DNA from: Caulobacter soli
GTDB taxonomy: Bacteria > Pseudomonadota > Alphaproteobacteria > Caulobacterales > Caulobacteraceae
Assembly (NCBI RefSeq): GCF_011045195.1
Contig: NZ_CP049199.1
Span: 3,889,501 to 3,953,500 of the forward strand
Length of the DNA stretch: 64,000 nt
Direction of reading: 5' to 3'
Shown: one piece after another, positions 1 to 64,000 of the stretch
How the letters are laid out: each line of letters begins with the position of its first letter
Numbering within the stretch: position 1 is the first letter of the stretch
Program-made: the position numbers and the translations under genes
The notes under the pieces: generated by a model
Database searches by the model: none
What the model was told of the DNA's origin: nothing
What the model saw: the letters and a program-made list of their open reading frames with translations, nothing else

Positions 1-3000
1 TTCCGTCGATGGTCAAGGGGCCGTTGGCGATATTGGCGATCACGTCTTGCAGACCGTCGACCGAGGTCAGGCCGGCGTTGGTGATATGGTCCAGGTTGAT
101 GTCGACCCGGCCCGTCGGGGCCGTGACGCTGATCGTCGCGGGCGCGCCGGTCGAGGTGACGGCGTTGGCCGTCGTGATCGCGCCCGGCGTCGCGGCGCCC
201 AGGATGGCGTCGCCGTCGAAGGCCTCGACGAGCACCTGCGGGGTTGCCGTCCCGCTCATGATCGCCCCGCCCAGGCGGGCCGTGCCGAAGTCCGTAGCCC
301 AGACCCGGGCGACCGTCCCGGCCCGGATCAGGTCCACATCGATGCCGCCGTCGATGCTGGTCGCCCCGACGAACAACGGCGCGGTGAGCGCGCCCAAGTG
401 TCCGCTGTAGACCTCGGCATAGATGTTGCCCACGTCCACGGTGATGTCGCCGCCGTTGACGACGCCGTTGACGAACAGCAGGAGGCTCCCGCCGTAGTGC
501 AGGGTCTTGCCGGTGAAGTCGAAGCCGCCGACCCGGTCGCGAATGGCCCAAGTTCCGCGCATGTCCCCCTGCGGCGTCAGGGCGGCGTTGGCGAAATCGC
601 CGCCGCTCAGGCTGTAGTTCCCCCACACGTCGACGCTGGTGGCCACGTCCACCAGGCCGTTTCGGCCGTCCAGCGTCACCAGGCCGTCGCTCGTGACCGT
701 GTCGAGGGCGACGCTTTGCCCCGTCACGACAACCCGGGCGTCGTTCAGTCCGCCGCCCGCGCTCAGCTGAGCCGCGCCGGTCACCGCGCCCTGCTCGGCG
801 GTGATGGTCAACCAGTGGTCGGCGTGAATGGCGGCGGTCCCCAGGTCCAGGTCGCCCAGGGTGTCGGTGATGGTGACGTCGTGGATCGCGCCGGAGAACA
901 GGTCCGGGGTCAGGACGGCGCCCAGGAAGTCCTGCCCCCTGATTGTGTAGTCGCCACCGGAAGAGGTGACGTGACCGACCTCAAGCGCGCCGTCGTTGGC
1001 GTTGAGCGAGATGTTGTAGCCCGCCACCTCGTTGATCTTCAGGTCGCCGCTGGTCTGGTTCACGGTAACGTCGCCACCGATGGACGATGCGACGAGGTCG
1101 ATGCCGTTGGTGGCCACGTTGATGTTGACCACCGCGTTGCCGTTAAAGGACGTGACCTGCAGCCCGTCCGTGCCGCAGCCGCAGCTGACGTTTGTGTCGA
1201 CATAGTTGTCTGGGTTGATCGAACCCAAGTCGTCCGCGCCGAACGTGGCGGTGTTGTAGGCCACCACCGCCACGCCGTCGGGGCCCGTGGCGCCGCGCAG
1301 GGTCGCGTCACCGTTGATCGAGGCCACTACGACGGCCTGGCCGGCCTCGGCCCATTGCACCACGGCGTTAGCGGTAGCGGCGGTCGCCTCGATCATTCCG
1401 TTGGCCGTGATGTGGCCCACGTCGACGCCACCGCCGATCAGTTCCAGGTCGCCGTCGCTGGAGATGAGGCTGGCCAGCTTTCCGTCCAGCAGGCCGTCAG
1501 TCTCCAGGTGCACCAGGTTCGCGCCGTGCGCCGAGCCCGTCAGCGTCAGGTCGCCGCCGGCGTCGTACAGCGCCACGTCGCCATTGTTCGCCGTGGCCGT
1601 ATCGACGGTCAGGCCGCCGTTCAGCGCCTCGACATAGATATTGGTGGTGTTGGCCGTGATCGTGCCGAACGAGGCCAAGCCGTTGCTGATCGTCACGTCG
1701 ACGCCTTCACCCTCCAGGGTGTCGATCAGGTCGGCGGTGTCGAGATGGACCACGGCGTCGCCGCCGCCAGTCGAGCGGACACTGGCCGCGCCCGTGTTGC
1801 CGCCCGTGCGGCTGAACAGATTGGCGGTGGTGATCGCTTGATAGTCCGGATCGCCCAGCACCGCGTCGTTGGTCGCCGTGATCGACAGGTCATGGCCGAC
1901 GCCGGCCCCCGTCAGCACGGCCTTGCGCAGGATCGCGCCACCGCCGTTCGAGGTGATGGTGATGTCCCGCCCGGCCGTGGCGGCGGTCACGTCGACATCG
2001 CCCGCCGCCGTGACCAGGACGTCCCGCGTCGACTGCAGGTCGCCCGCCGTGATCGTGTCGCCCGAGTCCAGCGTGACGTCGCCAGCGGCCACGCCCGTGC
2101 CCTGGGTGATCGCCGTCCCGACATCGGCGGCGCCGTTGGTCGACTTCGCCAGCACGTGGGCGTCATCCGTCGCGCCGACGCCGGTGGACTTCAGCGTCGC
2201 GCCGCTGGCCAGGAGGTCGCCGTCGGTGGTGGTGACCTCCACGTCGTCGCCGGCCGTGGCCGAGGTGGTCACGGTCGCGTTCCCGGTCGTGGCGGTGACG
2301 AAGAGGTCGCGCGCGGCCGAGCCATTGTCCAAGCTGGCGCTCGTGCCCGTGATCTTCAGGTCACGGGTGGAGTCGGCCGTGCCGACGATCGCGTCGGTCG
2401 CCGCCTGGACGGTGATGTCACCGGCCTGCGCGCCGGTTCCCTGGGTCAGCAGCGTGGTGTCGGCGGTGACCGAGCCGGTGTCGGACCGCAGCAGGATGTG
2501 CGCGTCGTCACTGGCCCCCAGACCAGTCGATCTCAGAATGGCGCCGCTGGCGTCGACGTCGCCGTTGGAGGCGGTGATCTCGATGTCGTCGCCCGCGAAG
2601 ATGCGATTGGCCACCGAGGCGCCCGTCGTTCCGGTAAGGAAGACGTCGCGCACCGCGTCGACGGTGTGCGCGAAGACCAGCGGAGCGCTGAGCGTGAGGT
2701 CGCGCGCCGAATTGCCCAGGGTCAGCGACGCCGAACCGTTGCTGGTCAGCAGGATGTCGCCCGAGGTCATGGTCGTGGCCGAGCCCACCGAGGTGTTGGC
2801 GCCCGAGGAGACCGTCACGCCGGTCTCGCCGGTGATCTGGGCGACCGTCGCGCCGGGCCCGCCCGCGGCGACCGAGGCCGCGCCGCTGGTGGCGGTGACT
2901 TCGCTGGCGGTGATCGAGCCCGAGGTCGTCGAAATGTCCACCGTCGCGCCCGCGGCGATGCTGACGTTCAGGGGGCCGCTCGAGGCGCTGAGCACGACGT

Positions 3001-3625
3001 CGCCGCTGCTGTTGATCGAGGCGGTGGTCGCCGAACTGATCGTGGTCATCTGGATCAGGGCGTCGGTGGCGGCGCGCAGGTTGGTCAGTGCAGCGGTCGT
3101 GTTGGCGGTCGTGGCGGCGAAGCTGGCGTCGTTGAGTCCCGAACCCTTGCTGAACAGGAAGCCGCCGGCGGTCATGGTCGCGCCCGGCGAGACGATCACG
3201 CCCTGGGGCGAATAGAACCAGACATTGCCGGCCGTCGCCGCCCCGATCTTGCCGGTCACCACGCTGCCGTTGTCGAACCGGATCTGGCTGGTGGTCTTGT
3301 TCAGGACGATGTCGTTGGCCGCGTCGAACAGGAAGTTCATCGCGTCGCCGCTGCTGAGGTGCAGGTCGGTCCAGTTGATCACCGTGCGGGGCGCGTTCAG
3401 GTCGATCTGCAGGGTGATGGCGTCCGGGAAGGTGATGAAGGGCTGCGAACCGCCCGTCGACACCGTGATGTTGGCGGCGCTGGGAATGCCCGGCAGGGTC
3501 CCCGCCACGCTCGGCTGGGCCAGCGCGAGAACACTGACGAGGGCCGAGGCCGCCAGCAGCCGATTACGGTGCGCCGCACGCGAAAGGGGGCGAGGAAGGA
3601 TCGTACGGATCGTTGACGGGGTCAT
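1..3625 (-). CDS. Filamentous haemagglutinin-type adhesin/exoprotein (TpsA), 3' end outside window
   Basis: Large secreted protein exported by the partner TpsB encoded just upstream. The minus-strand frame is open from ATG at 3625 to the window edge, so at least 1,208 residues are seen and the C-terminus is missing. Residues 1 to about 41 form a long signal peptide with a basic start and the hydrophobic stretch LLAASALVSVLALAQ. A TPS/haemagglutination domain follows, with the pattern ...FDNGSVVTGKIGAATAGNVWFYSPQGVIVSPGA. The rest is rich in G, T, D, N, V and A with beta-helix-like repeats; AGDDIEI / AGDDVEV / AGRDITI recur near residues 344, 458 and 551. Plus-strand open frames over this region are antisense shadows. 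Probable function is adhesion or contact with surfaces; the target is unknown. Confidence 0.88.
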   Translation of the reverse strand, partial: MTPSTIRTILPRPLSRAAHRNRLLAASALVSVLALAQPSVAGTLPGIPSAANITVSTGGSQPFITFPDAITLQIDLNAPRTVINWTDLHLSSGDAMNFLFDAANDIVLNKTTSQIRFDNGSVVTGKIGAATAGNVWFYSPQGVIVSPGATMTAGGFLFSKGSGLNDASFAATTANTTAALTNLRAATDALIQMTTISSATTASINSSGDVVLSASSGPLNVSIAAGATVDISTTSGSITASEVTATSGAASVAAGGPGATVAQITGETGVTVSSGANTSVGSATTMTSGDILLTSNGSASLTLGNSARDLTLSAPLVFAHTVDAVRDVFLTGTTGASVANRIFAGDDIEITASNGDVDASGAILRSTGLGASDDAHILLRSDTGSVTADTTLLTQGTGAQAGDITVQAATDAIVGTADSTRDLKITGTSASLDNGSAARDLFVTATTGNATVTTSATAGDDVEVTTTDGDLLASGATLKSTGVGATDDAHVLAKSTNGAADVGTAITQGTGVAAGDVTLDSGDTITAGDLQSTRDVLVTAAGDVDVTAATAGRDITITSNGGGAILRKAVLTGAGVGHDLSITATNDAVLGDPDYQAITTANLFSRTGGNTGAASVRSTGGGDAVVHLDTADLIDTLEGEGVDVTISNGLASFGTITANTTNIYVEALNGGLTVDTATANNGDVALYDAGGDLTLTGSAHGANLVHLETDGLLDGKLASLISSDGDLELIGGGVDVGHITANGMIEATAATANAVVQWAEAGQAVVVASINGDATLRGATGPDGVAVVAYNTATFGADDLGSINPDNYVDTNVSCGCGTDGLQVTSFNGNAVVNINVATNGIDLVASSIGGDVTVNQTSGDLKINEVAGYNISLNANDGALEVGHVTSSGGDYTIRGQDFLGAVLTPDLFSGAIHDVTITDTLGDLDLGTAAIHADHWLTITAEQGAVTGAAQLSAGGGLNDARVVVTGQSVALDTVTSDGLVTLDGRNGLVDVATSVDVWGNYSLSGGDFANAALTPQGDMRGTWAIRDRVGGFDFTGKTLHYGGSLLLFVNGVVNGGDITVDVGNIYAEVYSGHLGALTAPLFVGATSIDGGIDVDLIRAGTVARVWATDFGTARLGGAIMSGTATPQVLVEAFDGDAILGAATPGAITTANAVTSTGAPATISVTAPTGRVDINLDHITNAGLTSVDGLQDVIANIANGPLTIDG

Positions 3626-3652
3626 GAGGGACGCTCCGGAGACTTCAGCAGG

Positions 3653-5398
3653 CTAGAACAGGGCGGCGGACAGCGAGATCAGGATGCGCGAGGGCGGCTC
3701 GTCGCCCACGCCGAACGGACTGTCGAAGGGCTTGGCCCAGGTCAGATCGACGGCCACGCGCGAGGTGACCTGGGCCCGCACCCCGACCCCGGCCGAGGTC
3801 AGGTCCAGCTTGCCGGCCCCAAAGCCCAGATTGGTTAGTTCCGCCGCATCGTAGAAGGCGTAAGGCCGCCAGGCGGCGCGGCCTCCGGCCAAGACCAGCG
3901 GCACGGTGCTGATCTCGACCGTCCCCGAGAGGGCGCGGTCGCCGGACGCCACCGAGGGGTCATAGCCCCGCCCTATCGTCAGGTTGCCGACCCCGTACTC
4001 CTCGTAGGACAGCAGCGGATCATCGGTGTGCTGCCAGGCGACGATAAGCTTGCCGATCACTGGCCCCGCCAGACGTCCGCCGACCTGCCCCTCGGCCCGC
4101 AGCACCGTGGCGTCCGGTTTGGCCAGGAAACGCGAGGCGGTGAACTCGCCGTAGCGGCTGGCGCCGAGGTTGTGCACGCCCTGGCGCAGCTCGACCGTGC
4201 CGGTCATCGCCACCGAGTTGCCCGCCAGGCTGGCCGGGGCGTAGTGGCCGTCCAGCCGGACGAAGAACACCCGCAGGTGGTCGTCGGTCAGCACGGCCGC
4301 GCCGCCGCCGAACTCGACCTTCTGGTCGATCCAGTCCAGGCCGGCCGCGATGTTGAGGTTGTGGCGGCGATGCCGCATCAGCGGATAGCTCAGGCGCAGG
4401 CTGCCGGCGAACGACTCGCCTTCCAGCTCCAGCGGCTTGAGCACGTCGCCTGGCTTGGTCCAGCCCCACGCGCCGGAGACATCCGCCACCAGGCCGTCGC
4501 CGCCGATATAGAACCGCTCGACCGCCTGGATGACCCGCTGCTCGTCGCTGGACAGCGTGCCGTAGCCGAGGATCGAGGTCCGCTCGCCCAGCGGGGTGAC
4601 GCCGTTCAGGTCCAGCCGGGCCAGGGTCAGGTCGCGGCCGACGGTCTTGGAGCCGTAGTTCTGGGCCACGATCGAGCCGTCGACGGCGTCGCGGGCGATG
4701 GCGATGTCCAGGTCCAGCGCGCCCTGGCCCTGCGGCGAGGCCTTGAGCGTCGACTGCAGGCGTACGCCGGGCACGTCGGAGGCCAGCAGCAGATAGCGCT
4801 GGGCGACGTCGAGGTCGAACGGCGCCAGGCCGCGCAGATGGTCCAGGAAGCGCGCGACCTGCTTCTGGGCCGGCCCGGCGTCGCCGTGATAGTTCACCGC
4901 CGCGATCCGCGCCTCGATCACCGTCAGGGTCAGCCGCCCTTCGGTGATGCGCTGCTCGGGGATGACCACGCTGGCCAGCACGCCGCGCCGCAGATAGAGC
5001 GTCGCGGCCCGGTCGCGGATGTCGCAGACCACGCTAAGCGGCGCCTCGCGGCCGATGAACTCGGCATAGGTCGAGGCCAGGGCCTGGTCCGACAGCGCCA
5101 GGGCGCCGCCCCCGCCTTCATTGGCCGTCGCGCCCTGGAACGCCACCGTCTTGAGGGTGACCTTGATGGAGCTGTCGCGGAAGGCGCAGGGTCCGGCCTC
5201 GACACCCTTGAACAGGTCGCCGCGCGGCGCGGCCGCGATCGGCGCGGCGCGGGCGGGATCCAGCTCCTGGCGCGACGGAAGAGCCACCTGGGCGCTCGCG
5301 GAGGTCACCAGCATGGCCGCCCCCAGGCATGCCAAGGCGCTCGCGCCAGCGATGGCGCGACTCAAATTGACCAGAACGCGCAAGCCCGCCCCTCCCAT
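3653..5398 (-). CDS. Two-partner secretion outer-membrane transporter (TpsB, ShlB/FhaC/HecB family)
   Basis: Outer-membrane beta-barrel that exports the TpsA protein encoded 27 bp downstream in the same direction. After a signal peptide (ATG at 5398; AIAGASALACLGAAMLVTSASA) come two POTRA-like modules: one with LYLRRGVLASVVIPEQRITEG, then VIEARIAAV and onward. The barrel follows and contains GRGYDPSVASGDRALSGTVE, which matches the conserved (V)RGY motif of TpsB barrel loop 6. The chain ends in Phe, as is usual for outer-membrane barrels. Length (about 580 aa) is normal for the family. A GTG at 5428 could start 10 residues earlier, but the ATG gives the better signal peptide. The substrate is almost certainly the neighbouring TpsA. 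Confidence 0.9.
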   Translation of the reverse strand: MGGAGLRVLVNLSRAIAGASALACLGAAMLVTSASAQVALPSRQELDPARAAPIAAAPRGDLFKGVEAGPCAFRDSSIKVTLKTVAFQGATANEGGGGALALSDQALASTYAEFIGREAPLSVVCDIRDRAATLYLRRGVLASVVIPEQRITEGRLTLTVIEARIAAVNYHGDAGPAQKQVARFLDHLRGLAPFDLDVAQRYLLLASDVPGVRLQSTLKASPQGQGALDLDIAIARDAVDGSIVAQNYGSKTVGRDLTLARLDLNGVTPLGERTSILGYGTLSSDEQRVIQAVERFYIGGDGLVADVSGAWGWTKPGDVLKPLELEGESFAGSLRLSYPLMRHRRHNLNIAAGLDWIDQKVEFGGGAAVLTDDHLRVFFVRLDGHYAPASLAGNSVAMTGTVELRQGVHNLGASRYGEFTASRFLAKPDATVLRAEGQVGGRLAGPVIGKLIVAWQHTDDPLLSYEEYGVGNLTIGRGYDPSVASGDRALSGTVEISTVPLVLAGGRAAWRPYAFYDAAELTNLGFGAGKLDLTSAGVGVRAQVTSRVAVDLTWAKPFDSPFGVGDEPPSRILISLSAALF

Positions 5399-5522
5399 CG
5401 ACCGTGGGTACGTTTCCCCTTGCGTCACTATGTCGCAAACCCGACAGAGCTAAACAAGTCCTAACGAACGCGGGTATGCGAAATGTTCGCGTGCGCTACG
5501 CGGGTTCCGAAGCGAATTCGGT

Positions 5523-6824
5523 TCAGGGCAAAGGATTCTGGATCCGCCTCGCTTTGCCAGTCAGACGCGCTCGCGCCTGTGCAAACACCAGATAAGCCGC
5601 GGCGGCGACCAGGAAGGCCGGCAGGGTCGCGCCGATCTGGGGGGTCAACCGGCTAAACGCCTGGTAGGCGCCGACACCCACCACCCAGGCCGCCAGGCCC
5701 GGCAGGTTCAGGCTCGCGGGCGCGACGCCGGCGGCGTCCGCGCGGCGGCGGCGCACGATGAAATGGTCGGTCAGCAGCACGCCGAACAACGGCGCGAACA
5801 CCGAGCCGATCAGCAGCAGGAAGCTCTCATAGCGGGCGATCGGGGCTAGCAGGGCGATGGCCGTGCAGATCACGCCAAAGCCCAGGGCCAGCCGCGCCGG
5901 CCGGGCCCGAACCAGGGTGGCGGACGAGATCGCCGCCGAATGGATGTCGGCGAAGGTGTTGTCGGTCTCGTCGATGACGATCAGCAGCAGGGCGAAGCCG
6001 CCGCCGCTGGCGGCCAGGGCGGTCAGCAGCAGCCCCTCCCCGCCCCCGGCCGCCAGGGCGTAGGCCGCGCCCAGGCCCATGAACCAGACATTGGCCAGCA
6101 GGTAGCCGACCGCGCTGCCCCGGAACATGCCGCCCGGCGTGCGTCCGAACCGCGTGTAGTCGGCGATCAGCGGCAGCCACGACAGCGGCATGGCCACCAC
6201 CAGGTCGACGCCGGCCCCGAAGCTCATCTCACCGGTTCCGGCCCTGGCCATCAGCGCGGCCAGGTCATTGTCGGCCAGCAGCCGCCAGGTCAGCCAGCCC
6301 GCGCCGGCCAGCAGCAGCCACAGGCCCCAGGCGCGCAGGAACCGCCGCACGAACGACACCGGCCCCAGGATCGCCAGCCAGGTCGCGAGCCCCCCGAACA
6401 GCAGGGTCCACAGCAAGGGGCTGGAAAAGCCGAAGGCCTGCCGGGTCAGGGCGTTGGCGGAATCGCGCATGGCGATGATCTCGAACGCGCCCCAGCCCGT
6501 CAGCTGGATGGCGTTCAGCGCCGCCGGGATCGCCGCGCCGCGCGCGCCCAGAGCCAGTCGCAGCGAGCCCATGGCCGACAGGCCGGTGTCGGTCCCCACC
6601 ACCCCGGCGGCGGCCAGCAGAACCGCGCCCAGCACCGAGCCGGTGACGATCGCCGCCAGAGCCACGCCCAGGCTCAGGCCCGGCACCAGGAAGGCCCCCG
6701 CCTGCAGCACCAGCAGGCCGATGCCCAGGCTGAACCACAGCGAAAAGGCGTCGCGGGCGCCGAAGACCCTGCGGTCCCCCGGCACGGGCGTCAGGGGATC
6801 GTAGGTGTCGTTGGGTTCGGCCAT
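5523..6824 (-). CDS. NCS1-family cytosine/purine/hydroxymethylpyrimidine permease
   Basis: Inner-membrane transporter of 433 residues with about 12 hydrophobic segments. It resembles the NCS1 nucleobase-cation symporters, nearest in feel to CytX/CodB-type proteins. Supporting segments are the first helix region FSLWFSLGIGLLVLQAG, the TM3-like NAIQLTGWGAFEI and LSWLPLIADYTRFGR, which is typical of this family. ATG at 6824 is chosen because the upstream in-frame sequence runs through the intergenic repeat and antisense of bioB. It lies 194 bp downstream of bioB, separated by an inverted repeat, so it may be a separate unit. The substrate is not determined; a pyrimidine, thiamine precursor or biotin-related compound are all possible. 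Confidence 0.8.
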   Translation of the reverse strand: MAEPNDTYDPLTPVPGDRRVFGARDAFSLWFSLGIGLLVLQAGAFLVPGLSLGVALAAIVTGSVLGAVLLAAAGVVGTDTGLSAMGSLRLALGARGAAIPAALNAIQLTGWGAFEIIAMRDSANALTRQAFGFSSPLLWTLLFGGLATWLAILGPVSFVRRFLRAWGLWLLLAGAGWLTWRLLADNDLAALMARAGTGEMSFGAGVDLVVAMPLSWLPLIADYTRFGRTPGGMFRGSAVGYLLANVWFMGLGAAYALAAGGGEGLLLTALAASGGGFALLLIVIDETDNTFADIHSAAISSATLVRARPARLALGFGVICTAIALLAPIARYESFLLLIGSVFAPLFGVLLTDHFIVRRRRADAAGVAPASLNLPGLAAWVVGVGAYQAFSRLTPQIGATLPAFLVAAAAYLVFAQARARLTGKARRIQNPLP

Positions 6825-6879
6825 GACTCGCAGTCTAGCACGGCCGTCCGCCGTCGGATGAAGGCGGCCACTCCTAGGT

Positions 6880-7012
6880 CCTCCCCCTGTGGGGGAGGTG
6901 TCGGCGAAGCCGACGGAGGGGGGAGTGGTCGGCAGACGACCGCTGCCCGGATTCTCGACCCTAAAACTCCCCCCACCGATCGCTGCGCGATCGCCTCCCC
7001 CACAGGGGGAGG
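6880..7012. repeat. Composite intergenic inverted repeat (REP-like)
   Basis: The two outer arms, about 6880-6925 and 6967-7012, are CCTCCCCCTGTGGGGGAGG-like and can pair with each other. Each arm also carries its own short palindrome. A second copy of the same architecture, with a related sequence, lies at 22222-22354. It sits between bioB and the permease and could form a strong RNA hairpin that weakens read-through. Confidence 0.75.
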
Positions 7013-7018
7013 CTTGAA

Positions 7019-8020
7019 CTACTCCGCCGCCACGGCTTCCGGCGCGAGGGCCTTGGCCAAGCCCATGGGCCGCAGGTCCAGGTCCTGGAACAGGGCGCTG
7101 TCCTCGTCCTGACCCGGCAGAGGCGTGGTGAGCAGCTTGCCGCCGACGAAGATCGAGTTGGCGCCGGCCAGGAAACACAGGGCCTGCAGCTCGCGGCTCA
7201 TCTCGTCGCGGCCGGCCGACAGGCGGACCATGGACTTGGGACAGACGATGCGGGCCACGGCGATGGTGCGCACGAACTCGATCGAGTCGATGGCCTTCTC
7301 GCCATCCTTCAGGATCGCGTCGCCCAAGGGCGTGCCGCTGACCGGCACCAGGCCGTTGATCGGCAGGCTGTCGGGGTGGCTGGGCAGGGTGGCCAGCTGA
7401 CGCAGCAGGCTGGCGCGGTCGCGGCGGGTCTCGCCCATGCCGACGATGCCGCCGCAGCAGGTGCTCATGCCCGCGTCGCGCACATAGGCCAGGGTGTCGA
7501 GCCGTTCCTGATAGGTGCGGGTGGTGACCACGTCGCCGTAGTACTCGGGACCGGTGTCGAGGTTGTGGTTGTAGTAGTCGAGCCCGGCGTCCTTGAGCTG
7601 CCTGGCCTGGTCGGGCGTCAGCATGCCCAGGGTGGCGCAGGTTTCCAGGCCCAGGGCCTTCACCCCGCCGATCATCGCCGCCAGCTTGGGCAGGTCGCGA
7701 TCCTTCAGCTCGCGCCAGGCCGCCCCCATGCAGAAGCGCTGGGCCCCGCCGTCGCGGGCTTCGCGGGCCTTGGCGATCACCACCTCGGCGTCCATCAGCT
7801 TCTCGGCCTTCAGGCCGGTCTTGAAGTGGGCCGACTGGCTGCAATAGCCGCAGTTCTCCGCGCAGCCGCCGGTCTTGACCGACAGCAGCTGCGACAGCTG
7901 CACTTCGCTGGGGTCGAACCCGGCCCGGTGCACGGTCGCGGCCTGGAACACCAGTTCCATGAACGGCTGGTCGAACAGGGCCTGGACCTCGTCCAGGGTC
8001 CAATCGTAGCGGGGCGTCAT
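7019..8020 (-). CDS. bioB: Biotin synthase
   Basis: Radical SAM enzyme that inserts sulfur into dethiobiotin to form biotin. The radical SAM cluster motif is C53-AEN-C57-GY-C60, followed by [44 protein letters not shown] and [12 protein letters not shown] carry the conserved BioB residues. Length (333 aa) is normal. Its ATG overlaps the stop of the upstream MerR gene (ATGA), so it is the last member of a chain of overlapping genes starting at pccB. That places biotin synthesis in the same transcript as a biotin-dependent carboxylase. No bioF, bioA or bioD is seen in the window. Confidence 0.97.
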
Positions 8021-8523
8021 GCGGCTCTTTCAACAGCGATGGCGGAGGCGCGATGCGCCGGCTTGCGGACGGGCTTGGAGCCGCCCTTGGCGATCACGCC
8101 GACGATGGTGCGCGTGCGCGCCGCCTCGAGATAGGTCTGCCGCGCCTCGAGCGCGTCCCGCATGACCGCCGCGCTGGGCGGCAGGGTGTCCGACAACCAG
8201 GCGATCTCGCGCACCGAGAAGCCGGCCCGCCGCAAGGTCGCGACCAGGGCCAGGCATTCCAGGGCGGCGGCGTCGACGATCCGGCGGCCGTTGCGGCGCT
8301 CGAAGGCGATCAGCCCGGCGTCCTCCCACTGGCGCAGCGTGGTGATCTTCAGGCCCAGCCTGTCGACCGCGTCGCGTAGGACCGAGGCGGGCCGCGTCTC
8401 ACGCACCGGAGGGGCCTGCGTCGTCGCCTCGCCCGCCGAGCGGAGAGCCCGGCGCTCGGCGCGGGCGAACATGGCCTCGGCCGACTTGGTGAGCGGACCG
8501 ACATAGTCGCCGCGGGCGATCAT
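8017..8523 (-). CDS. MerR-family transcriptional regulator (downstream copy)
   Basis: 168 residues with a MerR-type winged helix in the middle ([48 protein letters not shown], about residues 59-106) and a short helical C-terminal part. The N-terminal 50 residues are unusual for MerR and carry no recognisable domain. No metal-binding cysteines are seen, so a heavy-metal sensor is unlikely. Its ATG overlaps the stop of the upstream merR gene and its stop overlaps the bioB start, so it is co-translated with both. The ligand is unknown; an acyl-CoA or biotin-related signal would fit the neighbours. Confidence 0.85.
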
Positions 8524-8978
8524 CCGGCGTCTCCCGCCGCCAGACCGTCGAAGCCCGAGGCGCGGGGAACCAGACGCCAGGGCGCGATGTCGAGACCGTC
8601 GGCGCGGGGCGCGGCGGGCAAGGCCTCCAGCATGCCGTCGATCCGGACGATCTGCCGCTGCTTGTCGGCCTGGACCTCCAGCAGGGCGGCGCGGAGGGCT
8701 TCGGCCTGAGCCTCCGGCTCATGGCGTAGCGCCAGGATGTCGCGGATCGCCGCCAGCGGCAGGTCGATCTCGCGCAGGGCGACGATGGTCTCGACCATCG
8801 CTACGGTCTCCAGGTCGTAGGCCCGGACGTTGCGGGCGATCCGGTGCGAGCGGATCAGGCCCTGGTCCTGGTAGTGGCGCAGGGCCCGCGAGGTGACGCC
8901 CAGGCGCTTGGCCAGTTCGGCGATCGACACGTATCGGGCCGGAGCGCGCCGATCGAGGATGGGCGTGGAACGGGTCAT
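8520..8978 (-). CDS. MerR-family transcriptional regulator (upstream copy)
   Basis: 152 residues. A classical MerR DNA-binding domain occupies about residues 16-85 (VSIAELAKRLGVTSRALRHYQDQGLIRSHR...RAYDLETVAMVETIVALREIDLPLAAIRDIL). A dimerisation helix follows (AEALRAALLEVQADKQRQIVRIDGML). This helix-turn-helix plus coiled-coil layout is that of LiuR/SoxR-type MerR proteins, some of which control branched-chain amino-acid catabolism. It overlaps the pccA stop by 4 bp at its start and the second merR gene at its end. Role inferred: control of this pcc-bioB operon or of linked acyl-CoA genes. Confidence 0.88.
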   Translation of the reverse strand: MTRSTPILDRRAPARYVSIAELAKRLGVTSRALRHYQDQGLIRSHRIARNVRAYDLETVAMVETIVALREIDLPLAAIRDILALRHEPEAQAEALRAALLEVQADKQRQIVRIDGMLEALPAAPRADGLDIAPWRLVPRASGFDGLAAGDAG

Positions 8979-10972
8979 GAGAACTCCACCAGCACTTCAT
9001 CGGCGGCGACGGGGTCGCCGCTCTTGGCGTTGACGGCCTTGACCACGCCATCGCGCTCGGCGCGGATGATGTTCTGCATCTTCATGGCCTCCAGCACGCA
9101 GACGATCTCGCCCTCGCGCACGGTCTGGCCCAGGGCCACGTCCATGCTGACCACCAGGCCGGGCATCGGCGAAAGCACCAGCTTGGAGGTGTCGGCGGCC
9201 TGCTTCTCGGGCAGCTTGTCGTGCAGCTCGGCGCTGCGCGGGGTCAGGACCAGCACCTTGGTCTTGGCCGCCCGGTGGCGGATCGTGAAGCCCTCGGCGG
9301 CCGGGGTCACCTGGACGGTGAACGGCTTGCCGTCCAGCTTGCCCAGGAACACCGGCTTGCCCGGCCGCCAGTCGATCGTCTCCAGGCCGATCGTGCGGTT
9401 CTCGTCAGGCAGCTCGACATTCAGATGCTCGGCTTCGCCCGACAGCTTCACCCGCCGCTTGGCGTGGCCGACGGCCACCACCCACTCGGTGCGCACCGGA
9501 TTGCTGAGCCCGGCCGTGGTCGAGCGGGCCCGGGCGGCGTAGACCCGCTGCATGGCCGCCCCGACGGCGGTCAGGATGTCGACCTGGGCCGGCGTCGGCT
9601 CGACGCCTTTGAACCCGTCCGGGAACTCGTCCTTGATGTAGTTGGTCGAGATCTTGCCCGAGCGGAACCGGTCCTGGTCCATCACCGCGGCCAGGAACGG
9701 GATGTTCTGGCCAAGACCTTCGATGTGGAAGTCCTCCAGCGCCCGGCCCATGCCATCGACAGCCTCAAGCCGCGTGGGGGCCCAGGCGCACAGCTTGGAG
9801 ATCATCGGGTCGTAGTACATCGAGATCTCGTCGCCCTCGCGCACCCCGGCGTCGTTGCGCACCAGATAGCCTTGATGCTGTCCCTCCTCCGGAGGGGCGT
9901 AGCGGACCAGGCGGCCGATGCTGGGCAGGAACTTGCGGTAGGGGTCCTCGGCGTAGATCCGGCTCTCGATCGCCCAGCCGTTGATCTTCAGGTCCTTCTG
10001 TTCGAAGGCCAGCGTCTCGCCCCAGGCCGACCGGATCATCTGCTCGACCAGGTCCAGCCCGGTGATCAGCTCGGTGACCGGGTGCTCGACCTGCAGGCGG
10101 GTGTTCATCTCCAGGAAGTAGAAGCTCTTGTCCTGGCCGGCCACGAACTCCACCGTGCCGGCGCTGTCGTAGTTCACCGCCTTGGCCAGGGCCACGGCCT
10201 GGGCGCCCATGGCGTTGCGGGTGGCCTCGTCCAGCAGCGGGCTGGGGGCCTCCTCGATGACCTTCTGGTTGCGCCGCTGGATCGAGCATTCGCGCTCGAA
10301 CAGATGGACCACGTTGCCGTGCTTGTCGCCCAGCACCTGGATCTCGATGTGGCGCGGGCTTTCGATGAACTTCTCGATGAAGATGCGGTCGTCGCCGAAC
10401 GCCCCGGCCGCCTCGGCCCGCACGGCCGGAAAGCCTTCCTCGACGTCCTGGCGGCTCCAGGCCACGCGGATGCCCTTGCCCCCGCCCCCGGCGCTGGCCT
10501 TGATCATCACCGGATAGCCGATCTGCTCGGCGATGGTCACCGCGTGGGCGGTGTCGTCGATCTCGCCGATGTGGCCGGGCACGCAGGACACCCCGGCGGC
10601 TTGCGCGAACTTCTTGCTCTCGATCTTGTCGCCCATGGCCGAGATGGCCCCGGGGTTGGGACCGATGAACACGATCCCCTCGTCGGCGCAACGCTGGGCG
10701 AACTCGGCCTTCTCCGACAGGAAGCCGAAGCCCGGATGCACCGCCTCGGCCCCCGTCGCCTTGCAGGCGGCGATGATCTTGTCGGCCACCAGGTAGCTCT
10801 GGTTGGCCGGCGCGGGACCGATGTGCACGGTCTCGTCGGCCATCTCCACCGCCAGGCTGTCGGCGTCCGCGTCCGAATAGACCACGACGGTCGAGATCCC
10901 CAACCGACGGCAGGTCTTGATCACCCGCACCGCGATCTCGCCCCGGTTGGCGATCAGCAGCTTCTTGAACAT
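8975..10972 (-). CDS. pccA: Propionyl-CoA carboxylase, biotin-carrier/biotin carboxylase (alpha) subunit
   Basis: 665 residues when started at the ATG giving [17 protein letters not shown]. Biotin carboxylase domain at about 1-450: ATP-grasp loop KASAGGGGKGI, and QVLGDKHGNVVHLFERECSIQRR and FLEMNTRLQVEHPVTE. A central BT domain follows, then a C-terminal biotinyl domain with the biotinylated lysine K631 in VLEAMKMQN. It carboxylates biotin with ATP and bicarbonate for transfer by PccB to propionyl-CoA. The start codon overlaps the stop of the small upstream gene (TGATG), indicating coupled translation. A longer start 5 codons upstream is open but less like the family. Confidence 0.93.
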   Translation of the reverse strand: MFKKLLIANRGEIAVRVIKTCRRLGISTVVVYSDADADSLAVEMADETVHIGPAPANQSYLVADKIIAACKATGAEAVHPGFGFLSEKAEFAQRCADEGIVFIGPNPGAISAMGDKIESKKFAQAAGVSCVPGHIGEIDDTAHAVTIAEQIGYPVMIKASAGGGGKGIRVAWSRQDVEEGFPAVRAEAAGAFGDDRIFIEKFIESPRHIEIQVLGDKHGNVVHLFERECSIQRRNQKVIEEAPSPLLDEATRNAMGAQAVALAKAVNYDSAGTVEFVAGQDKSFYFLEMNTRLQVEHPVTELITGLDLVEQMIRSAWGETLAFEQKDLKINGWAIESRIYAEDPYRKFLPSIGRLVRYAPPEEGQHQGYLVRNDAGVREGDEISMYYDPMISKLCAWAPTRLEAVDGMGRALEDFHIEGLGQNIPFLAAVMDQDRFRSGKISTNYIKDEFPDGFKGVEPTPAQVDILTAVGAAMQRVYAARARSTTAGLSNPVRTEWVVAVGHAKRRVKLSGEAEHLNVELPDENRTIGLETIDWRPGKPVFLGKLDGKPFTVQVTPAAEGFTIRHRAAKTKVLVLTPRSAELHDKLPEKQAADTSKLVLSPMPGLVVSMDVALGQTVREGEIVCVLEAMKMQNIIRAERDGVVKAVNAKSGDPVAADEVLVEFS

Positions 10973-11264
10973 CAGATATGCTTCCAACTGGACAGGGGAG
11001 CCCGGACCACGCGGCGCGTGGTCGACAGGTCCTGAATGCTTCCAAAGTCGTCGACGGCGAGGATCCGCCCGTCGACGATCGCCGTGCCGTCATTGACCAC
11101 CCGCACGGCGCCGGGGCGGCGCGCGCCCTGGCTCCGCAGCCAGCGGCCGATCCGCCACAGCCGGGTCGAGGCGCGCGGCTGGGACGCCGGCGGGGGTTGG
11201 CCGTCGAAGCCGGCCTGCAGCAGGTCGAGCGGCGAGCGCTCGGTTTCGAGAGCCATGGCCGGAC

Positions 11265-11268
<4 letters not shown>
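10972..11268 (-). CDS. Small conserved-context protein of the pcc operon, function unknown
   Basis: 98 residues from a GTG that overlaps the pccB stop (GTGA); its own stop overlaps the pccA ATG (TGATG). The two couplings and the intact frame argue that it is a real gene. A start at the ATG at 11256 is also possible. The sequence has a basic middle ([20 protein letters not shown]) and a C-terminal beta-rich stretch ([27 protein letters not shown]). I recognise no domain, signal peptide or membrane helix. Position suggests an accessory of the carboxylase, for example in assembly or control; this is inference only. Confidence 0.7.
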
Positions 11269-12797
<1,529 letters not shown>

Positions 12798-12806
12798 GCG
12801 GGGGCT

Positions 12807-12838
12807 CTTATAAAAAGAAGTGGGCTTGTAAAAAGAAA
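12807..12838. promoter_or_regulatory. Tandem direct repeats CTTRTAAAAAGAA in the pccB leader/promoter
   Basis: CTTATAAAAAGAA begins at 12807 and CTTGTAAAAAGAA at 12825, 18 bp apart. A third, shorter match (CTTGTAAAA) begins at 12925, exactly 100 bp from the second and just before the regulator's start. Such A/T-rich repeats stand out in this GC-rich DNA. They are the best visible candidates for binding by the adjacent ScfR/PccR-type regulator. Confidence 0.45.
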
Positions 12839-12951
12839 GGAACGCTCAAAATCCGCTTATTGTGCTTGCTAGCAAGGAAAACCTGAGCAAAATCGAGCCG
12901 CCGAGCGGTGTTGCAACGGCGAAACTTGTAAAACTGAAAAGTTGTGAAGCC

Positions 12952-14364
12952 GTGCGCGACAAGCTGTTCATCGGCCCCAAGGTCCGCCTCCTGCGCCAGG
13001 CCAAGGGCTGGAAGCTGGAGCCCTGCGCCGCCCGGCTGGGGGTCTCGGCCAGCTATCTGTCGCAGATCGAGGCCAACCAGCGGCCGGTGACGGCGCGGGT
13101 GCTGATCGACGTGATGCGGGTGTTCGAGGTCGACGCCGCCTCGCTGGACGCCGCCGACGACCAGCGGATGATCGCCGACCTGCGCGAGGCCACGGCCGAT
13201 CCGATTCAGGACGGCGAGACCCCCAGCCTGCTGGAACTGAAGTCGGCGGTGGCCAACACCCCCAACCTCGCCAAGGCCTATCTGGCCCTGCACCACGCCT
13301 ATCGCCGGCTGGACGAGCGGCTGAAGACCACCGAGGAAGCCGTGTCTCTGGACGAGCGCGGTGCGGCCAGCGCCCTGCTACCCTACGAGGAGGTGCGCGA
13401 CTTCTTCCACTACAAGAACAACTACATCCATAGCCTGGACGTGGCGGCCGAGGCCCTGGCCGCCGAGCTGGGACTGGATGGCGACGAGCCGGTCGAGACG
13501 GTGCTGGAGCGCCGCCTGCGCGACGGCCTGGGGATCCGGGTCGTTCGGTCCAACGACCACGACCTGCTGCGGCGGTTCGATCCGGCCGCCGGGCTGCTGA
13601 CCCTGGGCGCGGCCCAGGCGACGGCCACGCGCGGCTTCCAGATGGCCTATCAAATCGTGTCCGCGACGCTGCACGACGCCGTCGAGGCCGAGCTGGCGGC
13701 CGCGGGCTTTCGCAGCGAGGGCGCGGCCAAGGTCTGCCGCACGGCCCTGCTGAACTACGCGGCCGGCGCCCTGCTGCTGCCCTATGAGCGGTTCCGCGAG
13801 GCGGCGCGGACGGCGCGACACGACACCGAGCAACTGAGCCTGACCTTCCAGACCAGCCTGGAGCAGGTGTTCCATCGCCTCAGCACCCTGCAGCGGCCGG
13901 GCGCGCGGGGCGTGCCGTTCTACTTCGTGCGGGTGGACCAAGCCGGCAACATCACCAAGCGCCACAGCGCCACGCGCCTGCAGTTCGCGCGGTTCGGCGG
14001 CACCTGCCCGCTGTGGAACGTGCACGACGCCTTCGCCCGGCCCGACCACTGGCTGGTGCAGTTGGCCGAGATGCCCGACGGGGTGCGCTATGTCAGCATC
14101 GCCCGGGGCGTGGTGAAGCCGTCGGGCGACTACCTGCGGCCCGACCGGCGCTACGCCCTGGGCCTGGGCTGCGAGGTGCAATATGCCGACAGCCTGGTCT
14201 ATGCTCAGGGACTGGACCTGGCCGGGCCATCCGTGCCGATCGGCGTCAGCTGCCGGATCTGCGAGCGCGACAACTGCGCCCAGCGGGCCTTCCCGCCGGT
14301 GGACCGGACCTTCGAGGTGTTCGAGAACGAACGCCGCCAGGTGCCGTTCGAGCTGCGGCGGTAG
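12952..14364 (+). CDS. XRE-family short-chain fatty acyl-CoA regulator (ScfR/PccR type)
   Basis: About 470 residues from GTG at 12952. An N-terminal Cro/CI helix-turn-helix (IGPKVRLLRQAKGWKLEPCAARLGVSASYLSQIEANQRPVTARVLIDVM) is followed by a long sensor region. The C-terminal cysteine motif SCRICERDNCAQRAFPP is typical of the ScfR family (MccR, PccR, RamB), which senses propionyl-CoA or related acyl-CoAs. The longer open frame from 12862 would reach into the shared promoter, so I prefer 12952, which matches family starts and length. It is divergent from pccB with 154 bp between the start codons. Likely role: activator or repressor of pcc genes in response to propionyl-CoA. Confidence 0.88.
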   Translation: MRDKLFIGPKVRLLRQAKGWKLEPCAARLGVSASYLSQIEANQRPVTARVLIDVMRVFEVDAASLDAADDQRMIADLREATADPIQDGETPSLLELKSAVANTPNLAKAYLALHHAYRRLDERLKTTEEAVSLDERGAASALLPYEEVRDFFHYKNNYIHSLDVAAEALAAELGLDGDEPVETVLERRLRDGLGIRVVRSNDHDLLRRFDPAAGLLTLGAAQATATRGFQMAYQIVSATLHDAVEAELAAAGFRSEGAAKVCRTALLNYAAGALLLPYERFREAARTARHDTEQLSLTFQTSLEQVFHRLSTLQRPGARGVPFYFVRVDQAGNITKRHSATRLQFARFGGTCPLWNVHDAFARPDHWLVQLAEMPDGVRYVSIARGVVKPSGDYLRPDRRYALGLGCEVQYADSLVYAQGLDLAGPSVPIGVSCRICERDNCAQRAFPPVDRTFEVFENERRQVPFELRR

Positions 14365-14396
14365 GGTCTATCGGCGATCAAGCGCGGTGCGTGGTC

Positions 14397-14480
14397 CTCG
14401 TCCTTCGACAAGCTCAGGATGAGGACCATGGCGCAAGCCTCGCAGTCGAAAACCTCATCCTGAGCCTGTCGAAGGACGAG
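14397..14480. repeat. 28-bp inverted repeat, copy 1
   Basis: Arms at 14397-14424 and 14453-14480 (CTCGTCCTTCGACAAGCTC... and its complement) pair with one mismatch. The same 28-bp family recurs at 43660-43744. It lies between two convergent genes, the ScfR-type regulator and mccA, and may act as a bidirectional transcription barrier or a dispersed REP element. Confidence 0.85.
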
Positions 14481-14503
14481 ATTTTCGTTCTAGGAGCTAA
14501 ATC

Positions 14504-16378
14504 CTAGTCCACCTTCTCCAGCCTCACCAACAGTTGCCCCTCGGTGACCTGGTCGCCGACCCGCGCCAATGCCTCGGCCACCACGCCCGCCACGGGCGCG
14601 GTCAGGGTGTGCTCCATCTTCATGGCCTCGACCGTGATCAGGGGCTGGCCCAGCTCGACGCTAGCCCCCGCCTCGACCAACAGGGCCACGACCTTGCCGG
14701 GCATGGGCGACAGCACCCCGCCGCCGGCCACCCCGCCGTCCAGCGCGCCGCTGACCCGGGGCTCGCCGAAGCCGTGGGCCTCGCCGTCGACGAAGGCGAC
14801 ATAGGCGTCGTCGATCAGCACGGCCTCCGGCGCGGGCTGGTCGTCGATCGTGACCTGGAGGATCTCGTCGCGGGCCTTCAGGGCCACGACGATCGGGCGC
14901 GGCCCGCCGATGCGGAAGCCGACAGCCCCGCGCCAGGGATCGGCCGAGACGCCCGCGGACCGCGCCACGCGCAGGCGCGCGGCGGCCTGCTGGGCGGCGG
15001 CGGGCGGCGCGGCGGCGGCCGGGACCAGCGCCTCGGCATGGCGCTCGATGAAGCCGGTGTCGGCGGTTCCCGACAGGAAGTCCGGATGGTCCAGCACCCG
15101 GGCCAGGAAGCCGGCGTTGGTCTTGACCGGATAGACCTCGACCGCGCGGCAGGCCTTGGCCAGGCGGCGGGCGGCGGCCTGGCGCGTGGGGCCCGAGACG
15201 ATCAGCTTGGCGATCATCGGATCGTAGAACGGGGTGACCTCGCCGCCCTCCTCCACGCCGGTGTCGATGCGCACGTCGTGCGGCAGGCGGAAGCGGCGCA
15301 GCGGTCCGGTCGAGGGCAGGAAACCGGCCTCGGGGGACTCGGCGTAGAGCCGCGCCTCCATGGCCCAACCGGTGAGGGTTATCTCGTCCTGCTTCAGCGG
15401 CAGGGGTTCGCCCGAGGCCACGCGCAGCTGCCATTCGACCAGGTCCTGACCGGTGACCTTCTCGGTGACCGGGTGCTCGACCTGCAGCCGGGTGTTCATC
15501 TCCATGAACCAGATGCGGTCGGGCTGGAGGCCTTCGGAGCCGTCGGCGATGAACTCGATGGTGCCGGCGCCCTCGTAGTTGACGGCCCGGGCCGCGCGCA
15601 CCGCCGCTTCGGTGACCGCCGCTCGCGCCGCCTGCGTCATGCCGGGAGCCGGAGCCTCCTCGATGACCTTCTGGTGACGGCGCTGCACCGAGCAGTCGCG
15701 CTCGAACAGGTGCACCACCTGGCCGTGGCGATCGGCGAAGACCTGCACCTCGATGTGGCGCGGACGGGTGATGTATTTCTCGATCAGCACGCGATCGTCG
15801 CCGAAGCTGGCGGCGGCTTCGCGACGGCACGAGGTCAGGGCCGCGTCGAAATCCTCGCCGCGCTCAACCTTGCGCATGCCCTTGCCGCCGCCGCCCGCCA
15901 CGGCCTTGATCAGCACCGGATAGCCGATGGCGTCGGCCTCGCGGCGCAGGCGCTCGGGATCCTGGTCCTGGCCCAGATAGCCGGGCGTGACCGGCACGCC
16001 GGCCTTCTGCATCAGCGCCTTGGCCGCGTCCTTCAGGCCCATGGCCAGGATCGCCGAGGGCGGTGGGCCGACCCAGACCAGGCCGGCGTCGATCACGGCC
16101 TGGGCGAACTGGGCGTTCTCCGACAGGAAGCCGTAGCCGGGGTGGATGGCCGCCGCGCCGGTCGCCTTGGCCGCCGCCAGGATCCTGTCGGCGACCAGGT
16201 AGCTTTCGCGGGCCGGGGCCGGGCCGATCAGCACCGCCTCGTCCGCCAGGCGCACGTGCGGCGCGCCGGCGTCGGCTTCGGAATAGACCGCGATCGTCCG
16301 CACGCCCAGGCGGCGGGCGGTCTTGATGATCCGGCAGGCGATCTCGCCGCGGTTGGCGATCAGGACGCTTTCGATCAT
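14504..16378 (-). CDS. mccA: Methylcrotonyl-CoA carboxylase, biotin-containing (alpha) subunit
   Basis: 624 residues from ATG at 16378 (MIESVLIANRGEIACRII). Biotin carboxylase domain: AVAGGGGKGMR ATP-binding loop, QVFADRHGQVVHLFERDCSVQRR and FMEMNTRLQVEHPVTE. The C-terminal biotinyl domain carries K587 in TVEAMKMEH. With MccB it would carboxylate 3-methylcrotonyl-CoA in leucine (or isovalerate) breakdown. The pairing with the MccB-type beta subunit 4 bp upstream is the main reason for this substrate call. Geranyl-CoA carboxylase (acyclic terpene breakdown) is the close alternative and cannot be excluded by eye. Confidence 0.85.
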   Translation of the reverse strand: MIESVLIANRGEIACRIIKTARRLGVRTIAVYSEADAGAPHVRLADEAVLIGPAPARESYLVADRILAAAKATGAAAIHPGYGFLSENAQFAQAVIDAGLVWVGPPPSAILAMGLKDAAKALMQKAGVPVTPGYLGQDQDPERLRREADAIGYPVLIKAVAGGGGKGMRKVERGEDFDAALTSCRREAAASFGDDRVLIEKYITRPRHIEVQVFADRHGQVVHLFERDCSVQRRHQKVIEEAPAPGMTQAARAAVTEAAVRAARAVNYEGAGTIEFIADGSEGLQPDRIWFMEMNTRLQVEHPVTEKVTGQDLVEWQLRVASGEPLPLKQDEITLTGWAMEARLYAESPEAGFLPSTGPLRRFRLPHDVRIDTGVEEGGEVTPFYDPMIAKLIVSGPTRQAAARRLAKACRAVEVYPVKTNAGFLARVLDHPDFLSGTADTGFIERHAEALVPAAAAPPAAAQQAAARLRVARSAGVSADPWRGAVGFRIGGPRPIVVALKARDEILQVTIDDQPAPEAVLIDDAYVAFVDGEAHGFGEPRVSGALDGGVAGGGVLSPMPGKVVALLVEAGASVELGQPLITVEAMKMEHTLTAPVAGVVAEALARVGDQVTEGQLLVRLEKVD

Positions 16379-16382
16379 CGGG

Positions 16383-17993
16383 CTACATCCGGAACACGCC
16401 GAAGCGCGGGGCTTCGACGACAGGAGCGTTGAGGCTGGCGCTGATCGCCAGGCCCAGGACATCGCGGGTTTGGGCCGGGTCGATCACCCCGTCGTCCCAG
16501 AGCCGCGCGGTGGCGTAGTAGGGGTCGCCTTCGGCCTCGTAGCGGGCGCGGATCGGAGCCTTGAAGGCGTCCTCATCCTCGGCGGCCCAGGTCTCGCCCT
16601 TGGCTTCCAGGCCGTCGCGCTTAATCGTGGAGAGCACGCTGGCCGCCTGCTCGCCGCCCATCACCGAGATGCGGCTGTTGGGCCAGGAGAACAGGAAGCG
16701 CGGGCTGTAGGCTCGGCCGCACATGCCGTAGTTGCCGGCCCCGAACGAGCCGCCGATCAGCACCGTGAACTTGGGCACGTTGGCGGTGGCGACGGCCGTG
16801 ACCAGCTTGGCGCCGTCCTTGGCGATGCCGCCGGCCTCGTACTTGCCGCCGACCATGAAGCCCGAGATGTTCTGCAGGAACACCAGCGGGATCTTGCGCT
16901 GGCAGGCCAGCTCGATGAAGTGCGCGCCCTTCAGGGCGCTTTCGCTGAACAGCACGCCGTTGTTGGCCAGGATGGCGACCGGCATGCCCCAGATCCGCGC
17001 GAAGCCGCAGACCAGGGTCGTGCCGTACAGCGCCTTGAACTCCTGGAAGTCCGAGCCGTCGACGATGCGGGCGATCACCTCGCGCACATCGTAGGGGGCG
17101 CGGACGTCGGTGGGCACGACACCGTACAGTTCCTGCGGATCGAGGGCCGGCGGGACCGGCTCGGCCAGTTCCAGGTCGATGCGCTTGTTGCGGTTCAGGC
17201 CGGCGACGATGTCGCGGACGATCTGCAGGGCGTGCTCGTCATTGGCCGCCACGTGGTCGACCACGCCGGACCTGCGGCCGTGGGTGTCGGCCCCGCCCAG
17301 TTCCTCGGCCGAGATGATCTCGCCGGTGGCGGCCTTCACCAGCGGCGGGCCGCCCAGGAAGATCGTGCCCTGGTTCTGGACGATGATCGACTCGTCGCTC
17401 ATGGCCGGGACATAAGCCCCGCCGGCCGTGCACGAGCCCATGACGCAGGCGATCTGGGCGATGCCCAGGGCCGACATCCGCGCCTGATTGAAGAAGATCC
17501 GGCCGAAGTGGTCGCGATCGGGAAACACCTCGGCCTGGTGCGGCAGGTTCGCGCCGCCGCTGTCGACCAGATAGACGCACGGCAAATGGTTCTGCTCGGC
17601 GATCTCCTGGGCGCGCAGATGCTTCTTCACCGTCATCGGGAAATATGCGCCGCCCTTCACGGTCGGGTCGTTGCAGACGATCATCACCTCGCGCCCCGAA
17701 ACGCGGCCCACGCCGCAGATCAGGCCGGCGCCGGGGGCCTCGTCGCCGTACATGCCGCCGGCGGCCAGGGCGCCGATCTCGAGGAACGGCGAGCCGGGAT
17801 CCAGCAGCCGCTCGACCCGCTCGCGGGGCAACAGCTTGCCACGCGCCGCGTGGCGCTGGCGGGCGTTTTCCGGCCCGCCCAGGGCGGCGGCGGCGATCTT
17901 GTCGCGCAGGGTCTCGACCAAGGCCCGGTTGTGCGCGGCGTTGGCGCGCCAGGCGTCGCCGTCGGCGCGCAGCTGCGATGTCAGTTTGACCAT
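16383..17993 (-). CDS. mccB: Methylcrotonyl-CoA carboxylase, carboxyltransferase (beta) subunit
   Basis: 536 residues from ATG at 17993. Family hallmarks are [60 protein letters not shown] and [22 protein letters not shown]. The last is characteristic of MCC/geranyl-CoA carboxylase beta subunits rather than PccB. It transfers the carboxyl group from biotin to the acyl-CoA. It is the first gene of a two-gene operon with mccA. No isovaleryl-CoA dehydrogenase, methylglutaconyl-CoA hydratase or HMG-CoA lyase is next to it, so this is an incomplete liu-type operon. A LysR gene is divergent. Confidence 0.87.
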
Positions 17994-18096
17994 GACCCCG
18001 TCTCGAACGTCGTAACTGAAGCCATCTCGGCTTCGGCGCGACACACCTAGCGGGCAGGCCTTCTTCCTGAAAAATTGTCCTTTCGAGAGGTAGTGT

Positions 18097-18111
18097 ATAG
18101 TTTCGATCTAT
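18097..18111. promoter_or_regulatory. LysR-type T-N11-A inverted repeat (ATAG-N7-CTAT)
   Basis: ATAG at 18097-18100 and CTAT at 18108-18111 form a LysR-box-like palindrome overlapping the start codon of the LysR gene, in the 116-bp gap to mccB. Suggests autorepression and control of mccBA; inferred from pattern and position only. Confidence 0.45.
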
Positions 18112-18979
18112 GATTGACCGGTATCACCTGCGCTATTTCCTGGCCGTCGTCGACGCCGGCAACTTCTCGCGCGCCGCCGCCCAGATGAACGTCACCCAGC
18201 CGACCCTGTCGGTCGGGATCGCCAAGCTGGAGGATGGGCTGGGCGCGCGGCTGTTCCTGCGCAACAGCCGCCGGGTGCAGCTGACCCAGGCCGGCGTGCG
18301 CCTGCTGCATCACGCCCGGGCGATCGAGAGCGAGTTCAATGCGCTGGACGCGCGGATATTCGACCAGACCCCGGCCCGGATGCTGCGGATCGGCGTGCTG
18401 TCGGCCCTGCCCACCCGTCTGATCGAGGCCGTCGTGGGCGCCAACGCCGCGGCGGCCGCGCCCGACACGCTGGAGATCATCGAGGGCGGCGAGCGCGACC
18501 TGCTGGGCCGGCTGCAACGCCGGCGCATCGACGTGGCCCTGACCCTGATCCGCCCCGGCGAGGCGCGGTTCGACCACGAGGTGTTGTTCGAGGAAGGTTA
18601 CAGCCTGGCCGCCTCGGCCGACCATCCCTGCGCCCAGATGGAGGTGGTGACCGGCGAGAGCCTGGCGGGCGAGACCATGATCGTGCGCCGCCACTGCGAA
18701 GTGCTGTCGGAAACCAGCCGCTATTTCACCGAGCGTGGCGTGCGCCCGCACTTCAGCTTCCGCACCACCAACGACGATCGCACCGTGGCCCTGGTCAAGG
18801 CCGGGCTTGGGGTGACGGTGATGCCCGACAGCTACGCCGAGCCGGGCTTGGCCATGCCCAAGCTGGCGGGCTTCGACGCCCGGCGCCGGATCGGGCTGGT
18901 CTGGGCCGAAGCGCCGCCGGCTGAGGCCTCACCGGCCGTTCTGGCCCTGCGCGCCTTGGCCGGAGAGAGCGCCCATTAA
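18110..18979 (+). CDS. LysR-family transcriptional regulator
   Basis: 289 residues. The N-terminal winged helix-turn-helix MIDRYHLRYFLAVVDAGNFSRAAAQMNVTQPTLSVGIAKLEDGLGARLFLR is textbook LysR. A type 2 periplasmic-binding-protein-like effector domain follows (about residues 90-285; LRIGVLSALPTRLIE..., KAGLGVTVMPD). It is divergent from mccBA and followed by two acyl-CoA ligase genes in its own direction, so it probably controls one or both. The effector is unknown; a branched-chain acyl-CoA or carboxylate is plausible from context. Confidence 0.92.
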   Translation: MIDRYHLRYFLAVVDAGNFSRAAAQMNVTQPTLSVGIAKLEDGLGARLFLRNSRRVQLTQAGVRLLHHARAIESEFNALDARIFDQTPARMLRIGVLSALPTRLIEAVVGANAAAAAPDTLEIIEGGERDLLGRLQRRRIDVALTLIRPGEARFDHEVLFEEGYSLAASADHPCAQMEVVTGESLAGETMIVRRHCEVLSETSRYFTERGVRPHFSFRTTNDDRTVALVKAGLGVTVMPDSYAEPGLAMPKLAGFDARRRIGLVWAEAPPAEASPAVLALRALAGESAH

Positions 18980-19039
18980 GCGCCAGGGCGATGCGCCCTC
19001 GCCTTGCCGGGTCGGTCGGGCGCCCTAAGACTTTCGCCC

Positions 19040-20515
19040 ATGACCTCCCTGGCCGAGCTTTGCGCGCAGACCCTCGCCATCGACCCGTCGCGCCCCGCGA
19101 TCGAATTCGACGGGACGTGGCATGACTGGGGCGCCGTGCAGGCGCTGGCCCAGGATATCCGGCGCAAACTCTCCGAGAGCGGAGCCGGCGCGCGCGGGTC
19201 GGTGATCTTCGCGCCGCGCAACAGGCCTTCCGCCCTCGCCGCCTTGCTGGCCATGCTGGCCGACGGGCGCGGCGTACGGATGATCTACGCCTTCCAGTCG
19301 CCCGCAGCGATCGCCGCCGCCATCGACCGGCTGGACGCTTCGGTGGCCGTGCTCGCCGAGGAGGACTTCACACCCGAGGTCCGCGCGGTGCTGGCGGCCA
19401 AGGGCATGGCCGGCGTTGGCCTGGGCGACATGACCGCGCGCGCGATGCCTGGCCTCGAACAGGGAACGCCGCGCCCCGAACCGACCGACGCGCCGCAGGT
19501 CGAGATCCTGACCAGCGGCACCACCGGCCCGCCCAAGCCATTCCCGATCCCCCACAGCGTCATCGCCGGCTTCGTCCAGAACCAGGGCGTGACGATGATC
19601 GACGATCCGGACGAGCCGCCGTTCCTGATGTCGTTCCCGATCGGCAACATCTCGGGCGTCTACAGCGTCGCGGCCTCGCTGCTGCGGGGCAAACGCGTGG
19701 TGCTGCTGGACCGGTTCACGGTGCAGGCGTGGCGCGACTTCGTGGTGTGCTATCGCCCCAAGGCCGGGGGCGCGCCGCCGGCGGCGGTGGCCATGATCCT
19801 GGACGCCGACGTGCCGGCCGAAGACCTGTCGTCGCTGAAATTCTTCAGCACCGGCGCGGCGCCGCTGGACCCGACTGTGCAGCGGCGGTTCGAGGACAAG
19901 TACGGCATCCCGATCCTGCTGTCGTACGGCGCCACCGAGTTCGGCGGGCCGGTGGTGGCGATGACGCCGCAGCTGCGCGCGGAGTGGGGCGACGCCAAGT
20001 TCGGCAGCGTCGGCCGGGCCATGGCGGGCGTGCACCTGCGGGTGCGCGATCCGGTCACCGACGAAATCCTGCCGCCGGGCCAGGAGGGTATCCTGGAACT
20101 GGTCTCGCCGCGCATGGGGCAGGACTGGATCCGCACCTCCGACATCGCGGTGATCGACGCCGACGGCTTCCTGTTCCATCGCGGCCGGGCCGACGGGGCG
20201 ATCATGCGGGGCGGGTTCAAGGTGCTGCCCGAGACGATCGAGCGCGCGCTGCTGCTGCATCCGGCGATCTCTGCGGTCGGGGTGGTCGGCGTGGCCGATC
20301 CCCGGGTGTCGCAGGTGCCCGGCGCGGCGGTCGAGCTGAAGCCCGGCGAGGCCCAGCCAGAGGTCGCCGACCTGGAGGCTCACCTGCGCCTGCACCTGCC
20401 CTCGACCCACATTCCGGTCCACTGGCGCTTCGTCGCGACCCTGCCCAAGAACCCGTCGTTCAAGATCGACCGGCCGGGGCTGAAGCGATTGTTCGAGACC
20501 GAGCCGGCCCGCTGA
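19040..20515 (+). CDS. AMP-forming acyl-CoA synthetase/ligase (class I adenylate-forming enzyme)
   Basis: 491 residues from ATG at 19040. The P-loop motif LTSGTTGPPKP, the A5-type motif LSYGATEFGGP and the hinge region GFLFHRGRADGAIMRGGFKVLPETIE are visible. The A10 lysine lies in LPKNPSFKID. It activates a carboxylic acid to acyl-AMP and then acyl-CoA. It is rather short at the N-terminus for long-chain FadD, which suggests a small, aromatic or alicyclic acid. It lies 60 bp after the LysR gene and 91 bp before a second ligase. The substrate cannot be assigned. Confidence 0.88.
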   Translation: MTSLAELCAQTLAIDPSRPAIEFDGTWHDWGAVQALAQDIRRKLSESGAGARGSVIFAPRNRPSALAALLAMLADGRGVRMIYAFQSPAAIAAAIDRLDASVAVLAEEDFTPEVRAVLAAKGMAGVGLGDMTARAMPGLEQGTPRPEPTDAPQVEILTSGTTGPPKPFPIPHSVIAGFVQNQGVTMIDDPDEPPFLMSFPIGNISGVYSVAASLLRGKRVVLLDRFTVQAWRDFVVCYRPKAGGAPPAAVAMILDADVPAEDLSSLKFFSTGAAPLDPTVQRRFEDKYGIPILLSYGATEFGGPVVAMTPQLRAEWGDAKFGSVGRAMAGVHLRVRDPVTDEILPPGQEGILELVSPRMGQDWIRTSDIAVIDADGFLFHRGRADGAIMRGGFKVLPETIERALLLHPAISAVGVVGVADPRVSQVPGAAVELKPGEAQPEVADLEAHLRLHLPSTHIPVHWRFVATLPKNPSFKIDRPGLKRLFETEPAR

Positions 20516-20606
20516 TCGCCCGGGCGCTCGATTGGGCGCGTCGATTGCCCCTGTCCGCGCCGACGGCCTAAATCCCGCCGACGATGGACCTGGCAAGAGA
20601 ACCCTC

Positions 20607-22217
20607 ATGACGCAGGCGGATGACGCGACACGCACGACCCCGACCGGGTGGCGCATTCGCTGGAACGCCGCCCTGGCCGACCAGGCCTATGCCGACGGCT
20701 GGTGGCGGCCCGAGACCTGCGCCGACGCCCTGAACCGCGCGGCGGCCGAAACGCCCGATCGCATCCTGGTGGTCGACGATGTGGCTAGCCTCAGCGCCGC
20801 CGAGCTTCACGACCAGGCTAGCCGGCTGGCGCGCGCCATGCTGGTCCGCTTCCAGCCCGGCAGCGTCGTGTCGTTCATGCTGCCCAACTGGCGCGAGGCG
20901 GCGGTGATCTACATGGCCGCCACCCTGGCCGGCATGGTCGCCCACCCGATCCTGCCGTCGCTGCGCGATCACGACCTGCGCTTCATGCTGGCCGACATCA
21001 AGAGCCGGATGATCTTCGTGCCGGGCACGTTCCGCAATCACGACTACGCGGCCATGCTGGCCCGGGTGACCGAGGTGCTGGAAACCCCGCCCGAAGTGGT
21101 CGTCGTGCGCGGCGAGGCGGGCGGCCACACCGCTTTCGCCGACCTACTGGCCGAGACCACGACGGCGGACGTGCCGCCCCTGAACGCCGACGACGTCCGC
21201 ATGGTGATGTACACCAGCGGCACCACCGGCCGCCCCAAGGGGGTGATGCACACCCACAACTCACTGAACGCCCTGATCCGCCAGATCGGCCGCCATTGGC
21301 TGGTCGAGCCCGGCGACCGCTTCCTGGTCCCCTCGCCCATCAGCCACATCGGCGGCTCGATCTACGCGTTCGAGACCCCGCTGATGCTGGGCGCGACGGC
21401 GATCCTGATGGAGGCCTGGGAGCCCGACGCGGCGGTGGCGATCATGGTCCGCGAGGGCTGCACCCACATGGCCGGGGCCACGCCGTTCCTGCAGCATCTG
21501 CTGGCCTCGGCGCGGAAGGCGGGCACCCGCCTGCCCGACCTGAAGCTGTTCATCTGCGGCGGCGCCTCGGTGCCGCCGGCCCTGATCCGCGAGGCCGCCG
21601 GCTATTTCGAGAAAGCGGTCGTCAGCCGCGTCTACGGCTCGACCGAGGTTCCGGTCACCACCGTGGGCGTCATCGATCGCGGCGACCTGGACCACGCCGC
21701 CGACACCGACGGCCGTCCCGGCATCGCCGGCGTCAGGATCGCCGACGACGGCGAGATCCGGGCGCGCGGTCCGCAGATGCTGGTCGGCTATGTCCACGCC
21801 GAGGACGAGGCCAGCGCCTTCGACGAGGACGGCTACTACCGCACCGGCGACCAGGGGCGGCTGGTGGACGGCGACCATGTGGTGGTCACAGGCCGGATCA
21901 AGGACCTGATCATCCGCAATGGCGAGAACATCTCGCCCAAGGAGATCGAGGACCTGCTGATCGGCCATCCCGGCGTCGCCGAGATCGCCATCGTCGGCGT
22001 TCCCGACGCCCGAACCGGGGAACGGGCCGTGGCCGTGATCGTGCCGCGCGACGGCGCGAGCCCCGACGTGCCCAGCCTGGCCGAGTTCCTGGCCGGGTTC
22101 GGCGTGGCGCGGTTCAAGTATCCCGAGGCCGTGGCGCTGTGGGAGGCGTTGCCGAAGAACGACGCCGGGAAGGTGCTGAAGCAGGGCATCCGGGCGACGC
22201 TGACGGCGGGCGGCTAG
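20607..22217 (+). CDS. Acyl-CoA synthetase (FadD/cyclohexanecarboxylate-CoA ligase-like)
   Basis: 536 residues from ATG at 20607. Motifs: MYTSGTTGRPKGVMHTHNS (A3), RVYGSTEVP (A5), YYRTGDQGRLVDGDHVVVTGRIKDLIIRNGENISPKEIE (A7/A8) and LPKNDAGKVLK with the catalytic lysine (A10). The N-terminus WRIRWNAALADQAYADGWWRPETCADAL resembles ligases acting on cyclohexanecarboxylate or other alicyclic/medium-chain acids; that is an inference. It probably shares a transcript with the preceding ligase. It could supply CoA-activated substrates to the SDR and acyl-CoA dehydrogenase genes in the window. Confidence 0.88.
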   Translation: MTQADDATRTTPTGWRIRWNAALADQAYADGWWRPETCADALNRAAAETPDRILVVDDVASLSAAELHDQASRLARAMLVRFQPGSVVSFMLPNWREAAVIYMAATLAGMVAHPILPSLRDHDLRFMLADIKSRMIFVPGTFRNHDYAAMLARVTEVLETPPEVVVVRGEAGGHTAFADLLAETTTADVPPLNADDVRMVMYTSGTTGRPKGVMHTHNSLNALIRQIGRHWLVEPGDRFLVPSPISHIGGSIYAFETPLMLGATAILMEAWEPDAAVAIMVREGCTHMAGATPFLQHLLASARKAGTRLPDLKLFICGGASVPPALIREAAGYFEKAVVSRVYGSTEVPVTTVGVIDRGDLDHAADTDGRPGIAGVRIADDGEIRARGPQMLVGYVHAEDEASAFDEDGYYRTGDQGRLVDGDHVVVTGRIKDLIIRNGENISPKEIEDLLIGHPGVAEIAIVGVPDARTGERAVAVIVPRDGASPDVPSLAEFLAGFGVARFKYPEAVALWEALPKNDAGKVLKQGIRATLTAGG

Positions 22218-22221
22218 CGCG

Positions 22222-22354
22222 CCCCTTCTCCCCTTGCGGGAGAAGGTGTCAGCGAAGCTGACGGATGAGGGGTCGAAAACCCCATCCGGCAAGCGCGGAG
22301 AGACCCCTCACCCGACCCGCTACGCGGGCCACCCTCTCCCGCAAGGGGAGAGGG
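22222..22354. repeat. Composite intergenic inverted repeat (second copy)
   Basis: Outer arms at about 22222-22272 and 22304-22354 (CCCCTTCTCCCCTTGCGGG... and its complement) can fold into a long hairpin, and each arm contains a smaller palindrome. Architecture matches the repeat at 6880-7012. It separates a plus-strand ligase gene from the convergent SDR. Confidence 0.75.
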
Positions 22355-22366
22355 ATCATTGTCCAG

Positions 22367-23275
22367 CTAGCCCTTCGTCATCCCGAAGCTGTAACCGATG
22401 TGTTCGGCATGCCCGTTCGGCACCGGCTCGAAGACGATCGAGTCCTTGCGATCGCCAATCTCGCCCATCCGCTCAGCCACCTCGTCGATCGTCCAGGACG
22501 GCTGGTAGACCCCTTTGGTCTCGGCGACATAGGCCTTGGCCACGCGGCCGGCGATGGAGACCAGCAGTTCGCCGGTGATCGAGCAATCCTCGTGGGCCAG
22601 CCAGGCCACCGACGGGGCCACCAGGTCAGGCTCCATCGGCGGATAGACCGAGGTGTCGCGGCCCTCGGCCATGCGGGTCACGGCCGCCGGTACGATGGCG
22701 TTGCTCTTGACCCCGAACTCGGCGCCCTCGATGGCGGCCACATGCGACAGGCCGAACGCACCGGCCTTGGAGACCGAATAATTGGCCTGGTTGCGGCTGC
22801 CATAGAGGCCGCCGATCGACGAGGTCAGCACGATGCGGCCATAGCCGGCGTCGCACATCAGGGCATAGGCCGGGCGCACCACGTGAAAGGCGCCGCGCAG
22901 GTGGACGTCCAGCACGGAGTCGAAGTCTTCCTGCGACATCTCCTTCAGCGGCGCGCCGCGCACGTTGCCGGCGTTGTGGATCAGGATGTCGACCTTGCCC
23001 CAGGTGTCGATCGCCTTCTGGACGATGGCCGCTCCGCCCTCGGGCGTGGCCACCGAGTCGGTCGAGGCGATGGCCTCGCCGCCGGCCGCCTTGATCTCCT
23101 GGACTACTTCCTCGGCCACGCCGATGTCGGCGTCGCCGCCCTTCATGCTGGCGCCGGGATCATTGACCACGACCTTGGCGCCCTTGGCTGCCAGCAGCAG
23201 GGCGTAGGCCCGGCCCAGCCCCCGGCCCGCGCCGGTGATGACGGCGACGCGGCCGTCGAACCTGAGTTCAGTCAT
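22367..23275 (-). CDS. SDR, multifunctional-enzyme-2-like (3R)-hydroxyacyl-CoA dehydrogenase
   Basis: 302 residues. The N-terminus RFDGRVAVITGAGRGLGRAYALLLAAKGAKVVVNDPG closely resembles the dehydrogenase domain of peroxisomal MFE-2/17beta-HSD4. NADH-binding TGAGRGLG, NAG, and the active-site set SSIGGLYGS...YSVSKA are intact. The C-terminal 60 residues (VAETKGVYQPSWTIDEVAERMGEI) are longer than in minimal SDRs and are also MFE-2-like. Expected reaction: NAD-dependent oxidation of a (3R)-hydroxyacyl-CoA during side-chain or ring beta-oxidation. It is divergent from another SDR; a partial TetR-type half-site sits 16 bp upstream. Confidence 0.88.
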   Translation of the reverse strand: MTELRFDGRVAVITGAGRGLGRAYALLLAAKGAKVVVNDPGASMKGGDADIGVAEEVVQEIKAAGGEAIASTDSVATPEGGAAIVQKAIDTWGKVDILIHNAGNVRGAPLKEMSQEDFDSVLDVHLRGAFHVVRPAYALMCDAGYGRIVLTSSIGGLYGSRNQANYSVSKAGAFGLSHVAAIEGAEFGVKSNAIVPAAVTRMAEGRDTSVYPPMEPDLVAPSVAWLAHEDCSITGELLVSIAGRVAKAYVAETKGVYQPSWTIDEVAERMGEIGDRKDSIVFEPVPNGHAEHIGYSFGMTKG

Positions 23276-23290
23276 GGGAACATCCTTCGC

Positions 23291-23306
23291 CTGGATCAGC
23301 GTTCAG
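23291..23306. promoter_or_regulatory. Possible degenerate copy of the GCTGAACA-NN-YGTTCAGC operator
   Basis: CTGGATCAGCGTTCAG keeps the full right half-site (CGTTCAG) but only part of the left half. It lies 16 bp upstream of the SDR start at 23275. Weak match, listed because stronger copies occur at 28383, 30845 and 58275. Confidence 0.25.
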
Positions 23307-23456
23307 ACGGCCGTATCACGCCGCAAATCGCGCGAGGATCGGCGCGGGCGACATTTCGATGCGGCGATGAATGCGCCGGTCCGGCGGGCGATGATTGACA
23401 CCATCGTCGAAAAGCGGCGCACCAGGAAGGACATCAAGCCGAAGGGACAGTCGACC

Positions 23457-24239
23457 ATGCAGGTAGCCATCATCACCGGCGCGGGAAGCGGCATCGGCCT
23501 GGGCACGGCCAAGATGCTGTACGACGCGGGCATGGCCATCGTCGGCGTGGGCCGCGACGAGGGCAAGCTCGCGACCCTGGCCTCGACCATCAACGACCCC
23601 GAGCGCTTGGCCACCCTGTCGGTCGACGTCACCGCCGACGACGCGCCCAAGAAGATCGTCGACCTGGCGCTGGAGCGCTTCGGCAAGATCGACTTCCTGA
23701 TCAACAACGCCGGCGCCGGCAGCCCCAAGCCGCTGCACGAGACCGACGACGCCCTGCTGGACAGCTTCCTGGACGTGATGCTGCGCGCGCCGTTCCGGCT
23801 GTGCCGCGAGGCGATCGGCCACATGGGTCCCGGCTGCGGCATCGTCAACGTGACCTCGACCTACGCCGTGATCGGCGGGCGGCGCGGCGGGGCCTATTCG
23901 GCGGCCAAGGGCGGCCTGACCTCGCTGACCGAGCACATCGCCTGCGACTATGGTCCGAAGGGCATCCGCGCCAACTGCGTGGCGCCGGGCGTGACCATGA
24001 CCGACATGGTCCGTCACCGCTTCGACGACGAGATGTTCAAGCGCGTGAACGTCGAGACCACGCCCTTCCCCCGCCTGGGCGAGGTCGAGGACATCGCCAG
24101 CACCATCGCCTTCCTGTGCTCGCCGGGCGCGGGCTTCATCAACGGCCAGACCATCGTGGTCGACGGCGGCTGGACCACGACCAAGTACATGTCGGATCGC
24201 GCGCTGCGGACGACGTGGGTGGAGCCTGGCGAGGCGTAG
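23457..24239 (+). CDS. Short-chain dehydrogenase/reductase
   Basis: 260 residues from ATG at 23457; the longer open frame upstream reaches into the divergent promoter and lacks SDR features. TGAGSGIGLG binds the nucleotide, NNAGAG is present and the active site is TSTYAVIGGRRGGAYSAAKGG. The C-terminal substrate loop reads NCVAPGVTMTDMVRHRFDDEMFKRV, then GQTIVVDGGW. Classical FabG-like SDR, presumably NAD(P)-dependent oxidation or reduction of an alcohol or ketone in catabolism. Substrate unknown. A 14-bp hairpin (24252-24283) terminates it. Confidence 0.87.
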   Translation: MQVAIITGAGSGIGLGTAKMLYDAGMAIVGVGRDEGKLATLASTINDPERLATLSVDVTADDAPKKIVDLALERFGKIDFLINNAGAGSPKPLHETDDALLDSFLDVMLRAPFRLCREAIGHMGPGCGIVNVTSTYAVIGGRRGGAYSAAKGGLTSLTEHIACDYGPKGIRANCVAPGVTMTDMVRHRFDDEMFKRVNVETTPFPRLGEVEDIASTIAFLCSPGAGFINGQTIVVDGGWTTTKYMSDRALRTTWVEPGEA

Positions 24240-24251
24240 GCCTCTTAAAAT

Positions 24252-24283
24252 CCGCTCATCCCGGCGAATGCCGGGATGAGCGG
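24252..24283. terminator. Perfect 14-bp stem hairpin between convergent genes
   Basis: CCGCTCATCCCGGC (24252-24265), loop GAAT, then the exact complement (24270-24283). No clear T-run follows on either strand, so it is a terminator-like or REP element. A relative with the core CCGGCGAAGGCCGG is at 41682-41711. Confidence 0.6.
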
Positions 24284-24289
24284 GGAGAA

Positions 24290-24751
24290 TTAGGAATCCG
24301 GGCAGCAAGCGTCCGTGCAGATCTGGCGGAGCATGGCGATCATCTCCACGCGCTTGTCCGCCGGCAGTCCGCGGCCGATCCGCGCCTCCTGCCGCGCGAA
24401 CACCGCCTGAGCCCTAGCATACAGGTCCCGCCCCTTCGACGTCAGGGACAGGGCGATGGCGCGCCCCCGCCCCGGAACACGCTCCAGCGCGCCCACCGCC
24501 GCCAACTGGTTGATCAGCGGCACCAGATTGGCGGGCTTGGCGCGTTGGGCGCGGCTGATCGCGCTTTGCGTACAACCCGGATTGGCCCCGATCAGCATGA
24601 TCAGCGACGCTTCGCTGGGATTGAGTCCGAGGGGAGCCAGTTCGCCGGCCAGGGCCGACATCACCGCCACCGACGTCCGCCGCAGCTGAAACCCCAGCAT
24701 GGCTTCGAAGGGATCGGCGAAGGGCTCGGTGTCGTCGGCGGGCTTTTTCAC
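24290..24751 (-). CDS. MarR-family transcriptional regulator
   Basis: About 153 residues from GTG at 24751 (TTG at 24790 is an alternative that would lengthen it by 13 residues). The MarR winged helix covers about residues 25-125 of the shorter form (LGFQLRRTSVAVMSALAGELAPLGLNPSEASLIMLIGANPGCTQSAISRAQRAKPANLVPLINQL), with the wing at ERVPGRGRAIALSLTSKG. It ends in an unusual CTDACCPDS tail with three cysteines, which might sense redox state. It is divergent from a secreted esterase; a 16-bp palindrome lies between them. Confidence 0.88.
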   Translation of the reverse strand: MKKPADDTEPFADPFEAMLGFQLRRTSVAVMSALAGELAPLGLNPSEASLIMLIGANPGCTQSAISRAQRAKPANLVPLINQLAAVGALERVPGRGRAIALSLTSKGRDLYARAQAVFARQEARIGRGLPADKRVEMIAMLRQICTDACCPDS

Positions 24752-24797
24752 ATCGCGTGGGTAGCTCGCTTGCGGGATCGCCGCAAGCAAAGCATAT

Positions 24798-24813
24798 TAT
24801 GTTTCATAACATA
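24798..24813. promoter_or_regulatory. Palindromic operator TATGTT-TCAT-AACATA
   Basis: Perfect 6+4+6 inverted repeat in the divergent promoter between the MarR gene (start 24751) and the esterase gene (start 24855). Size and A/T content fit a MarR-family operator. It would control both genes. Confidence 0.6.
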
Positions 24814-24854
24814 TGAGGTCGCCGATCCGAGCGGTCTCGACTTGGGAGAGACAG

Positions 24855-25961
24855 ATGCAAACCAGTTTTCGAACGCGCCTGGCGGCCGCGACCGCCGCCG
24901 CCCTTCTCCCGGGCCTCGCGCCCGCGCTGGTTCATGCACAGGAAGCTCCGATGACCAAGACCGAAGCCGGTTCGATCAAGCCTGACGGCACGGTCGTCGT
25001 TCCCGGCTTCGACCTGCCGCCATCCATCTATCTGAGCGAGGCGGCCAAGAAGGCCCTGCCCCGCACGCCGACCGATCAGGAAGCCCAGATGCGCCAGATG
25101 CTGGCCGCCGGCATGGTGCCCTCGATCCGGCCCAAGATCGGCCAGTACATGGCCCCGCAGATCGACAAGCTGAAGGCGCTGTATCCCGTCACCACTCGCG
25201 ACGCGGTGATCGACGGCGTGCCGGCGGTCTATGTCGCGCCCGTCGGCGGCGCATCCAAGGCCAACGCCAAGAAGATCCTGCTGAACCTGCCGGGCGGCGG
25301 CTTCGTCATGGGCATGGCGCCGGGCACGGGCATGGTCGAGTCGATCCCGCTGGCCAGCCTGGCCAAGGTCGAGATCGTCAGCATCACCTACCGCCAGGCG
25401 CCGGAGACGGTCTATCCGGCCGCGACCGAGGACGTAGTCAAGGTCTATCGCGAGTTGCTCAAGACCCACAGGCCGGAAGACATCGCGGTGTTCGGCTGCT
25501 CGGCGGGCGGCCTGCTGACGGCCGAGGCCATGGCGGCGTTCATCAAGGAAAAGCTGCCGCTGCCGGCGGCGATCGGCATCTTCTGCGCCTCGGCCGACGC
25601 CCGCTGGGCCGGTGACAGCCGCAGCTTCTCCCGCCCCTTCCAGGCGCTGGCCTCGCAGCCCCGCGCCCTGGGCTATTTCGAGGGCGCGAACCTTGAGGAC
25701 CCGCAGGTGTCGCCGGTGGTGTCGCCCGACCTCCTCAAGCGCTTTCCGCCGACCCTGATCATCACCGCCACCCGGGCCATGGAGATGAGCGCGGCGGTCA
25801 ACACCCATCGCGAACTGGTCAAGGCCGGGGCAACCGCCGACCTGCACGTCTGGGACGGCCTGGGCCATGCGTTCTTCTACGACCCCGCCCTGCCGGAATC
25901 GCGCGAGGCCTTCGACGTGATGACCGGCTTCTTCCAAAAGTATCTGAAGCTGGCGAAGTAG
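24855..25961 (+). CDS. Secreted alpha/beta hydrolase, hormone-sensitive-lipase (HSL) type esterase
   Basis: 368 residues from ATG at 24855 with a GGAGAG ribosome-binding site. A signal peptide (RLAAATAAALLPGLAPALVHA) predicts a periplasmic or secreted enzyme. The nucleophile elbow is G-C-S216-A-G; a C-terminal DGLGHAFFYDP supplies His. The HSL oxyanion motif, normally HGGG, is here PGGG (residues 146-149), an uncommon substitution. Likely carboxylic-ester hydrolase with unknown substrate. It is divergent from the MarR gene and followed by a strong hairpin at 25971-26008. Confidence 0.85.
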   Translation: MQTSFRTRLAAATAAALLPGLAPALVHAQEAPMTKTEAGSIKPDGTVVVPGFDLPPSIYLSEAAKKALPRTPTDQEAQMRQMLAAGMVPSIRPKIGQYMAPQIDKLKALYPVTTRDAVIDGVPAVYVAPVGGASKANAKKILLNLPGGGFVMGMAPGTGMVESIPLASLAKVEIVSITYRQAPETVYPAATEDVVKVYRELLKTHRPEDIAVFGCSAGGLLTAEAMAAFIKEKLPLPAAIGIFCASADARWAGDSRSFSRPFQALASQPRALGYFEGANLEDPQVSPVVSPDLLKRFPPTLIITATRAMEMSAAVNTHRELVKAGATADLHVWDGLGHAFFYDPALPESREAFDVMTGFFQKYLKLAK

Positions 25962-25970
25962 CTGGGGTCC

Positions 25971-26008
25971 GTCCGCCGAGGCATCGCAAGGCCGATGCCT
26001 CGGCGGAC
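25971..26008. terminator. 16-bp perfect stem hairpin downstream of the esterase gene
   Basis: GTCCGCCGAGGCATCG (25971-25986), loop CAAGGC, exact complement (25993-26008). Starts 10 bp after the stop codon. It lacks a T-run, so efficiency as an intrinsic terminator is uncertain. Confidence 0.6.
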
Positions 26009-26071
26009 GCGATTGCGGGAGCCTGGTCTTTTGGCGACCGTGGCGCCCCCGAAGCCCGCCGGAGCCGCCTG

Positions 26072-26779
26072 ATGCAGATCGTAACGCTGGAGCATGAGGG
26101 CGCGGTCCTCAAGGGCGAGCTGTTCGGCGGAGACGCCGGCTCGCCGCGTCCGGGCGTGCTGGTCATGCACAATGCTCTGGGCCTGGGCGCCCAGGTGCGC
26201 GAGGTGGCCGCCAATCTGGCCGACCTCGGCTATGTCGCCCTGGCCACCGACATGTTCGGCGCCGAACTGGACGGCGATCCGGCCAAGGCCGGCGCCTATT
26301 TCGCCGCCCTCCAGGCCCAGCCCGACCTGCTGCGCGACCGGCTCGAGGCCTGGCATGAAGCCTTCGCGAGACTGCCCCAGGTCGACGCCGAGCGGATCGC
26401 CGCGATCGGCTACTGCTTCGGCGGCTTCTGCGTGCTGGAGCTGGCGCGCAGCGGCGCGGATGTCAGGGCCGTGGTCAGCTTCCACGGTCTGCTGACCACC
26501 CAGCGCGCCGCCCAACCCGGCATGATCCGGGGTCAGGTCGCGGCCTGGTGCGGCGGGCAGGATCCGTTCGTGCCGGCCGAGCATGTCGAGGCGTTCCGCG
26601 CCGAAATGGCCGGCGCCCACGTCTCGTCCCAGATCACCGTCTTCAGCCGCGCCGCCCACGGCTTCACCGATCGCGACGCGGGCGCGCTGGGGCGGCCCGG
26701 CGTGGCGTACGAGCCGCTGGCGGATCGGGTGTCGTGGGCGGGAACCTTGGCGCTGCTGGAGGCGACGCTGACGCCCTAA
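26072..26779 (+). CDS. Dienelactone hydrolase family protein
   Basis: 235 residues, alpha/beta hydrolase with the cysteine nucleophile typical of dienelactone hydrolases: C115 in GYCFGG, D164 in GGQDPFVP and H196 in AAHGFTDR form the catalytic triad. Family members hydrolyse dienelactones from (chloro)aromatic breakdown or other small lactones/esters. No ring-cleavage dioxygenase is nearby, so the natural substrate is open. Its stop codon overlaps that of the convergent carboxylesterase by 4 bp (26776-26779). Confidence 0.9.
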   Translation: MQIVTLEHEGAVLKGELFGGDAGSPRPGVLVMHNALGLGAQVREVAANLADLGYVALATDMFGAELDGDPAKAGAYFAALQAQPDLLRDRLEAWHEAFARLPQVDAERIAAIGYCFGGFCVLELARSGADVRAVVSFHGLLTTQRAAQPGMIRGQVAAWCGGQDPFVPAEHVEAFRAEMAGAHVSSQITVFSRAAHGFTDRDAGALGRPGVAYEPLADRVSWAGTLALLEATLTP

Positions 26780-28242
26780 TCCACCGCCAGCCCCGCCCCC
26801 GCGTCCCGGCCGGCCCAGGCCGCCAGGCGTCCGCCGTCGGGATTGGCCTCGATCCGGTCGTCGTAGTCGAAGACCTTCACCGAGCGATCCTTGGCCGTAT
26901 AGGCGGGCCAGCCGGGCGCGGGCGTCAGGTGGCGGACGAAGTGGGCGTAGTGGCCGATCATCCGGTGGCCCAAGGCCGCGCGCTTGCCCTTGAACGGCCC
27001 GCCCCGCGCCAGGGTCGCGCGGAAGTTCTGCATCGGCCAGGTCAAGGTCAGATCCAGCCCGTGGGTCGCGCCGGCGATCGGGTGGCTGTAGTCGAAGCGA
27101 TAGTACCAGGTCGGGCTGTGGCCCATCTGGCGCTCGGCGAAATTGCGGGTGGGCATGACGAAGGTCAGGTCGGTGGCCAGGGCCCGCCGCCCGGCCTTGG
27201 TGCGCGGATAGGCGGACAGCACACGCGCGGCGTGCGCCTCGCCCAGCTGACTGTTCAGCAACGCCTCCAGCGCCGGCCATTTCGTGGGCAGGATGTCGCC
27301 CGGCATCAGCTCGAACAGGCGGATCTCGTCGCGCGCGGCCCCGGCGATCAAGGGAACAGGCGCGGCCGGCCGCTTCAGGGCTTCGTCCAGCGAGCCCGGC
27401 AGCAGGTCGCCGTCGAACCAGGGCGAGGCCGGGATGGTGGCCGGGTTCTCCCCACCGACCTGGCCCTGGGCCTCGAACAGACGGCGCACGTCCATGGTCC
27501 GCATGGCCTCCAGCCCGCCCTGGTTCAGGTCCAGCAGCTCGACATAGCGGCGGGCGATCTTGCGGCTCTTCTCACGGCTGTGGATCAGGCTGAGCGCCCC
27601 GCTCTGCATGATCGCGCCCCGGAACAGCGGCCAGGCCTTCGGTGCGTGCAGCAGCAGCGACACCGACATCGAGCCGGCCGACTGGCCGCCGATCGTCACC
27701 CGATCCGGATCGCCGCCGAACGCGGCGATGTTGTCGCGCACCCATTCCAGCGCCGCGATCTGGTCGCGCAGGCCCAGGTTCGAGGGGATGTCGGGCAGAC
27801 CCAGCGCCTCGCCGAAATTGACGAAGCCCAGCACCCCGACCCGATAGTTGATGGTGACGACGACGACATCGCCCGCCTTGGCCATGGCCGAGCCGTCGTA
27901 GGAGCCACCGTTGCCGACCACGAACGCGCCGCCATGGATCCAGACATAGACCGGCTTGCGGTCCACATCCTCGCCCCCCTCGGGGACGTAGATGTTCAGG
28001 TCCAGGCAGTCCTCGGCGAACTGCGGCGTCGCCAGCATCGCCCGCTTGGCCGAGTTGCCGTACATCTGGGGACAGCTGGAGCCGACCTTGGTCGCGTCGC
28101 GAACGCCGGTCCAGGGCTCGACCGGCCCCGGGGCGGCGAACCGCGCCTGCCGCGCATAGGGAACGCCCAGCCAGCGCCGCACGCCGTCGGCCTGGATCCC
28201 TCGTACCGCGCCCGCGGCGGTGTTGATGGTCAATTCGCTCAT
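26776..28242 (-). CDS. Type B carboxylesterase (COesterase family)
   Basis: 488 residues from ATG at 28242. Type B features: EDCLDLNIYVP, oxyanion VWIHGGAFVVG, nucleophile S188 in GGQSAG, NYRVGVLGF, and a late catalytic His in AGATHGLDL. There is no signal peptide, so it is probably cytoplasmic. Hydrolyses carboxylic esters; specificity unknown. It is transcribed divergently from the SDR-TetR operon at 28546, whose 300-bp upstream region carries TetR-type operator repeats that could also influence this gene. Confidence 0.92.
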   Translation of the reverse strand: MSELTINTAAGAVRGIQADGVRRWLGVPYARQARFAAPGPVEPWTGVRDATKVGSSCPQMYGNSAKRAMLATPQFAEDCLDLNIYVPEGGEDVDRKPVYVWIHGGAFVVGNGGSYDGSAMAKAGDVVVVTINYRVGVLGFVNFGEALGLPDIPSNLGLRDQIAALEWVRDNIAAFGGDPDRVTIGGQSAGSMSVSLLLHAPKAWPLFRGAIMQSGALSLIHSREKSRKIARRYVELLDLNQGGLEAMRTMDVRRLFEAQGQVGGENPATIPASPWFDGDLLPGSLDEALKRPAAPVPLIAGAARDEIRLFELMPGDILPTKWPALEALLNSQLGEAHAARVLSAYPRTKAGRRALATDLTFVMPTRNFAERQMGHSPTWYYRFDYSHPIAGATHGLDLTLTWPMQNFRATLARGGPFKGKRAALGHRMIGHYAHFVRHLTPAPGWPAYTAKDRSVKVFDYDDRIEANPDGGRLAAWAGRDAGAGLAVD

Positions 28243-28372
28243 GATCCGCCCCGATTTTTGCCGGTAGGCTTTCACGGGCGGGGTGTTGGATCATCCGATA
28301 AGGGGTTCGCGCGCGCCAGACATCGACCCGGCGATGCAGCCGTCGCCGCGATTGACGACCCGGCCCGCCTTC

Positions 28373-28400
28373 CTGTTCAAACGCTGAACAGCCGTTCAAT
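28373..28400. promoter_or_regulatory. Overlapping TetR-type operator repeats upstream of the SDR-SDR-TetR operon
   Basis: CTGTTCA-N5-TGAACAG (28373-28391) overlaps GCTGAACA-GC-CGTTCAAT (28383-28400). The second matches the strong palindrome at 30845 in all but two arm positions. The remainder of the 28243-28545 gap shows no other clear signal apart from a likely ribosome-binding site before 28546. The best candidate binder is the TetR protein encoded as third gene of this operon. Confidence 0.6.
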
Positions 28401-28545
28401 CACGGTGCGCGGAAGCTTGGCCGTCGATAGCGCCACGCCCCGACCAGTCGTGGTACCGAAGGCGACACATCAAGCCGCGATCCAAGCGGCGGGGGCTCTG
28501 GCCTGAACCGGCCGGTCGACCCAACAGGTCATTAGGAGAGTTGGA

Positions 28546-29292
28546 ATGTCGTTGAAGGGAAAAGTGGCCATCGTCACCGGCGCCGGATCGGGGATCGGCC
28601 GCGCCATCGCCGTGCGCCTGGCGCGCGACGAAGCCGCCATCGCCGTCCTGGACCTGAACGGCGACGGCGCCGCCGAGACCGTCAAGCTGATCACCGACGC
28701 CGGCGGCAAGGCCATGGCCCTGGTCGCCGACTGCGCCAACGAAAAGGCGATCAAGGAAGCCGCGACCAAGATCCGCGCCGAATGGGGCCCCATCACCATC
28801 CTGGTGAACAACGCCGGCATCGCGACCTTCGTGCCCTACATGGATATCAGCGAAGAGGTCTGGGACCGCACGATCGCGATCAACCTCAAGGGTCCGCACC
28901 TGTTCTGCCGCGAAGTGATCCCCGACATGCTGGCCGCCGGGTGGGGCCGCATCATCAACATCACCTCCTCGTCGGTCCAGTCGGGTTCGGTCGCCCAGGC
29001 GCACTACGTCTCGTCCAAGGGCGGCCTGCTGGGCCTGACCAAGGCGCTGGCGCTGGAATACGCGCCGACGGGCATCACGGTGAACATGGTGCCCCCCGGC
29101 TTCATCGATACGCCGATGCTGCGCGGCGCGCCGATCGACGCCGAGGCCTTCGCCAAGACGCTCCCCATGAAGCGGATCGGCCAACCCGAAGATATCGCCG
29201 CCGCCTGCGCCTATCTGGCGTCGGAAGAGGCCAACTACATGACCGGCCAGACGATCAGCACCAACGGCGGTCGCTACATGGGTTCGGCCTGA
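28546..29292 (+). CDS. Short-chain dehydrogenase/reductase (FabG/BadH-like)
   Basis: 248 residues preceded by an AGGAGAG-like ribosome-binding site. NAD(P)-binding TGAGSGIGR, NNAG, catalytic set ITSSSVQSGSVAQAHYVSSKGG, and the FabG-type end YMTGQTISTNGG. Family members oxidise hydroxyacyl-CoAs such as 2-hydroxycyclohexanecarboxyl-CoA or reduce oxo compounds. First gene of an SDR-SDR-TetR operon controlled by the operator repeats at 28373-28400. Substrate unknown. Confidence 0.9.
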   Translation: MSLKGKVAIVTGAGSGIGRAIAVRLARDEAAIAVLDLNGDGAAETVKLITDAGGKAMALVADCANEKAIKEAATKIRAEWGPITILVNNAGIATFVPYMDISEEVWDRTIAINLKGPHLFCREVIPDMLAAGWGRIINITSSSVQSGSVAQAHYVSSKGGLLGLTKALALEYAPTGITVNMVPPGFIDTPMLRGAPIDAEAFAKTLPMKRIGQPEDIAAACAYLASEEANYMTGQTISTNGGRYMGSA

Positions 29293-29323
29293 CCCAGGCG
29301 ACCTGAACCGGAGGGTCGGGGCC

Positions 29324-30124
29324 ATGCGCCTGGCGGGAAAGATCGCGATCATAACGGGGGCGGCGGGCGGCATGGGCGAAGCCTCCGCCCTGATCTTCGC
29401 GCGCGAAGGCGCCAAGATCGCCGCCGTCGACCTGGACGAAGCCAGGGTCGCGCCGGTGGTCGAGGCGATCCGCGCCGCTGGGGGCACGGCCGTCGCCATC
29501 GGCGCCGACATCAGCAAGACCGCCGACGTCCAGCGCATCGTCGACCGGACGGTGGCCGAGCTGGGCCTGCCCACCATCCTGTTCAACAACGCCGGCGTCG
29601 ACACCGAGGGCAAGCGTTCGATCCTCGACATCACCGAGGAGGCCTTCGACCGTTGCGTCGAGGTGAACCTGAAGGGCGCCTGGCTGATGACCAAGCACGT
29701 CGCCCCGAAGATGATCGAGGCGGGCGGCGGGTCGATCGTCAACACCGCCTCGATCGCCGCCCACATCGTCGCCAGCTCCGCCGGCTATTGCGCGTCCAAG
29801 GCCGGCGTCGTGGCCCTGACCAAGGTCACGGCGGTCGAGCTGGGCAAGCACGGGATTCGCGCCAACGCCCTGTGCCCCGGCGCCACCGAGACGCCGATGG
29901 CCCGCGAGCAGCGCGAGGAAATGCAGCGCAGGGGCCTGCCGACCTCCAACGAGCTGATCGACCGGATGGGCGTGCTGGGCCGCATGGCCCAGCCGGAAGA
30001 GATGGCCATGATGGCCCTGTTCCTGGCCAGCGACGAGTCCAGCTTCGCCACCGGCGCGGTGTTCGACAACGACGCGGGCTGGACGGCCATGAGCGGCGTC
30101 TCGGTGCAGGCCTTCGCCAAATGA
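29324..30124 (+). CDS. Short-chain dehydrogenase/reductase
   Basis: 266 residues. TGAAGGMGEA is a slightly unusual glycine motif (last Gly replaced by Glu-Ala), then NNAG, the active site NTASIAAHIVASSAGYCASKAG and the PGATETPM substrate loop. NAD-linked oxidation or reduction of an alcohol/ketone is expected. It lies 31 bp after the first SDR. Its stop overlaps a possible ATG of the following TetR gene (ATGA at 30121), so the three genes likely share one mRNA. Confidence 0.9.
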   Translation: MRLAGKIAIITGAAGGMGEASALIFAREGAKIAAVDLDEARVAPVVEAIRAAGGTAVAIGADISKTADVQRIVDRTVAELGLPTILFNNAGVDTEGKRSILDITEEAFDRCVEVNLKGAWLMTKHVAPKMIEAGGGSIVNTASIAAHIVASSAGYCASKAGVVALTKVTAVELGKHGIRANALCPGATETPMAREQREEMQRRGLPTSNELIDRMGVLGRMAQPEEMAMMALFLASDESSFATGAVFDNDAGWTAMSGVSVQAFAK

Positions 30125-30210
30125 GCGTCTCGCGGGCCTCTCGTTTCCGCGTCGAGCCCGCGCCCGCCGGCCCAACTTGCGCGCCGGCCGACGGCCCCTA
30201 TGCTTCGCCG

Positions 30211-30789
30211 ATGACTCCCAAACGTCGCATTGGCGCTGAAAATTCCGAAACCCGGACGTTGATCCTCGACGCGGCCGAACAGGTCATCCGCGAGGAAGGC
30301 TACGCCGCCGCCAGCACCCGCCGGGTCGCGATCCACGCCGACCTGAAGCCCTCGCTGGTCCACTACTATTTCCCGACCACCGACGACCTGTTCCTGGCCG
30401 TGTTCAAGCGCGGCGCGGCGCAGAGCGACGCGATGATCGAGGAGGCCCTGTCCAGCGACGATCCGCTGCGGGCCCTGTGGCGGTTCTTCGCCGACACCAG
30501 CCGCAACAATCTGGCGCTGGAGTTCGTGGCCCTGGCCAACCACCGCAAGGTGATCGGCGCCGAGATCGTCCGTCACAGCGAGGCCATGCGCGCGCGCCAG
30601 GTCGCCCTGCTCGAGCAGCTGATCGGCGAAAGACTGGCGGCGACGGGCGGCGGCACGGCGGCGGGCTTCAGCCTGGTCCTGGCCGGCGTCGGCCGCGCCC
30701 TGGTCATGGAAGGCGAGATGGGCATCCGCGCGGGCCACGACGACGCCCGCGCCTTTGTGGAGGCCTGGCTCGACCGCCTGCTGGCCTAG
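30211..30789 (+). CDS. TetR-family transcriptional regulator (likely owner of the GCTGAACA operator)
   Basis: 192 residues from ATG at 30211. The helix-turn-helix is TRTLILDAAEQVIREEGYAAASTRRVAIHADLKPSLVHYYFPTTDDLFLAVF without its first residue pair; a helical ligand-binding domain follows. An upstream ATG at 30121 overlapping the previous stop would add 30 residues that look unlike a TetR start. Third gene of the SDR operon and directly upstream of the 2-oxoglutarate dioxygenase. Matching palindromes upstream of its own operon (28383), the dioxygenase (30845) and an SDR at 58 kb (58275) suggest that it is their repressor. Confidence 0.88.
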   Translation: MTPKRRIGAENSETRTLILDAAEQVIREEGYAAASTRRVAIHADLKPSLVHYYFPTTDDLFLAVFKRGAAQSDAMIEEALSSDDPLRALWRFFADTSRNNLALEFVALANHRKVIGAEIVRHSEAMRARQVALLEQLIGERLAATGGGTAAGFSLVLAGVGRALVMEGEMGIRAGHDDARAFVEAWLDRLLA

Positions 30790-30844
30790 ATCGTTACACC
30801 CCCTCGCCCCCGTTCTGGCGGGACTTGACGGCGAAATTCAAAAA

Positions 30845-30864
30845 TGCTGAACATGTGTTCAGCA
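30845..30864. promoter_or_regulatory. Perfect TetR-type palindrome TGCTGAACA-TG-TGTTCAGCA
   Basis: A 9+2+9 inverted repeat 27 bp upstream of the dioxygenase start and 55 bp after the TetR stop. It is the best copy of a motif also found at 28383-28400 and 58275-58292. Symmetry and length are typical for TetR operators. Confidence 0.75.
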
Positions 30865-30891
30865 AATGATAATTCCGTTGGGGAGACAATC

Positions 30892-31731
30892 ATGTCCGTA
30901 GACGTTCTGACCCGCGTGGTCGCAGAACAGATCAAGCCGTCGATCGGCAGCCGCGTCCTGAATTCCAAGGCAGAGCTTCTGTCGGGTGAACTCGGCCCGA
31001 AACTTCGCGCCCTGCTCGAAGAACGCGGCGTTCTGGTGTTCCCCAAGATCAACTTCACCGATGAAGAGCAGATCGCCTTCACCAAGACCATGGGTACGTT
31101 CGCGCCCGAGCACCGCGGCGGCGAAGAAATCCACAAGATCACGCTGGACGTGAAGGAAAATCCGCAGAGCGCGGAATACCTCAAGGGGTCGCTCTACTGG
31201 CACATCGACGGCACCATGAACAGCGTGCCGATCCTGGCCTCGCTGCTGTCGTGCAAGGTCCCGGCGACCTGGGGCGGCAACACCGGTTTCTGCAACACCT
31301 ACGCCGCCTACGAGGCCCTGTCTGACGAGGACAAGGCCAAATACGAGGCGATGCGCGTGGCCCACTCGGTCTGGGCGACCGTGTTCTACTACGAGCCCGA
31401 ACCGAGCCTGGCCAAGCTGAAGGGCATGCAGGCGATCGGCGAGAACGAGTTGCCGCTGGTGTGGAAGCACGCCTCGGGCCGCAAGTCGCTGGTGATCGGC
31501 TGCACCGCGCACCGCGTCGTCAACGTCCCGGCCGACGAGAGCGCCCGGGTCATCGTCGGCCTGCGCGAATGGGCCACTCAGGAAGAGTTCAGCTACAGCC
31601 ACGAATGGAGCGTCGGCGACCTGGTGATCTGGGACAACACTGGCACCATGCACCGCGCCGAGGCCTATGATCCCAAGTGCAACCGCATGATGCACCGCAC
31701 CAAGCTGCAGGGCGAAGAGCCCTTCGAGTAG
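30892..31731 (+). CDS. Fe(II)/2-oxoglutarate-dependent dioxygenase, TauD/TfdA family
   Basis: 279 residues from ATG at 30892 with GGGGAG upstream. Iron ligands H104 and D106 (LYWHIDGTMN) and H254 (GTMHRAEAYD), and R265 eleven residues after H254 for 2-oxoglutarate binding, are all present. TauD/TfdA enzymes hydroxylate C-H bonds next to sulfonate, ether, carboxylate or carnitine-like groups. The substrate here is not sulfonate by any visible evidence. It is controlled by the palindrome at 30845 and followed by a terminator, so it is monocistronic. Likely an entry or side-chain oxidation of the region's unknown substrate. Confidence 0.92.
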   Translation: MSVDVLTRVVAEQIKPSIGSRVLNSKAELLSGELGPKLRALLEERGVLVFPKINFTDEEQIAFTKTMGTFAPEHRGGEEIHKITLDVKENPQSAEYLKGSLYWHIDGTMNSVPILASLLSCKVPATWGGNTGFCNTYAAYEALSDEDKAKYEAMRVAHSVWATVFYYEPEPSLAKLKGMQAIGENELPLVWKHASGRKSLVIGCTAHRVVNVPADESARVIVGLREWATQEEFSYSHEWSVGDLVIWDNTGTMHRAEAYDPKCNRMMHRTKLQGEEPFE

Positions 31732-31760
31732 GTCGCGGGCGTCTTGCGCCAAGCCAAGAG

Positions 31761-31794
31761 CGCGCTCGATCCTGATGGGATCGAGCGCGTTTTC
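31761..31794 (+). terminator. Intrinsic terminator after the dioxygenase gene
   Basis: 12-bp stem CGCGCTCGATCC / GGATCGAGCGCG with a 5-base loop (31761-31789) followed by TTTT. It could act in both directions, since the convergent MFS gene ends at 31806. Confidence 0.85.
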
Positions 31795-31805
31795 GTTTGG
31801 GAGCC

Positions 31806-33026
31806 CTACTTCTCGTCCGCCGGCTTGGGCAGGCTCAGGAGCGCCAGGCTGCTGGCGGCCATGAAGGCGACGGTCAGCCACAGGAACGGGCCGTAGCCGT
31901 GATAGCGGTCGAAGACGGCTGACGCGGTGAGCGGGCCCAGCGAGGTGCCGACCGACAGCGCGGCCAGCAGCCCGCCATAGAGCGCGCCGAAGTTCTTCAG
32001 GCCGAAATGCCGGGTGGTCAGGTAGACGATGACGTCGACCTCGGCCCCCAGGGTCAAGCCGATCAGGATCGCCGCGGCGGCCTGCGGCAGGGCCGCGTCG
32101 CCCGAGACCAGTAACAGGATCGAACCGATCGCCGGCAGCATGAAGGCCCCCGCCCCCACCAGCGATCCCCGGAACCGGTCCAGCAGCAGGCCGGTCACCA
32201 GTCGCCCGGCGATCGACGAGAAGCCCACCAGCGAGGCGATGCCCGCGGCGCGCAGCGGATCCGCGCCCCGGTCGGTCAGGATCGGCACGAAATGCACGAC
32301 CAGGGCGATGATGGTGAAGGTGAACAACAGGCTGGCCAGCAGCAGCCGCAGATAGATCGTCGACTTCAGGCCCTGGGCCAGGCTGACGCCCGCCAGCTCG
32401 CGCCGTTCCTCGCGCGCGACGTTCCTGGCCGGCTTGTCGTGCGCGCCCCGGAAGAACAGGAAGATCATCGGAAAGACGATCGCCACCCAGATGGCCGCCT
32501 GGATCACCACCGCCGTCTGCCAGCCGTGCATCTTGATCAGCCAGCTGCCCAGCAGCGGAAAGACCGCCGCCGCCACCGAGGCGCCGCACAGGGTCACGGC
32601 GAAGGCCAGGCCGCGCGAGGCCTCGAAGCGGGTAGCCACGGCGCTGGTCCAGATCGTGGCCTGCACCGGCAGGGTGGCGACGGCCAGCAGGCCCCAGAGC
32701 AGGAACCAGTTGCCCCGGTCGCCGGTCGCGGTCCCCAGCAACGCGAACGCTCCGGTGGTCAGCAGGATGCCCGCCAGGCCGAACAGGCGCGGTCCCAGCC
32801 GGTCCACCGCCACGCCGATCGGCAGGCTGAACACCGCCTGGACCAGGGTGGCGATCGTCAGGCCGAAGGTCGTCTGGGTGCGCGACCAGCCGAAAGTCTC
32901 GCTGATCGGGCCGATATAGGGGCCCAGGCCGTAGATGTGGATGACGCTGGTGGCGTAGCCCAGCGCCGCGGCGATCGGCAGCATGTAGTGGCGTCGCCAC
33001 TCCGCGGTGGCCCCCGTTGCCGTCAT
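31806..33026 (-). CDS. MFS transporter
   Basis: 406 residues with about 12 hydrophobic segments and an MFS A-motif between TM2 and TM3 (GVAVDRLGPR). GLLLDRFRG is the matching loop in the second half. It resembles monocarboxylate/oxalate-formate antiporter-like MFS proteins (start YATSVIHIYGLGPYIGPISETFGWSRTQ). Cytoplasmic-membrane uptake or export of an organic acid from the nearby pathway is likely. It lies 48 bp downstream of the frameshifted ABM gene and the Rieske gene, in the same direction, so it may be on their transcript. No TATCG site lies directly before it. Confidence 0.88.
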   Translation of the reverse strand: MTATGATAEWRRHYMLPIAAALGYATSVIHIYGLGPYIGPISETFGWSRTQTTFGLTIATLVQAVFSLPIGVAVDRLGPRLFGLAGILLTTGAFALLGTATGDRGNWFLLWGLLAVATLPVQATIWTSAVATRFEASRGLAFAVTLCGASVAAAVFPLLGSWLIKMHGWQTAVVIQAAIWVAIVFPMIFLFFRGAHDKPARNVAREERRELAGVSLAQGLKSTIYLRLLLASLLFTFTIIALVVHFVPILTDRGADPLRAAGIASLVGFSSIAGRLVTGLLLDRFRGSLVGAGAFMLPAIGSILLLVSGDAALPQAAAAILIGLTLGAEVDVIVYLTTRHFGLKNFGALYGGLLAALSVGTSLGPLTASAVFDRYHGYGPFLWLTVAFMAASSLALLSLPKPADEK

Positions 33027-33073
33027 GATCGTCGCCCCCCGTTTGTTGTTGTGGTTGGACCGCTAGAGCGGCC

Positions 33074-33359
33074 TCAACTCATCTCGAAATGTTCCATGCC
33101 GCCCCCGATCGTGAAGGGACCCAGCAGCTCGCGAAATTCCTGGAACAGCGACGCCGTCGTGAAGGCCACGTGGGCGTCCATCGTCTCCCAGGTGATCAGC
33201 AGCATGAACTTTGCGCGGGTTCTCGACCCCGCGCCCCAGGCGCACGTCGCTGGCCCCGGCCACGCCCGACAGCAGCGGCACGCCGCGCTCGGTCATGGCC
33301 GCCGCGAAGGCCTCTTCCGAGCCGTCCTTGATCAGCAGCTCGGCGCGCTCGACCAGCAT
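33074..33359 (-). pseudogene. Antibiotic biosynthesis monooxygenase (ABM)-domain protein, split by a 1-base frameshift
   Basis: The first frame encodes MLVERAELLIKDGSEEAF...GVENPRK. The -1/+2 frame then continues with FMLLITWETMDAHVAF and SLFQEFRELLGPF...MEHFEMS, which together make one complete ABM domain of about 95 residues. The break is at the TTT run 33210-33212 (AAA in the coding strand), where one extra base destroys the frame. Without the correction, the frame continues to 33063 with a random-looking tail. Either a sequencing error, a recent mutation or, less likely, programmed slippage. ABM proteins are small dimeric monooxygenases or heme-degrading enzymes. It directly follows the Rieske oxygenase (3 bp). 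Confidence 0.75.
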
Positions 33360-33362
33360 GGC

Positions 33363-34724
33363 CTAGCCGATCGAACGCGGCGCGCCCGTCCCCATGAACT
33401 TGGCCAGGTTGTAGTGCAGGCTGGCGACCGAGCGCTCCATGTAGGGATTGGGCTGGGTGCCCCGGAAGCCGATGTTCTTCATGCCCTGCTGGACGGCCTG
33501 CATGTTGGCGAAATCCTGCTGCAGCACCGGCGGCCAATCCTCGGCCTTGGTGTAGTCCCACTCGGTCGCCGGCTCCTCGCCCTTCGGGAACAGCTCGTAG
33601 ACCGCCGCCTCGAAGACGCACATGTCCGGATCGTCGCCGTACGGACGGGCGCTGTAGCAGAGCAGGTTGTTGACGGCGTGGCCGATCTGGAAGTTCGGGA
33701 AGATCTGCCAGGCGGTGCCGGCCTTGGCGGTGTGCGAGGGCTCGACCGTCGGCCAGACCACGCCACGCTTGGCGTCATGCTCGCGCGCCGACTTCAGCCA
33801 GTGAGCGAACACCTGCGGGCCGGGCGTGCCCTCGGGCAGTTCGTCCTTCAAACGGTTGGCCGCGTCGACCAGGGTCTGGGTGGTGTTGGTGTTGGCGTTG
33901 GCCCAGGTGAAGTTCTGCAGCTCGGCCGTGGTGATGCGCGGATCACCGTTCGTGCCCAGGCGCAGCTTGGCCGCGTCCTCTTCCAGGTCCTTGGGCGCCT
34001 CGTAGCCGATGTTGGTGTGCAGGCCGTGGTTGCGGGCCCAGCCGCGGAACTGGCCGAACTCGAGGAATTCGGGGTGGGTGCTGGCCACGTGGTAGGTCTC
34101 GGAGAACGCCTCCATCGCGACCTTCCAGTTGCAGTTGAAGACGATCCACTTGCGCCAGCGGAACCGCATGTTCTGGGTCTCGAACGGATCGAGCATGGCG
34201 GGAACGGGATTCAGATACTGGGCCAGCGGCGCGGCGTTCGGATCCAGGTTGATCCAGATCCAGCCGCCCCACGTGTCGACCTGCACCTTGCCCAGGCTGG
34301 TGCGCTCTTCGGTCAGCGCGCCCTGCCAGTCGTCCTTGTGTTCGAGATAGGTGCAGCGGCCTTCCAGATTGAAGGTCCAGGCGTGGAAGCCGCAGACGAA
34401 GCTGGCCCGCTTGCCGACCGCGTTGCGCTTGCCCGGCGGGGTGTCGATCAGGCGGCGCCCCCGGTGCGGGCAGACGTTGTGATAGGCGCGGATCTCGTCG
34501 GGACCGGCGCGCGTGATGATCACCGAGTCCACGCCGATGTCGTAGGTGATGTAGCTACCGACCTCGGGGATTTCCTCGATGCGTCCGGCCTGCAGCCAGG
34601 TCTTGCGCCACAGCTTGTCCTGCTCGGCGCGGGCGTAGTCCTTGGAGACATAGGCCTCGGCGGGGACGGTGACCGGCCCGACCAGGTCGTCGGCGCTCTC
34701 GGCGATCTTGCCCATCTTGGTCAT
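33363..34724 (-). CDS. Rieske non-heme iron oxygenase, alpha subunit (first copy)
   Basis: 453 residues. The Rieske cluster ligands are C85-P-H87 and C111-GF-H114. The mononuclear iron site is in MEAFSETYHVASTHPEF (H212, H217), with the distal Asp expected in a later DPDMC-type segment. Such alpha subunits hydroxylate or demethylate aromatic and alicyclic rings using electrons from a ferredoxin and reductase. There is no beta subunit next to it, so an alpha3 enzyme is likely. A TATCG-type site lies 57 bp upstream. The only ferredoxin seen is at 46491; no reductase is in the window. Confidence 0.94.
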   Translation of the reverse strand: MTKMGKIAESADDLVGPVTVPAEAYVSKDYARAEQDKLWRKTWLQAGRIEEIPEVGSYITYDIGVDSVIITRAGPDEIRAYHNVCPHRGRRLIDTPPGKRNAVGKRASFVCGFHAWTFNLEGRCTYLEHKDDWQGALTEERTSLGKVQVDTWGGWIWINLDPNAAPLAQYLNPVPAMLDPFETQNMRFRWRKWIVFNCNWKVAMEAFSETYHVASTHPEFLEFGQFRGWARNHGLHTNIGYEAPKDLEEDAAKLRLGTNGDPRITTAELQNFTWANANTNTTQTLVDAANRLKDELPEGTPGPQVFAHWLKSAREHDAKRGVVWPTVEPSHTAKAGTAWQIFPNFQIGHAVNNLLCYSARPYGDDPDMCVFEAAVYELFPKGEEPATEWDYTKAEDWPPVLQQDFANMQAVQQGMKNIGFRGTQPNPYMERSVASLHYNLAKFMGTGAPRSIG

Positions 34725-34780
34725 GTCGCGTCCTCACTTGCGCAAAGACCATTTGATAGCACCGCGCGGGGGCGACCCCG

Positions 34781-34796
34781 TATCGCTACCGCGATT
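34781..34796. promoter_or_regulatory. TATCG-N6-CGATA-type site 1
   Basis: TATCG-CTACCG-CGATT, 57 bp upstream of the Rieske oxygenase start at 34724, overlapping the stop of the preceding crotonase gene. Nine of ten half-site positions match the full palindrome. Confidence 0.6.
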
Positions 34797-35553
34797 TCCA
34801 GTCCGGCGAGCGCTTTTCGGCGAAGGCGCGCGGCCCCTCCTGGGCGTCCTCGCTGCGATAGGTGAATTCCGACGCGTGGCGAGCGGCCTGCAGGGCGGCG
34901 GCGCGGCCCATCTCGGTGGCCAGCATCACCGTGTCGCGGCCGGCCTTCACCGACAGCGGGGCGCCATCGAGGATCTCGTGGGCCAGCTCCAGCGCCTTGT
35001 CCATCAAGGCGGCGGGCTCGGCCAGGCGGTTAACCAGGCCGATTTCGTAGGCGCGCTGGGCGGTGATCGGCTTACCGGTCAGGATGATCTCCATCATGAT
35101 CCGCTGGGGGATCATGTGGATCAGCGGCGCGGCCCAAGGCGAGCTGCGGCCGACCTTGACCTCGGTGATCGCGAACCTGGCCTCGGTGCTGGCCACGCAC
35201 AGGTCGCAGGCCTGGGCGATCATCCAGCCGCCGGCGAAGGCCACGCCGTTGACGGCCGCGATGGTCGGCTTGGACAGCTCGATATTGTCGCCCGGCACCG
35301 GGAACATGTCGCGCGGCGGAACCTGTAGCCCGCGCTCGACCATCTCCTTCAGGTCGCCGCCCGCGCAGAAGGCCTTCTCCCCTGCCCCGGTCAGGATGGC
35401 CACGCGCAGGGCCGAGTCGCGCTCGAAGCGGTCCCAGGCGGCGAACAGGCCGTCGCGGACCTCCTTGCCCAGGGCGTTGCGCTGTTCGGGGCGGTTGATG
35501 GTGATGATCGCGATCCCGTCGTCGCGGGCGTCGAACAGGACGGCGTCGCTCAT
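34786..35553 (-). CDS. Enoyl-CoA hydratase/isomerase (crotonase family)
   Basis: 255 residues from ATG at 35553. Oxyanion segments are AFCAGGDLKEM and AAVNGVAFAGGWMIAQACDL. The Glu of FAITEVKVG corresponds to catalytic Glu164 of rat enoyl-CoA hydratase; the position of Glu144 is Met here, so a plain hydratase reaction is less certain than an isomerase, lyase or hydrolase variant. Start overlaps the stop of the CoA-transferase gene (ATGA). Last gene of the acyl-CoA dehydrogenase / CitE-like / CoA-transferase / crotonase operon. Confidence 0.9.
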   Translation of the reverse strand: MSDAVLFDARDDGIAIITINRPEQRNALGKEVRDGLFAAWDRFERDSALRVAILTGAGEKAFCAGGDLKEMVERGLQVPPRDMFPVPGDNIELSKPTIAAVNGVAFAGGWMIAQACDLCVASTEARFAITEVKVGRSSPWAAPLIHMIPQRIMMEIILTGKPITAQRAYEIGLVNRLAEPAALMDKALELAHEILDGAPLSVKAGRDTVMLATEMGRAAALQAARHASEFTYRSEDAQEGPRAFAEKRSPDWKSR

Positions 35554-36824
35554 CAGAAGCCTCGTTGCTGGATGGTGTGCGCCGCGCGGCTCAAGTCTTC
35601 CTGGAAGGAAGGATGGGCGATGGCGATCAGGCGGCGGGTGCGCTCGGCCAGGGTCTGGCCCTTCAGCTCGGCCGCGCCGAACTCGGTGACGATGACGTCG
35701 ACGTCGCTGCGCGCCGTGGTCACCGGGCCCGACAAGGCCGGAACGATGCGGCTGATCGCGCCGTCCTTGGCGGTGGCCGGGAGAGCAATGATCGAGCAGC
35801 CGCCGGGCGAGCGTGCGCCGGCCCGGACGAAATCGACCTGCCCCCCGGTGCCGCCCATATAGGCCGCGCCGCTCTGCTCGGCGTTGACCTGGCCGGTCAG
35901 GTCGACCTCCAGCGCCGAGTTGATCGTGACCAGGCGCTCCAGTCGGGCCAGCACCGCCGCGTCGTGGGTGTAGCTGGTCGCGCACATGCGGATGGCGGCG
36001 TTGCGGTGGGCGAAGTCGTAGAGCTTGCGCGTGCCGATCAAGGCGCCGTTGATCGAGACGCCGGTGTCGATGGCCTTGCGGGCGTTGGTGACGACGCCGG
36101 CCTCGACCAGCTCGACCAGGCCATCGCCCAGCATGCCCGAATGGACGCCCAGGTCCTTGCGGTCGTGCAGCAGGCGCAGGATGGCGTCCGGCACCGCGCC
36201 GACGCCGGTCTGGATCACCGCGCCATCGCCGATATAGGCGGCGGCGTGCTTGGCGATGGCTTCGTCGGTCGGACCGATCCTGGCCGGCGCGACTTCCACT
36301 GGGCCTCGCGAGACGTGAACAGCGCAATGGATCCGCGCCGCCGGCAGCAGTTCGCCGAAGGTGTAGGGCACCTGGTCGTTGACCTCGGCGATCACCACGC
36401 GGGCCTTGTCGACGGTGGCGCGCACGTGGTCGGCGACCAGGCCGAAGCTGTGGTTTCCCTCGGAATCCGCCGGACTGACCTGGACGAAGGCCACGTCGCA
36501 GCCGATCAGTCCCTCGGCGATCATCGGCCCCAGCTGGCTGACATGGGCGGGGATGACCCCCAGCTTGCCGGCCTTGGTCATCGACCGCAGCGCGCCGATG
36601 GCGCCCATGCTGGTCAGGGAAAAGCTGTCGGCCGTCTCCGGCGTGAACAGGCCCGAGAAGCTGGTGGCGATGAAGGCCGACAGGTCGCCGATGTCCCGAC
36701 CCTGGGCAATCAGCGCCTCGACCAGGGTCGTCGGCTCGCCACAGGCCTGGCCGATGACGATGCGGTCGCCCGAACGGACGAATTGGCTCAGGTCAAGCCC
36801 GGCAGCGTCCGTGACCACGGTCAC
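35553..36824 (-). CDS. Acetyl-CoA hydrolase/4-hydroxybutyrate CoA-transferase family protein
   Basis: 423 residues from a GTG that overlaps the stop of the CitE-like gene (GTGA). The family signature INSALEVDLTGQVNAE (contains the catalytic Glu), then GGTGGQVDFVRGA-like GGQVDFVRAGARSPGG, is clear. It transfers CoA between short acyl-CoAs and free acids, or hydrolyses acyl-CoA. In this operon it could recycle CoA from a product acyl-CoA onto an incoming acid. Length is typical. Confidence 0.9.
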   Translation of the reverse strand: MTVVTDAAGLDLSQFVRSGDRIVIGQACGEPTTLVEALIAQGRDIGDLSAFIATSFSGLFTPETADSFSLTSMGAIGALRSMTKAGKLGVIPAHVSQLGPMIAEGLIGCDVAFVQVSPADSEGNHSFGLVADHVRATVDKARVVIAEVNDQVPYTFGELLPAARIHCAVHVSRGPVEVAPARIGPTDEAIAKHAAAYIGDGAVIQTGVGAVPDAILRLLHDRKDLGVHSGMLGDGLVELVEAGVVTNARKAIDTGVSINGALIGTRKLYDFAHRNAAIRMCATSYTHDAAVLARLERLVTINSALEVDLTGQVNAEQSGAAYMGGTGGQVDFVRAGARSPGGCSIIALPATAKDGAISRIVPALSGPVTTARSDVDVIVTEFGAAELKGQTLAERTRRLIAIAHPSFQEDLSRAAHTIQQRGF

Positions 36825-37714
36825 GACTGTTCCGCCAGGGCCAGCAGCGCCTGGGCGCGAGCCAGGTAGGGCCGGTCCAGCATGCCGCCCTTGTAACCGA
36901 TCGTGCCGACGCCAGGATTGGCGGCGAACAGGTCGACGACTTCCTGGGCGTAGGCGATCTCTTCGGCGGTCGGGCTGAAGGCGGCGTTGATGACGTCGAC
37001 TTGGGCCGGGTGGATGGCCAGCATGCCGCGATAGCCGTCGCGCCGCACCTGCTCGGCCCGAGTCTTCAGCTTCTCCAGGTCGCGGAAGTCGCCTTGGATA
37101 GTCTCGATGGGCGTCACCCGGGCGGCCGAGGCGCCCAACAGGCACAGGCTGCGGGCCAGCTGGTAGGTGAAGGCGTACCCGCCGTCGGGATTGCGGTTCT
37201 CGCTGGCGCCCAGGGCGTCGGCCAGATCCTCGGCGCCCCAGGTCATGGCGACCAGACGCGGCGCGCCGGCGTAGTCGCCGGTGGTGAACATGCCCTCGGC
37301 CGTCTCGGTGACCAGGGCGATGACCTTGGTCGCGCCCTGCTCGATGCCGTTGGCGGCCTCGAACGCCGACAGGTAGTGGTCCAGCAGTTCGACGTCGCCC
37401 CGCCCGAGCGACTTGGGCAGCATGATCCCGCCGGGACGCCCCGGCATGATCGCCGCCAGGTCGGTCAAGGTGTGCGGTCCGTCCAGCGGATTGACCCGCA
37501 CCCACAGCCGCGAGCGGTCTTCAGGCTGCCGGGACAGGAACTCGGCGACCACACGGCGGGCCGTGGGTTTCTCCTCGGGCGCCACGGCGTCTTCCAGGTC
37601 GAAGATGACGATGTCGGCCGAGCCTGCGGTCGCCTTCTCCATCTTCTTTTCGCTGTCGCCCGGCGCGAAGAGCCAGGAGCGCATCTTCAGCGGGGTGTCT
37701 TTGGCCGTGGTCAT
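36821..37714 (-). CDS. HpcH/HpaI aldolase/citrate lyase beta-like (CitE/malyl-CoA lyase superfamily)
   Basis: 297 residues from ATG at 37714. The TIM-barrel CitE signature is present: RSWLFAPGD, DIVIFDLEDAVAPEEK (Mg2+ ligands), WVRVNPLDGP, MLPKS, ALVTETAEGMFTTGDYA and GYRGMLAIHPAQVDVINAAFSPT. Members cleave or form C-C bonds in malyl-, citramalyl- or hydroxymethylglutaryl-type CoA esters. A retro-aldol step on a hydroxyacyl-CoA intermediate is likely here. It lies between the acyl-CoA dehydrogenase and the CoA-transferase, whose start overlaps its stop. Confidence 0.9.
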   Translation of the reverse strand: MTTAKDTPLKMRSWLFAPGDSEKKMEKATAGSADIVIFDLEDAVAPEEKPTARRVVAEFLSRQPEDRSRLWVRVNPLDGPHTLTDLAAIMPGRPGGIMLPKSLGRGDVELLDHYLSAFEAANGIEQGATKVIALVTETAEGMFTTGDYAGAPRLVAMTWGAEDLADALGASENRNPDGGYAFTYQLARSLCLLGASAARVTPIETIQGDFRDLEKLKTRAEQVRRDGYRGMLAIHPAQVDVINAAFSPTAEEIAYAQEVVDLFAANPGVGTIGYKGGMLDRPYLARAQALLALAEQS

Positions 37715-37727
37715 CAATGCTTCCCGC

Positions 37728-38894
37728 TCAGTAGGATTTCGGCAGTTCCAGGACCTTCTCGGCCAGGTAGTTGAGGATCATGTGCGGGCTGACCGGCGCG
37801 GTCCTGGGGATCAGGCTTTCGCGCACGTAACGTTCCACATGATACTCCGCCGCGTAGCCCATGCCGCCCAGGGTGAGCATGGCGGTGTGGCAGGCCTCGA
37901 AGCCGAACTCGCCGGCCAGGTACTTGGCCGCATTGGCCTCGACACCGCAATCCTCGCCCTTGTCGAACAGGTTGGCCGCCTTCATCGCCATCAGATTGGC
38001 GGCCTCCAGCTGGGCCCAGCACTTGGCCAGCGGATGCTGGATGCCCTGGTTCTGGCCGATGGGCCGATCAAAGACGATCCGCTCGCGGGCGTAGCGGGCG
38101 GCGCGCTTGATCGCCGCTCGCCCCAACCCAACAGCCTCCGAAGCCAGCAGCACCCGCTCGGGGTTCAGTCCGTGCAGGATGATCTTGAAGCCCTCGCCCT
38201 CGGGCCCGATGCGGTCCTCTTCCGGGATCCACAGGTCCTCGATGAACAGCATGTTCGAGTCGATCGCGTGGCGGCCCATCTTGTGGATCAGCCGCACGTC
38301 GATCTTTGAGCGGTCGAAGTCGGTGTAGAACAGCGACAGCCCCTCGGTCTTGCGCTTGACCTGGTCGATCGGTGTCGTGCGGGCCAGCAGCAGCATCTTG
38401 TTGGAGACCTGGGCCGTCGAGATCCAGATCTTCTCGCCATTGACCAGATAGCCGCCGTCCTTGCGCTCGGCGCGGGTCTTCAGCGCCGTGGTGTTGAGGC
38501 CGGCGTTGGGTTCGGTGACGGCGAAGCAAGCCTTGTCCTGGCCGCTGATGATCCCCGGGATCGAGCGCTGCTTCTGGTCTTCCGTGCCGAACAGGATGAT
38601 CGGCTGCAGGCCGAAGATGTTGATGTGCACCGCCGAGGCGCCGCTCATGCCCGCGCCGGACTCGGCGATGGCCTGCATCATGATCGAGGCTTCGGTGATG
38701 CCCAGGCCCGAGCCGCCATAGGCCTCCGGCATGGCGATGCCCAGCCAGCCGGCGTCGGCCAGCGAGCGGTAGAAATCCTCGGGAAAGACGCCCGACTGAT
38801 CGCGCTCCAGCCAGTACTCGTCCGGGAACTGCGAGCAGTGCTTGAGGATCGCCTCGCGGATGTTCTGCTGGTCCTGGGTGAAGGAGAAATCCAC
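37728..38894 (-). CDS. Acyl-CoA dehydrogenase
   Basis: 388 residues from GTG at 38894 (VDFSFTQDQQNIREAI). FAD/acyl-CoA signatures: CFAVTEPNAGLNTTALKTRAE, YLVNGEKIWIS, RVLLASEAVGLGRAAIKRAARYARER and LGGMGYAAEYHVERYVRES, which carries the usual catalytic Glu of the C-terminal type. It introduces an alpha,beta-double bond. Full-length and self-sufficient, unlike the paired dehydrogenases at 44-49 kb. First gene of a four-gene operon with lyase, CoA-transferase and crotonase; a TATCG site lies 86 bp upstream. Confidence 0.93.
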   Translation of the reverse strand: MDFSFTQDQQNIREAILKHCSQFPDEYWLERDQSGVFPEDFYRSLADAGWLGIAMPEAYGGSGLGITEASIMMQAIAESGAGMSGASAVHINIFGLQPIILFGTEDQKQRSIPGIISGQDKACFAVTEPNAGLNTTALKTRAERKDGGYLVNGEKIWISTAQVSNKMLLLARTTPIDQVKRKTEGLSLFYTDFDRSKIDVRLIHKMGRHAIDSNMLFIEDLWIPEEDRIGPEGEGFKIILHGLNPERVLLASEAVGLGRAAIKRAARYARERIVFDRPIGQNQGIQHPLAKCWAQLEAANLMAMKAANLFDKGEDCGVEANAAKYLAGEFGFEACHTAMLTLGGMGYAAEYHVERYVRESLIPRTAPVSPHMILNYLAEKVLELPKSY

Positions 38895-38979
38895 GGCTTT
38901 GCGACCTTGTTTCGGGGCAATTGGGCTGCGTCGGCGGGTAGCAGCCGTGGCCGGGCGCCACAACGACCCGGCCGGCACA

Positions 38980-38995
38980 TATCGCCTGTGCGGAG
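38980..38995. promoter_or_regulatory. TATCG-N6-CGATA-type site 2 (divergent promoter)
   Basis: TATCG-CCTGTG-CGGAG, 86 bp before the acyl-CoA dehydrogenase start and 64 bp before the divergent CoA-transferase start. Left half perfect, right half keeps only CG. Confidence 0.5.
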
Positions 38996-39059
38996 GGCAA
39001 GCCGATGGATTTAGGCCGCCCATTGGCCTAGCCGCTATAGGGCGGTTAGGGAGCTATAA

Positions 39060-40247
39060 GTGGACAAGAAACCTCGGGGCTCAGGCCCCCTGTCCGGCGT
39101 ACGCGTGATCGACCTGACCAGCATGGTCTTCGGCCCCTACGCCACCCAGATCATGGCCGACATGGGCGCCGACGTGATCAAGGTCGAGCCGCCCTCGGGC
39201 GACGCCACGCGCTATATCTCGGTCGGCCCGACGCCCGACCTGGCCGGCGTGTTCGTCAACGTGAACCGCGGCAAGCGCAGCATCGTGCTGGACCTGCAGA
39301 GCGACGACGGCAAGGCGGGCTTGCGCGCCCTGCTGGAACAGGCCGACGTCTTCATCCACTCGATGCGGTCCAAGGCCATCGCCAAGCTGGGCTTCGACTA
39401 CGACAGCGTCGCGAAGCTGAATCCGTCGATCGTCTACACCAACTGCTACGGCTACGGCCGCGAGGGGCCCGAGCGCGATCAGCCGGCCTATGACGACACC
39501 ATCCAGGCCGAGTGCGGCCTGACCGCCGTCCAGCAGATGCTGACGGGCGAGGCCAACTATGTCGGCACCATCGTCGCCGACAAGGTGGCGGGCCTGACCG
39601 CCCTCTACGCCACCACCATGGCCCTGTTCCACCGCGAGCGGACCGGCGAGGGCCAGGAGGTCGAGATCGGCATGTTCGAGACCATGGCCTCGTTCATGCT
39701 GGTCGAGCACGCCAACGGCGCGATGTTCGATCCGCCGCTCGGCCCGGCGCACTATCCGCGCGTGGTGGCCGCCAACCGCAAGCCCTACCGCACCAAGGAC
39801 AGCCACGTTTCGGCGCTGATCTACAACGACAAGCACTGGGCGCTGTTCGTCGAGGCGGTGAAGCCCGCCTGGGCCGACGCGGGGATGGCGACGCTGAACG
39901 AGCGCGCCCGCCAGATCGACCGCATCTACGGCCTGCTGGCGGAAACCTTCCTGGAGCGCACGACGGCCGAATGGCTGGACCTGCTGCGCAGGCTGGGCAT
40001 CCCGGCCGCGCCGCTGCGCACCCCCGACGAGCTGTTCGACAACCCCCACCTGAACGCCGTCGGCTTCTTCGAGACCGTGGACTCGCCCCGGGGCAAGATC
40101 CGCTTCCCGGGCGTCCCGACCACCTTCTCGGCGACGCCGGGCAAGGTCCACGGCCCCGCGCCCGAGCTGGGCGAACATACGCGGCAAATCCGCGACGAGT
40201 TCGGCCTGAACGCGGCCGACCACGCCAAGACCGGGAGTGACAAGTGA
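39060..40247 (+). CDS. Family III CoA-transferase (CaiB/BaiF)
   Basis: 395 residues from GTG at 39060. SGVRVIDLTSMVFGPYATQIMADMGADVIKVEPPSGD is the conserved N-terminus. PAYDDTIQAECGLT holds the catalytic Asp; RTGEGQEVEIGMFETMASFM is also typical. It transfers CoA between acids, as in carnitine, bile acid, oxalate or benzylsuccinate metabolism, so it could activate the substrate without ATP. BaiF-type CoA-transferases act on bile acids, but specificity cannot be told here. Followed without gap by an SDR and a SnoaL-like gene. Confidence 0.93.
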   Translation: MDKKPRGSGPLSGVRVIDLTSMVFGPYATQIMADMGADVIKVEPPSGDATRYISVGPTPDLAGVFVNVNRGKRSIVLDLQSDDGKAGLRALLEQADVFIHSMRSKAIAKLGFDYDSVAKLNPSIVYTNCYGYGREGPERDQPAYDDTIQAECGLTAVQQMLTGEANYVGTIVADKVAGLTALYATTMALFHRERTGEGQEVEIGMFETMASFMLVEHANGAMFDPPLGPAHYPRVVAANRKPYRTKDSHVSALIYNDKHWALFVEAVKPAWADAGMATLNERARQIDRIYGLLAETFLERTTAEWLDLLRRLGIPAAPLRTPDELFDNPHLNAVGFFETVDSPRGKIRFPGVPTTFSATPGKVHGPAPELGEHTRQIRDEFGLNAADHAKTGSDK

Positions 40248-41107
40248 TGGGCGTTTTGTCAGGCAAGGTCGCCGTGGTGACCGGCGCCAGCCGCGGCATC
40301 GGCAAGGGCATCGCCCTGGCCCTCGCCGAGGCCGGCGCCACCGTCTACGTCACGGGTCGGACGGTGAACGCGGGCGAGCATCCCCTGCCCGGTACGGTCG
40401 GCGAGACCGCGCTGGAGTGCGATCGCCGGGGCGGCAAGGGCGTCGCCGTCCAGGTCGACCACGCCAACGACGACCAGGTCGCCGCCCTGTTCGCCCAGGT
40501 CGAGCGCGAGCAAGGCCGGCTGGACATCCTGGTCAACAACGCCTTCGCCCTGCCCGAGGACCTGACCGAGCCCAAGCCCTTCTGGGAAAAGCCGCTGTCG
40601 AACTGGGAGATGGTCGACGTCGGCGTACGCTCCAACTACGTGGCGGCCTGGCACGCGGCCAAGATCATGACGCCCCGGAAGTCCGGGCTGATCGTGGCCA
40701 TCTCGGGCTATGTCGGCGTGACCTACACCTATGGCGTGGTGTTCGGCACGTGCAAGTCGGCGGTCGACCGCATGGCGCGCGACATGGCCATCGAGCTGAA
40801 GCCCTTCGACATCGCCTCGGTCTCGCTGTGGCAGGGCCTGACCTTCACCGAGCGCGCCGAGCGCAACATCGCCGCCAATCCGGCCATGAAGCAGAGCGTC
40901 GTCACCAATCCGCTGGTCGGCTGTTCGCCGGAGTTTCCGGGCCGGGTGATCGTGGCCCTGGCCAGCGATCCCAAGGTGATGAGCCGCTCGGGCGCCACCT
41001 ACATCACCGCCGAGCTGGCCCAGGACTACGGGGTCACCGACATCGACGGCAAAGTCATCCCGTCGCTGCGCGAACAGCGCGGCTCGCCGATCTGGCAAGC
41101 GATCTAG
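40247..41107 (+). CDS. SDR (DHRS1-like) with catalytic Tyr replaced by Phe
   Basis: 286 residues from ATG at 40247, which overlaps the CoA-transferase stop. TGASRGIGKG binds the nucleotide; NNAF stands in place of NNAG. The active-site Lys is K170, but the residue four before it is F166 (TYGVVFGTCKSA) instead of Tyr; S153 is present. Y162 is eight positions before Lys and unlikely to replace it. Long insert EHPLPGTVGETALECDRRGGKG matches the DHRS1-like subgroup. It may be a dehydrogenase with an altered mechanism or a non-catalytic/lyase-like SDR. Confidence 0.87.
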   Translation: MGVLSGKVAVVTGASRGIGKGIALALAEAGATVYVTGRTVNAGEHPLPGTVGETALECDRRGGKGVAVQVDHANDDQVAALFAQVEREQGRLDILVNNAFALPEDLTEPKPFWEKPLSNWEMVDVGVRSNYVAAWHAAKIMTPRKSGLIVAISGYVGVTYTYGVVFGTCKSAVDRMARDMAIELKPFDIASVSLWQGLTFTERAERNIAANPAMKQSVVTNPLVGCSPEFPGRVIVALASDPKVMSRSGATYITAELAQDYGVTDIDGKVIPSLREQRGSPIWQAI

Positions 41108-41116
41108 GAGCACGAC

Positions 41117-41671
41117 ATGAGCAGCGACACCGACAAGCTGGCCCGCCTGAGCGGGCTGCTGGACCGCCAGGACATCCACGACGCCCTGACCCGCTTCAGC
41201 CGGGGCATGGACCGTTTCGATCGCGAGACGTTCCTGTCGGCCTTCCACGCCGACGCCGAGATCGCCGCCGGCACGTTCGTGGGCCAGCCCGACGCCCTCT
41301 ACGACTGGGCGCGCAACATGCACGACATCGGCCAGTCGGCCACGCACCACGCGCTGCTGAACCACAGCTGCGACCTGGACGGCGACACCGCCCACACCGA
41401 GACCTACTACCTGTTCGCCGCGCGCAATCGCGACGACAGCAACTGGATCGCCGGGGGCCGCTATATCGACCGGTTCGAACGCCGCGACGGCGCCTGGAAG
41501 ATCGCGGTGCGCAGCACGGTGATCGAATGGTCGGGCGTGCTGCCGACCATGCCGATCCCCTTCGGCGACGTGCCAGGCATCCACCTCAACGGCGTGGCCT
41601 CGCGCGGCCCGGACGATCTGTCCTACCGCCGCCCGCTGACCAACCTGCGCGAGCCGAACGTTCCGGCCTGA
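41117..41671 (+). CDS. SnoaL/NTF2-like small enzyme or cyclase
   Basis: 184 residues with the cone-shaped SnoaL-like fold signature: LLDRQDIHDALTRFSRGMDRFDRETFLSAFHADAEIAAGTFVG, HHALLNHSCDLDGDTAHTETYYLFAARN and GGRYIDRFERRDGAWKIAVRSTVIEW. Proteins of this group include dehydratases, hydroxysteroid-type isomerases and ring-hydroxylating dioxygenase beta-like folds. It follows the SDR by 9 bp with an AGGAG site. A role as hydratase/isomerase, or as an accessory of the Rieske enzyme encoded downstream, is possible; neither is proven. Confidence 0.82.
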   Translation: MSSDTDKLARLSGLLDRQDIHDALTRFSRGMDRFDRETFLSAFHADAEIAAGTFVGQPDALYDWARNMHDIGQSATHHALLNHSCDLDGDTAHTETYYLFAARNRDDSNWIAGGRYIDRFERRDGAWKIAVRSTVIEWSGVLPTMPIPFGDVPGIHLNGVASRGPDDLSYRRPLTNLREPNVPA

Positions 41672-41681
41672 CCTCTCGACT

Positions 41682-41711
41682 CCAACATTCCGGCGAAGGC
41701 CGGGATGTTGG
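41682..41711. terminator. 13-bp stem hairpin after the SnoaL-like gene
   Basis: CCAACATTCCGGC (41682-41694), loop GAAG, GCCGGGATGTTGG (41699-41711) with one G-T pair. Same core as the hairpin at 24252. No T-run, so REP-like rather than a classical terminator. Confidence 0.55.
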
Positions 41712-41756
41712 GCAGTGGGGGGTTGTTGAGGCAGATCAAGCCAAGGCGGCCGCGGT

Positions 41757-41772
41757 CATCGGGGCGGCGATA
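41757..41772. promoter_or_regulatory. TATCG-N6-CGATA-type site 3
   Basis: CATCG-GGGCGG-CGATA (on the minus strand TATCG-CCGCCC-CGATG), 86 bp upstream of the second Rieske gene at 41858. Nine of ten half-site positions match. Confidence 0.6.
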
Positions 41773-41857
41773 TCGGCGGAGGACAAGGCGGGTTCGCTTG
41801 CGCAGCGTCACCCACGGATTACCACTGTCCTCAAAACGCGATAGGTGAGGTTACCCC

Positions 41858-43261
41858 ATGGCTGACGGTGCAATGGCAGCGGAACGCCCCGTGCCGTTCT
41901 CGGTGGAAAATCCCGAGCGGATCCCGTCGCGACGCTATTTCGACGAAGAATTCTACCGCCTCGAGGGCGAGCATCTGTGGCCGCACGTCTGGCAGATGGC
42001 TTGCCGGCTGGAGCAGATCCCCAATGTCGGCGACTGGGTGGAGTACACCATCCTGGGCAGGTCGGTGATCGTCGTGCGCGGCAAGGAGGGCGTGAAAGCC
42101 TTCCACAACGCCTGCCGTCACCGCGGCGTGCCGCTGGTCGAGGAAGGGGGGCATGGCAACTGCAAGACGCCCGGCTTCATCTGCCCCTTCCACGGCTGGC
42201 GCTGGAACACCGAGGGCCAGAACACCTTCGTCTACGGCAAGCACATGTTCAGCGAGTCCCAGCTGGACCAGGCCGACCTGGCGCTGAAGCCTTGCCGCGT
42301 CGAGCTGTGGGGCGGCTGCGCCTTCATCAATTTCGACGACGACGCTCCATCGTTCCGCGACACGATCGGCCCGGTGGCCGACCGGATCGAAGCGCACGGC
42401 ATGAGCAAGCTGAAGTCGGAATGGTGGTACGCCACCGTCCTGCCGGCCAACTGGAAGGTGGCGATGGAAGCCTTCATGGAAGGCTACCACGTCATGCGCA
42501 CGCATCCGCAGCTGCAGCAGGCCGCGCCGATGCTCTACAACATGATGTACGGCATGGACACCGGCGGCATCGGCCTGCCGATCGACCCCAACATGACCGT
42601 GCGCCAGAACATCGCCGCGCAGATCAAGCACCTGGGGCTGCTGAGCGAAGGCATGGCCGGCATGGTCCACGCCAAGGAAGTCGAGATCGCCAAGCAGCTG
42701 GCCGATGTCGAGTTGCCCGAGGATCCCGCCCAGGCGGTGATGATGTGGTACGGCATCCTCAACCACCAGATCACCACCCAGCTGCGGGCCAAGGGCGAGG
42801 ACGTGCCGGACCTGAACGGCGTGGCGGTGTCCGACCCGATCAACGCGGTCGAGTTCCTGTTCCCGAACTACTTCCTGCTGCCGATGTTCTCGAGCATGTC
42901 ATCGTACCGCATCCGCCCGCTGGGTCCGGAAAGCTGCCTGTTCGAGCTGTGGTCGCTGACCCACGTGGCCGACGGCGTCGAGCACAAGACGCCGATGGAG
43001 CCGACCCTGCTGCCCTATGACAGCCAGGAGTTCCCGCCGATCCCGCGCCAGGACTATTCGAACATCCCGATCCAGCAGAAGGGCATGCACGCGGCCGGCT
43101 TCGACTACATGCGCCTGTCCAAGGACATCGAGGGCCTGATCAGCAACTACAACCGGATCATCGACGGCCACCTGAAGGGGGTCGCGCCGGACAAGCTGGC
43201 CTCGGCGACCAACCTGCTGGGCGGCAATTTCGACGGCAAGATCCTCGATCTCGGCTTCTGA
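41858..43261 (+). CDS. Rieske non-heme iron oxygenase, alpha subunit (second copy)
   Basis: 467 residues. Rieske ligands C86-R-H88 and C109-PF-H112. Mononuclear iron site in VAMEAFMEGYHVMRTHPQL (H211, H216). It resembles the first Rieske protein in layout but is clearly a different gene. Probably an alpha-only oxygenase acting on a ring or an alkyl substituent. It is followed 3 bp later by an EthD-domain gene and preceded by TATCG site 3. Ferredoxin from 46491 may supply electrons. Confidence 0.94.
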   Translation: MADGAMAAERPVPFSVENPERIPSRRYFDEEFYRLEGEHLWPHVWQMACRLEQIPNVGDWVEYTILGRSVIVVRGKEGVKAFHNACRHRGVPLVEEGGHGNCKTPGFICPFHGWRWNTEGQNTFVYGKHMFSESQLDQADLALKPCRVELWGGCAFINFDDDAPSFRDTIGPVADRIEAHGMSKLKSEWWYATVLPANWKVAMEAFMEGYHVMRTHPQLQQAAPMLYNMMYGMDTGGIGLPIDPNMTVRQNIAAQIKHLGLLSEGMAGMVHAKEVEIAKQLADVELPEDPAQAVMMWYGILNHQITTQLRAKGEDVPDLNGVAVSDPINAVEFLFPNYFLLPMFSSMSSYRIRPLGPESCLFELWSLTHVADGVEHKTPMEPTLLPYDSQEFPPIPRQDYSNIPIQQKGMHAAGFDYMRLSKDIEGLISNYNRIIDGHLKGVAPDKLASATNLLGGNFDGKILDLGF

Positions 43262-43264
43262 GCC

Positions 43265-43618
43265 GTGAGCGCGACGCCCAAGCTGCTGATCTTTCTAAAG
43301 CGGCGGCCTGGGCTGAGCCGCGAGGCATTCCGGGACTACTACGAGGCCAACCACGTCCCGCTGTGCCTGAAGTACATGGCGGGCGTGGACCGCTATTTCC
43401 GGCGCTACCTGGAGCCCGCTCCCGGCATGCCGGAAATGGAGGCCGACGTGGTCACCGAGGTCTGGATGAAGGACCAGGCGGCGCTGGACTACGTGCTGGC
43501 CAACGCCGCGAAGGATCGGCTGCCGCCCGACGTGCTGGCCGACGAGGAAAAGCTCTTCGACCGATCCAAGTCCCGGTTCTGCGCCGTGATCGAGTGCGAA
43601 ACCGACATGGCCGGCTGA
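43265..43618 (+). CDS. EthD-domain protein
   Basis: 117 residues from GTG at 43265, 3 bp after the Rieske gene. The EthD/ferredoxin-like alpha-beta barrel signature is KLLIFLKRRPGLSREAFRDYYEANHVPL...YFRRYLEP with EVWMKDQAALDYVL. EthD is required with a P450 system for ethyl tert-butyl ether breakdown in Rhodococcus; the biochemical role of the domain is unclear. Here it pairs with a Rieske oxygenase just as the broken ABM gene pairs with the other Rieske oxygenase. Both are small ferredoxin-fold dimers. Confidence 0.85.
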   Translation: MSATPKLLIFLKRRPGLSREAFRDYYEANHVPLCLKYMAGVDRYFRRYLEPAPGMPEMEADVVTEVWMKDQAALDYVLANAAKDRLPPDVLADEEKLFDRSKSRFCAVIECETDMAG

Positions 43619-43659
43619 GGGCTCGACCTAGCGCCCTAGAACAACGCTCAGGGGCCGCG

Positions 43660-43744
43660 CTCGTCCATCGACAAGCTCAGGATGAGGGCGACTGTTGTGA
43701 CGGCTGAAGTCGAATTCCTCATCCTGAGCTTGTCGATGGACGAG
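43660..43744. repeat. 28-bp inverted repeat, copy 2
   Basis: Perfect arms at 43660-43687 and 43717-43744 (CTCGTCCATCGACAAGCTC... and complement). Same family as 14397-14480. Lies between the convergent EthD and small secreted-protein genes. Confidence 0.88.
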
Positions 43745-43772
43745 GAATTCGCTCAGCGGCCGAACAAGCGCC

Positions 43773-44060
43773 CTACGGAAGTTTGGCCAGTTCCGCGTCG
43801 ATGGCGTCCAGCTTGTCGGCCGGAATGCCCTTGGGGTTCATGGCGTTGAGCTCGCGGAAGGTCTTGCCCTTGGCCATGACCATCCGGAGGTCTGACGAGA
43901 TGCCCGGAAACTGCTTTTCGACAATGGCCTTGGCCTGCGGATTGGCGAACAGGTCACCGACCGTGGTTTTCTGGGTCGAGAGACTGCCCGCGTGGGCGAC
44001 CGACAGCGGAGCCACGGCGATGCACGCCGCCAGAACGACGACTTTGAGATTCAACGGCAT
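43773..44060 (-). CDS. Small secreted/periplasmic protein of unknown function
   Basis: 95 residues from ATG at 44060 with GAGGAA upstream. The signal peptide is MPLNLKVVVLAACIAVAPLSVAHA, followed by a mature part of about 70 residues: TTVGDLFANPQAKAIVEKQFPGISSDLRMVMAKGKTFRELNAMNPKGIPADKLDAIDAELAKLP. The mature region reads like a short helical bundle. A longer open frame upstream to 44234 has no protein-like features. The 206-bp gap behind it (44061-44266) is AT-richer and probably holds its promoter. It interrupts the catabolic operons and may be unrelated to them. Confidence 0.7.
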   Translation of the reverse strand: MPLNLKVVVLAACIAVAPLSVAHAGSLSTQKTTVGDLFANPQAKAIVEKQFPGISSDLRMVMAKGKTFRELNAMNPKGIPADKLDAIDAELAKLP

Positions 44061-44266
44061 GTATTCCTCATCCATGATGGCGCGAAGGCGCAACCGATGA
44101 CTTGATCGGCGCCTGGCGAATTGAGTGAAATTGCAAATATTCCCCACGGCGGAGGCCACTATACTCGCCGCCCGCACGAAAATCGGATAACACGTTACTC
44201 GAAAGTAAACAAGCACGCTCCGGGGTAAATTCAAGACCTCATGCGACGAGATGCACGAGCGCCGTC

Positions 44267-45187
44267 CTAGTCTTCACCCCACAGCGCCTCGGCCGCCGCC
44301 AAGGCCTGCCCGCCCCGACCGCCCAGTTCGCCGATCAGCGCCTTCAGGCGGTAGGTCCACAGGTGCAGCGGGTGCTCCAGGGTGATGCCCATCGCGCCCA
44401 GGAACTGGTGGAAGTCGTAGACCGTGGCCCGCGCGCTCTCCTGGGCGTGCAGGGCGGCCAGGGCCGCGTCGCCGGCGTCCAGCGTGCCCGCCGCCTTCAT
44501 CGCCAGCCAGTACACGCCGTTGGCGCGCACCTGGGCCTCGGCCAAGCGGTGACGCAGCGCCTGGAACGTGGCCAGGGGCCGGCCGAACTGCTGGCGGTCG
44601 GTGACATAGGTCGTGACGCTGTCCAGCGCCGCGCCCAGCAGGCCCGCGGCTTCCGCCGCGATGGCGACGCGCCAGCGGGTCGTGACCGCCTCGGGCAAGA
44701 CGTCGTGCGCCGTGGTCGCGACCACCGACGGGTCGATCAGCAAGGTTCCCATCGGATAGCCGAACAGCGTCTCCTCTGCCCGGACCTGATCTTCCGTCGC
44801 GACGAAGCTGGAGACCTTGTCCTGGCCCACTACCAGCACGGTCGCTCCAGCCTTCAGGAAGCGGATCGGACGCTTGGCCTTGCCGGCCTCGACCACGCAG
44901 AAGGGGCGCGGCAGATCGGGAAACAGCGGGCGGATCAGGGCGCTGGCCGCCGCCTCCACCGCGAAGGGCAGTCGCGCCAGGCGCTCGACCACCAGGGCGG
45001 CCGAGCCGGCGCCGAGATCGGGGTCGAAAGCGACGTCCAGGAAGCCGCCCTCGGCGAGCTCCTGATCCAGCCTGTCGCTGACCAGGGCGAAACCGGCGTC
45101 ATGCAGGGGCGCGGCGGCGAACGGACGGGCCAGCGAGTCCACGGCGTCGAGGATCGCCGTCTGGTCGGACGTAAGAGCGAGGTCCAT
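44267..45187 (-). CDS. Acyl-CoA dehydrogenase family, short subunit of a heteromeric pair
   Basis: 306 residues, about 80 fewer than a normal acyl-CoA dehydrogenase. The N-terminal domain is compressed; the C-terminal helical domain is present (AAEAAGLLGAALDSVTTYVTDRQQFGRPLATFQALRHRLAEAQVRANGVYWLAM). ATG overlaps the stop of the longer partner (ATGA at 45187). Such long/short pairs form alpha2beta2 enzymes in actinobacterial and proteobacterial steroid/bile-acid side-chain oxidation (FadE28-FadE29 type). In those, one subunit provides FAD contacts and the other the catalytic base. Inference here from size and pairing. Confidence 0.87.
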   Translation of the reverse strand: MDLALTSDQTAILDAVDSLARPFAAAPLHDAGFALVSDRLDQELAEGGFLDVAFDPDLGAGSAALVVERLARLPFAVEAAASALIRPLFPDLPRPFCVVEAGKAKRPIRFLKAGATVLVVGQDKVSSFVATEDQVRAEETLFGYPMGTLLIDPSVVATTAHDVLPEAVTTRWRVAIAAEAAGLLGAALDSVTTYVTDRQQFGRPLATFQALRHRLAEAQVRANGVYWLAMKAAGTLDAGDAALAALHAQESARATVYDFHQFLGAMGITLEHPLHLWTYRLKALIGELGGRGGQALAAAEALWGED

Positions 45188-46332
45188 CAGCGCGGCTCCC
45201 GGGGCAGCTTGAGCACGTCGGTGGCGATGATGTTCAGCTGGATCTCGGCGGCGCCCGCCGCGATCCCGGCGACGATCCCGCGCTGGTGGTGCATCTTCAG
45301 ATAAGGGTGAGCGTCGGCCAGGGCTTCCGGCAGATACTCGACGACGAACTCGGCGACCCGGCGCTCGGCCATGACGGTGGCGAAGCGCGCCGAGCTCGAC
45401 TCCGCTCCGATAGCCTCGCCGCGACAGCGCCGGTCGATGATCGCGTAGCTGGCCATCCGCGCCGCCTCGCACAGGGCCGCGCAATGGGCGGCCTCGATCT
45501 TCACGGCCTCGCCGGCGAACTCGTCCTGAGCCTTCAGCACCTGGACGGCGCGATCCAGGGCCGCGCGAGCCAGGGCATAGCGCGGGATGCCCAGCCGCTC
45601 GTTGGTCAGCGAATAGGCGATGATCTCCCAGGCCTGGCCCTCTTCGCCCAACCGCGCCGAGGCGGGCACGACGCAGTCGTCGAAGAACACCTCGTGGATG
45701 TCGCCCTCGCCGATCAGCGACGGGATCTGGCGCACGGTGATGCCCGGCGTGTCCATCGGGACCAGCAGGATCGAGATGCCCTTCTTGCGGTCGTCGCTGG
45801 TGCGGCAAACCAGAAAGCAGGTGTCGGCCAGGCCCGCATAGCTGGTCCAGATCTTCTGGCCCGAGACTCGGTAGCTGTCGCCCTCCAGCACCGCGCGGGT
45901 GCGCAGCGAGGCCAGGTCCGACCCGGCCCCCGGCTCGGAGAAGCCCTGGCACCACAGGGCCACGCCGTCGGTGATCGGCGGCAGATATTGCGCCTGCTGC
46001 TCGGGCGAGCCGTAGCGGATCAGGGTCGGTCCCACCCAGTTGACGTTCATGTACTGGCCGCCGCGCGGCTCGCCGGCGATCCACATCTCCTCGGCCAGGA
46101 TCGCCTGGTGCCAGGGGTCCAACCCGCCGCCACCGATGTCCTTGGGCCAGTGCGGCGTCAGAAGCCCCTCGTCGGCCAGCTTGCCGCAGAAGGTGCGCGC
46201 ATATTCGGTCAGGGCCGGCGAGGCCGGGCCGTGCTGCGAGAACCGCTCCCAATCGTCGGGCAGGGTGGCGGCCAGGAAATCCTGCAGTCGCTTGCGGAAA
46301 GCCGCCTCTTCGGCGGTCCATTCAAAGTTCAT
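45187..46332 (-). CDS. Acyl-CoA dehydrogenase family, long subunit of a heteromeric pair
   Basis: 381 residues. ADEGLLTPHWPKDIGGGGLDPWHQAILAEEMW, WCQGFSEPGAGSDLASLRTRAV, YRVSGQKIWTSYA and the end AGAAEIQLNIIATDVLKLPR are the signatures of the FadE28/29-like long subunit. The usual GGS of the C-terminal IAGGSxExQ motif is GAA. Acts with the short subunit encoded downstream to dehydrogenate an acyl-CoA. First gene of the pair; a TATCG site lies 97 bp upstream in the divergent promoter shared with the ferredoxin. Confidence 0.9.
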   Translation of the reverse strand: MNFEWTAEEAAFRKRLQDFLAATLPDDWERFSQHGPASPALTEYARTFCGKLADEGLLTPHWPKDIGGGGLDPWHQAILAEEMWIAGEPRGGQYMNVNWVGPTLIRYGSPEQQAQYLPPITDGVALWCQGFSEPGAGSDLASLRTRAVLEGDSYRVSGQKIWTSYAGLADTCFLVCRTSDDRKKGISILLVPMDTPGITVRQIPSLIGEGDIHEVFFDDCVVPASARLGEEGQAWEIIAYSLTNERLGIPRYALARAALDRAVQVLKAQDEFAGEAVKIEAAHCAALCEAARMASYAIIDRRCRGEAIGAESSSARFATVMAERRVAEFVVEYLPEALADAHPYLKMHHQRGIVAGIAAGAAEIQLNIIATDVLKLPREPR

Positions 46333-46428
46333 GGGGCTCTTCGTTTCGCAAAGGGCGCGGCCCTGTTTCGTGAAGGATTATACGAACCCGTCGGGCCGCG
46401 CCGCGCCGGAGCGGTCCGCCGGCCAAAA

Positions 46429-46444
46429 GAACGCCGTGCCGATA
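46429..46444. promoter_or_regulatory. TATCG-N6-CGATA-type site 4 (divergent promoter)
   Basis: GAACG-CCGTGC-CGATA (minus strand TATCG-GCACGG-CGTTC), 46 bp before the ferredoxin start and 97 bp before the divergent acyl-CoA dehydrogenase start. Confidence 0.5.
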
Positions 46445-46490
46445 TGGCGCCCTCTTGCGTGGGCCGGCGAAGGCGCCGCAAGTCTGGCCC

Positions 46491-46805
46491 ATGACCGACC
46501 CCGTCTTCATCGCCGTGGCCAAGACCGACGAGATCGCGCCCGAGACCGCCAGGGAAGTCGAGATCGGCGGGCGCTCGATCCTGATCTGCCACAGCGACGG
46601 CCGGTTCTTCGCGATCGAGAACCTGTGCTCGCACGCCGAGGAGCCCCTGGCCTGCGGACGCCTGAAGCGCGGCTGGATCTCGTGCCCGGCCCACGGCGCG
46701 CGGTTCGACCTGGAGACCGGCGAGCCGCTGAACCCGCCCGCCACCGAGCCGCTCAAGACCTTCCACCTGCGCGTCGTCGGCGACGTCATCGAGGTCGCCC
46801 TCTAG
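46491..46805 (+). CDS. Rieske-type [2Fe-2S] ferredoxin
   Basis: 104 residues from ATG at 46491. Cluster ligands C46-S-H48 and C65-PA-H68 (LCSHAEEPLACGRLKRGWISCPAHGARFDLETG). A soluble electron carrier expected to serve one or both Rieske oxygenases at 33.4 and 41.9 kb. No ferredoxin reductase is in the window, so it must use one encoded elsewhere. Single-gene unit lying between two acyl-CoA dehydrogenase pairs. Confidence 0.93.
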   Translation: MTDPVFIAVAKTDEIAPETAREVEIGGRSILICHSDGRFFAIENLCSHAEEPLACGRLKRGWISCPAHGARFDLETGEPLNPPATEPLKTFHLRVVGDVIEVAL

Positions 46806-46816
46806 CCAGCCCGCCC

Positions 46817-46832
46817 CATCGCCTTGCCGATA
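46817..46832. promoter_or_regulatory. TATCG-N6-CGATA-type site 5
   Basis: CATCG-CCTTGC-CGATA (minus strand TATCG-GCAAGG-CGATG), 69 bp upstream of the acyl-CoA dehydrogenase pair at 46902. Nine of ten half-site positions match. Confidence 0.6.
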
Positions 46833-46901
46833 TCGCCCCCCAGGCCTTGCGGCGTTCCCCGCAAATAAGGCCTAGCGTGGAGTCAGCTTGGAGACCCGGC
46901 T

Positions 46902-48095
46902 TTGACCGACGCGCTTGAAACCCTGAGGCATGACGTCCGCGCCTGGCTGGAGGCCAATGCGCCCAAGGACTGGCGCGCGACCTGCACCAGCCACGAAGGC
47001 TTCCTGGCGACCCAGCGCGGCTGGTTCGCCAAGCTGGTGGAGGGCGGCTACGCCGTGCCGCACTGGCCGGCCGAATGGCCCGGCGGCGGCCAAGGCCTGG
47101 CCGAGCAGAAGGTGCTGTACGAAGAGCTGGCCCGCGCCGACACCCCGCGCCTGCTGCTATCGTTCATGTCGACCTACCACGCCGCCAGCACCCTGTTCGA
47201 ATGGGGCAGCGCCGAGCAGCAGGCCAAGTACATCCCGCGCATCCTGGAGGGCGAGATCTGGTGTCAGGGCTTTTCCGAGCCCAACGCCGGTTCCGACCTG
47301 GCCGCGGTGCGCACCCGCGCCGAACGGCGCGGCGACGTCTATGTGGTCAACGGCCAGAAGGTCTGGTCGACCATGGGCCAGTTCGCCGACAAGTGCCTGC
47401 TGCTGGTGCGCACCCGCACGCAGGGCGCCAAGCAGGCCGGCCTGACCTATCTGCTGCTGGACCTGAAGGCCAAGGGCGTCACCGCCCGGCCGATCCACCA
47501 GATCCATGGCGACGAGGAGTTCGCCGAGCTGTTCCTCGACGATGTCGAGATCCCGGTCGCCGACCGCCTGGGCGACGAGGGCCAGGGCTGGGCCGTGGCG
47601 CAGTCCACCCTGTTGTCCGAGCGCGGCCTGACCCTGCTGGAGCTGAGCGCGCGCATGCGCGGTGCGCTGTGGCGGATCGCCGACCTGATCCGCGAGACCG
47701 GTCGCGAGGACGACGCCGGGATCCTGCGCGACTTCGGACGGCTGGCCACCCGGATCGACGCGGCCTGCGCCCTCGCCGACCAGTTCCTGGCCAACCGCAT
47801 CGCCGGTCACGAGCGGGTCGGCGACGCCTCGCTGGTCAAGCTGACCTATTCGCGCACGCTGCGGGACTTCACGTCGCTGGGCCTGCGGTTGGCGGGCCTG
47901 GAGGCGCAGTATCACGAGCCCATCGTGTTCGGCGGCGGCATGGAGACCGGCAACTGGATGGCCGACTTCATGAACAGCTACGCCTGGACCATCGCCGGCG
48001 GCAGCGACGAGGTTCAGCGCAACATCATCTCCGAGCGCCTGCTGGGCATGCCCCGCGAGCCCAAGACCTGGACCCTGGCGGGAGACGCGGCATGA
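46902..48095 (+). CDS. Acyl-CoA dehydrogenase family, long subunit of second heteromeric pair
   Basis: 397 residues from a TTG at 46902, eight bases after GGAG; no better ATG or GTG is near. Signatures: YAVPHWPAEWPGGGQGLAEQKVLYEELARAD, WCQGFSEPNAGSDLAAVRTRAE, YVVNGQKVWSTMGQFADKC and IAGGSDEVQRNIISERLLGMPREP. The last is the standard long-subunit end. Its stop overlaps the start of the short subunit (ATGA), so they are translated together. Expected to form an alpha2beta2 acyl-CoA dehydrogenase for a bulky or branched acyl-CoA. Confidence 0.9.
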   Translation: MTDALETLRHDVRAWLEANAPKDWRATCTSHEGFLATQRGWFAKLVEGGYAVPHWPAEWPGGGQGLAEQKVLYEELARADTPRLLLSFMSTYHAASTLFEWGSAEQQAKYIPRILEGEIWCQGFSEPNAGSDLAAVRTRAERRGDVYVVNGQKVWSTMGQFADKCLLLVRTRTQGAKQAGLTYLLLDLKAKGVTARPIHQIHGDEEFAELFLDDVEIPVADRLGDEGQGWAVAQSTLLSERGLTLLELSARMRGALWRIADLIRETGREDDAGILRDFGRLATRIDAACALADQFLANRIAGHERVGDASLVKLTYSRTLRDFTSLGLRLAGLEAQYHEPIVFGGGMETGNWMADFMNSYAWTIAGGSDEVQRNIISERLLGMPREPKTWTLAGDAA

Positions 48096-49072
48096 GCACC
48101 GATCGAGCCGAACTGCGGGACGCCACGCGCAAGGCCTTCGGCGCCGCCGGCCTGGCTCCCGCCCTCGACACAAGCTGGAACACCGTCACGGAAATGGGCG
48201 CGCTGATGATGGCCGTGCCCGAGGACCTGGGCGGCCTGGGCCTGGGCCGCGAGGCGGTCGGCGTCATCCACACCGAGCTGGGCCGTACGCTGGCGCCCGG
48301 CCCGGCCATCGCCCAGATGCTGGTCATCGAGGCCCTGTGCGCCGCCGACGGTCTGGCCGGGCGCCAGGACCTGCTGGACCGCGCCATTGCCGGCGAGATC
48401 ATGACCGCCTCGCTGGCCCGCGCCGACGCCTGGGGCGCCCTGACCGCCGTGCCCGACGCCGATCGCGCGAGCCATGTTCTCGTGGTCGGGGAAGGCCGCG
48501 TGTCCCTGGTCCCTCTGGAAGGCGCCGCGATCACCGCCCGCGAGACCTGGGACAGGACCCGCCGACTATTCGACGTTCGTCCGACGGCCGACGGTCTGGT
48601 CTTGGCGCAGGGCGCGGCCGCCACGGCCCTGGCCGGGCGGCTGGAGGCGCAGATGCTGCTGGCCCTGGCCGGCGACTGCCTGGGCGGCGCCGACGCGATC
48701 CTGGAGCTGACGATCGAGTACCTGGGAACCCGTCGCCAGTTCGACCGGCCGCTGGCCCTGTTCCAAGCGCTGAAGCACCGCGTCGCCGACATGAAGACCT
48801 GGTTGTCGGCGGCCGAGGCGCTGTTCTGGAACCGCGCGACGGACGCCGCCGCCGGCGTGGCCGAGCTTGGCGCCCTGAAGGCCCACGCGGCGAGCGTCTA
48901 TCGCGCCATCACCGAAGACGCGGTCCAGCTGCACGGCGGGATCGGCCTGACCATGGAGCACCACTGCCACCTGTTCCTGAAACGCGCGACGCTGAACGCC
49001 ACGCTGGGCGGCGATGCGGACTACTGGGAAGAACAGGCGGGGCGGGCGGCGTTGCGGAAGGCGGCTAGCTAG
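48092..49072 (+). CDS. Acyl-CoA dehydrogenase family, short subunit of second heteromeric pair
   Basis: 326 residues, short for the family. C-terminal signatures: AGDCLGGADAILELTIEYLGTRRQFDRPLALFQALKHRVADMKTWL and EDAVQLHGGIGLTMEHHCHLFLKRA. Partner of the preceding gene; translation is coupled (ATGA). Its stop overlaps the stop of the convergent hydrolase by 4 bp (49069-49072). Together with 44-46 kb, this gives two separate heteromeric dehydrogenases, which suggests at least two rounds or two kinds of side-chain/ring beta-oxidation. Confidence 0.88.
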   Translation: MSTDRAELRDATRKAFGAAGLAPALDTSWNTVTEMGALMMAVPEDLGGLGLGREAVGVIHTELGRTLAPGPAIAQMLVIEALCAADGLAGRQDLLDRAIAGEIMTASLARADAWGALTAVPDADRASHVLVVGEGRVSLVPLEGAAITARETWDRTRRLFDVRPTADGLVLAQGAAATALAGRLEAQMLLALAGDCLGGADAILELTIEYLGTRRQFDRPLALFQALKHRVADMKTWLSAAEALFWNRATDAAAGVAELGALKAHAASVYRAITEDAVQLHGGIGLTMEHHCHLFLKRATLNATLGGDADYWEEQAGRAALRKAAS

Positions 49073-49809
49073 AGCCGCGCCTCGGCCAGCAGCAGCTCCG
49101 CCAGTTCTTCCGGTCGTGTGTTCATCGCCTGGTGTCCGGCGTCGAGGCGGACGACGCGCCCCACCTGCAGCCGCTCGGCGAACCGTTCCTGCCAGACCGG
49201 CGGCAAGATGCCGTCGCGTTCGCAGACAACGTAGGTCGACGGCACGTCCTTCAGGTGCTCGTAGGTCCAGTGGACGGCGTAGGTCACGGCCATTGGCCAA
49301 CTGTCTTGGTCCAGCCGCGCCAGGAACGCCCGCGCCTGATCGCCGTCCATGTCGTTGCAGAACATGATCGGCCGCTGGACCTCGCGGCCGTGGAGGTTCG
49401 GATCGAGCGGCCAGCCGACCTCGTCGGGGTTCGCGCCCTGGACGCCGCCGCCCATCATGTCGAGCACGCTCTGGCCCGGCAGCGGCGCGCAGCAGCTCAG
49501 ATAGACCAGTCGGCGAAAGAGGCCCGGCGACTGGCGCGCGGCCAGGACGGGAAGCATGGTCCCAGCCTGCGAATGGCCGACCAGTACGACGTCGCTCAGA
49601 CCAGCAGCTTCGATGTCGGCGAGCAGTTCGTCGGCGACGGCCTCGACGCCCAGCTCCAGCGTTTCCCGGTCGCGCTTCACGCCGCAACCCGGCACGTCCA
49701 ACGCAAGAACGGCCGCGCCCCGGGTCTCCAGGGCGCGACCGAGCTCTTCCCAAACCCAGCCGCCATGCCCTCCCCCGTGGAGGAGGGCGAAGGCGGGCGC
49801 CGGGGTCAC
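49069..49809 (-). CDS. Alpha/beta hydrolase (methylesterase-like)
   Basis: 246 residues from a GTG overlapping the E1-beta stop (GTGA). FALLHGGGHGGWVWEELGRALETRG carries the oxyanion region, S80 lies in GHSQAG and the catalytic His is in RLDAGHQAMNTRPEEL. The HGGGHGGW start is like plant-type methylesterases and small bacterial esterases. Because it is translationally coupled to an acetoin-dehydrogenase-like E1, it may hydrolyse a product ester/thioester or stand in for the hydrolase domain of AcoC-type E2 proteins. The second idea is weaker because the motif differs. Confidence 0.88.
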   Translation of the reverse strand: MTPAPAFALLHGGGHGGWVWEELGRALETRGAAVLALDVPGCGVKRDRETLELGVEAVADELLADIEAAGLSDVVLVGHSQAGTMLPVLAARQSPGLFRRLVYLSCCAPLPGQSVLDMMGGGVQGANPDEVGWPLDPNLHGREVQRPIMFCNDMDGDQARAFLARLDQDSWPMAVTYAVHWTYEHLKDVPSTYVVCERDGILPPVWQERFAERLQVGRVVRLDAGHQAMNTRPEELAELLLAEARL

Positions 49810-50798
49810 TTGCCGACGACTTCCTTGACCGTGGCGACGATCGTATCGACCGACACCAGATAGGCGTCTTCCAGCGGCTTGGAGAACGGCACCGGCGAGT
49901 ACGGCGCGCCCAGGCGGCGAACCGGCGCCTTCAGCTTGCCGAACAGCTCCTCGTTGACGGTCGCGGCGATCTCGGCGCCCGGGCCGAAGCTGCGGACAGC
50001 CTCGTGGACCACGACGCAGCGGCCGGTCTTGGCGACCGACTTCAGCACCGTCTCACGATCCCAGGGCGAGACCGTGCGCAGGTCCACCAGCTCGACCGAG
50101 ATGCCGGCCTCGGCCAGCGGGGCCAGGGCCTGCAAGCTGCGAACCACCATCGACGACCACGAGACGATCGTCACGTCCGTGCCCTCGGCCACGACCTTGG
50201 CCTGGCCCAGCGGAATCGGGCCCTGGTCGACCGGCACGTCGCCCGGGATGAACAGCGTGCCGGCCGACTCGATGATGATGCAGGGATCGGGATCCTGGAT
50301 GCACGACAGCAGCAGGCCCTTGTAGTCGGCCGGGTTGGACGGCGCGACGACCTTGATCCCGGCGGTGTGGGCGAACCAGCCCTCCAGGTGGTCGGCGTGC
50401 TGGCCGGCGGTCTGCCAGCCGGCGCCCGTCAGGGTGCGGATGGTGATCGGCACCGTGCTCTGGCCGCCGGACATGAAGCGCAGCTTGGCCGCGTGGTTGA
50501 AGATCATGTCCATGCAGACGGCGGTGAAGTTCATCAGCATGATCTCGGCGACCGGCTTGTAGCCCGCCAAGGCCGCGCCGATGGCCGCGCCGATGATCGC
50601 CTGCTCGGAGATCGGCGTCGACTTGACGCGCTGGTCGCCGAACTTGGTCGACAGGCCGATCGTCGCGCCGGTCACGCCGCCGCCCTCGCGGTCGGCGATG
50701 TCCTCGCCGAACACCAGGACCTTGGGATCCTCTTCCATCGCCTGGTGCAGGGCCGCGTTGACGGCCTGGAAGGCGTGCATTTTGACAGTCTCGGTCAC
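49806..50798 (-). CDS. TPP-dependent dehydrogenase E1 component, beta subunit (acetoin/2-oxoacid type)
   Basis: 330 residues from a GTG overlapping the E1-alpha stop (GTGA). Signatures: NAALHQAMEEDPKVLVFGEDIADREGGGVTGATIGLSTKFG, TPISEQAIIGAAIGAALAGYKPVAEIM, GWQTAGQHADHLEGWFAHTAGIKVVAPSNPADYKGLL and VELVDLRTVSPWDRETVLKSV. Forms the transketolase-like beta half of E1 with the alpha subunit encoded upstream. Closest by motif to the acetoin dehydrogenase/branched-chain group. Substrate unknown. Confidence 0.92.
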   Translation of the reverse strand: MTETVKMHAFQAVNAALHQAMEEDPKVLVFGEDIADREGGGVTGATIGLSTKFGDQRVKSTPISEQAIIGAAIGAALAGYKPVAEIMLMNFTAVCMDMIFNHAAKLRFMSGGQSTVPITIRTLTGAGWQTAGQHADHLEGWFAHTAGIKVVAPSNPADYKGLLLSCIQDPDPCIIIESAGTLFIPGDVPVDQGPIPLGQAKVVAEGTDVTIVSWSSMVVRSLQALAPLAEAGISVELVDLRTVSPWDRETVLKSVAKTGRCVVVHEAVRSFGPGAEIAATVNEELFGKLKAPVRRLGAPYSPVPFSKPLEDAYLVSVDTIVATVKEVVGK

Positions 50799-51790
50799 GC
50801 GGGGATCTCCGTGGCAAACACATCGCGGCGCAGCTCGGCGACGGACGGGAAGGCGCTGGCCAGACCGAACTCCATCGCGTCATCCACCTCGGCCTGGATG
50901 TCGGCCTGCATCTTGGTCAGTTGGTCCTCGGTCGCGTGGCCCTCGGCCAGCAGACGCGCGCGGAAGGCGGGCAGCGGATCCTTGGCGATCGCGGCGGCCT
51001 TTTCTTCCTTGGTCATGTACTTGTCGTCGTCGCCCAGCACGTGGCCCAGGAAACGGAAGGTCTTGCACTCCAGCAGGGTCGGGCCCTCGCCTTCCCGCGC
51101 CCGCCGGATCGCCTCGTAGGCGGCGGCGTACATGGCCCACGGGTCGTTGCCGTCCACCGTGAAGCCCGGCATGCCGTAGCCGATGGCGCGCTTGGAGATG
51201 AAGTCCACCGAGGTGCCGTTCTCGTAGCGGGTGTGCTCGGCGAAGCCGTTGTTCTGGCAGACGAAGATCACCGGCAGCTTCCACAGCGAAGCCAGGTTCA
51301 GCGACTCGTGGAACGCGCCGATGTTGGAGGCGCCGTCGCCGAAATAGGCGATGCTGACGCGCTTGCTGCCGTCCAGCTGCGCGGCCCAGCCCAGGCCGTT
51401 GGCGATCGGCATCGAGGAACCGACGATGCCGGTGGTGACCATCACGCCCGTCTCTGGGTGCGTCAGGTGCATCGGGCCGCCCTTGCCCTTGCAGGTGCCG
51501 TCGACGCGGCCGGCGATCTCGGCCCACAGCGGACGCAGCGGCATGTCCTTGGCGACCATGTCGTGGATGCCGCGATAGATCGTGCAGATCGTGTCTTCGT
51601 TGGTCAGCAGCGAGGAGATGGTCGAGGGAATGACCTCCTGACCGCGGGCCGAATAGTAGGGCATGATCAGCTTGCCCAGGCGCATCGCCTTGCGGATCGT
51701 GTCGTCATTGCGCTCGATGCGGATCATCCGCCGGTAGATATCGACCAGCGTCTCCGTGCTGGGGGCCGGACTGTTGCTCTGCTCTGCCAT
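50795..51790 (-). CDS. TPP-dependent dehydrogenase E1 component, alpha subunit (acetoin/2-oxoacid type)
   Basis: 331 residues. The TPP motif GDGASNIGAFHESLNLASLWKLPVIFVCQNN spans residues 151-181; RGQEVIPSTISSLL, GRVDGTCKGKGGPMHL and GIVGSSMPIANG are typical of AcoA-like proteins. It decarboxylates or cleaves a 2-oxo compound or acyloin, passing the acyl group to a lipoyl domain. A small lipoyl protein is encoded 3.5 kb upstream in the same direction. No E2 acyltransferase or E3 is in the window. TATCG site 6 lies 70 bp upstream. Confidence 0.92.
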   Translation of the reverse strand: MAEQSNSPAPSTETLVDIYRRMIRIERNDDTIRKAMRLGKLIMPYYSARGQEVIPSTISSLLTNEDTICTIYRGIHDMVAKDMPLRPLWAEIAGRVDGTCKGKGGPMHLTHPETGVMVTTGIVGSSMPIANGLGWAAQLDGSKRVSIAYFGDGASNIGAFHESLNLASLWKLPVIFVCQNNGFAEHTRYENGTSVDFISKRAIGYGMPGFTVDGNDPWAMYAAAYEAIRRAREGEGPTLLECKTFRFLGHVLGDDDKYMTKEEKAAAIAKDPLPAFRARLLAEGHATEDQLTKMQADIQAEVDDAMEFGLASAFPSVAELRRDVFATEIPA

Positions 51791-51859
51791 GACGTCCTCG
51801 AGGGATGGTGGATCGGGCCATCGATCAGCGCTCGCGGCGCCAAGGTCAATCGCGCCCCG

Positions 51860-51875
51860 ACCCGCCCTGGCGATA
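51860..51875. promoter_or_regulatory. TATCG-N6-CGATA-type site 6
   Basis: ACCCG-CCCTGG-CGATA (minus strand TATCG-CCAGGG-CGGGT), 70 bp upstream of the E1-alpha start. One half is perfect; the other keeps CG only. Confidence 0.5.
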
Positions 51876-51925
51876 TCTCACCGACCGACCACCAAGCCCC
51901 GGAGAACCCTACGGAAAGCGCGCCG

Positions 51926-52378
51926 TCACCCCGCCCGGAGCGAGGCGAATTTTTCGGGATCCAGCAGCTTCCACATGCCGTCGGCCGAGGCGACCGTGCG
52001 GTCACCGGCCATGATAAGGCCGCGCATGAACACCACCTGCGAGGTGCGACGCACCAGCTCGGGCCGGCAGGTGACGAAGCTGCCGATCTTCGCCGTCGCC
52101 ACGAACTGCATCTGCAGCTGAAGCGTCACGCAGTCGCGCGTGTTGGCCGCGTCGACCACGCCCATGCCCAGGGCGATGTCGGCGAAGGTCATCAGGACCC
52201 CGCCGTGCACCGTACCGACATGGCCGTTGCCGTGGCCTTCCTCGCTGAGCAGACCGACTTGCCGGCCAGCCTCGTCCTGGCGAACCCAATAGGGCCCGGC
52301 GGTCTCGTTGAAGTGGGTGCCGCCCATCCGGACCCAGCCCTCGGCCTCCAGCCGCGCGGCCTCTTCGGCAAGACTCAC
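51926..52378 (-). CDS. PaaI-type hotdog-fold thioesterase
   Basis: 150 residues from a GTG overlapping the stop of the flavoprotein gene (GTGA). HFNETAGPYWVR is followed by the hotdog signature GHGNGHVGTVHGGVLMTFADIALGMGVVDAA, then VTLQLQMQFVATAKIGSFVTCRPELVRRTSQVVFMRG. HGGV with the conserved Asp of FADIA is the active-site region. Hydrolyses an acyl-CoA, releasing CoA from a pathway intermediate or dead-end ester. Co-translated with the KSTD-like flavoprotein. Confidence 0.88.
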   Translation of the reverse strand: MSLAEEAARLEAEGWVRMGGTHFNETAGPYWVRQDEAGRQVGLLSEEGHGNGHVGTVHGGVLMTFADIALGMGVVDAANTRDCVTLQLQMQFVATAKIGSFVTCRPELVRRTSQVVFMRGLIMAGDRTVASADGMWKLLDPEKFASLRAG

Positions 52379-54060
52379 AGTTGGTTGCCCATGCCCGCCG
52401 CGTGCTTGGCGGCGATGTAGCCGAAGGTCAGGGACGGGCCGATGCTGGCCCCGGCGCCGGGATAGATGTTGCCCATCACCGAGGCCGTGGAGACGCCGGT
52501 GGCGTAGAGGCCCTCGATCGGCGAGCCGTCGGCGCGCACCACGCGGCCGTTCACGTCGGTGATCGCGCCGCCATAGGTGCTGACATCGCCGGGCACCACG
52601 TTGACCGCGTAGAACGGCCCCGTCTCGATCTTGCCCAGCGACGCGTTGCCGTCTTGATAGGGGTCGCCGAGCCAGGAGTCGTAGGCGCGTTCGCCGCGAT
52701 GGAAGTCCTCGTCCACGCCCTTGTCGACGAAGCCGTTCCAGCGCTCGACCGTGGCCTTCAGGGCGGCGGGATCGACCTTGATCAGGCCGGCCAGGGCCTC
52801 GATGGTGTCGGCCTTCTTCAGATAGCCCTGCTCGGTCCAGGCGGCCGGCTTGCCCGCGCCCGGCATGGTGCCGGCCACCATGTACTGGTCGATGCAGGTC
52901 CAGTCGAAGATCGCCCAGCTGGGGATGGCGGGAACGGTCTGGTTCCGCTTCAGCATGTTTTCGCAATAGAGCTCGTAGGAGCCGCCCTCGTTCAGGTAGC
53001 GAACGCCCGACTGGTCCACGAGGATGGCGTGCGGTTTGCCCGTCAGGCTCTGGATCGGCGGGGTCGGGAACATGGTCTCCCAGCCCGGCGCCAACGTGGT
53101 CTGGTAGCCGACCATCTGGTTCATCTGGCCCAGCACGCCGCCGATGCGCTCCATCTCGACATGCAGCTCGCCCATGTCGCTCTCGTTGGTCTGGGACCAT
53201 TCGGCGCGCGTGCCCGGCATATACTTGTCGCGCATGGCCTGGTTGCGGGCGAAGCCGCCGGCGTTGACCAGCACGCCCAGCCTGGCGCCCACGCGCCAGG
53301 GCTTGCCGTCCTTGACCGTCGCCACGCCGGTCACGACGCCGTTCTCGACGATCAGTTCGGAGACCGGGGATTCCAGCCGCACGTCGACGCCGGCCTTCAG
53401 GCCCGCCAGCAGCATCCGGCCCTGCAGGGCCGCGCCCGCCGAGACGACCTTCTTGCCCGTCAGCCGCGTCCAGGCGGTGCGCAGGATGACCGCCAGGAAC
53501 GCCTTACGCCCGGTCCAGCTCTTCTTGTAGTAGGGAAGCTTCATGCCCTCGTCGAGCCGGACGGGAACGGGCAGGAAACCGGGGCGCAGCTTGGATTTCC
53601 ATTCGCCCAGCTCGTTGGTGTCGAACAGCTGGGCCGAGACGCAGCGGGTGGTTTTGCAGCCGCCCGGCAGCTCGTCGTAATAGTCGGGCCAGAAGTCGGC
53701 GGTGCGCTCGAACTTCAGTCCCTGGTCGATCAGGAAGTCGATCATCTTGGGCGCTTCCTGCACATAGGCCAGGCGGCGCTCGCGCGATGTACCGGGCGCC
53801 TCGCCCGGATCGGTGGCCGCCGCGGCGTCCAGATAGGTGATCGCCGCCTCGGCGCTGTCCTTGTCGCCAGCCGCGCGCATGAAGCGGTTGTTGGGGATCC
53901 ACATCACCCCGCCCGACTTGGCGGTGGTGCCGCCGGCCCAGGCCGACTTTTCCAGGATCACGACGGACTTGCCGGCCTTGCGCATGACCAGGGCCGAACT
54001 CATCGAGCCGGCGCCGTTGCCCACGACCACCCAGTCGAACGTCTCGTCAAATGCGGCCAT
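52375..54060 (-). CDS. FAD-dependent dehydrogenase of the 3-ketosteroid-delta1-dehydrogenase (KSTD)/fumarate reductase family
   Basis: 561 residues. An N-terminal FAD-binding segment DWVVVGNGAGSMSSALVMRKAGKSVVILEK and TTAKSGGVMWIPNN are typical of KSTD proteins. Tyr in PDYYDELPGG (Y127/Y128), a Tyr in YLNEGGSYELY (Y362 or Y365) and Y533-P-G in GNIYPGAGASIG line up with the catalytic Tyr/Gly set of KstD enzymes; this alignment is by eye. It would introduce a double bond next to a ring ketone. A steroid substrate is possible, but no KshA/HsaC-type ring genes are in the window. TATCG site 7 lies 62 bp upstream. Confidence 0.88.
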   Translation of the reverse strand: MAAFDETFDWVVVGNGAGSMSSALVMRKAGKSVVILEKSAWAGGTTAKSGGVMWIPNNRFMRAAGDKDSAEAAITYLDAAAATDPGEAPGTSRERRLAYVQEAPKMIDFLIDQGLKFERTADFWPDYYDELPGGCKTTRCVSAQLFDTNELGEWKSKLRPGFLPVPVRLDEGMKLPYYKKSWTGRKAFLAVILRTAWTRLTGKKVVSAGAALQGRMLLAGLKAGVDVRLESPVSELIVENGVVTGVATVKDGKPWRVGARLGVLVNAGGFARNQAMRDKYMPGTRAEWSQTNESDMGELHVEMERIGGVLGQMNQMVGYQTTLAPGWETMFPTPPIQSLTGKPHAILVDQSGVRYLNEGGSYELYCENMLKRNQTVPAIPSWAIFDWTCIDQYMVAGTMPGAGKPAAWTEQGYLKKADTIEALAGLIKVDPAALKATVERWNGFVDKGVDEDFHRGERAYDSWLGDPYQDGNASLGKIETGPFYAVNVVPGDVSTYGGAITDVNGRVVRADGSPIEGLYATGVSTASVMGNIYPGAGASIGPSLTFGYIAAKHAAGMGNQL

Positions 54061-54121
54061 GCGCGTCTCTCCCCGTTTTGTCGAGCGCGTCGGATCTGGA
54101 CCTCGGGCGGCGCGCGCTCGT

Positions 54122-54137
54122 TATCGCTCGCCCGACC
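54122..54137. promoter_or_regulatory. TATCG-N6-CGATA-type site 7
   Basis: TATCG-CTCGCC-CGACC, 62 bp upstream of the KSTD-like gene start at 54060. Left half perfect, right half keeps CGA. Confidence 0.55.
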
Positions 54138-54156
54138 TCTTCATTTCGTCCCGGCG

Positions 54157-55260
54157 TCAGACGACGTCGGCCAGCTTCACCCAGCGGCGCTCGGCGCTCG
54201 AAACCCGGATCGCCTCCTGCAGGCGCTCGACCTCCAGGGCCCGCGCGAAGTCCGGCGATGGCTTACCGCCGCCTTGGATCGCCTCGACCATGCGCCGCAT
54301 CGACAGCGCCATCGGGAAGCTGGGTTGAGGCTCGCTTTGCCAGTCCAGGCCGATCCCGGGCACGGACTTGAAGGCGTCGGGAATGGCGATGGTCTCCAGA
54401 CCACCGCCCAACTGCCCGCCGCGCAGGATGCAATCGCGCGACGTCGGGAAGGTGGGCGACGAAGCGACCAGCCGGCCCTTCTCACCCGCCACGTCGAGCA
54501 GCCAACCCACGTGCAGCGGCAGGCTCCAGCTGATCTGCATCGGCAGCGTCAAGCCGTTGGCGAACTTCAGGATGACATTGGCCAGGTCGTTGGTCTGGGG
54601 CGTGATCTTGTCGCCGTCCGCAAACACCCACTCGCGTAGGATCTGAGTGTCGTCGGCCACCAGTTCCGTGATCGGGCCGAACAGGTGCAGCAGCATGTAG
54701 AGCGCGTGGCTGCCGTTGTTGCGCACCGCCGACACGCCCTGCCCCGCCTGCGCGAACCAGTTGTAGGGGAACTGCTTGTTGGGCTGGTTGAACAGCGAGA
54801 TGCTGAACTGGCAGGTCCCGCCCATCGGCCGGCCCAGATAGCCCTCGTCGACCATCGCCTTCATCTGGCGATGGGCGGGGATCCATTCGGAGAAGGCGTC
54901 GACCACGCCGACGCTCCCGCCGGCGCGCCAGGCCGCGTCGATCTCCTTCGCACCGGCCCAGTCGGGCGCGTGCGGGCTGGCGTTGTAGACGTGCTTGCCG
55001 GCAGCCAGGGCCGCCAACACCATCGGCTTGCGCACCGACGGCCGGGTGCCGCAGTCGATGATGTCGATGTCGGGATCGGCGCACAGCGCCTGGAAGTCCC
55101 AGAACGGCCGGTCGATCTTCAGTCGCGTCGCCGCGGCTTCCGCCGTCTCGCGACGCGACGTGCAGATCGCCGTGACCTCGACGCCCGGAATGGCGCGCCA
55201 GGCGGGCAGGTGCGCGAAACCGCCCCAGGCCGCGCTGATGATCCCGACCCGGAGCGTCAT
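54157..55260 (-). CDS. Gfo/Idh/MocA-family NAD(P)-dependent oxidoreductase
   Basis: 367 residues from ATG at 55260. The N-terminal Rossmann domain starts TLRVGIISAAWGGFAHLPAWRAIPGVEVTAICTSR; AGKHVYNASPHAP replaces the more usual EKP motif. The C-terminal domain has the beta-sheet typical of the family (SHALYMLLHLFGPITELVAD). Members oxidise sugars, inositols and other cyclic polyols or dihydrodiols. Oxidation of a ring alcohol is plausible here. It lies 8 bp downstream of the lipoyl gene on the same transcript. Confidence 0.88.
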   Translation of the reverse strand: MTLRVGIISAAWGGFAHLPAWRAIPGVEVTAICTSRRETAEAAATRLKIDRPFWDFQALCADPDIDIIDCGTRPSVRKPMVLAALAAGKHVYNASPHAPDWAGAKEIDAAWRAGGSVGVVDAFSEWIPAHRQMKAMVDEGYLGRPMGGTCQFSISLFNQPNKQFPYNWFAQAGQGVSAVRNNGSHALYMLLHLFGPITELVADDTQILREWVFADGDKITPQTNDLANVILKFANGLTLPMQISWSLPLHVGWLLDVAGEKGRLVASSPTFPTSRDCILRGGQLGGGLETIAIPDAFKSVPGIGLDWQSEPQPSFPMALSMRRMVEAIQGGGKPSPDFARALEVERLQEAIRVSSAERRWVKLADVV

Positions 55261-55268
55261 TAGAAGGC

Positions 55269-55499
55269 CTACTCGATGGTGCCCAGGACGGTGCCGACTT
55301 CGTAGATCTCGCCGATCTGGGCGATGATCCGCAGGGTGCCGCTGGCCGGGGCCTCGACCTCGTTGGTCGACTTGTCGGCCTCCAGCGAATACAGCGGCTG
55401 GCCTTCGGTAACATGGGCGCCATCCGCGACGAGCCATTCGGCGATCTGGGCTTCGGTCATCGAAAAGCCGAGCTTGGGAAGCAGGATGTCGGTGGCCAT
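55269..55499 (-). CDS. Stand-alone lipoyl-domain protein
   Basis: 76 residues forming a single lipoyl/biotinyl domain: ILLPKLGFSMTEAQIAEWLVADGAHVTEGQPLYSLEADKSTNEVEAPASG without further domains. K43 in EADKSTNEV is the expected lipoylated lysine (DKS/DKA context favours lipoate over biotin's MKM). It could accept the acyl group from the E1 alpha/beta pair encoded downstream, acting as a minimal E2. No acyltransferase catalytic domain or E3-binding domain is fused to it. TATCG site 8, a perfect palindrome, lies 99 bp upstream. Confidence 0.92.
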   Translation of the reverse strand: MATDILLPKLGFSMTEAQIAEWLVADGAHVTEGQPLYSLEADKSTNEVEAPASGTLRIIAQIGEIYEVGTVLGTIE

Positions 55500-55597
55500 G
55501 GTCGCGGTCTTTCCTAGGTCGGACTAGAGGTTTTCGACCTTCTACCTAGCGCGCGCGCGGCGCGGCGCCCTGCGCAAAACAGGTCGCCGGCCCCGGA

Positions 55598-55613
55598 TAT
55601 CGTCGCGGCGATA
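55598..55613. promoter_or_regulatory. TATCG-N6-CGATA site 8 (perfect)
   Basis: TATCG-TCGCGG-CGATA, the only copy with both half-sites perfect. 99 bp upstream of the lipoyl-protein gene and just behind the AhpD-like gene. Confidence 0.65.
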
Positions 55614-55619
55614 CGGCCG

Positions 55620-56273
55620 TCAGTAGCCACGCGTATCGACCCAATCCTCGGTCTCGCCGGGCTTGTAGGTCTTGCCCGGAATCTTGCCCGACTTGGTCTT
55701 CAGGTCGAAGCCGATCTGGTCGGCGCCGCCCTCGATCTGCACGCCCATGACCGCCAGCACCCAGCTGGTCATCACGTAGTGACCGATCGAGAAGATCAGA
55801 TGCATCTTCTGATGCTTGTCGAAGAACTTGCCCAGCGTGTCCCAGGTGGCGTCGCTGAGATTGCCGTCGTCGATCAGTTCGTCGACCGAGCGCAGCACCA
55901 CCTTGTCCACCTCGCTCCAGGCCCCGCCCTTCGGGTAGTCGCGAATCGCGGCGATCTCTTCCAGGGTGAGGCCGGCGTTCAGGCCGTAGCCGACGTGGTT
56001 GTGCCACTCGTAGAACGACTTCACCCGCCAGGCGACGCGCAGGATGATCAGCTCCAGGAACCGCGTCGACAGCGTGTTCTCCATCAGCAGATGCTTGCTC
56101 CAGGCGTTGTACGCCTTGCCCAGCGGCGGGTGGTTGCCCATCACCGAGATGATGTTGGTCTTGGAGCCTTCCTCCCAGGCGTTGGGCTCGCCCCAGAAGG
56201 CGAAGACCTCGCGCGCGTCGTCGGTCCATTCCGCGCGGGGCAGCGGCAGGATGCGAGGCTTGATGTCGCTCAT
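55620..56273 (-). CDS. Carboxymuconolactone decarboxylase/AhpD-like protein
   Basis: 217 residues from ATG at 56273. The AhpD/CMD helical fold is indicated by LSTRFLELIILRVAWRVKSFYEWHNHVGYGLNAGLTLEEIAAI. The CxxC pair of AhpD peroxidases is absent at this position (EWHNH instead), so it fits the gamma-carboxymuconolactone-decarboxylase side of the family, often annotated as detoxification or lactone chemistry. Exact function unknown. It follows the PAP2 phosphatase gene by 28 bp and probably belongs to the SDR-DUF1330-PAP2-CMD operon. Confidence 0.85.
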   Translation of the reverse strand: MSDIKPRILPLPRAEWTDDAREVFAFWGEPNAWEEGSKTNIISVMGNHPPLGKAYNAWSKHLLMENTLSTRFLELIILRVAWRVKSFYEWHNHVGYGLNAGLTLEEIAAIRDYPKGGAWSEVDKVVLRSVDELIDDGNLSDATWDTLGKFFDKHQKMHLIFSIGHYVMTSWVLAVMGVQIEGGADQIGFDLKTKSGKIPGKTYKPGETEDWVDTRGY

Positions 56274-56301
56274 GGAAGTCTCCGGGGTCTCTGACTGAAT
56301 A

Positions 56302-57141
56302 CTATTGGGTGAGCGCCAGCGCCGCCGCCTCGGCGGCGCAGTCGCGGCTGGGCGGCTTGGCCGGCAAGGCGGCAAGCTCGGCCTTCGCGGCCTCGAGGCC
56401 GGCGCGGAAGGCCGGATCGGCGTGCAGCCGGGCCACCACCGCCGCGGCGGCGATGCGGCCTTCCTCGATGTCGCTCAGCCAGTGGGCGTTGCAGATCCGG
56501 CGGCTGTCGCCGAAGGCCCGGCCGCGCGCGACGATGGCGTTGGCGTGGTCGGGCAGCAACTCGGCCAGGATCAGGCCCCAGCCATAGCCGATGGCGCTAT
56601 GGCCCGAGGGATAGGAGCCGTCCTTGCGCAGCATCGGCTCCATGTCGGGCGTGCAGGTCGGCTGGCCGTTGGTCATGAACGGCCGGCCGCGCTGGTACTG
56701 CTTCTTGATCGCCGAGGTCGAAAGACCCAGGTCCGCGAAGGTCTTGCGCAGCAGCTTGTCCGTGGCCGGCGTCGATTGCGGGCCGATGTCGCGACCGGCC
56801 GCGCAGGCGAACACGGCCGTGACATCCGGTCGCCACAGGTCCGCGTCGGTGGTCGCCAGGGTCCAGCGGGGTCCGCCCTTGAGGGCCAGCGCCGCCTTGG
56901 AGGCTTCGATGTCGCGCGCCTCGGCGACCGATCCGGCGGCCGGAGGCGCGGGCGACAACAGCAGACTGTCGGCCGGCGCGGCGCTGGCCAGATAGCCCTG
57001 CGGCAGCCTGGACGGCGTCGACGGCGCGACCGACGGCGGCGTCGACTGGCCAGCCGATTGGGCCGCCAGCGCGCCGCCGGCGGCGGTGATCACCAGAGCG
57101 GCGGCGAGAGTGAACTTCAGGGTCATCATCTTGGTCGCCAT
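56302..57141 (-). CDS. Secreted class A acid phosphatase (PAP2 superfamily)
   Basis: 279 residues from ATG at 57141 (another Met lies 4 codons in). A signal peptide (LKFTLAAALVITAAGGALA) predicts a periplasmic enzyme. The three PAP2 motifs are all present: KKQYQRGRPF, YPSGHSAIG and SRRICNAHWLSDIEEG. Expected to hydrolyse phosphate monoesters at low pH. A Pro/Ser/Thr-rich linker follows the signal peptide. Its presence inside a catabolic operon is odd; it could dephosphorylate a substrate before uptake. Confidence 0.93.
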   Translation of the reverse strand: MATKMMTLKFTLAAALVITAAGGALAAQSAGQSTPPSVAPSTPSRLPQGYLASAAPADSLLLSPAPPAAGSVAEARDIEASKAALALKGGPRWTLATTDADLWRPDVTAVFACAAGRDIGPQSTPATDKLLRKTFADLGLSTSAIKKQYQRGRPFMTNGQPTCTPDMEPMLRKDGSYPSGHSAIGYGWGLILAELLPDHANAIVARGRAFGDSRRICNAHWLSDIEEGRIAAAAVVARLHADPAFRAGLEAAKAELAALPAKPPSRDCAAEAAALALTQ

Positions 57142-57143
57142 GC

Positions 57144-57446
57144 TCAAAGCCCTTCGATCAGCAGCGCCCGGTATTCCGCGCCGCGTTTGCGGTGAACCAA
57201 GGCCGCCTGGTATTCCGGGCTGCCGTACCAGGCGCGAGCGTCGTCGGCGCTGGGGAACTCCAAGATGATGACGCCGTCGGGATTGTCGCCCTCGAACGCC
57301 TCGGACGCGCCGTACACGGCCAAGGGCTTGAGGCCGTACTTTTCGACGAAGCCGCCGGCGTTCTGGCGGTTCATCGCGCTGTAGGTCTTCAGCGCCTCCG
57401 GATCGGTGACGGCGTCTTCGCGCAAGAACAGCATGTAGGCGGGCAT
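57144..57446 (-). CDS. DUF1330 family protein
   Basis: 100 residues from ATG at 57446. MPAYMLFLREDAVTDPEALKTYSAMNRQ and VIILEFPSADDARAWYGSPEYQAALVHRKRGAEYRALLIEGL match the DUF1330 dimeric alpha/beta-barrel fold. Like the EthD and ABM proteins in this window, it belongs to the ferredoxin-fold dimeric barrels. Function is not established. Two bases separate it from the downstream phosphatase gene. Confidence 0.92.
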   Translation of the reverse strand: MPAYMLFLREDAVTDPEALKTYSAMNRQNAGGFVEKYGLKPLAVYGASEAFEGDNPDGVIILEFPSADDARAWYGSPEYQAALVHRKRGAEYRALLIEGL

Positions 57447-57503
57447 AGCGCTTTTCACCGTCAGTGCGCGGGCTGGGGCGTCGCCCCAACTCAAAGGTCT
57501 GGA

Positions 57504-58259
57504 CTACATCGCGGCCGTATCGATCGTTGGTCTTATCAAGATTTGGGAGACGTTCGCGCGGGCTGGCAGGGAGGCGATGAAAACGATCGCTTCAGCGATA
57601 TCGGACGGCTGCATCACCCCTTCCTTGCCGACGTGTTGGGTCATCGCGGCCCGCATGGTGGGATCGCTGATGCCCGTCGCCACCTCGGTCTGGGTCGCTC
57701 CGGGCTCGACGATGCTGACCCGGATACCGGCCCCGCCGACTTCCTGGCGCAGGCCCTCGGTCAGGCCGGTCAGGCCGAACTTGCTGGTCGAATAGGGGCC
57801 AAAGACGCCCGCCGCCCGGCGGCCGGCGGTCGAGGAGATGTTGATGATGTCGCCCGCACCTTGCGCCTTCATCGGACCGATCGCGGCCTTGCAGGTGTAG
57901 AGCGTGCCCATCAGGTTGATGTCGATGACCCGGCGCCACTCCTCGGTCGGCAGGCTCTCGACGCCGCCCGCCTGGATCACCCCGGCCGAGTTGACCAGGA
58001 TGTCGATGCGGCCCAGCCGAGCGATCGTGTCCTCGACGGCCGCCACGGCCTGCCCCTCCACCGAGACGTCGCCAGGCAGGGCCAGCGCCTTGCCGCCGGC
58101 CGCCTCGATCCGCCGAACCAGGTCGTCCAGCCGGTCGGTGCGGCGGGCGGAAAGGGCCACCTGGACGCCGGCCTGGGCCAGGGCGATCGCCGCCGCCTCG
58201 CCGATGCCCGACGACGCTCCGGTGACCAGGGCGACCTTGCCCGACAGGCTTCCCGACAT
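57504..58259 (-). CDS. Short-chain dehydrogenase/reductase
   Basis: 251 residues. TGASSGIGEA, NSAG, active site ISSTAGRRAAGVFGPYSTSKFG and VEPGATQTEV mark a classical SDR of the YdfG/clavaldehyde-dehydrogenase-like group. It may reduce an aldehyde made by the LuxC/LuxE-like pair encoded just upstream, or oxidise the corresponding alcohol; this is inferred from position. First gene of an SDR-DUF1330-PAP2-CMD operon. Its promoter holds both a TetR-type palindrome (58275) and a TATCG site (58349), the only such combination seen. Confidence 0.9.
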   Translation of the reverse strand: MSGSLSGKVALVTGASSGIGEAAAIALAQAGVQVALSARRTDRLDDLVRRIEAAGGKALALPGDVSVEGQAVAAVEDTIARLGRIDILVNSAGVIQAGGVESLPTEEWRRVIDINLMGTLYTCKAAIGPMKAQGAGDIINISSTAGRRAAGVFGPYSTSKFGLTGLTEGLRQEVGGAGIRVSIVEPGATQTEVATGISDPTMRAAMTQHVGKEGVMQPSDIAEAIVFIASLPARANVSQILIRPTIDTAAM

Positions 58260-58274
58260 TGCCTTCTCCCTAAT

Positions 58275-58292
58275 GCTGTACAGTCGTTCAGC
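58275..58292. promoter_or_regulatory. TetR-type operator GCTGTACA-GT-CGTTCAGC
   Basis: 8+2+8 inverted repeat with two mismatches against the perfect copy at 30845, 16 bp upstream of the SDR start. Links this operon to the TetR regulator at 30.2 kb. Confidence 0.6.
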
Positions 58293-58348
58293 GGAGAGTG
58301 CGCAGACGTTCCCGCCGCGTCGAGCGCTTGCCGGCCGATCGCTTCAGA

Positions 58349-58364
58349 TATCGCTCAGGCGTCC
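58349..58364. promoter_or_regulatory. TATCG-N6-CGATA-type site 9
   Basis: TATCG-CTCAGG-CGTCC, 90 bp upstream of the SDR start, overlapping the end of the LuxC-like gene. Left half perfect, right half keeps CG. Confidence 0.45.
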
Positions 58365-59764
58365 TCGTCGCTCATCCAGTGCACGAAGCGCTGCAGAGGC
58401 AGCATGCCGTCATGGGCCCCGCCCATCACGTGCTTGGCCGCCCCGCCCAGCCGCACGACACGCTGCGCCCCCGCGCTGGCCAGCCGATCGCGCATCGCCC
58501 GTTTGCACTCGGGCGGATAGACGCCGATGGTCTGGGTGGCGACATTGACGTAGCGGATCGCGCTGTCCAACGAGGCCACATGGACCACATTGGCGGTCTT
58601 GTTGCTGGGGTGGAAGTCGACCGGCTCGTCGGTCAGGATCACCAGACCCCGGCCGTCGGGCTTACCCCAAACCTTCGTCTCGTCGTCCATCAGCGCCAGC
58701 ATCTCGATCTCCTCGCGGGTCTCGACCGGCAGGGGATGAGCGAACTCCGACGAGGTCTCGCGATCGACGGCCAGACGGTCCTGAAGCCGCGCGCAGAACG
58801 CCTCTACGCCCGCGCGCTCGCCCTCGACGAAGATGAACCGGCTGGCCAGGCAGGCTTCCTGGTTCATGGTCGCCACGTCGATGGCGGCGGCCTCGGCGAC
58901 CGCGTCGATCACCTCAGGGGACTCGAACCCCTCGGGCCCGATCATCGAGATCGAGGTCTTCGGATCGAACGACACCAGCTGGAGGCCGGGGCCGACATAT
59001 TTCAGGACATTCTTGATCGCGTCGCCGCCGCCCCAGGCGACGATCTTGTCGAAATACTGCGGGCGATATAGCGTGCCCTCGATCCGCTCGTCGCCGCCGC
59101 GCCAGTAGACCGCCGACATCGATTTGACGACCGGATGCTCGGGATCGACGTCGGCCATCGTGCGCAGCATGGCCACGCAGGTGAACGGGTCGCTGGACGG
59201 CATCTTGAAGACGTTGATCGCCTTGACCAGCGCGCCCTGGGCGATCGACGAGATGCAGCCGGTCGGCGAATTGCCAGCCAGCATGTGCACCATGCGCGGC
59301 GGGAAGGCCCGCAGCGCGCCCTTGTTTCCGTGCAGGTCGGTGCGCTCGACCCAGCCGTCCAGCGCCTTCGGATCGATGAAGCTGGTCTCGACGCCGCACA
59401 TCAGCCCCTCGCGGGTCAGGAAGTGCTGGGCGCGGCGGAACAGGTTCTCGACCACCCGCCGGGGTAGCGGGTTGACCTTGACCGTGTGTTCCAGCGCGGC
59501 CTGCAGATAGGGGTTGGTGTCCAGGCTCATCCGCTGGCCAGCCTCGACCAGGAAGTCGACGATCTCGCTCAGCGGCGTGTCCAACAGCGGTGGCAGCTCG
59601 GAGCGGGGGGCGACCAGGGCGTCCAGGTCGATGGTCGGGGTCACGAAGTCGACGCCCAGGTCGCGCGACCGGTGCTTGACCGCGTCGCCGCTGACCAGCC
59701 GGCCGCGGATGAAGTGATCCACGTGGATGGGGTCCGCCTCAACCTTGGCTTCCATCAGGCTCAT
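58355..59764 (-). CDS. LuxC-like acyl-CoA reductase
   Basis: 469 residues from ATG at 59764, which overlaps the stop of the LuxE-like gene (ATGA). Aldehyde-dehydrogenase fold of the LuxC type: MLAGNSPTGCISSIAQGALVKAINVFKMPSSDPFT binds the nucleotide, and C305 in TMNQEACLASRFIFVEG corresponds to the acyl-accepting cysteine. LuxC reduces an activated acyl group to the aldehyde with NADPH. No luciferase (luxAB) is present, so this is not a light system. In this region it likely reduces a carboxylic acid of the pathway. Confidence 0.9.
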   Translation of the reverse strand: MSLMEAKVEADPIHVDHFIRGRLVSGDAVKHRSRDLGVDFVTPTIDLDALVAPRSELPPLLDTPLSEIVDFLVEAGQRMSLDTNPYLQAALEHTVKVNPLPRRVVENLFRRAQHFLTREGLMCGVETSFIDPKALDGWVERTDLHGNKGALRAFPPRMVHMLAGNSPTGCISSIAQGALVKAINVFKMPSSDPFTCVAMLRTMADVDPEHPVVKSMSAVYWRGGDERIEGTLYRPQYFDKIVAWGGGDAIKNVLKYVGPGLQLVSFDPKTSISMIGPEGFESPEVIDAVAEAAAIDVATMNQEACLASRFIFVEGERAGVEAFCARLQDRLAVDRETSSEFAHPLPVETREEIEMLALMDDETKVWGKPDGRGLVILTDEPVDFHPSNKTANVVHVASLDSAIRYVNVATQTIGVYPPECKRAMRDRLASAGAQRVVRLGGAAKHVMGGAHDGMLPLQRFVHWMSDEDA

Positions 59765-61113
59765 GACACCCCTCGCACATAGGCGTCGACCGTGCCGGCG
59801 CAGCCGATCTTGTCGTCGCCTTCCAGGTCGGCGTAGCGGACGATGTCGTCGCGGATCGACGGACCCGCGTGGCCGCAGGCGCAGGGGCGGTAATCCAGCG
59901 CGATCTTGTCGCCCGTGATCACCCCGCCCCAGCGGCCGTCCAGCGACAGGTCGAAGAAGGCCGCCCTGCCCTCGATCTCCTCGCCCTCGACGTACGGCGC
60001 CAGGGCGTCGCCGTCCTTGTTGAGGATCAGCGGCACGATCCACGGCGGCACGTGATAGCGCCCGCCCCGCTGGCACTTGGGCATCGCCGAGTTCAGCTCC
60101 TGCATGCTGTAGTTCTGGAAGTGGCGGCCCGGCGGGATGTTGAAGGTCTCGTGCACGACGGCCTGATAGTCGTCCGGCAGCAGGGCGCGCTTCAGTCCGC
60201 CGCCCACATAGATGCAGTTGTCGGGATGGAAGTCGGCCGCGCCGAAGCCGCGCTCGCGCACGGTCTTGGCCACCGCATAAAGCCCGCTCCACAGGCCCGA
60301 GACGTAGAGCTTCTTGTCGCGGTTCTCGATGACCGCGTCGGCGGTCAGGTCGATGGCGGCGTCCACCACCGCCTGCCGCTCGCGCGAGGTGCGTTCGAAG
60401 TCGGCGATCTCCTCGGGCCGGGCCGAGCCGTCGGCGATCGTCTTGCGCATGACCACCATCCTGGTCAGAGCGCCCACGGTGATCGGCGGCACGGGATAGT
60501 CGAACCGGGGCCATTTCGGATCGGAGAAAGCGTCGTACTGGGCCTGGCCGATGATGATGTTCTTGGCCACCGCCGCCACCGGCGCGCAGCCGATCATCTT
60601 GCGGTCCTGAAGCGGCGTCACGCCCGAGCCCCAGGCGAAGGCCTGGACCGTGTCGACCCTAGACCAGGCCATGTCCCGCTCCGAGGCGATCAGCATCGCC
60701 GACTTGCCGGTGGTGCCGCTGGAGCACGAGATGAAGTGGCCGGCGGCCTGTAGCCGGGCGATCCAGTCGTCGATGTCGGCGATGTCCGCCGTGTCGATCG
60801 CCGCGATCGGATACGGCGAGATCGTGCCCAGCCACTTGATCAGCCGGTCCCACTTGCCCTCGATCAGAAAGCTCTCGGGATAGCTCTTGTAGGCGGTGTG
60901 CGGGAACAGCAGCGGGACCACGTCGGCCAGGGTCCGCACCGCGTCGATCCCCGCCTCGCGGGCGCGATGACCCAGCAGCTTGATGCGATCCCTGCGATCC
61001 TGGAACAGCGCGTCGATCGCCTGGAGCTGAGCGTCCGCGATCTGGTCGTGCGGGATGTCGAAGCGGTTGCCCGCCTCCGCCAAGCCAATCAGCCTGTCCC
61101 TCGCCTCTTCCAT
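59761..61113 (-). CDS. LuxE-like acyl-protein synthetase
   Basis: 450 residues. LuxE/PaaK-type adenylation signature ISCSSGTTGKSAML at 128-141; later segments ETFNIPPGRHFQNYSMQEL and CACGHAGPSIR are LuxE-like. LuxE activates a fatty acid as acyl-AMP and passes it to LuxC. A C-terminal Cys-rich CACG could be metal-binding or the acyl-carrying site. It precedes and overlaps luxC, as in fatty-acid reductase operons but in the order E then C. Divergent from a TetR gene across a 112-bp gap with the palindrome GCCATTAATGGC. Confidence 0.88.
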   Translation of the reverse strand: MEEARDRLIGLAEAGNRFDIPHDQIADAQLQAIDALFQDRRDRIKLLGHRAREAGIDAVRTLADVVPLLFPHTAYKSYPESFLIEGKWDRLIKWLGTISPYPIAAIDTADIADIDDWIARLQAAGHFISCSSGTTGKSAMLIASERDMAWSRVDTVQAFAWGSGVTPLQDRKMIGCAPVAAVAKNIIIGQAQYDAFSDPKWPRFDYPVPPITVGALTRMVVMRKTIADGSARPEEIADFERTSRERQAVVDAAIDLTADAVIENRDKKLYVSGLWSGLYAVAKTVRERGFGAADFHPDNCIYVGGGLKRALLPDDYQAVVHETFNIPPGRHFQNYSMQELNSAMPKCQRGGRYHVPPWIVPLILNKDGDALAPYVEGEEIEGRAAFFDLSLDGRWGGVITGDKIALDYRPCACGHAGPSIRDDIVRYADLEGDDKIGCAGTVDAYVRGVS

Positions 61114-61149
61114 TGTCTATCTCCCGAATGGCGGCTTGGTTTCGCGCTG

Positions 61150-61161
61150 GCCATTAATGGC
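61150..61161. promoter_or_regulatory. 12-bp palindrome GCCATTAATGGC
   Basis: Perfect palindrome in the divergent LuxE-like/TetR intergenic region, 37 bp upstream of the LuxE-like start and 65 bp before the TetR start. Candidate operator of the TetR regulator at 61226. Confidence 0.5.
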
Positions 61162-61225
61162 ACCTTATGCGTTTCATTTTGACGAACGGGTCGGGAAGAG
61201 CAAGTGAATTTTCGAAGGTCCGCGC

Positions 61226-61855
61226 ATGACCGACATCGCTAGGCCGCGCGCCGGCCGGCCGACGGCCGAGCAGGCGCAGGCGCGCCAGGGCGAACTGCTG
61301 GACGCCGCCCTGGACATGTTCCTGGAGCAGGGGTTCGAGCTGACGACGATGGAGGCCGTCGCCGCCTCGGTCGGCATGACCAAGCGCACGGTGTATGCGC
61401 GCTATCCCGACAAGGCCGCGCTGTTCCTGGCCTCGGTGCAGCGGGCGATCGAACGGTCGATCACGCCCCTGGACGGGATCGACGACAGCGACCTGGAAGC
61501 GGCCCTGATCGCTATCGCCCGCCTGCGCGTCGGCAATGTCATGACGCCGCAAGGCCTGCGGCTGCAGCGGATCATCAACACCGAGTCCTACCGCTTCCCG
61601 GCGATCTTCTCGATGGCCTACGACCAGGCCACCAAGCCGGTGATCGACGTCCTGGCCGCCCTGCTGCGCAAGCACGACGCGGCCGGGACGATTCGACTGG
61701 ACCGCCCGGACATGGCCGCCAACGTGTTCATGAGCATGGCCGTCAGCGGGCCGGTACGCATCATCGTCTCGGGCAACGCGCTGGACCCACGCGACATCGA
61801 GGACCGGATCGTCTTCGCGGTCCGGCTGTTCCTCGACGGCGCGCGGCCGCGCTGA
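61226..61855 (+). CDS. TetR-family transcriptional regulator
   Basis: 209 residues from ATG at 61226 with GAAGG upstream. The helix-turn-helix ELLDAALDMFLEQGFELTTMEAVAASVGMTKRTVYARYPDKAALFLASV is followed by a helical effector domain with the TetR_C-type segment LQRIINTESYRFPAIFSMAYDQA. It is divergent from the LuxE-LuxC operon and probably represses it. It converges with the DapB-like gene. Ligand unknown, perhaps the acid reduced by the LuxE/LuxC-like enzymes. Confidence 0.92.
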   Translation: MTDIARPRAGRPTAEQAQARQGELLDAALDMFLEQGFELTTMEAVAASVGMTKRTVYARYPDKAALFLASVQRAIERSITPLDGIDDSDLEAALIAIARLRVGNVMTPQGLRLQRIINTESYRFPAIFSMAYDQATKPVIDVLAALLRKHDAAGTIRLDRPDMAANVFMSMAVSGPVRIIVSGNALDPRDIEDRIVFAVRLFLDGARPR

Positions 61856-61867
61856 CCGCGGCCCTGA

Positions 61868-62905
61868 CTACGGGAAGCGCGCGATCACCTGGGGCAGGTC
61901 GGTGGTGGTGCGGATGCCCGCCGGCGCCGCGCACACGGCCGCGATGGCGTTCACGGCCCGGTGGGCGGTCAGGCCCGGGGTGAAGGCGGCGTAGTCCTCC
62001 GGGGCGACCGGGAAGGTGATGCCGACGTCCAGCGGCGTGTCGCCTTCGACCCGAATGCGCCAGCCGGATTCGCGCAGCTCCCAGTCGGTGTGCTCGATGT
62101 CGCGCGAGCAGTACCAGTTGGCGCGGAAGCGCAGCACGGGCTGGCCGTCGCGCATCCCCGAGATGGTGATCCGCTGGGCCGCGACCTGGCCCTTCTCGAT
62201 CACCCCGGCCGCGATCTCGACCTTGTTGGCCGCCGCCGACATCTCGCCGGTCGCGGTCCACTCGTCGATCTCGACGCCGATCCCGTCGGCGATCTGGGCC
62301 AGCGAGGCGGCGAAGTCGTGCTTCACATAGTCGACCTTGCGCTGGTCGAATTCGCCGATCGGCGCGCCGTAGCCCATCACGTAGAACAGGAGTTCGGGCG
62401 AGTTGCGGCTGGACATGTCCGCGAACTCCTCGATCGTCAGGCAGTCCAGGCGGCGCGACAGCGACAGCAGCGGAATGGCCAGCGCCTCGGTCACGAAGCC
62501 GGGGCTGGAGCCGGTGCTGTAGATCGAGCTGTTCCCCGTCTTGCAAGCCGTCTCGATCTTGTCCCGCACCGCCGGATCCATGCCGCGCGGATGGTGGAAG
62601 TCGCCGCGGGTGGTGACAACGTTCTTGCCCGAGGCCAGCAGGCGGCAGATCTCGTCGATGTCGGTGCCTTGGCGCATGTAGAGGACACAGTCGGCCTGGA
62701 CGGCCACCATCTCGTCGACCGAGTTGGTGGCGATCACGCCGCACGGCGCGACGCCGGCCAGCACGCCGGCGTCCTTGCCGGCCTTGGCCTCCGAGCTGAC
62801 CCACAGCCCGGCCAGCTCCAGTTCCGGATGCTCGATGACGGCGCGCAAGGCGCGCGCACCGATATTGCCGGTCGCCCACTGGATGATGCGATAAGGTTTC
62901 GCCAC
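61868..62905 (-). CDS. Dihydrodipicolinate reductase-like NAD(P)-dependent protein
   Basis: 345 residues from GTG at 62905 with AGGAGAGG upstream. The Rossmann N-terminus YRIIQWATGNIGARALRAVIEHPELELAGLWVSS and GKNVVTTRGDFHHPRG resemble DapB-N-like proteins of the 2,4-diaminopentanoate/DapB-related group. These are common in steroid- and terpenoid-degrading actinobacteria and sphingomonads, but their chemistry is poorly known. The C-terminal half (about residues 150-345) is of unknown fold. It is probably an oxidoreductase. It follows the MFS gene by 31 bp in the same direction. Confidence 0.83.
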   Translation of the reverse strand: MAKPYRIIQWATGNIGARALRAVIEHPELELAGLWVSSEAKAGKDAGVLAGVAPCGVIATNSVDEMVAVQADCVLYMRQGTDIDEICRLLASGKNVVTTRGDFHHPRGMDPAVRDKIETACKTGNSSIYSTGSSPGFVTEALAIPLLSLSRRLDCLTIEEFADMSSRNSPELLFYVMGYGAPIGEFDQRKVDYVKHDFAASLAQIADGIGVEIDEWTATGEMSAAANKVEIAAGVIEKGQVAAQRITISGMRDGQPVLRFRANWYCSRDIEHTDWELRESGWRIRVEGDTPLDVGITFPVAPEDYAAFTPGLTAHRAVNAIAAVCAAPAGIRTTTDLPQVIARFP

Positions 62906-62936
62906 GCGCCCTCTCCTAAATCTTTGTTTTCGTTGT

Positions 62937-64000
62937 TTATGGGGCCAGATAGCCCACGGTTTCCTGCTTGGGATCCGGCGAGTCCGCCCGCCAACGCACC
63001 GAACCCAGCGGGCGCTCCAGCCGGCGCCGGACCACCTTGGTCGAGCCTTCCAGCAGGAAGGCCTCCACGTCCGCCTGGACGGCGAAATCGGCCTGGGTGA
63101 AGCGGTCGCGCATGCGCAGATAGTCGCCCCAGGTGGGGAACTGATAGCGCTCGGTCCACAGGGCCGGATCGGCGACGTCGCGCGAGATCGACCAGTTGAA
63201 GGCCCCGTTGCGCATCCGCGTGCGCTGGACCTTCAGCATGGCGTCGTAATAGGGCCGCGCCTGGTCCGGATGGACCCGATAGTCGATCTCGATCACCACC
63301 GGGCCCGAGCGCAGGGTCAACGCCATGGCGACCTCGGGCTCATTGCCGATCTGCACCGCCTCGACCCCGCCGACGGCTGCTTCCGGCAGCCGGAACACGA
63401 ACGCCAGAAGCGGCGTGGCGCACAGGGCCGCGCCCGAGGCGACCACCGCCACCTGCACCGACCAGCCGTTGGCCACCACGCCCCACACGATCGCGCCCAC
63501 CGCGATGCCGCCCGTCAGGGCCGAGGAAAACAGCGACAGGGCCCGGGCCGTCACCCAGCGTGGCGAGGCCAGCTGAACCGAGATGTTGAACAGGGCAATG
63601 GTCAGGATGTTGCCCGCTCCGGCCAGGAACAGGCCCACGCAGGTCAGCCACAGCATGTGGCTGAAGCCCACCAGGATGATCGCCAGGCCGGATATCAAGG
63701 CCAGGATCCGCGTCGCCGTCTCGTTGCTCAGCCGCTCGCGCACCCGGCTGACCATCAGGGCGCCGGCCACGGCCCCGACGCCGCTCGACCCCAACAGGAC
63801 ACCATAGGCGCCGGCGTCGCCGTGCAGGAGGTCCTTGGCGATCAGCGGCGCCAGGGCCGAGGCCGAGGCGCCGGCGAAGCCGAACAGGAAGGCGCGGACC
63901 AGGACGGTGCGCACCGGTCCCGAATGCAGGGCATAGCGTCCGCCGGACACGATGGCCCGGTCGATCCGCTCGGGCGGCAGGCGCGACGGCACATGCCGCC
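62937..64000 (-). CDS. MFS transporter (enterobactin-exporter/DUF894 type), 5' end outside window
   Basis: The frame is open to the right edge, so the true start lies beyond 64000; a GTG at 63992 is not convincing as a start. At least 354 residues: about seven or eight membrane segments (ALAPLIAKDLLHGDAGAYGVLLGSSGVGAVAGALMVSRVRERL...) followed by a soluble C-terminal part of about 120 residues (VVIEIDYRVHPDQARPYYDAML...TKVVRRRLERPLGSVRW). The soluble tail is characteristic of the MFS_3 group. Function: export or uptake of an unknown organic compound. Confidence 0.87.
   Translation of the reverse strand, partial: RHVPSRLPPERIDRAIVSGGRYALHSGPVRTVLVRAFLFGFAGASASALAPLIAKDLLHGDAGAYGVLLGSSGVGAVAGALMVSRVRERLSNETATRILALISGLAIILVGFSHMLWLTCVGLFLAGAGNILTIALFNISVQLASPRWVTARALSLFSSALTGGIAVGAIVWGVVANGWSVQVAVVASGAALCATPLLAFVFRLPEAAVGGVEAVQIGNEPEVAMALTLRSGPVVIEIDYRVHPDQARPYYDAMLKVQRTRMRNGAFNWSISRDVADPALWTERYQFPTWGDYLRMRDRFTQADFAVQADVEAFLLEGSTKVVRRRLERPLGSVRWRADSPDPKQETVGYLAP

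Follow-up and report, generated by a model that had tools for sequence, protein, structure and literature searches.

Nine short sites upstream of catabolic operons in this DNA belong to a regulon that is real, of a known kind and apparently undescribed. Judging from the sequence, it is moderately likely that the nine sites are the operators of one regulon, whose regulator would most likely be the IclR-family protein encoded at 69857-70690. The sites are enriched in front of genes, are conserved in relatives and co-occur with the gene for this protein. They allow the genes of one pathway to be recognized before the substrate has been identified and provide a concrete candidate regulator together with promoters ready for reporter or binding work. 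With this assignment IclR-family control, otherwise of one or two operons, would cover an entire island.

Sites upstream of catabolic genes

An earlier note on this DNA reported nine sites with an intact TATCG, a six-base spacer and CG. All nine were found where it had placed them in the window, the whole 64,000-nt stretch that was analyzed. The ten exact sites of the window are as follows.

34781..34796, + strand: site TATCGCTACCGCGATT, 56 bp upstream of Rieske oxygenase 33363-34724 (-), gene assigned by Pfam
38980..38995, + strand: site TATCGCCTGTGCGGAG, flanked by acyl-CoA dehydrogenase 37728-38894 (-) and CoA-transferase III 39105-40247 (+)
41757..41772, - strand: site TATCGCCGCCCCGATG, upstream of Rieske oxygenase 41891-43261 (+)
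46429..46444, - strand: site TATCGGCACGGCGTTC, flanked by acyl-CoA dehydrogenase 45187-46332 (-) and Rieske ferredoxin 46491-46805 (+)
46817..46832, - strand: site TATCGGCAAGGCGATG, upstream of acyl-CoA dehydrogenase 46902-48095 (+)
51860..51875, - strand: site TATCGCCAGGGCGGGT, upstream of E1 alpha 50795-51790 (-)
54122..54137, + strand: site TATCGCTCGCCCGACC, upstream of KSTD-like flavoprotein 52375-54060 (-)
55598..55613, no strand given: site TATCGTCGCGGCGATA, a perfect palindrome, upstream of lipoyl protein 55269-55499 (-)
57585..57600, - strand: tenth exact site TATCGCTGAAGCGATC, within SDR gene 57504-58259
58349..58364, + strand: site TATCGCTCAGGCGTCC, upstream of SDR 57504-58259 (-)

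The palindromes were also as reported, 55598 being perfect with five-base arms and 34781, 41757 and 46817 each one mismatch off. The tenth site, at 57585, was absent from the earlier note; it has one mismatch and precedes the start of the next gene (57446) by 138 bp. Noncoding DNA makes up 6749 of the 64000 bases, yet 9/10 exact sites are upstream of genes. By the gene calls of this analysis sites 34781 and 58349 reach into the 3' end of the gene before them, yet both still precede the next start, by 56 and 89 bp respectively. The claimed distance of 46-99 bp to the start codon holds as 46-98 bp on the present gene calls except at 41757, which is 118 bp from the predicted GTG start at 41891 and 85 bp from an ATG at 41858. 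The claim that nearly every catabolic promoter is marked is fair, with exceptions such as the LuxC-like unit starting at 61113, which has no site.

That chance could hardly explain the spacing and coverage was borne out by shuffling. Intergenic DNA from 33 to 58.4 kb contains 9 sites versus a mean of 0.40 and a maximum of 3 in 500 first-order Markov shuffles of 15 intergenic segments (2404 bp including margins). The loose palindrome alone (up to three mismatches) says little, with 170 matches in the window versus 129 +/- 12 in shuffles; it is location that counts. Control DNA of the same genome, unrelated upstream as well as coding, is far poorer in sites (11- to 14-fold fewer), a comparison that the earlier note had proposed.

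The improved consensus is (T)ATCGC-N4-GCGAT(A). Base frequencies among 112 sites are only.49 for the outer T, then A.90, T.90, C 1.00, G.97 and C.86, followed by four spacer bases that are mainly C/G; these values are symmetric by construction and partly built in, the sites having been chosen by a score of at least 10. Copies of TATCGC-N4-GCGATA with one mismatch number 21 in the 5.68 Mb genome. Nine of the 21 lie within 90 kb, a clustering with a Poisson probability of 1e-10 for a stretch picked after the list was seen. Sites extend to about 125 kb in window coordinates, so the regulon is larger than the window shows.

Conservation in relatives

The KSTD-like FAD protein 52375..54060 (-) served as the query for 22 related loci. 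The sites are kept upstream of orthologous genes, the conservation that the earlier note had asked about: 27/67 orthologous upstream regions score at least 10/12 versus 0.7 expected, and among 146 control upstream regions from this genome 5 reach that score. The orthologous promoters that keep sites belong to sphingomonads and a Caulobacter MAG, and the island itself is common to sphingomonads, the Caulobacter MAG and at least one plasmid. On a 40.8 kb plasmid outside the motif definition, 9/12 matches fall within 2951 noncoding bp. Site enrichment and conservation thus both support the shared regulon of the earlier note, which is still apparently undescribed.

The L023 ortholog of Rieske oxygenase 41891-43261 has TATCGACCCGGCGATA 83 bp upstream, and the 46817 site is identical in sequence in L023 and L026 and differs by one base in L022. 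The 58349 site is kept in L026 as AGACGCCTGAGCGATA. The KSTD-like promoter has two sites in several relatives. At the E1 alpha promoter the orthologous site abuts a TTGAC element in 10 relatives (alignment without L032, whose start was miscalled). Because the site adjoins this -35-like element at E1 promoters, the arrangement suggests activation more than blocking.

In the mechanism that we propose, an IclR-family dimer, or a tetramer at double sites, would bind ATCGC-N4-GCGAT, in most cases 60-100 bp ahead of the start codon. A pathway intermediate would be the effector that triggers the response, and the Rieske, acyl-CoA dehydrogenase, E1/lipoyl, KSTD-like, thiolase, CoA-transferase and P450 operons would be switched together.

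The candidate regulator and its competitors

The earlier note saw no evident binder in the window, and the best candidate indeed lies outside it, 5.9 kb past the right edge. The gene (window coordinates 69857-70690, + strand; G000:C1:3959357-3960190; L056:5857-6690) encodes 277 aa with an N-terminal IclR-type winged HTH (HTH_IclR PF09339, E 3.8e-10) and a C-terminal IclR effector domain. The model of a homologue with 93% identity shows the IclR fold, and PcaR is among the top structural matches.

Sites occur in 25/25 counted genomes that have this IclR gene and in 0/5 that lack it. Four of those five are MAGs (G075, G076, G078, G080), from which the gene may be missing, and the five differ in gene content too. 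Some IclR-positive genomes have few sites (G068, G104 and G106, one each). Of six island regulator genes compared only IclR 69857-70690 tracks the sites; the MarR, two TetR, AraC and second IclR genes do not separate site-bearing from site-less genomes. Presence was called by E-value and identity, not trees. The regulator search took in 20/22 loci, leaving out the short MAG contigs L034 and L036. 9/15 new IclR-positive genomes entered the count. The count does not include G249, G284 and G442, which have low synteny with the island and 1, 2 and 0 noncoding sites scoring at least 10 (L172, L173, L176); the last, whose IclR is 51% identical, has no noncoding site in 13.5 kb. From IclR-positive G331, G380 and G383 no stretch was included. 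G110, G235, G391, G422, G321 and G327 were uncounted, their MarR lying outside such an island or the island being partial, and their loci L177-L183 have no noncoding site scoring at least 10.

Autoregulation through the same operator is not apparent, with a TATCGC-type site of at least 10/12 at the IclR gene's own promoter in just 3/28 loci (L120, L174, L185). This promoter has an AAAACGA-N7-TCATTTT-like repeat, and TGAACA-N4-TGTTCA in 15/28 loci. A search of other promoters of the loci for the repeat returned its exact form in 5 loci, always within 200 bp of an IclR gene. Half-sites of the TGAACA/TGTT(C/G)A type recur at the IclR promoter and at the promoters of some co-travelling TetR orthologs. 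A bolder extension, which we regard as doubtful, is that IclR is the single, dedicated master switch of a horizontally moving, steroid-/terpenoid-like degradation island of about 90 kb, with a TetR-to-IclR cascade above it. It would bind a dozen or more promoters through the operator variant ATCGC-N4-GCGAT, and a second layer would govern IclR itself.

Another island regulator, TetR 89075-89758 or a second IclR-family protein (113874-114578), is an improbable binder. The second IclR is present in 23/24 relatives coded IclR-positive and, being of the same family, would fit the motif frame, but it is also present in 4/5 site-less genomes, with 69% identity in G075. TetR 89075 is widespread among site-bearing genomes, yet it was not found in G062, G104 and G401, which have sites, and it does occur in Solimonas (G076) and Pseudomaricurvus (G077), which have none; G075 was coded negative for it (31% identity).

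It is rather unlikely that the sites are bound by the MarR-family protein 66142-66597 as a self-controlling, CoA-thioester-responsive repressor. Short palindromes of this type are commonly bound by MarR proteins. This gene lies directly behind a thiolase whose promoter has a site (64787), and the thiolase-MarR pair is retained in most examined relatives, usually with an AATCGC-N4-GCGATT-type site upstream. However, Novosphingobium AAP83 (G074), G412 and G130 keep island sites with no MarR behind the thiolase, G398 has sites and no such MarR, and G075 retains the MarR (54%) together with part of the island, yet has no site. The MarR was rejected because these four genomes (G074, G130, G398, G412) retain sites without it. 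Nor does it predict site density, which is 1.16 per kb with MarR and 1.38 without. G282, with MarR outside the island, was coded MarR-negative.

Equally unlikely is a regulator outside the six compared, whether encoded in the island or at another place in the genome. The co-occurrence analysis covered six genes; the remainder of the genome, including MarR-like 24290-24751 and MerR-like 8017-8523, falls outside it. Against this, the sites are common to sphingomonads, the Caulobacter MAG and the RAC03 plasmid, and the binder should therefore travel with the island; the compact site-bearing loci of AAP83, G398 and G412 showed no other regulator in the 15-20 kb of each that was read. Comparison of the proteins 81796-82578 and 82735-83256, which lie beside sites and have no Pfam hits, with PDB sequences revealed nothing useful as a hidden regulator.

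Two further regulators were tried as binders and rejected, AraC 101330 and the following protein.

61226..61855, + strand: TetR with AefR-like C-terminus, considered as binder and disfavoured

A search for TetR 61226 at E 1e-25 gave no match in eleven genomes with sites, and the gene occurs in G075 and G077, which lack sites; G069 (41% identity) was coded negative. The conserved element of its divergent promoter with 59761-61113 differs from the sites. AraC 101330 has no match in site-bearing G074, G079, G130, G398, G104 and G106 and is present in site-less G075, G077 and G080.

It is scarcely credible that the sites arose by chance, reflect codon usage or belong to a general repeat with no role in regulation: the loose palindrome is frequent in a G+C-rich genome and copies with one or two mismatches occur elsewhere in it, but position, clustering, conservation and hold-out contradict such a reading.

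Likeness to known systems

A comparable arrangement, in which one regulator recognizes a palindrome shared by numerous operons of a large steroid-type cluster, is that of KstR and KstR2 in mycobacterial cholesterol catabolism; these are TetR-family proteins. No description of the present operator was found among the papers listed by literature searches, judged by titles and abstract openings. The available part of Suvorova and Gelfand 2021 (PMC8222616) gives the consensus of IclR group 1 (PcaR, PcaU, PobR, CatR, HmgR, MhpR type) as GKTYCRYW3-4RYGRAMC, or GTNCG-N5-6-CGNAC. The CG-N5-6-CG palindrome frame is common to both systems: the present CG-N6-CG sites, with the core YCRY-N4-RYGR, fit the group 1 frame YCRY-N3-4-RYGR. 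Both lie upstream of catabolic operons, and the candidate 69857-70690 resembles group 1 members in having an HTH plus an IclR effector domain.

There are also differences from that part of PMC8222616. The outer arms are TAT/ATA here versus GTN/NAC in group 1, and neither the group 1 outer bases GT/AC or TT/AA nor its W-rich spacer was found, the present spacer not being A/T-rich. The variant ATCGC-N4-GCGAT is not among the IclR subgroups listed there. According to the same paper, an IclR regulator as a rule controls its own gene plus one or two neighbouring operons, whereas many operons over about 90 kb have sites here and the candidate's own promoter usually has none. Many sites are further than -80 from the start, unlike those of group 1.

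PheR of Sphingobium sp. SHPJ-2, as excerpted in PMC13273656, is likewise an IclR-family regulator of a sphingomonad ring-degrading pathway, but its operator has the essential core GCAACG and it represses a phenanthrene operon. The bile-salt clusters of C. tardaugens and Sphingobium Chol11 (PMC12882949, available part) are also sphingomonad, steroid-type and supplied with several local regulators; there AraC and TetR regulators were proposed, with other palindromes (ATAGGGCCATTG, GCATGCGGGATGC).

Many group 1 members have tandem sites about 20 nt apart (PMC8222616, same part), and pairs with 18-22 nt between centres would be expected in many members of an IclR regulon. Among 30 site pairs here that are 10-60 bp apart, in which the second site may score 9, 5/30 are spaced 20-22 and 8/30 are spaced 27-29.

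Sites and their distribution in the genome

Nine TATCG-N6-CGATA-like sites had been reported at catabolic promoters between 33 and 58 kb, and all nine were found where the earlier note placed them. Exact TATCG-N6-CG occurs in 10 places in the 64 kb window when both strands are searched. Nine of these are the reported sites, all upstream of genes as claimed, and the tenth (57585) is intragenic. Noncoding DNA makes up 6749 bases of the window by our own gene calls. The 15 intergenic segments from 33 to 58.4 kb hold 9 exact sites, and in 500 first-order Markov shuffles of those segments the mean count was 0.40 and no shuffle exceeded 3. A loose palindrome with three mismatches was only mildly enriched (170 in the window vs. 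129 ± 12); the case was therefore built on position, clustering and conservation.

The nine sites lengthen symmetrically to TATCGC-N4-GCGATA. Base frequencies in the half-site, taken over 112 noncoding sites from the island and its relatives that match at least 10 of the 12 fixed bases (≥10/12), are A (.90) T (.90) C (1.0) G (.97) C (.86); the outer T is weak and the spacer shows little preference. Frequencies and symmetry are partly built in, since selection was by score and both strands were counted. The genome (5.68 Mb) has 21 distinct positions within one mismatch of this sequence, and 9/21 cluster within a single 90-kb stretch (Poisson 1e-10, for a stretch picked after the list was known). 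Noncoding sites span 34781 to 124439 in window coordinates, and the regulon seems to reach 60 kb past the window.

The sites also stood out against unrelated DNA of the same genome. From 33 to 125 kb, 16/20 exact sites are noncoding, within 7474 noncoding bases, vs. 6/27 within 30551 noncoding bases in 12 control stretches (240 kb). The noncoding share of ≥10/12 matches was 14/19 vs. 4/9. To the left, the first 33 kb of the window and the 80 kb preceding it together contain 2 noncoding exact sites in 23939 noncoding bases. The right-hand 19 kb (125–144 kb) have 2 per 2152 and no ≥10/12 match. It is near certain that the nine sites mark one regulon. A literature search, mostly outside subscription journals, found no paper describing a TATCGC-N4-GCGATA-type operator; as far as searched, the regulon is new and of a known kind.

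Conservation and promoter architecture

The KSTD-like FAD protein (52375–54060, minus strand) was used as query and returned 22 loci, including Sphingobium, Sphingomonas, Novosphingobium, a Caulobacter metagenome-assembled genome (MAG), a Solimonas MAG, Pseudomaricurvus and others. Relatives keep the sites at promoters orthologous to those first proposed as targets: 27/67 such upstream regions have a ≥10/12 match vs. 0.7 expected by shuffling. Matches were found in 5/146 control upstream regions of the C. soli genome and in 15/104 other upstream regions of the 22 loci, several of which precede further pathway genes. Many 9/12 matches have the same distance and form across relatives, among them TATCGCCGTGGCGCGG, 62–64 bp upstream of E1 alpha in loci L033, L034, L035 and L042. 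Plasmid pBSY17_1 of Sphingobium sp. RAC03, held out of motif definition, has 12 matches per 40.8 kb, 9 of them within 2951 noncoding bases.

Sites lie a median of 82 bp from the nearest start (quartiles 64 and 101; 111 sites). E1 alpha promoters (gene at 50795–51790, minus strand, in C. soli) were aligned as 14 sequences, excluding L032 with its miscalled start. The site directly adjoins TTGAC in ten relatives (L022–L026, L033–L035, L037, L042); L029, L031 and L041 deviate from this arrangement, and TTGAC is further downstream in C. soli. TTGAC is a −35-like element, and sites beside such an element would fit an activator. Thirty site pairs are 10–60 bp apart. Five are spaced 20–22 bp (four at KSTD promoters, one upstream of an IclR gene) and eight 27–29 bp, all at SDR/CoA-transferase promoters.

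A candidate regulator

Co-occurrence with sites was examined for six of the island's regulator genes in 30 genomes (C. soli, 20 found through KSTD loci, and nine further IclR-positive ones). An IclR-family gene (69857–70690) is present in 25 genomes, all with at least one site (1 to 12) in fetched intergenic DNA, and absent from five, none with sites (25/25 vs. 0/5, ignoring phylogeny; 15/15 vs. 0/5 in the less biased subset, as the nine extra genomes were selected for IclR presence). Four of the five IclR-negative genomes are MAGs, the exception being Pseudomaricurvus HS19. Outside the count, IclR-positive G442 has no noncoding site in 13.5 kb.

The first favourite was a MarR gene (66142–66597) immediately 3' of a thiolase gene whose upstream DNA has a site. 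Sites occur without this MarR in G074 (Novosphingobium sp. AAP83), G130, G398 and G412, and MAG G075 has the MarR at 54% identity, yet its orthologous promoters lack sites. A second IclR (113874) is present in 4/5 site-less genomes. The MarR, TetR 89075, TetR 61226 and AraC all fail to split site-bearing from site-less genomes.

The thiolase is still in place with the MarR behind it gone in L130:4483–6540 (Novosphingobium sp. AAP83), L171:992–3083 and L175:13776–15831, and it retains its site in L130 and L175. G075 lacks the usual sites and has TTGCAATTGC-type repeats ahead of thiolase and CoA-transferase (L127:4506–4664, 6879–7170), possibly a different operator.

Suvorova and Gelfand (PMC8222616) give the IclR group-1 operator as GKTYCRYW3-4RYGRAMC, and in an older description as GTNCG-N5-6-CGNAC, with site centres mostly at −20 to −80 and tandem sites 18–22 nt apart in many groups. 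The island core TCGC-N4-GCGA agrees with YCRY-N4-RYGR and has the CG-N6-CG spacing, a likeness spotted only after the co-occurrence test. Island sites differ from that group in outer bases and spacer, and lie somewhat farther upstream.

IclR 69857–70690 is the regulator with a probability somewhat above even. We go only so far because its own promoter mostly lacks a TATCGC-type site (≥10/12 in 3/28 loci). If autoregulatory, this IclR would mostly work via another element. Its promoter (L056:5750–5856) carries an inverted repeat resembling AAAACGA-N7-TCATTTT ahead of TTGAC; inspection by eye shows this repeat in most of 28 IclR upstream regions, and its exact form occurs in 5 loci. A TGAACA-N4-TGTTCA-like palindrome is upstream of IclR in 15/28 loci. 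Some relatives have TGAACA/TGTTGA half-sites resembling this palindrome in TetR 89075 promoters, hinting at a possible cascade.

Content and origin of the island

Three Rieske oxygenases, a P450, the KSTD-like enzyme, paired acyl-CoA dehydrogenases, thiolase, CoA-transferases and E1/lipoyl proteins are encoded, a gene set suggesting that the substrate may be steroid- or terpenoid-like. The KSTD-like protein had no close ortholog over its full length in 60 relatives, 36 of them congeneric, and Sphingobium RAC03 has the IclR ortholog and island on a large plasmid; the island (3924281–4013954 of the C. soli contig) therefore looks horizontally acquired. In V4 the IclR ortholog is likewise on a large plasmid.

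Genes for an SDR, a zinc-type alcohol dehydrogenase, an alkyl-sulfatase-like protein and CysNC (sulfate activation) are grouped at 102368–109111 (window coordinates), and in relatives at L174:1711–7187 and L175:3446–6573. In G398 and G412 a site precedes the SDR heading this row, a hint that the substrate or an intermediate may be sulfated.

The divergent promoter between TetR 61226–61855 and gene 59761–61113 (window 61114–61225) has its own element, roughly ATGAAACGYATMAGGTGCYATTAA, common to L022 (about 1100–1200) and L032 (about 2100–2190), which is probably the operator of this TetR. Within the catabolic cluster, 58355–61113 encodes an acyl-CoA reductase resembling LuxC and, with it, a protein without Pfam match that is LuxE-like by position only. 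Their order is identical in L022 and L032.
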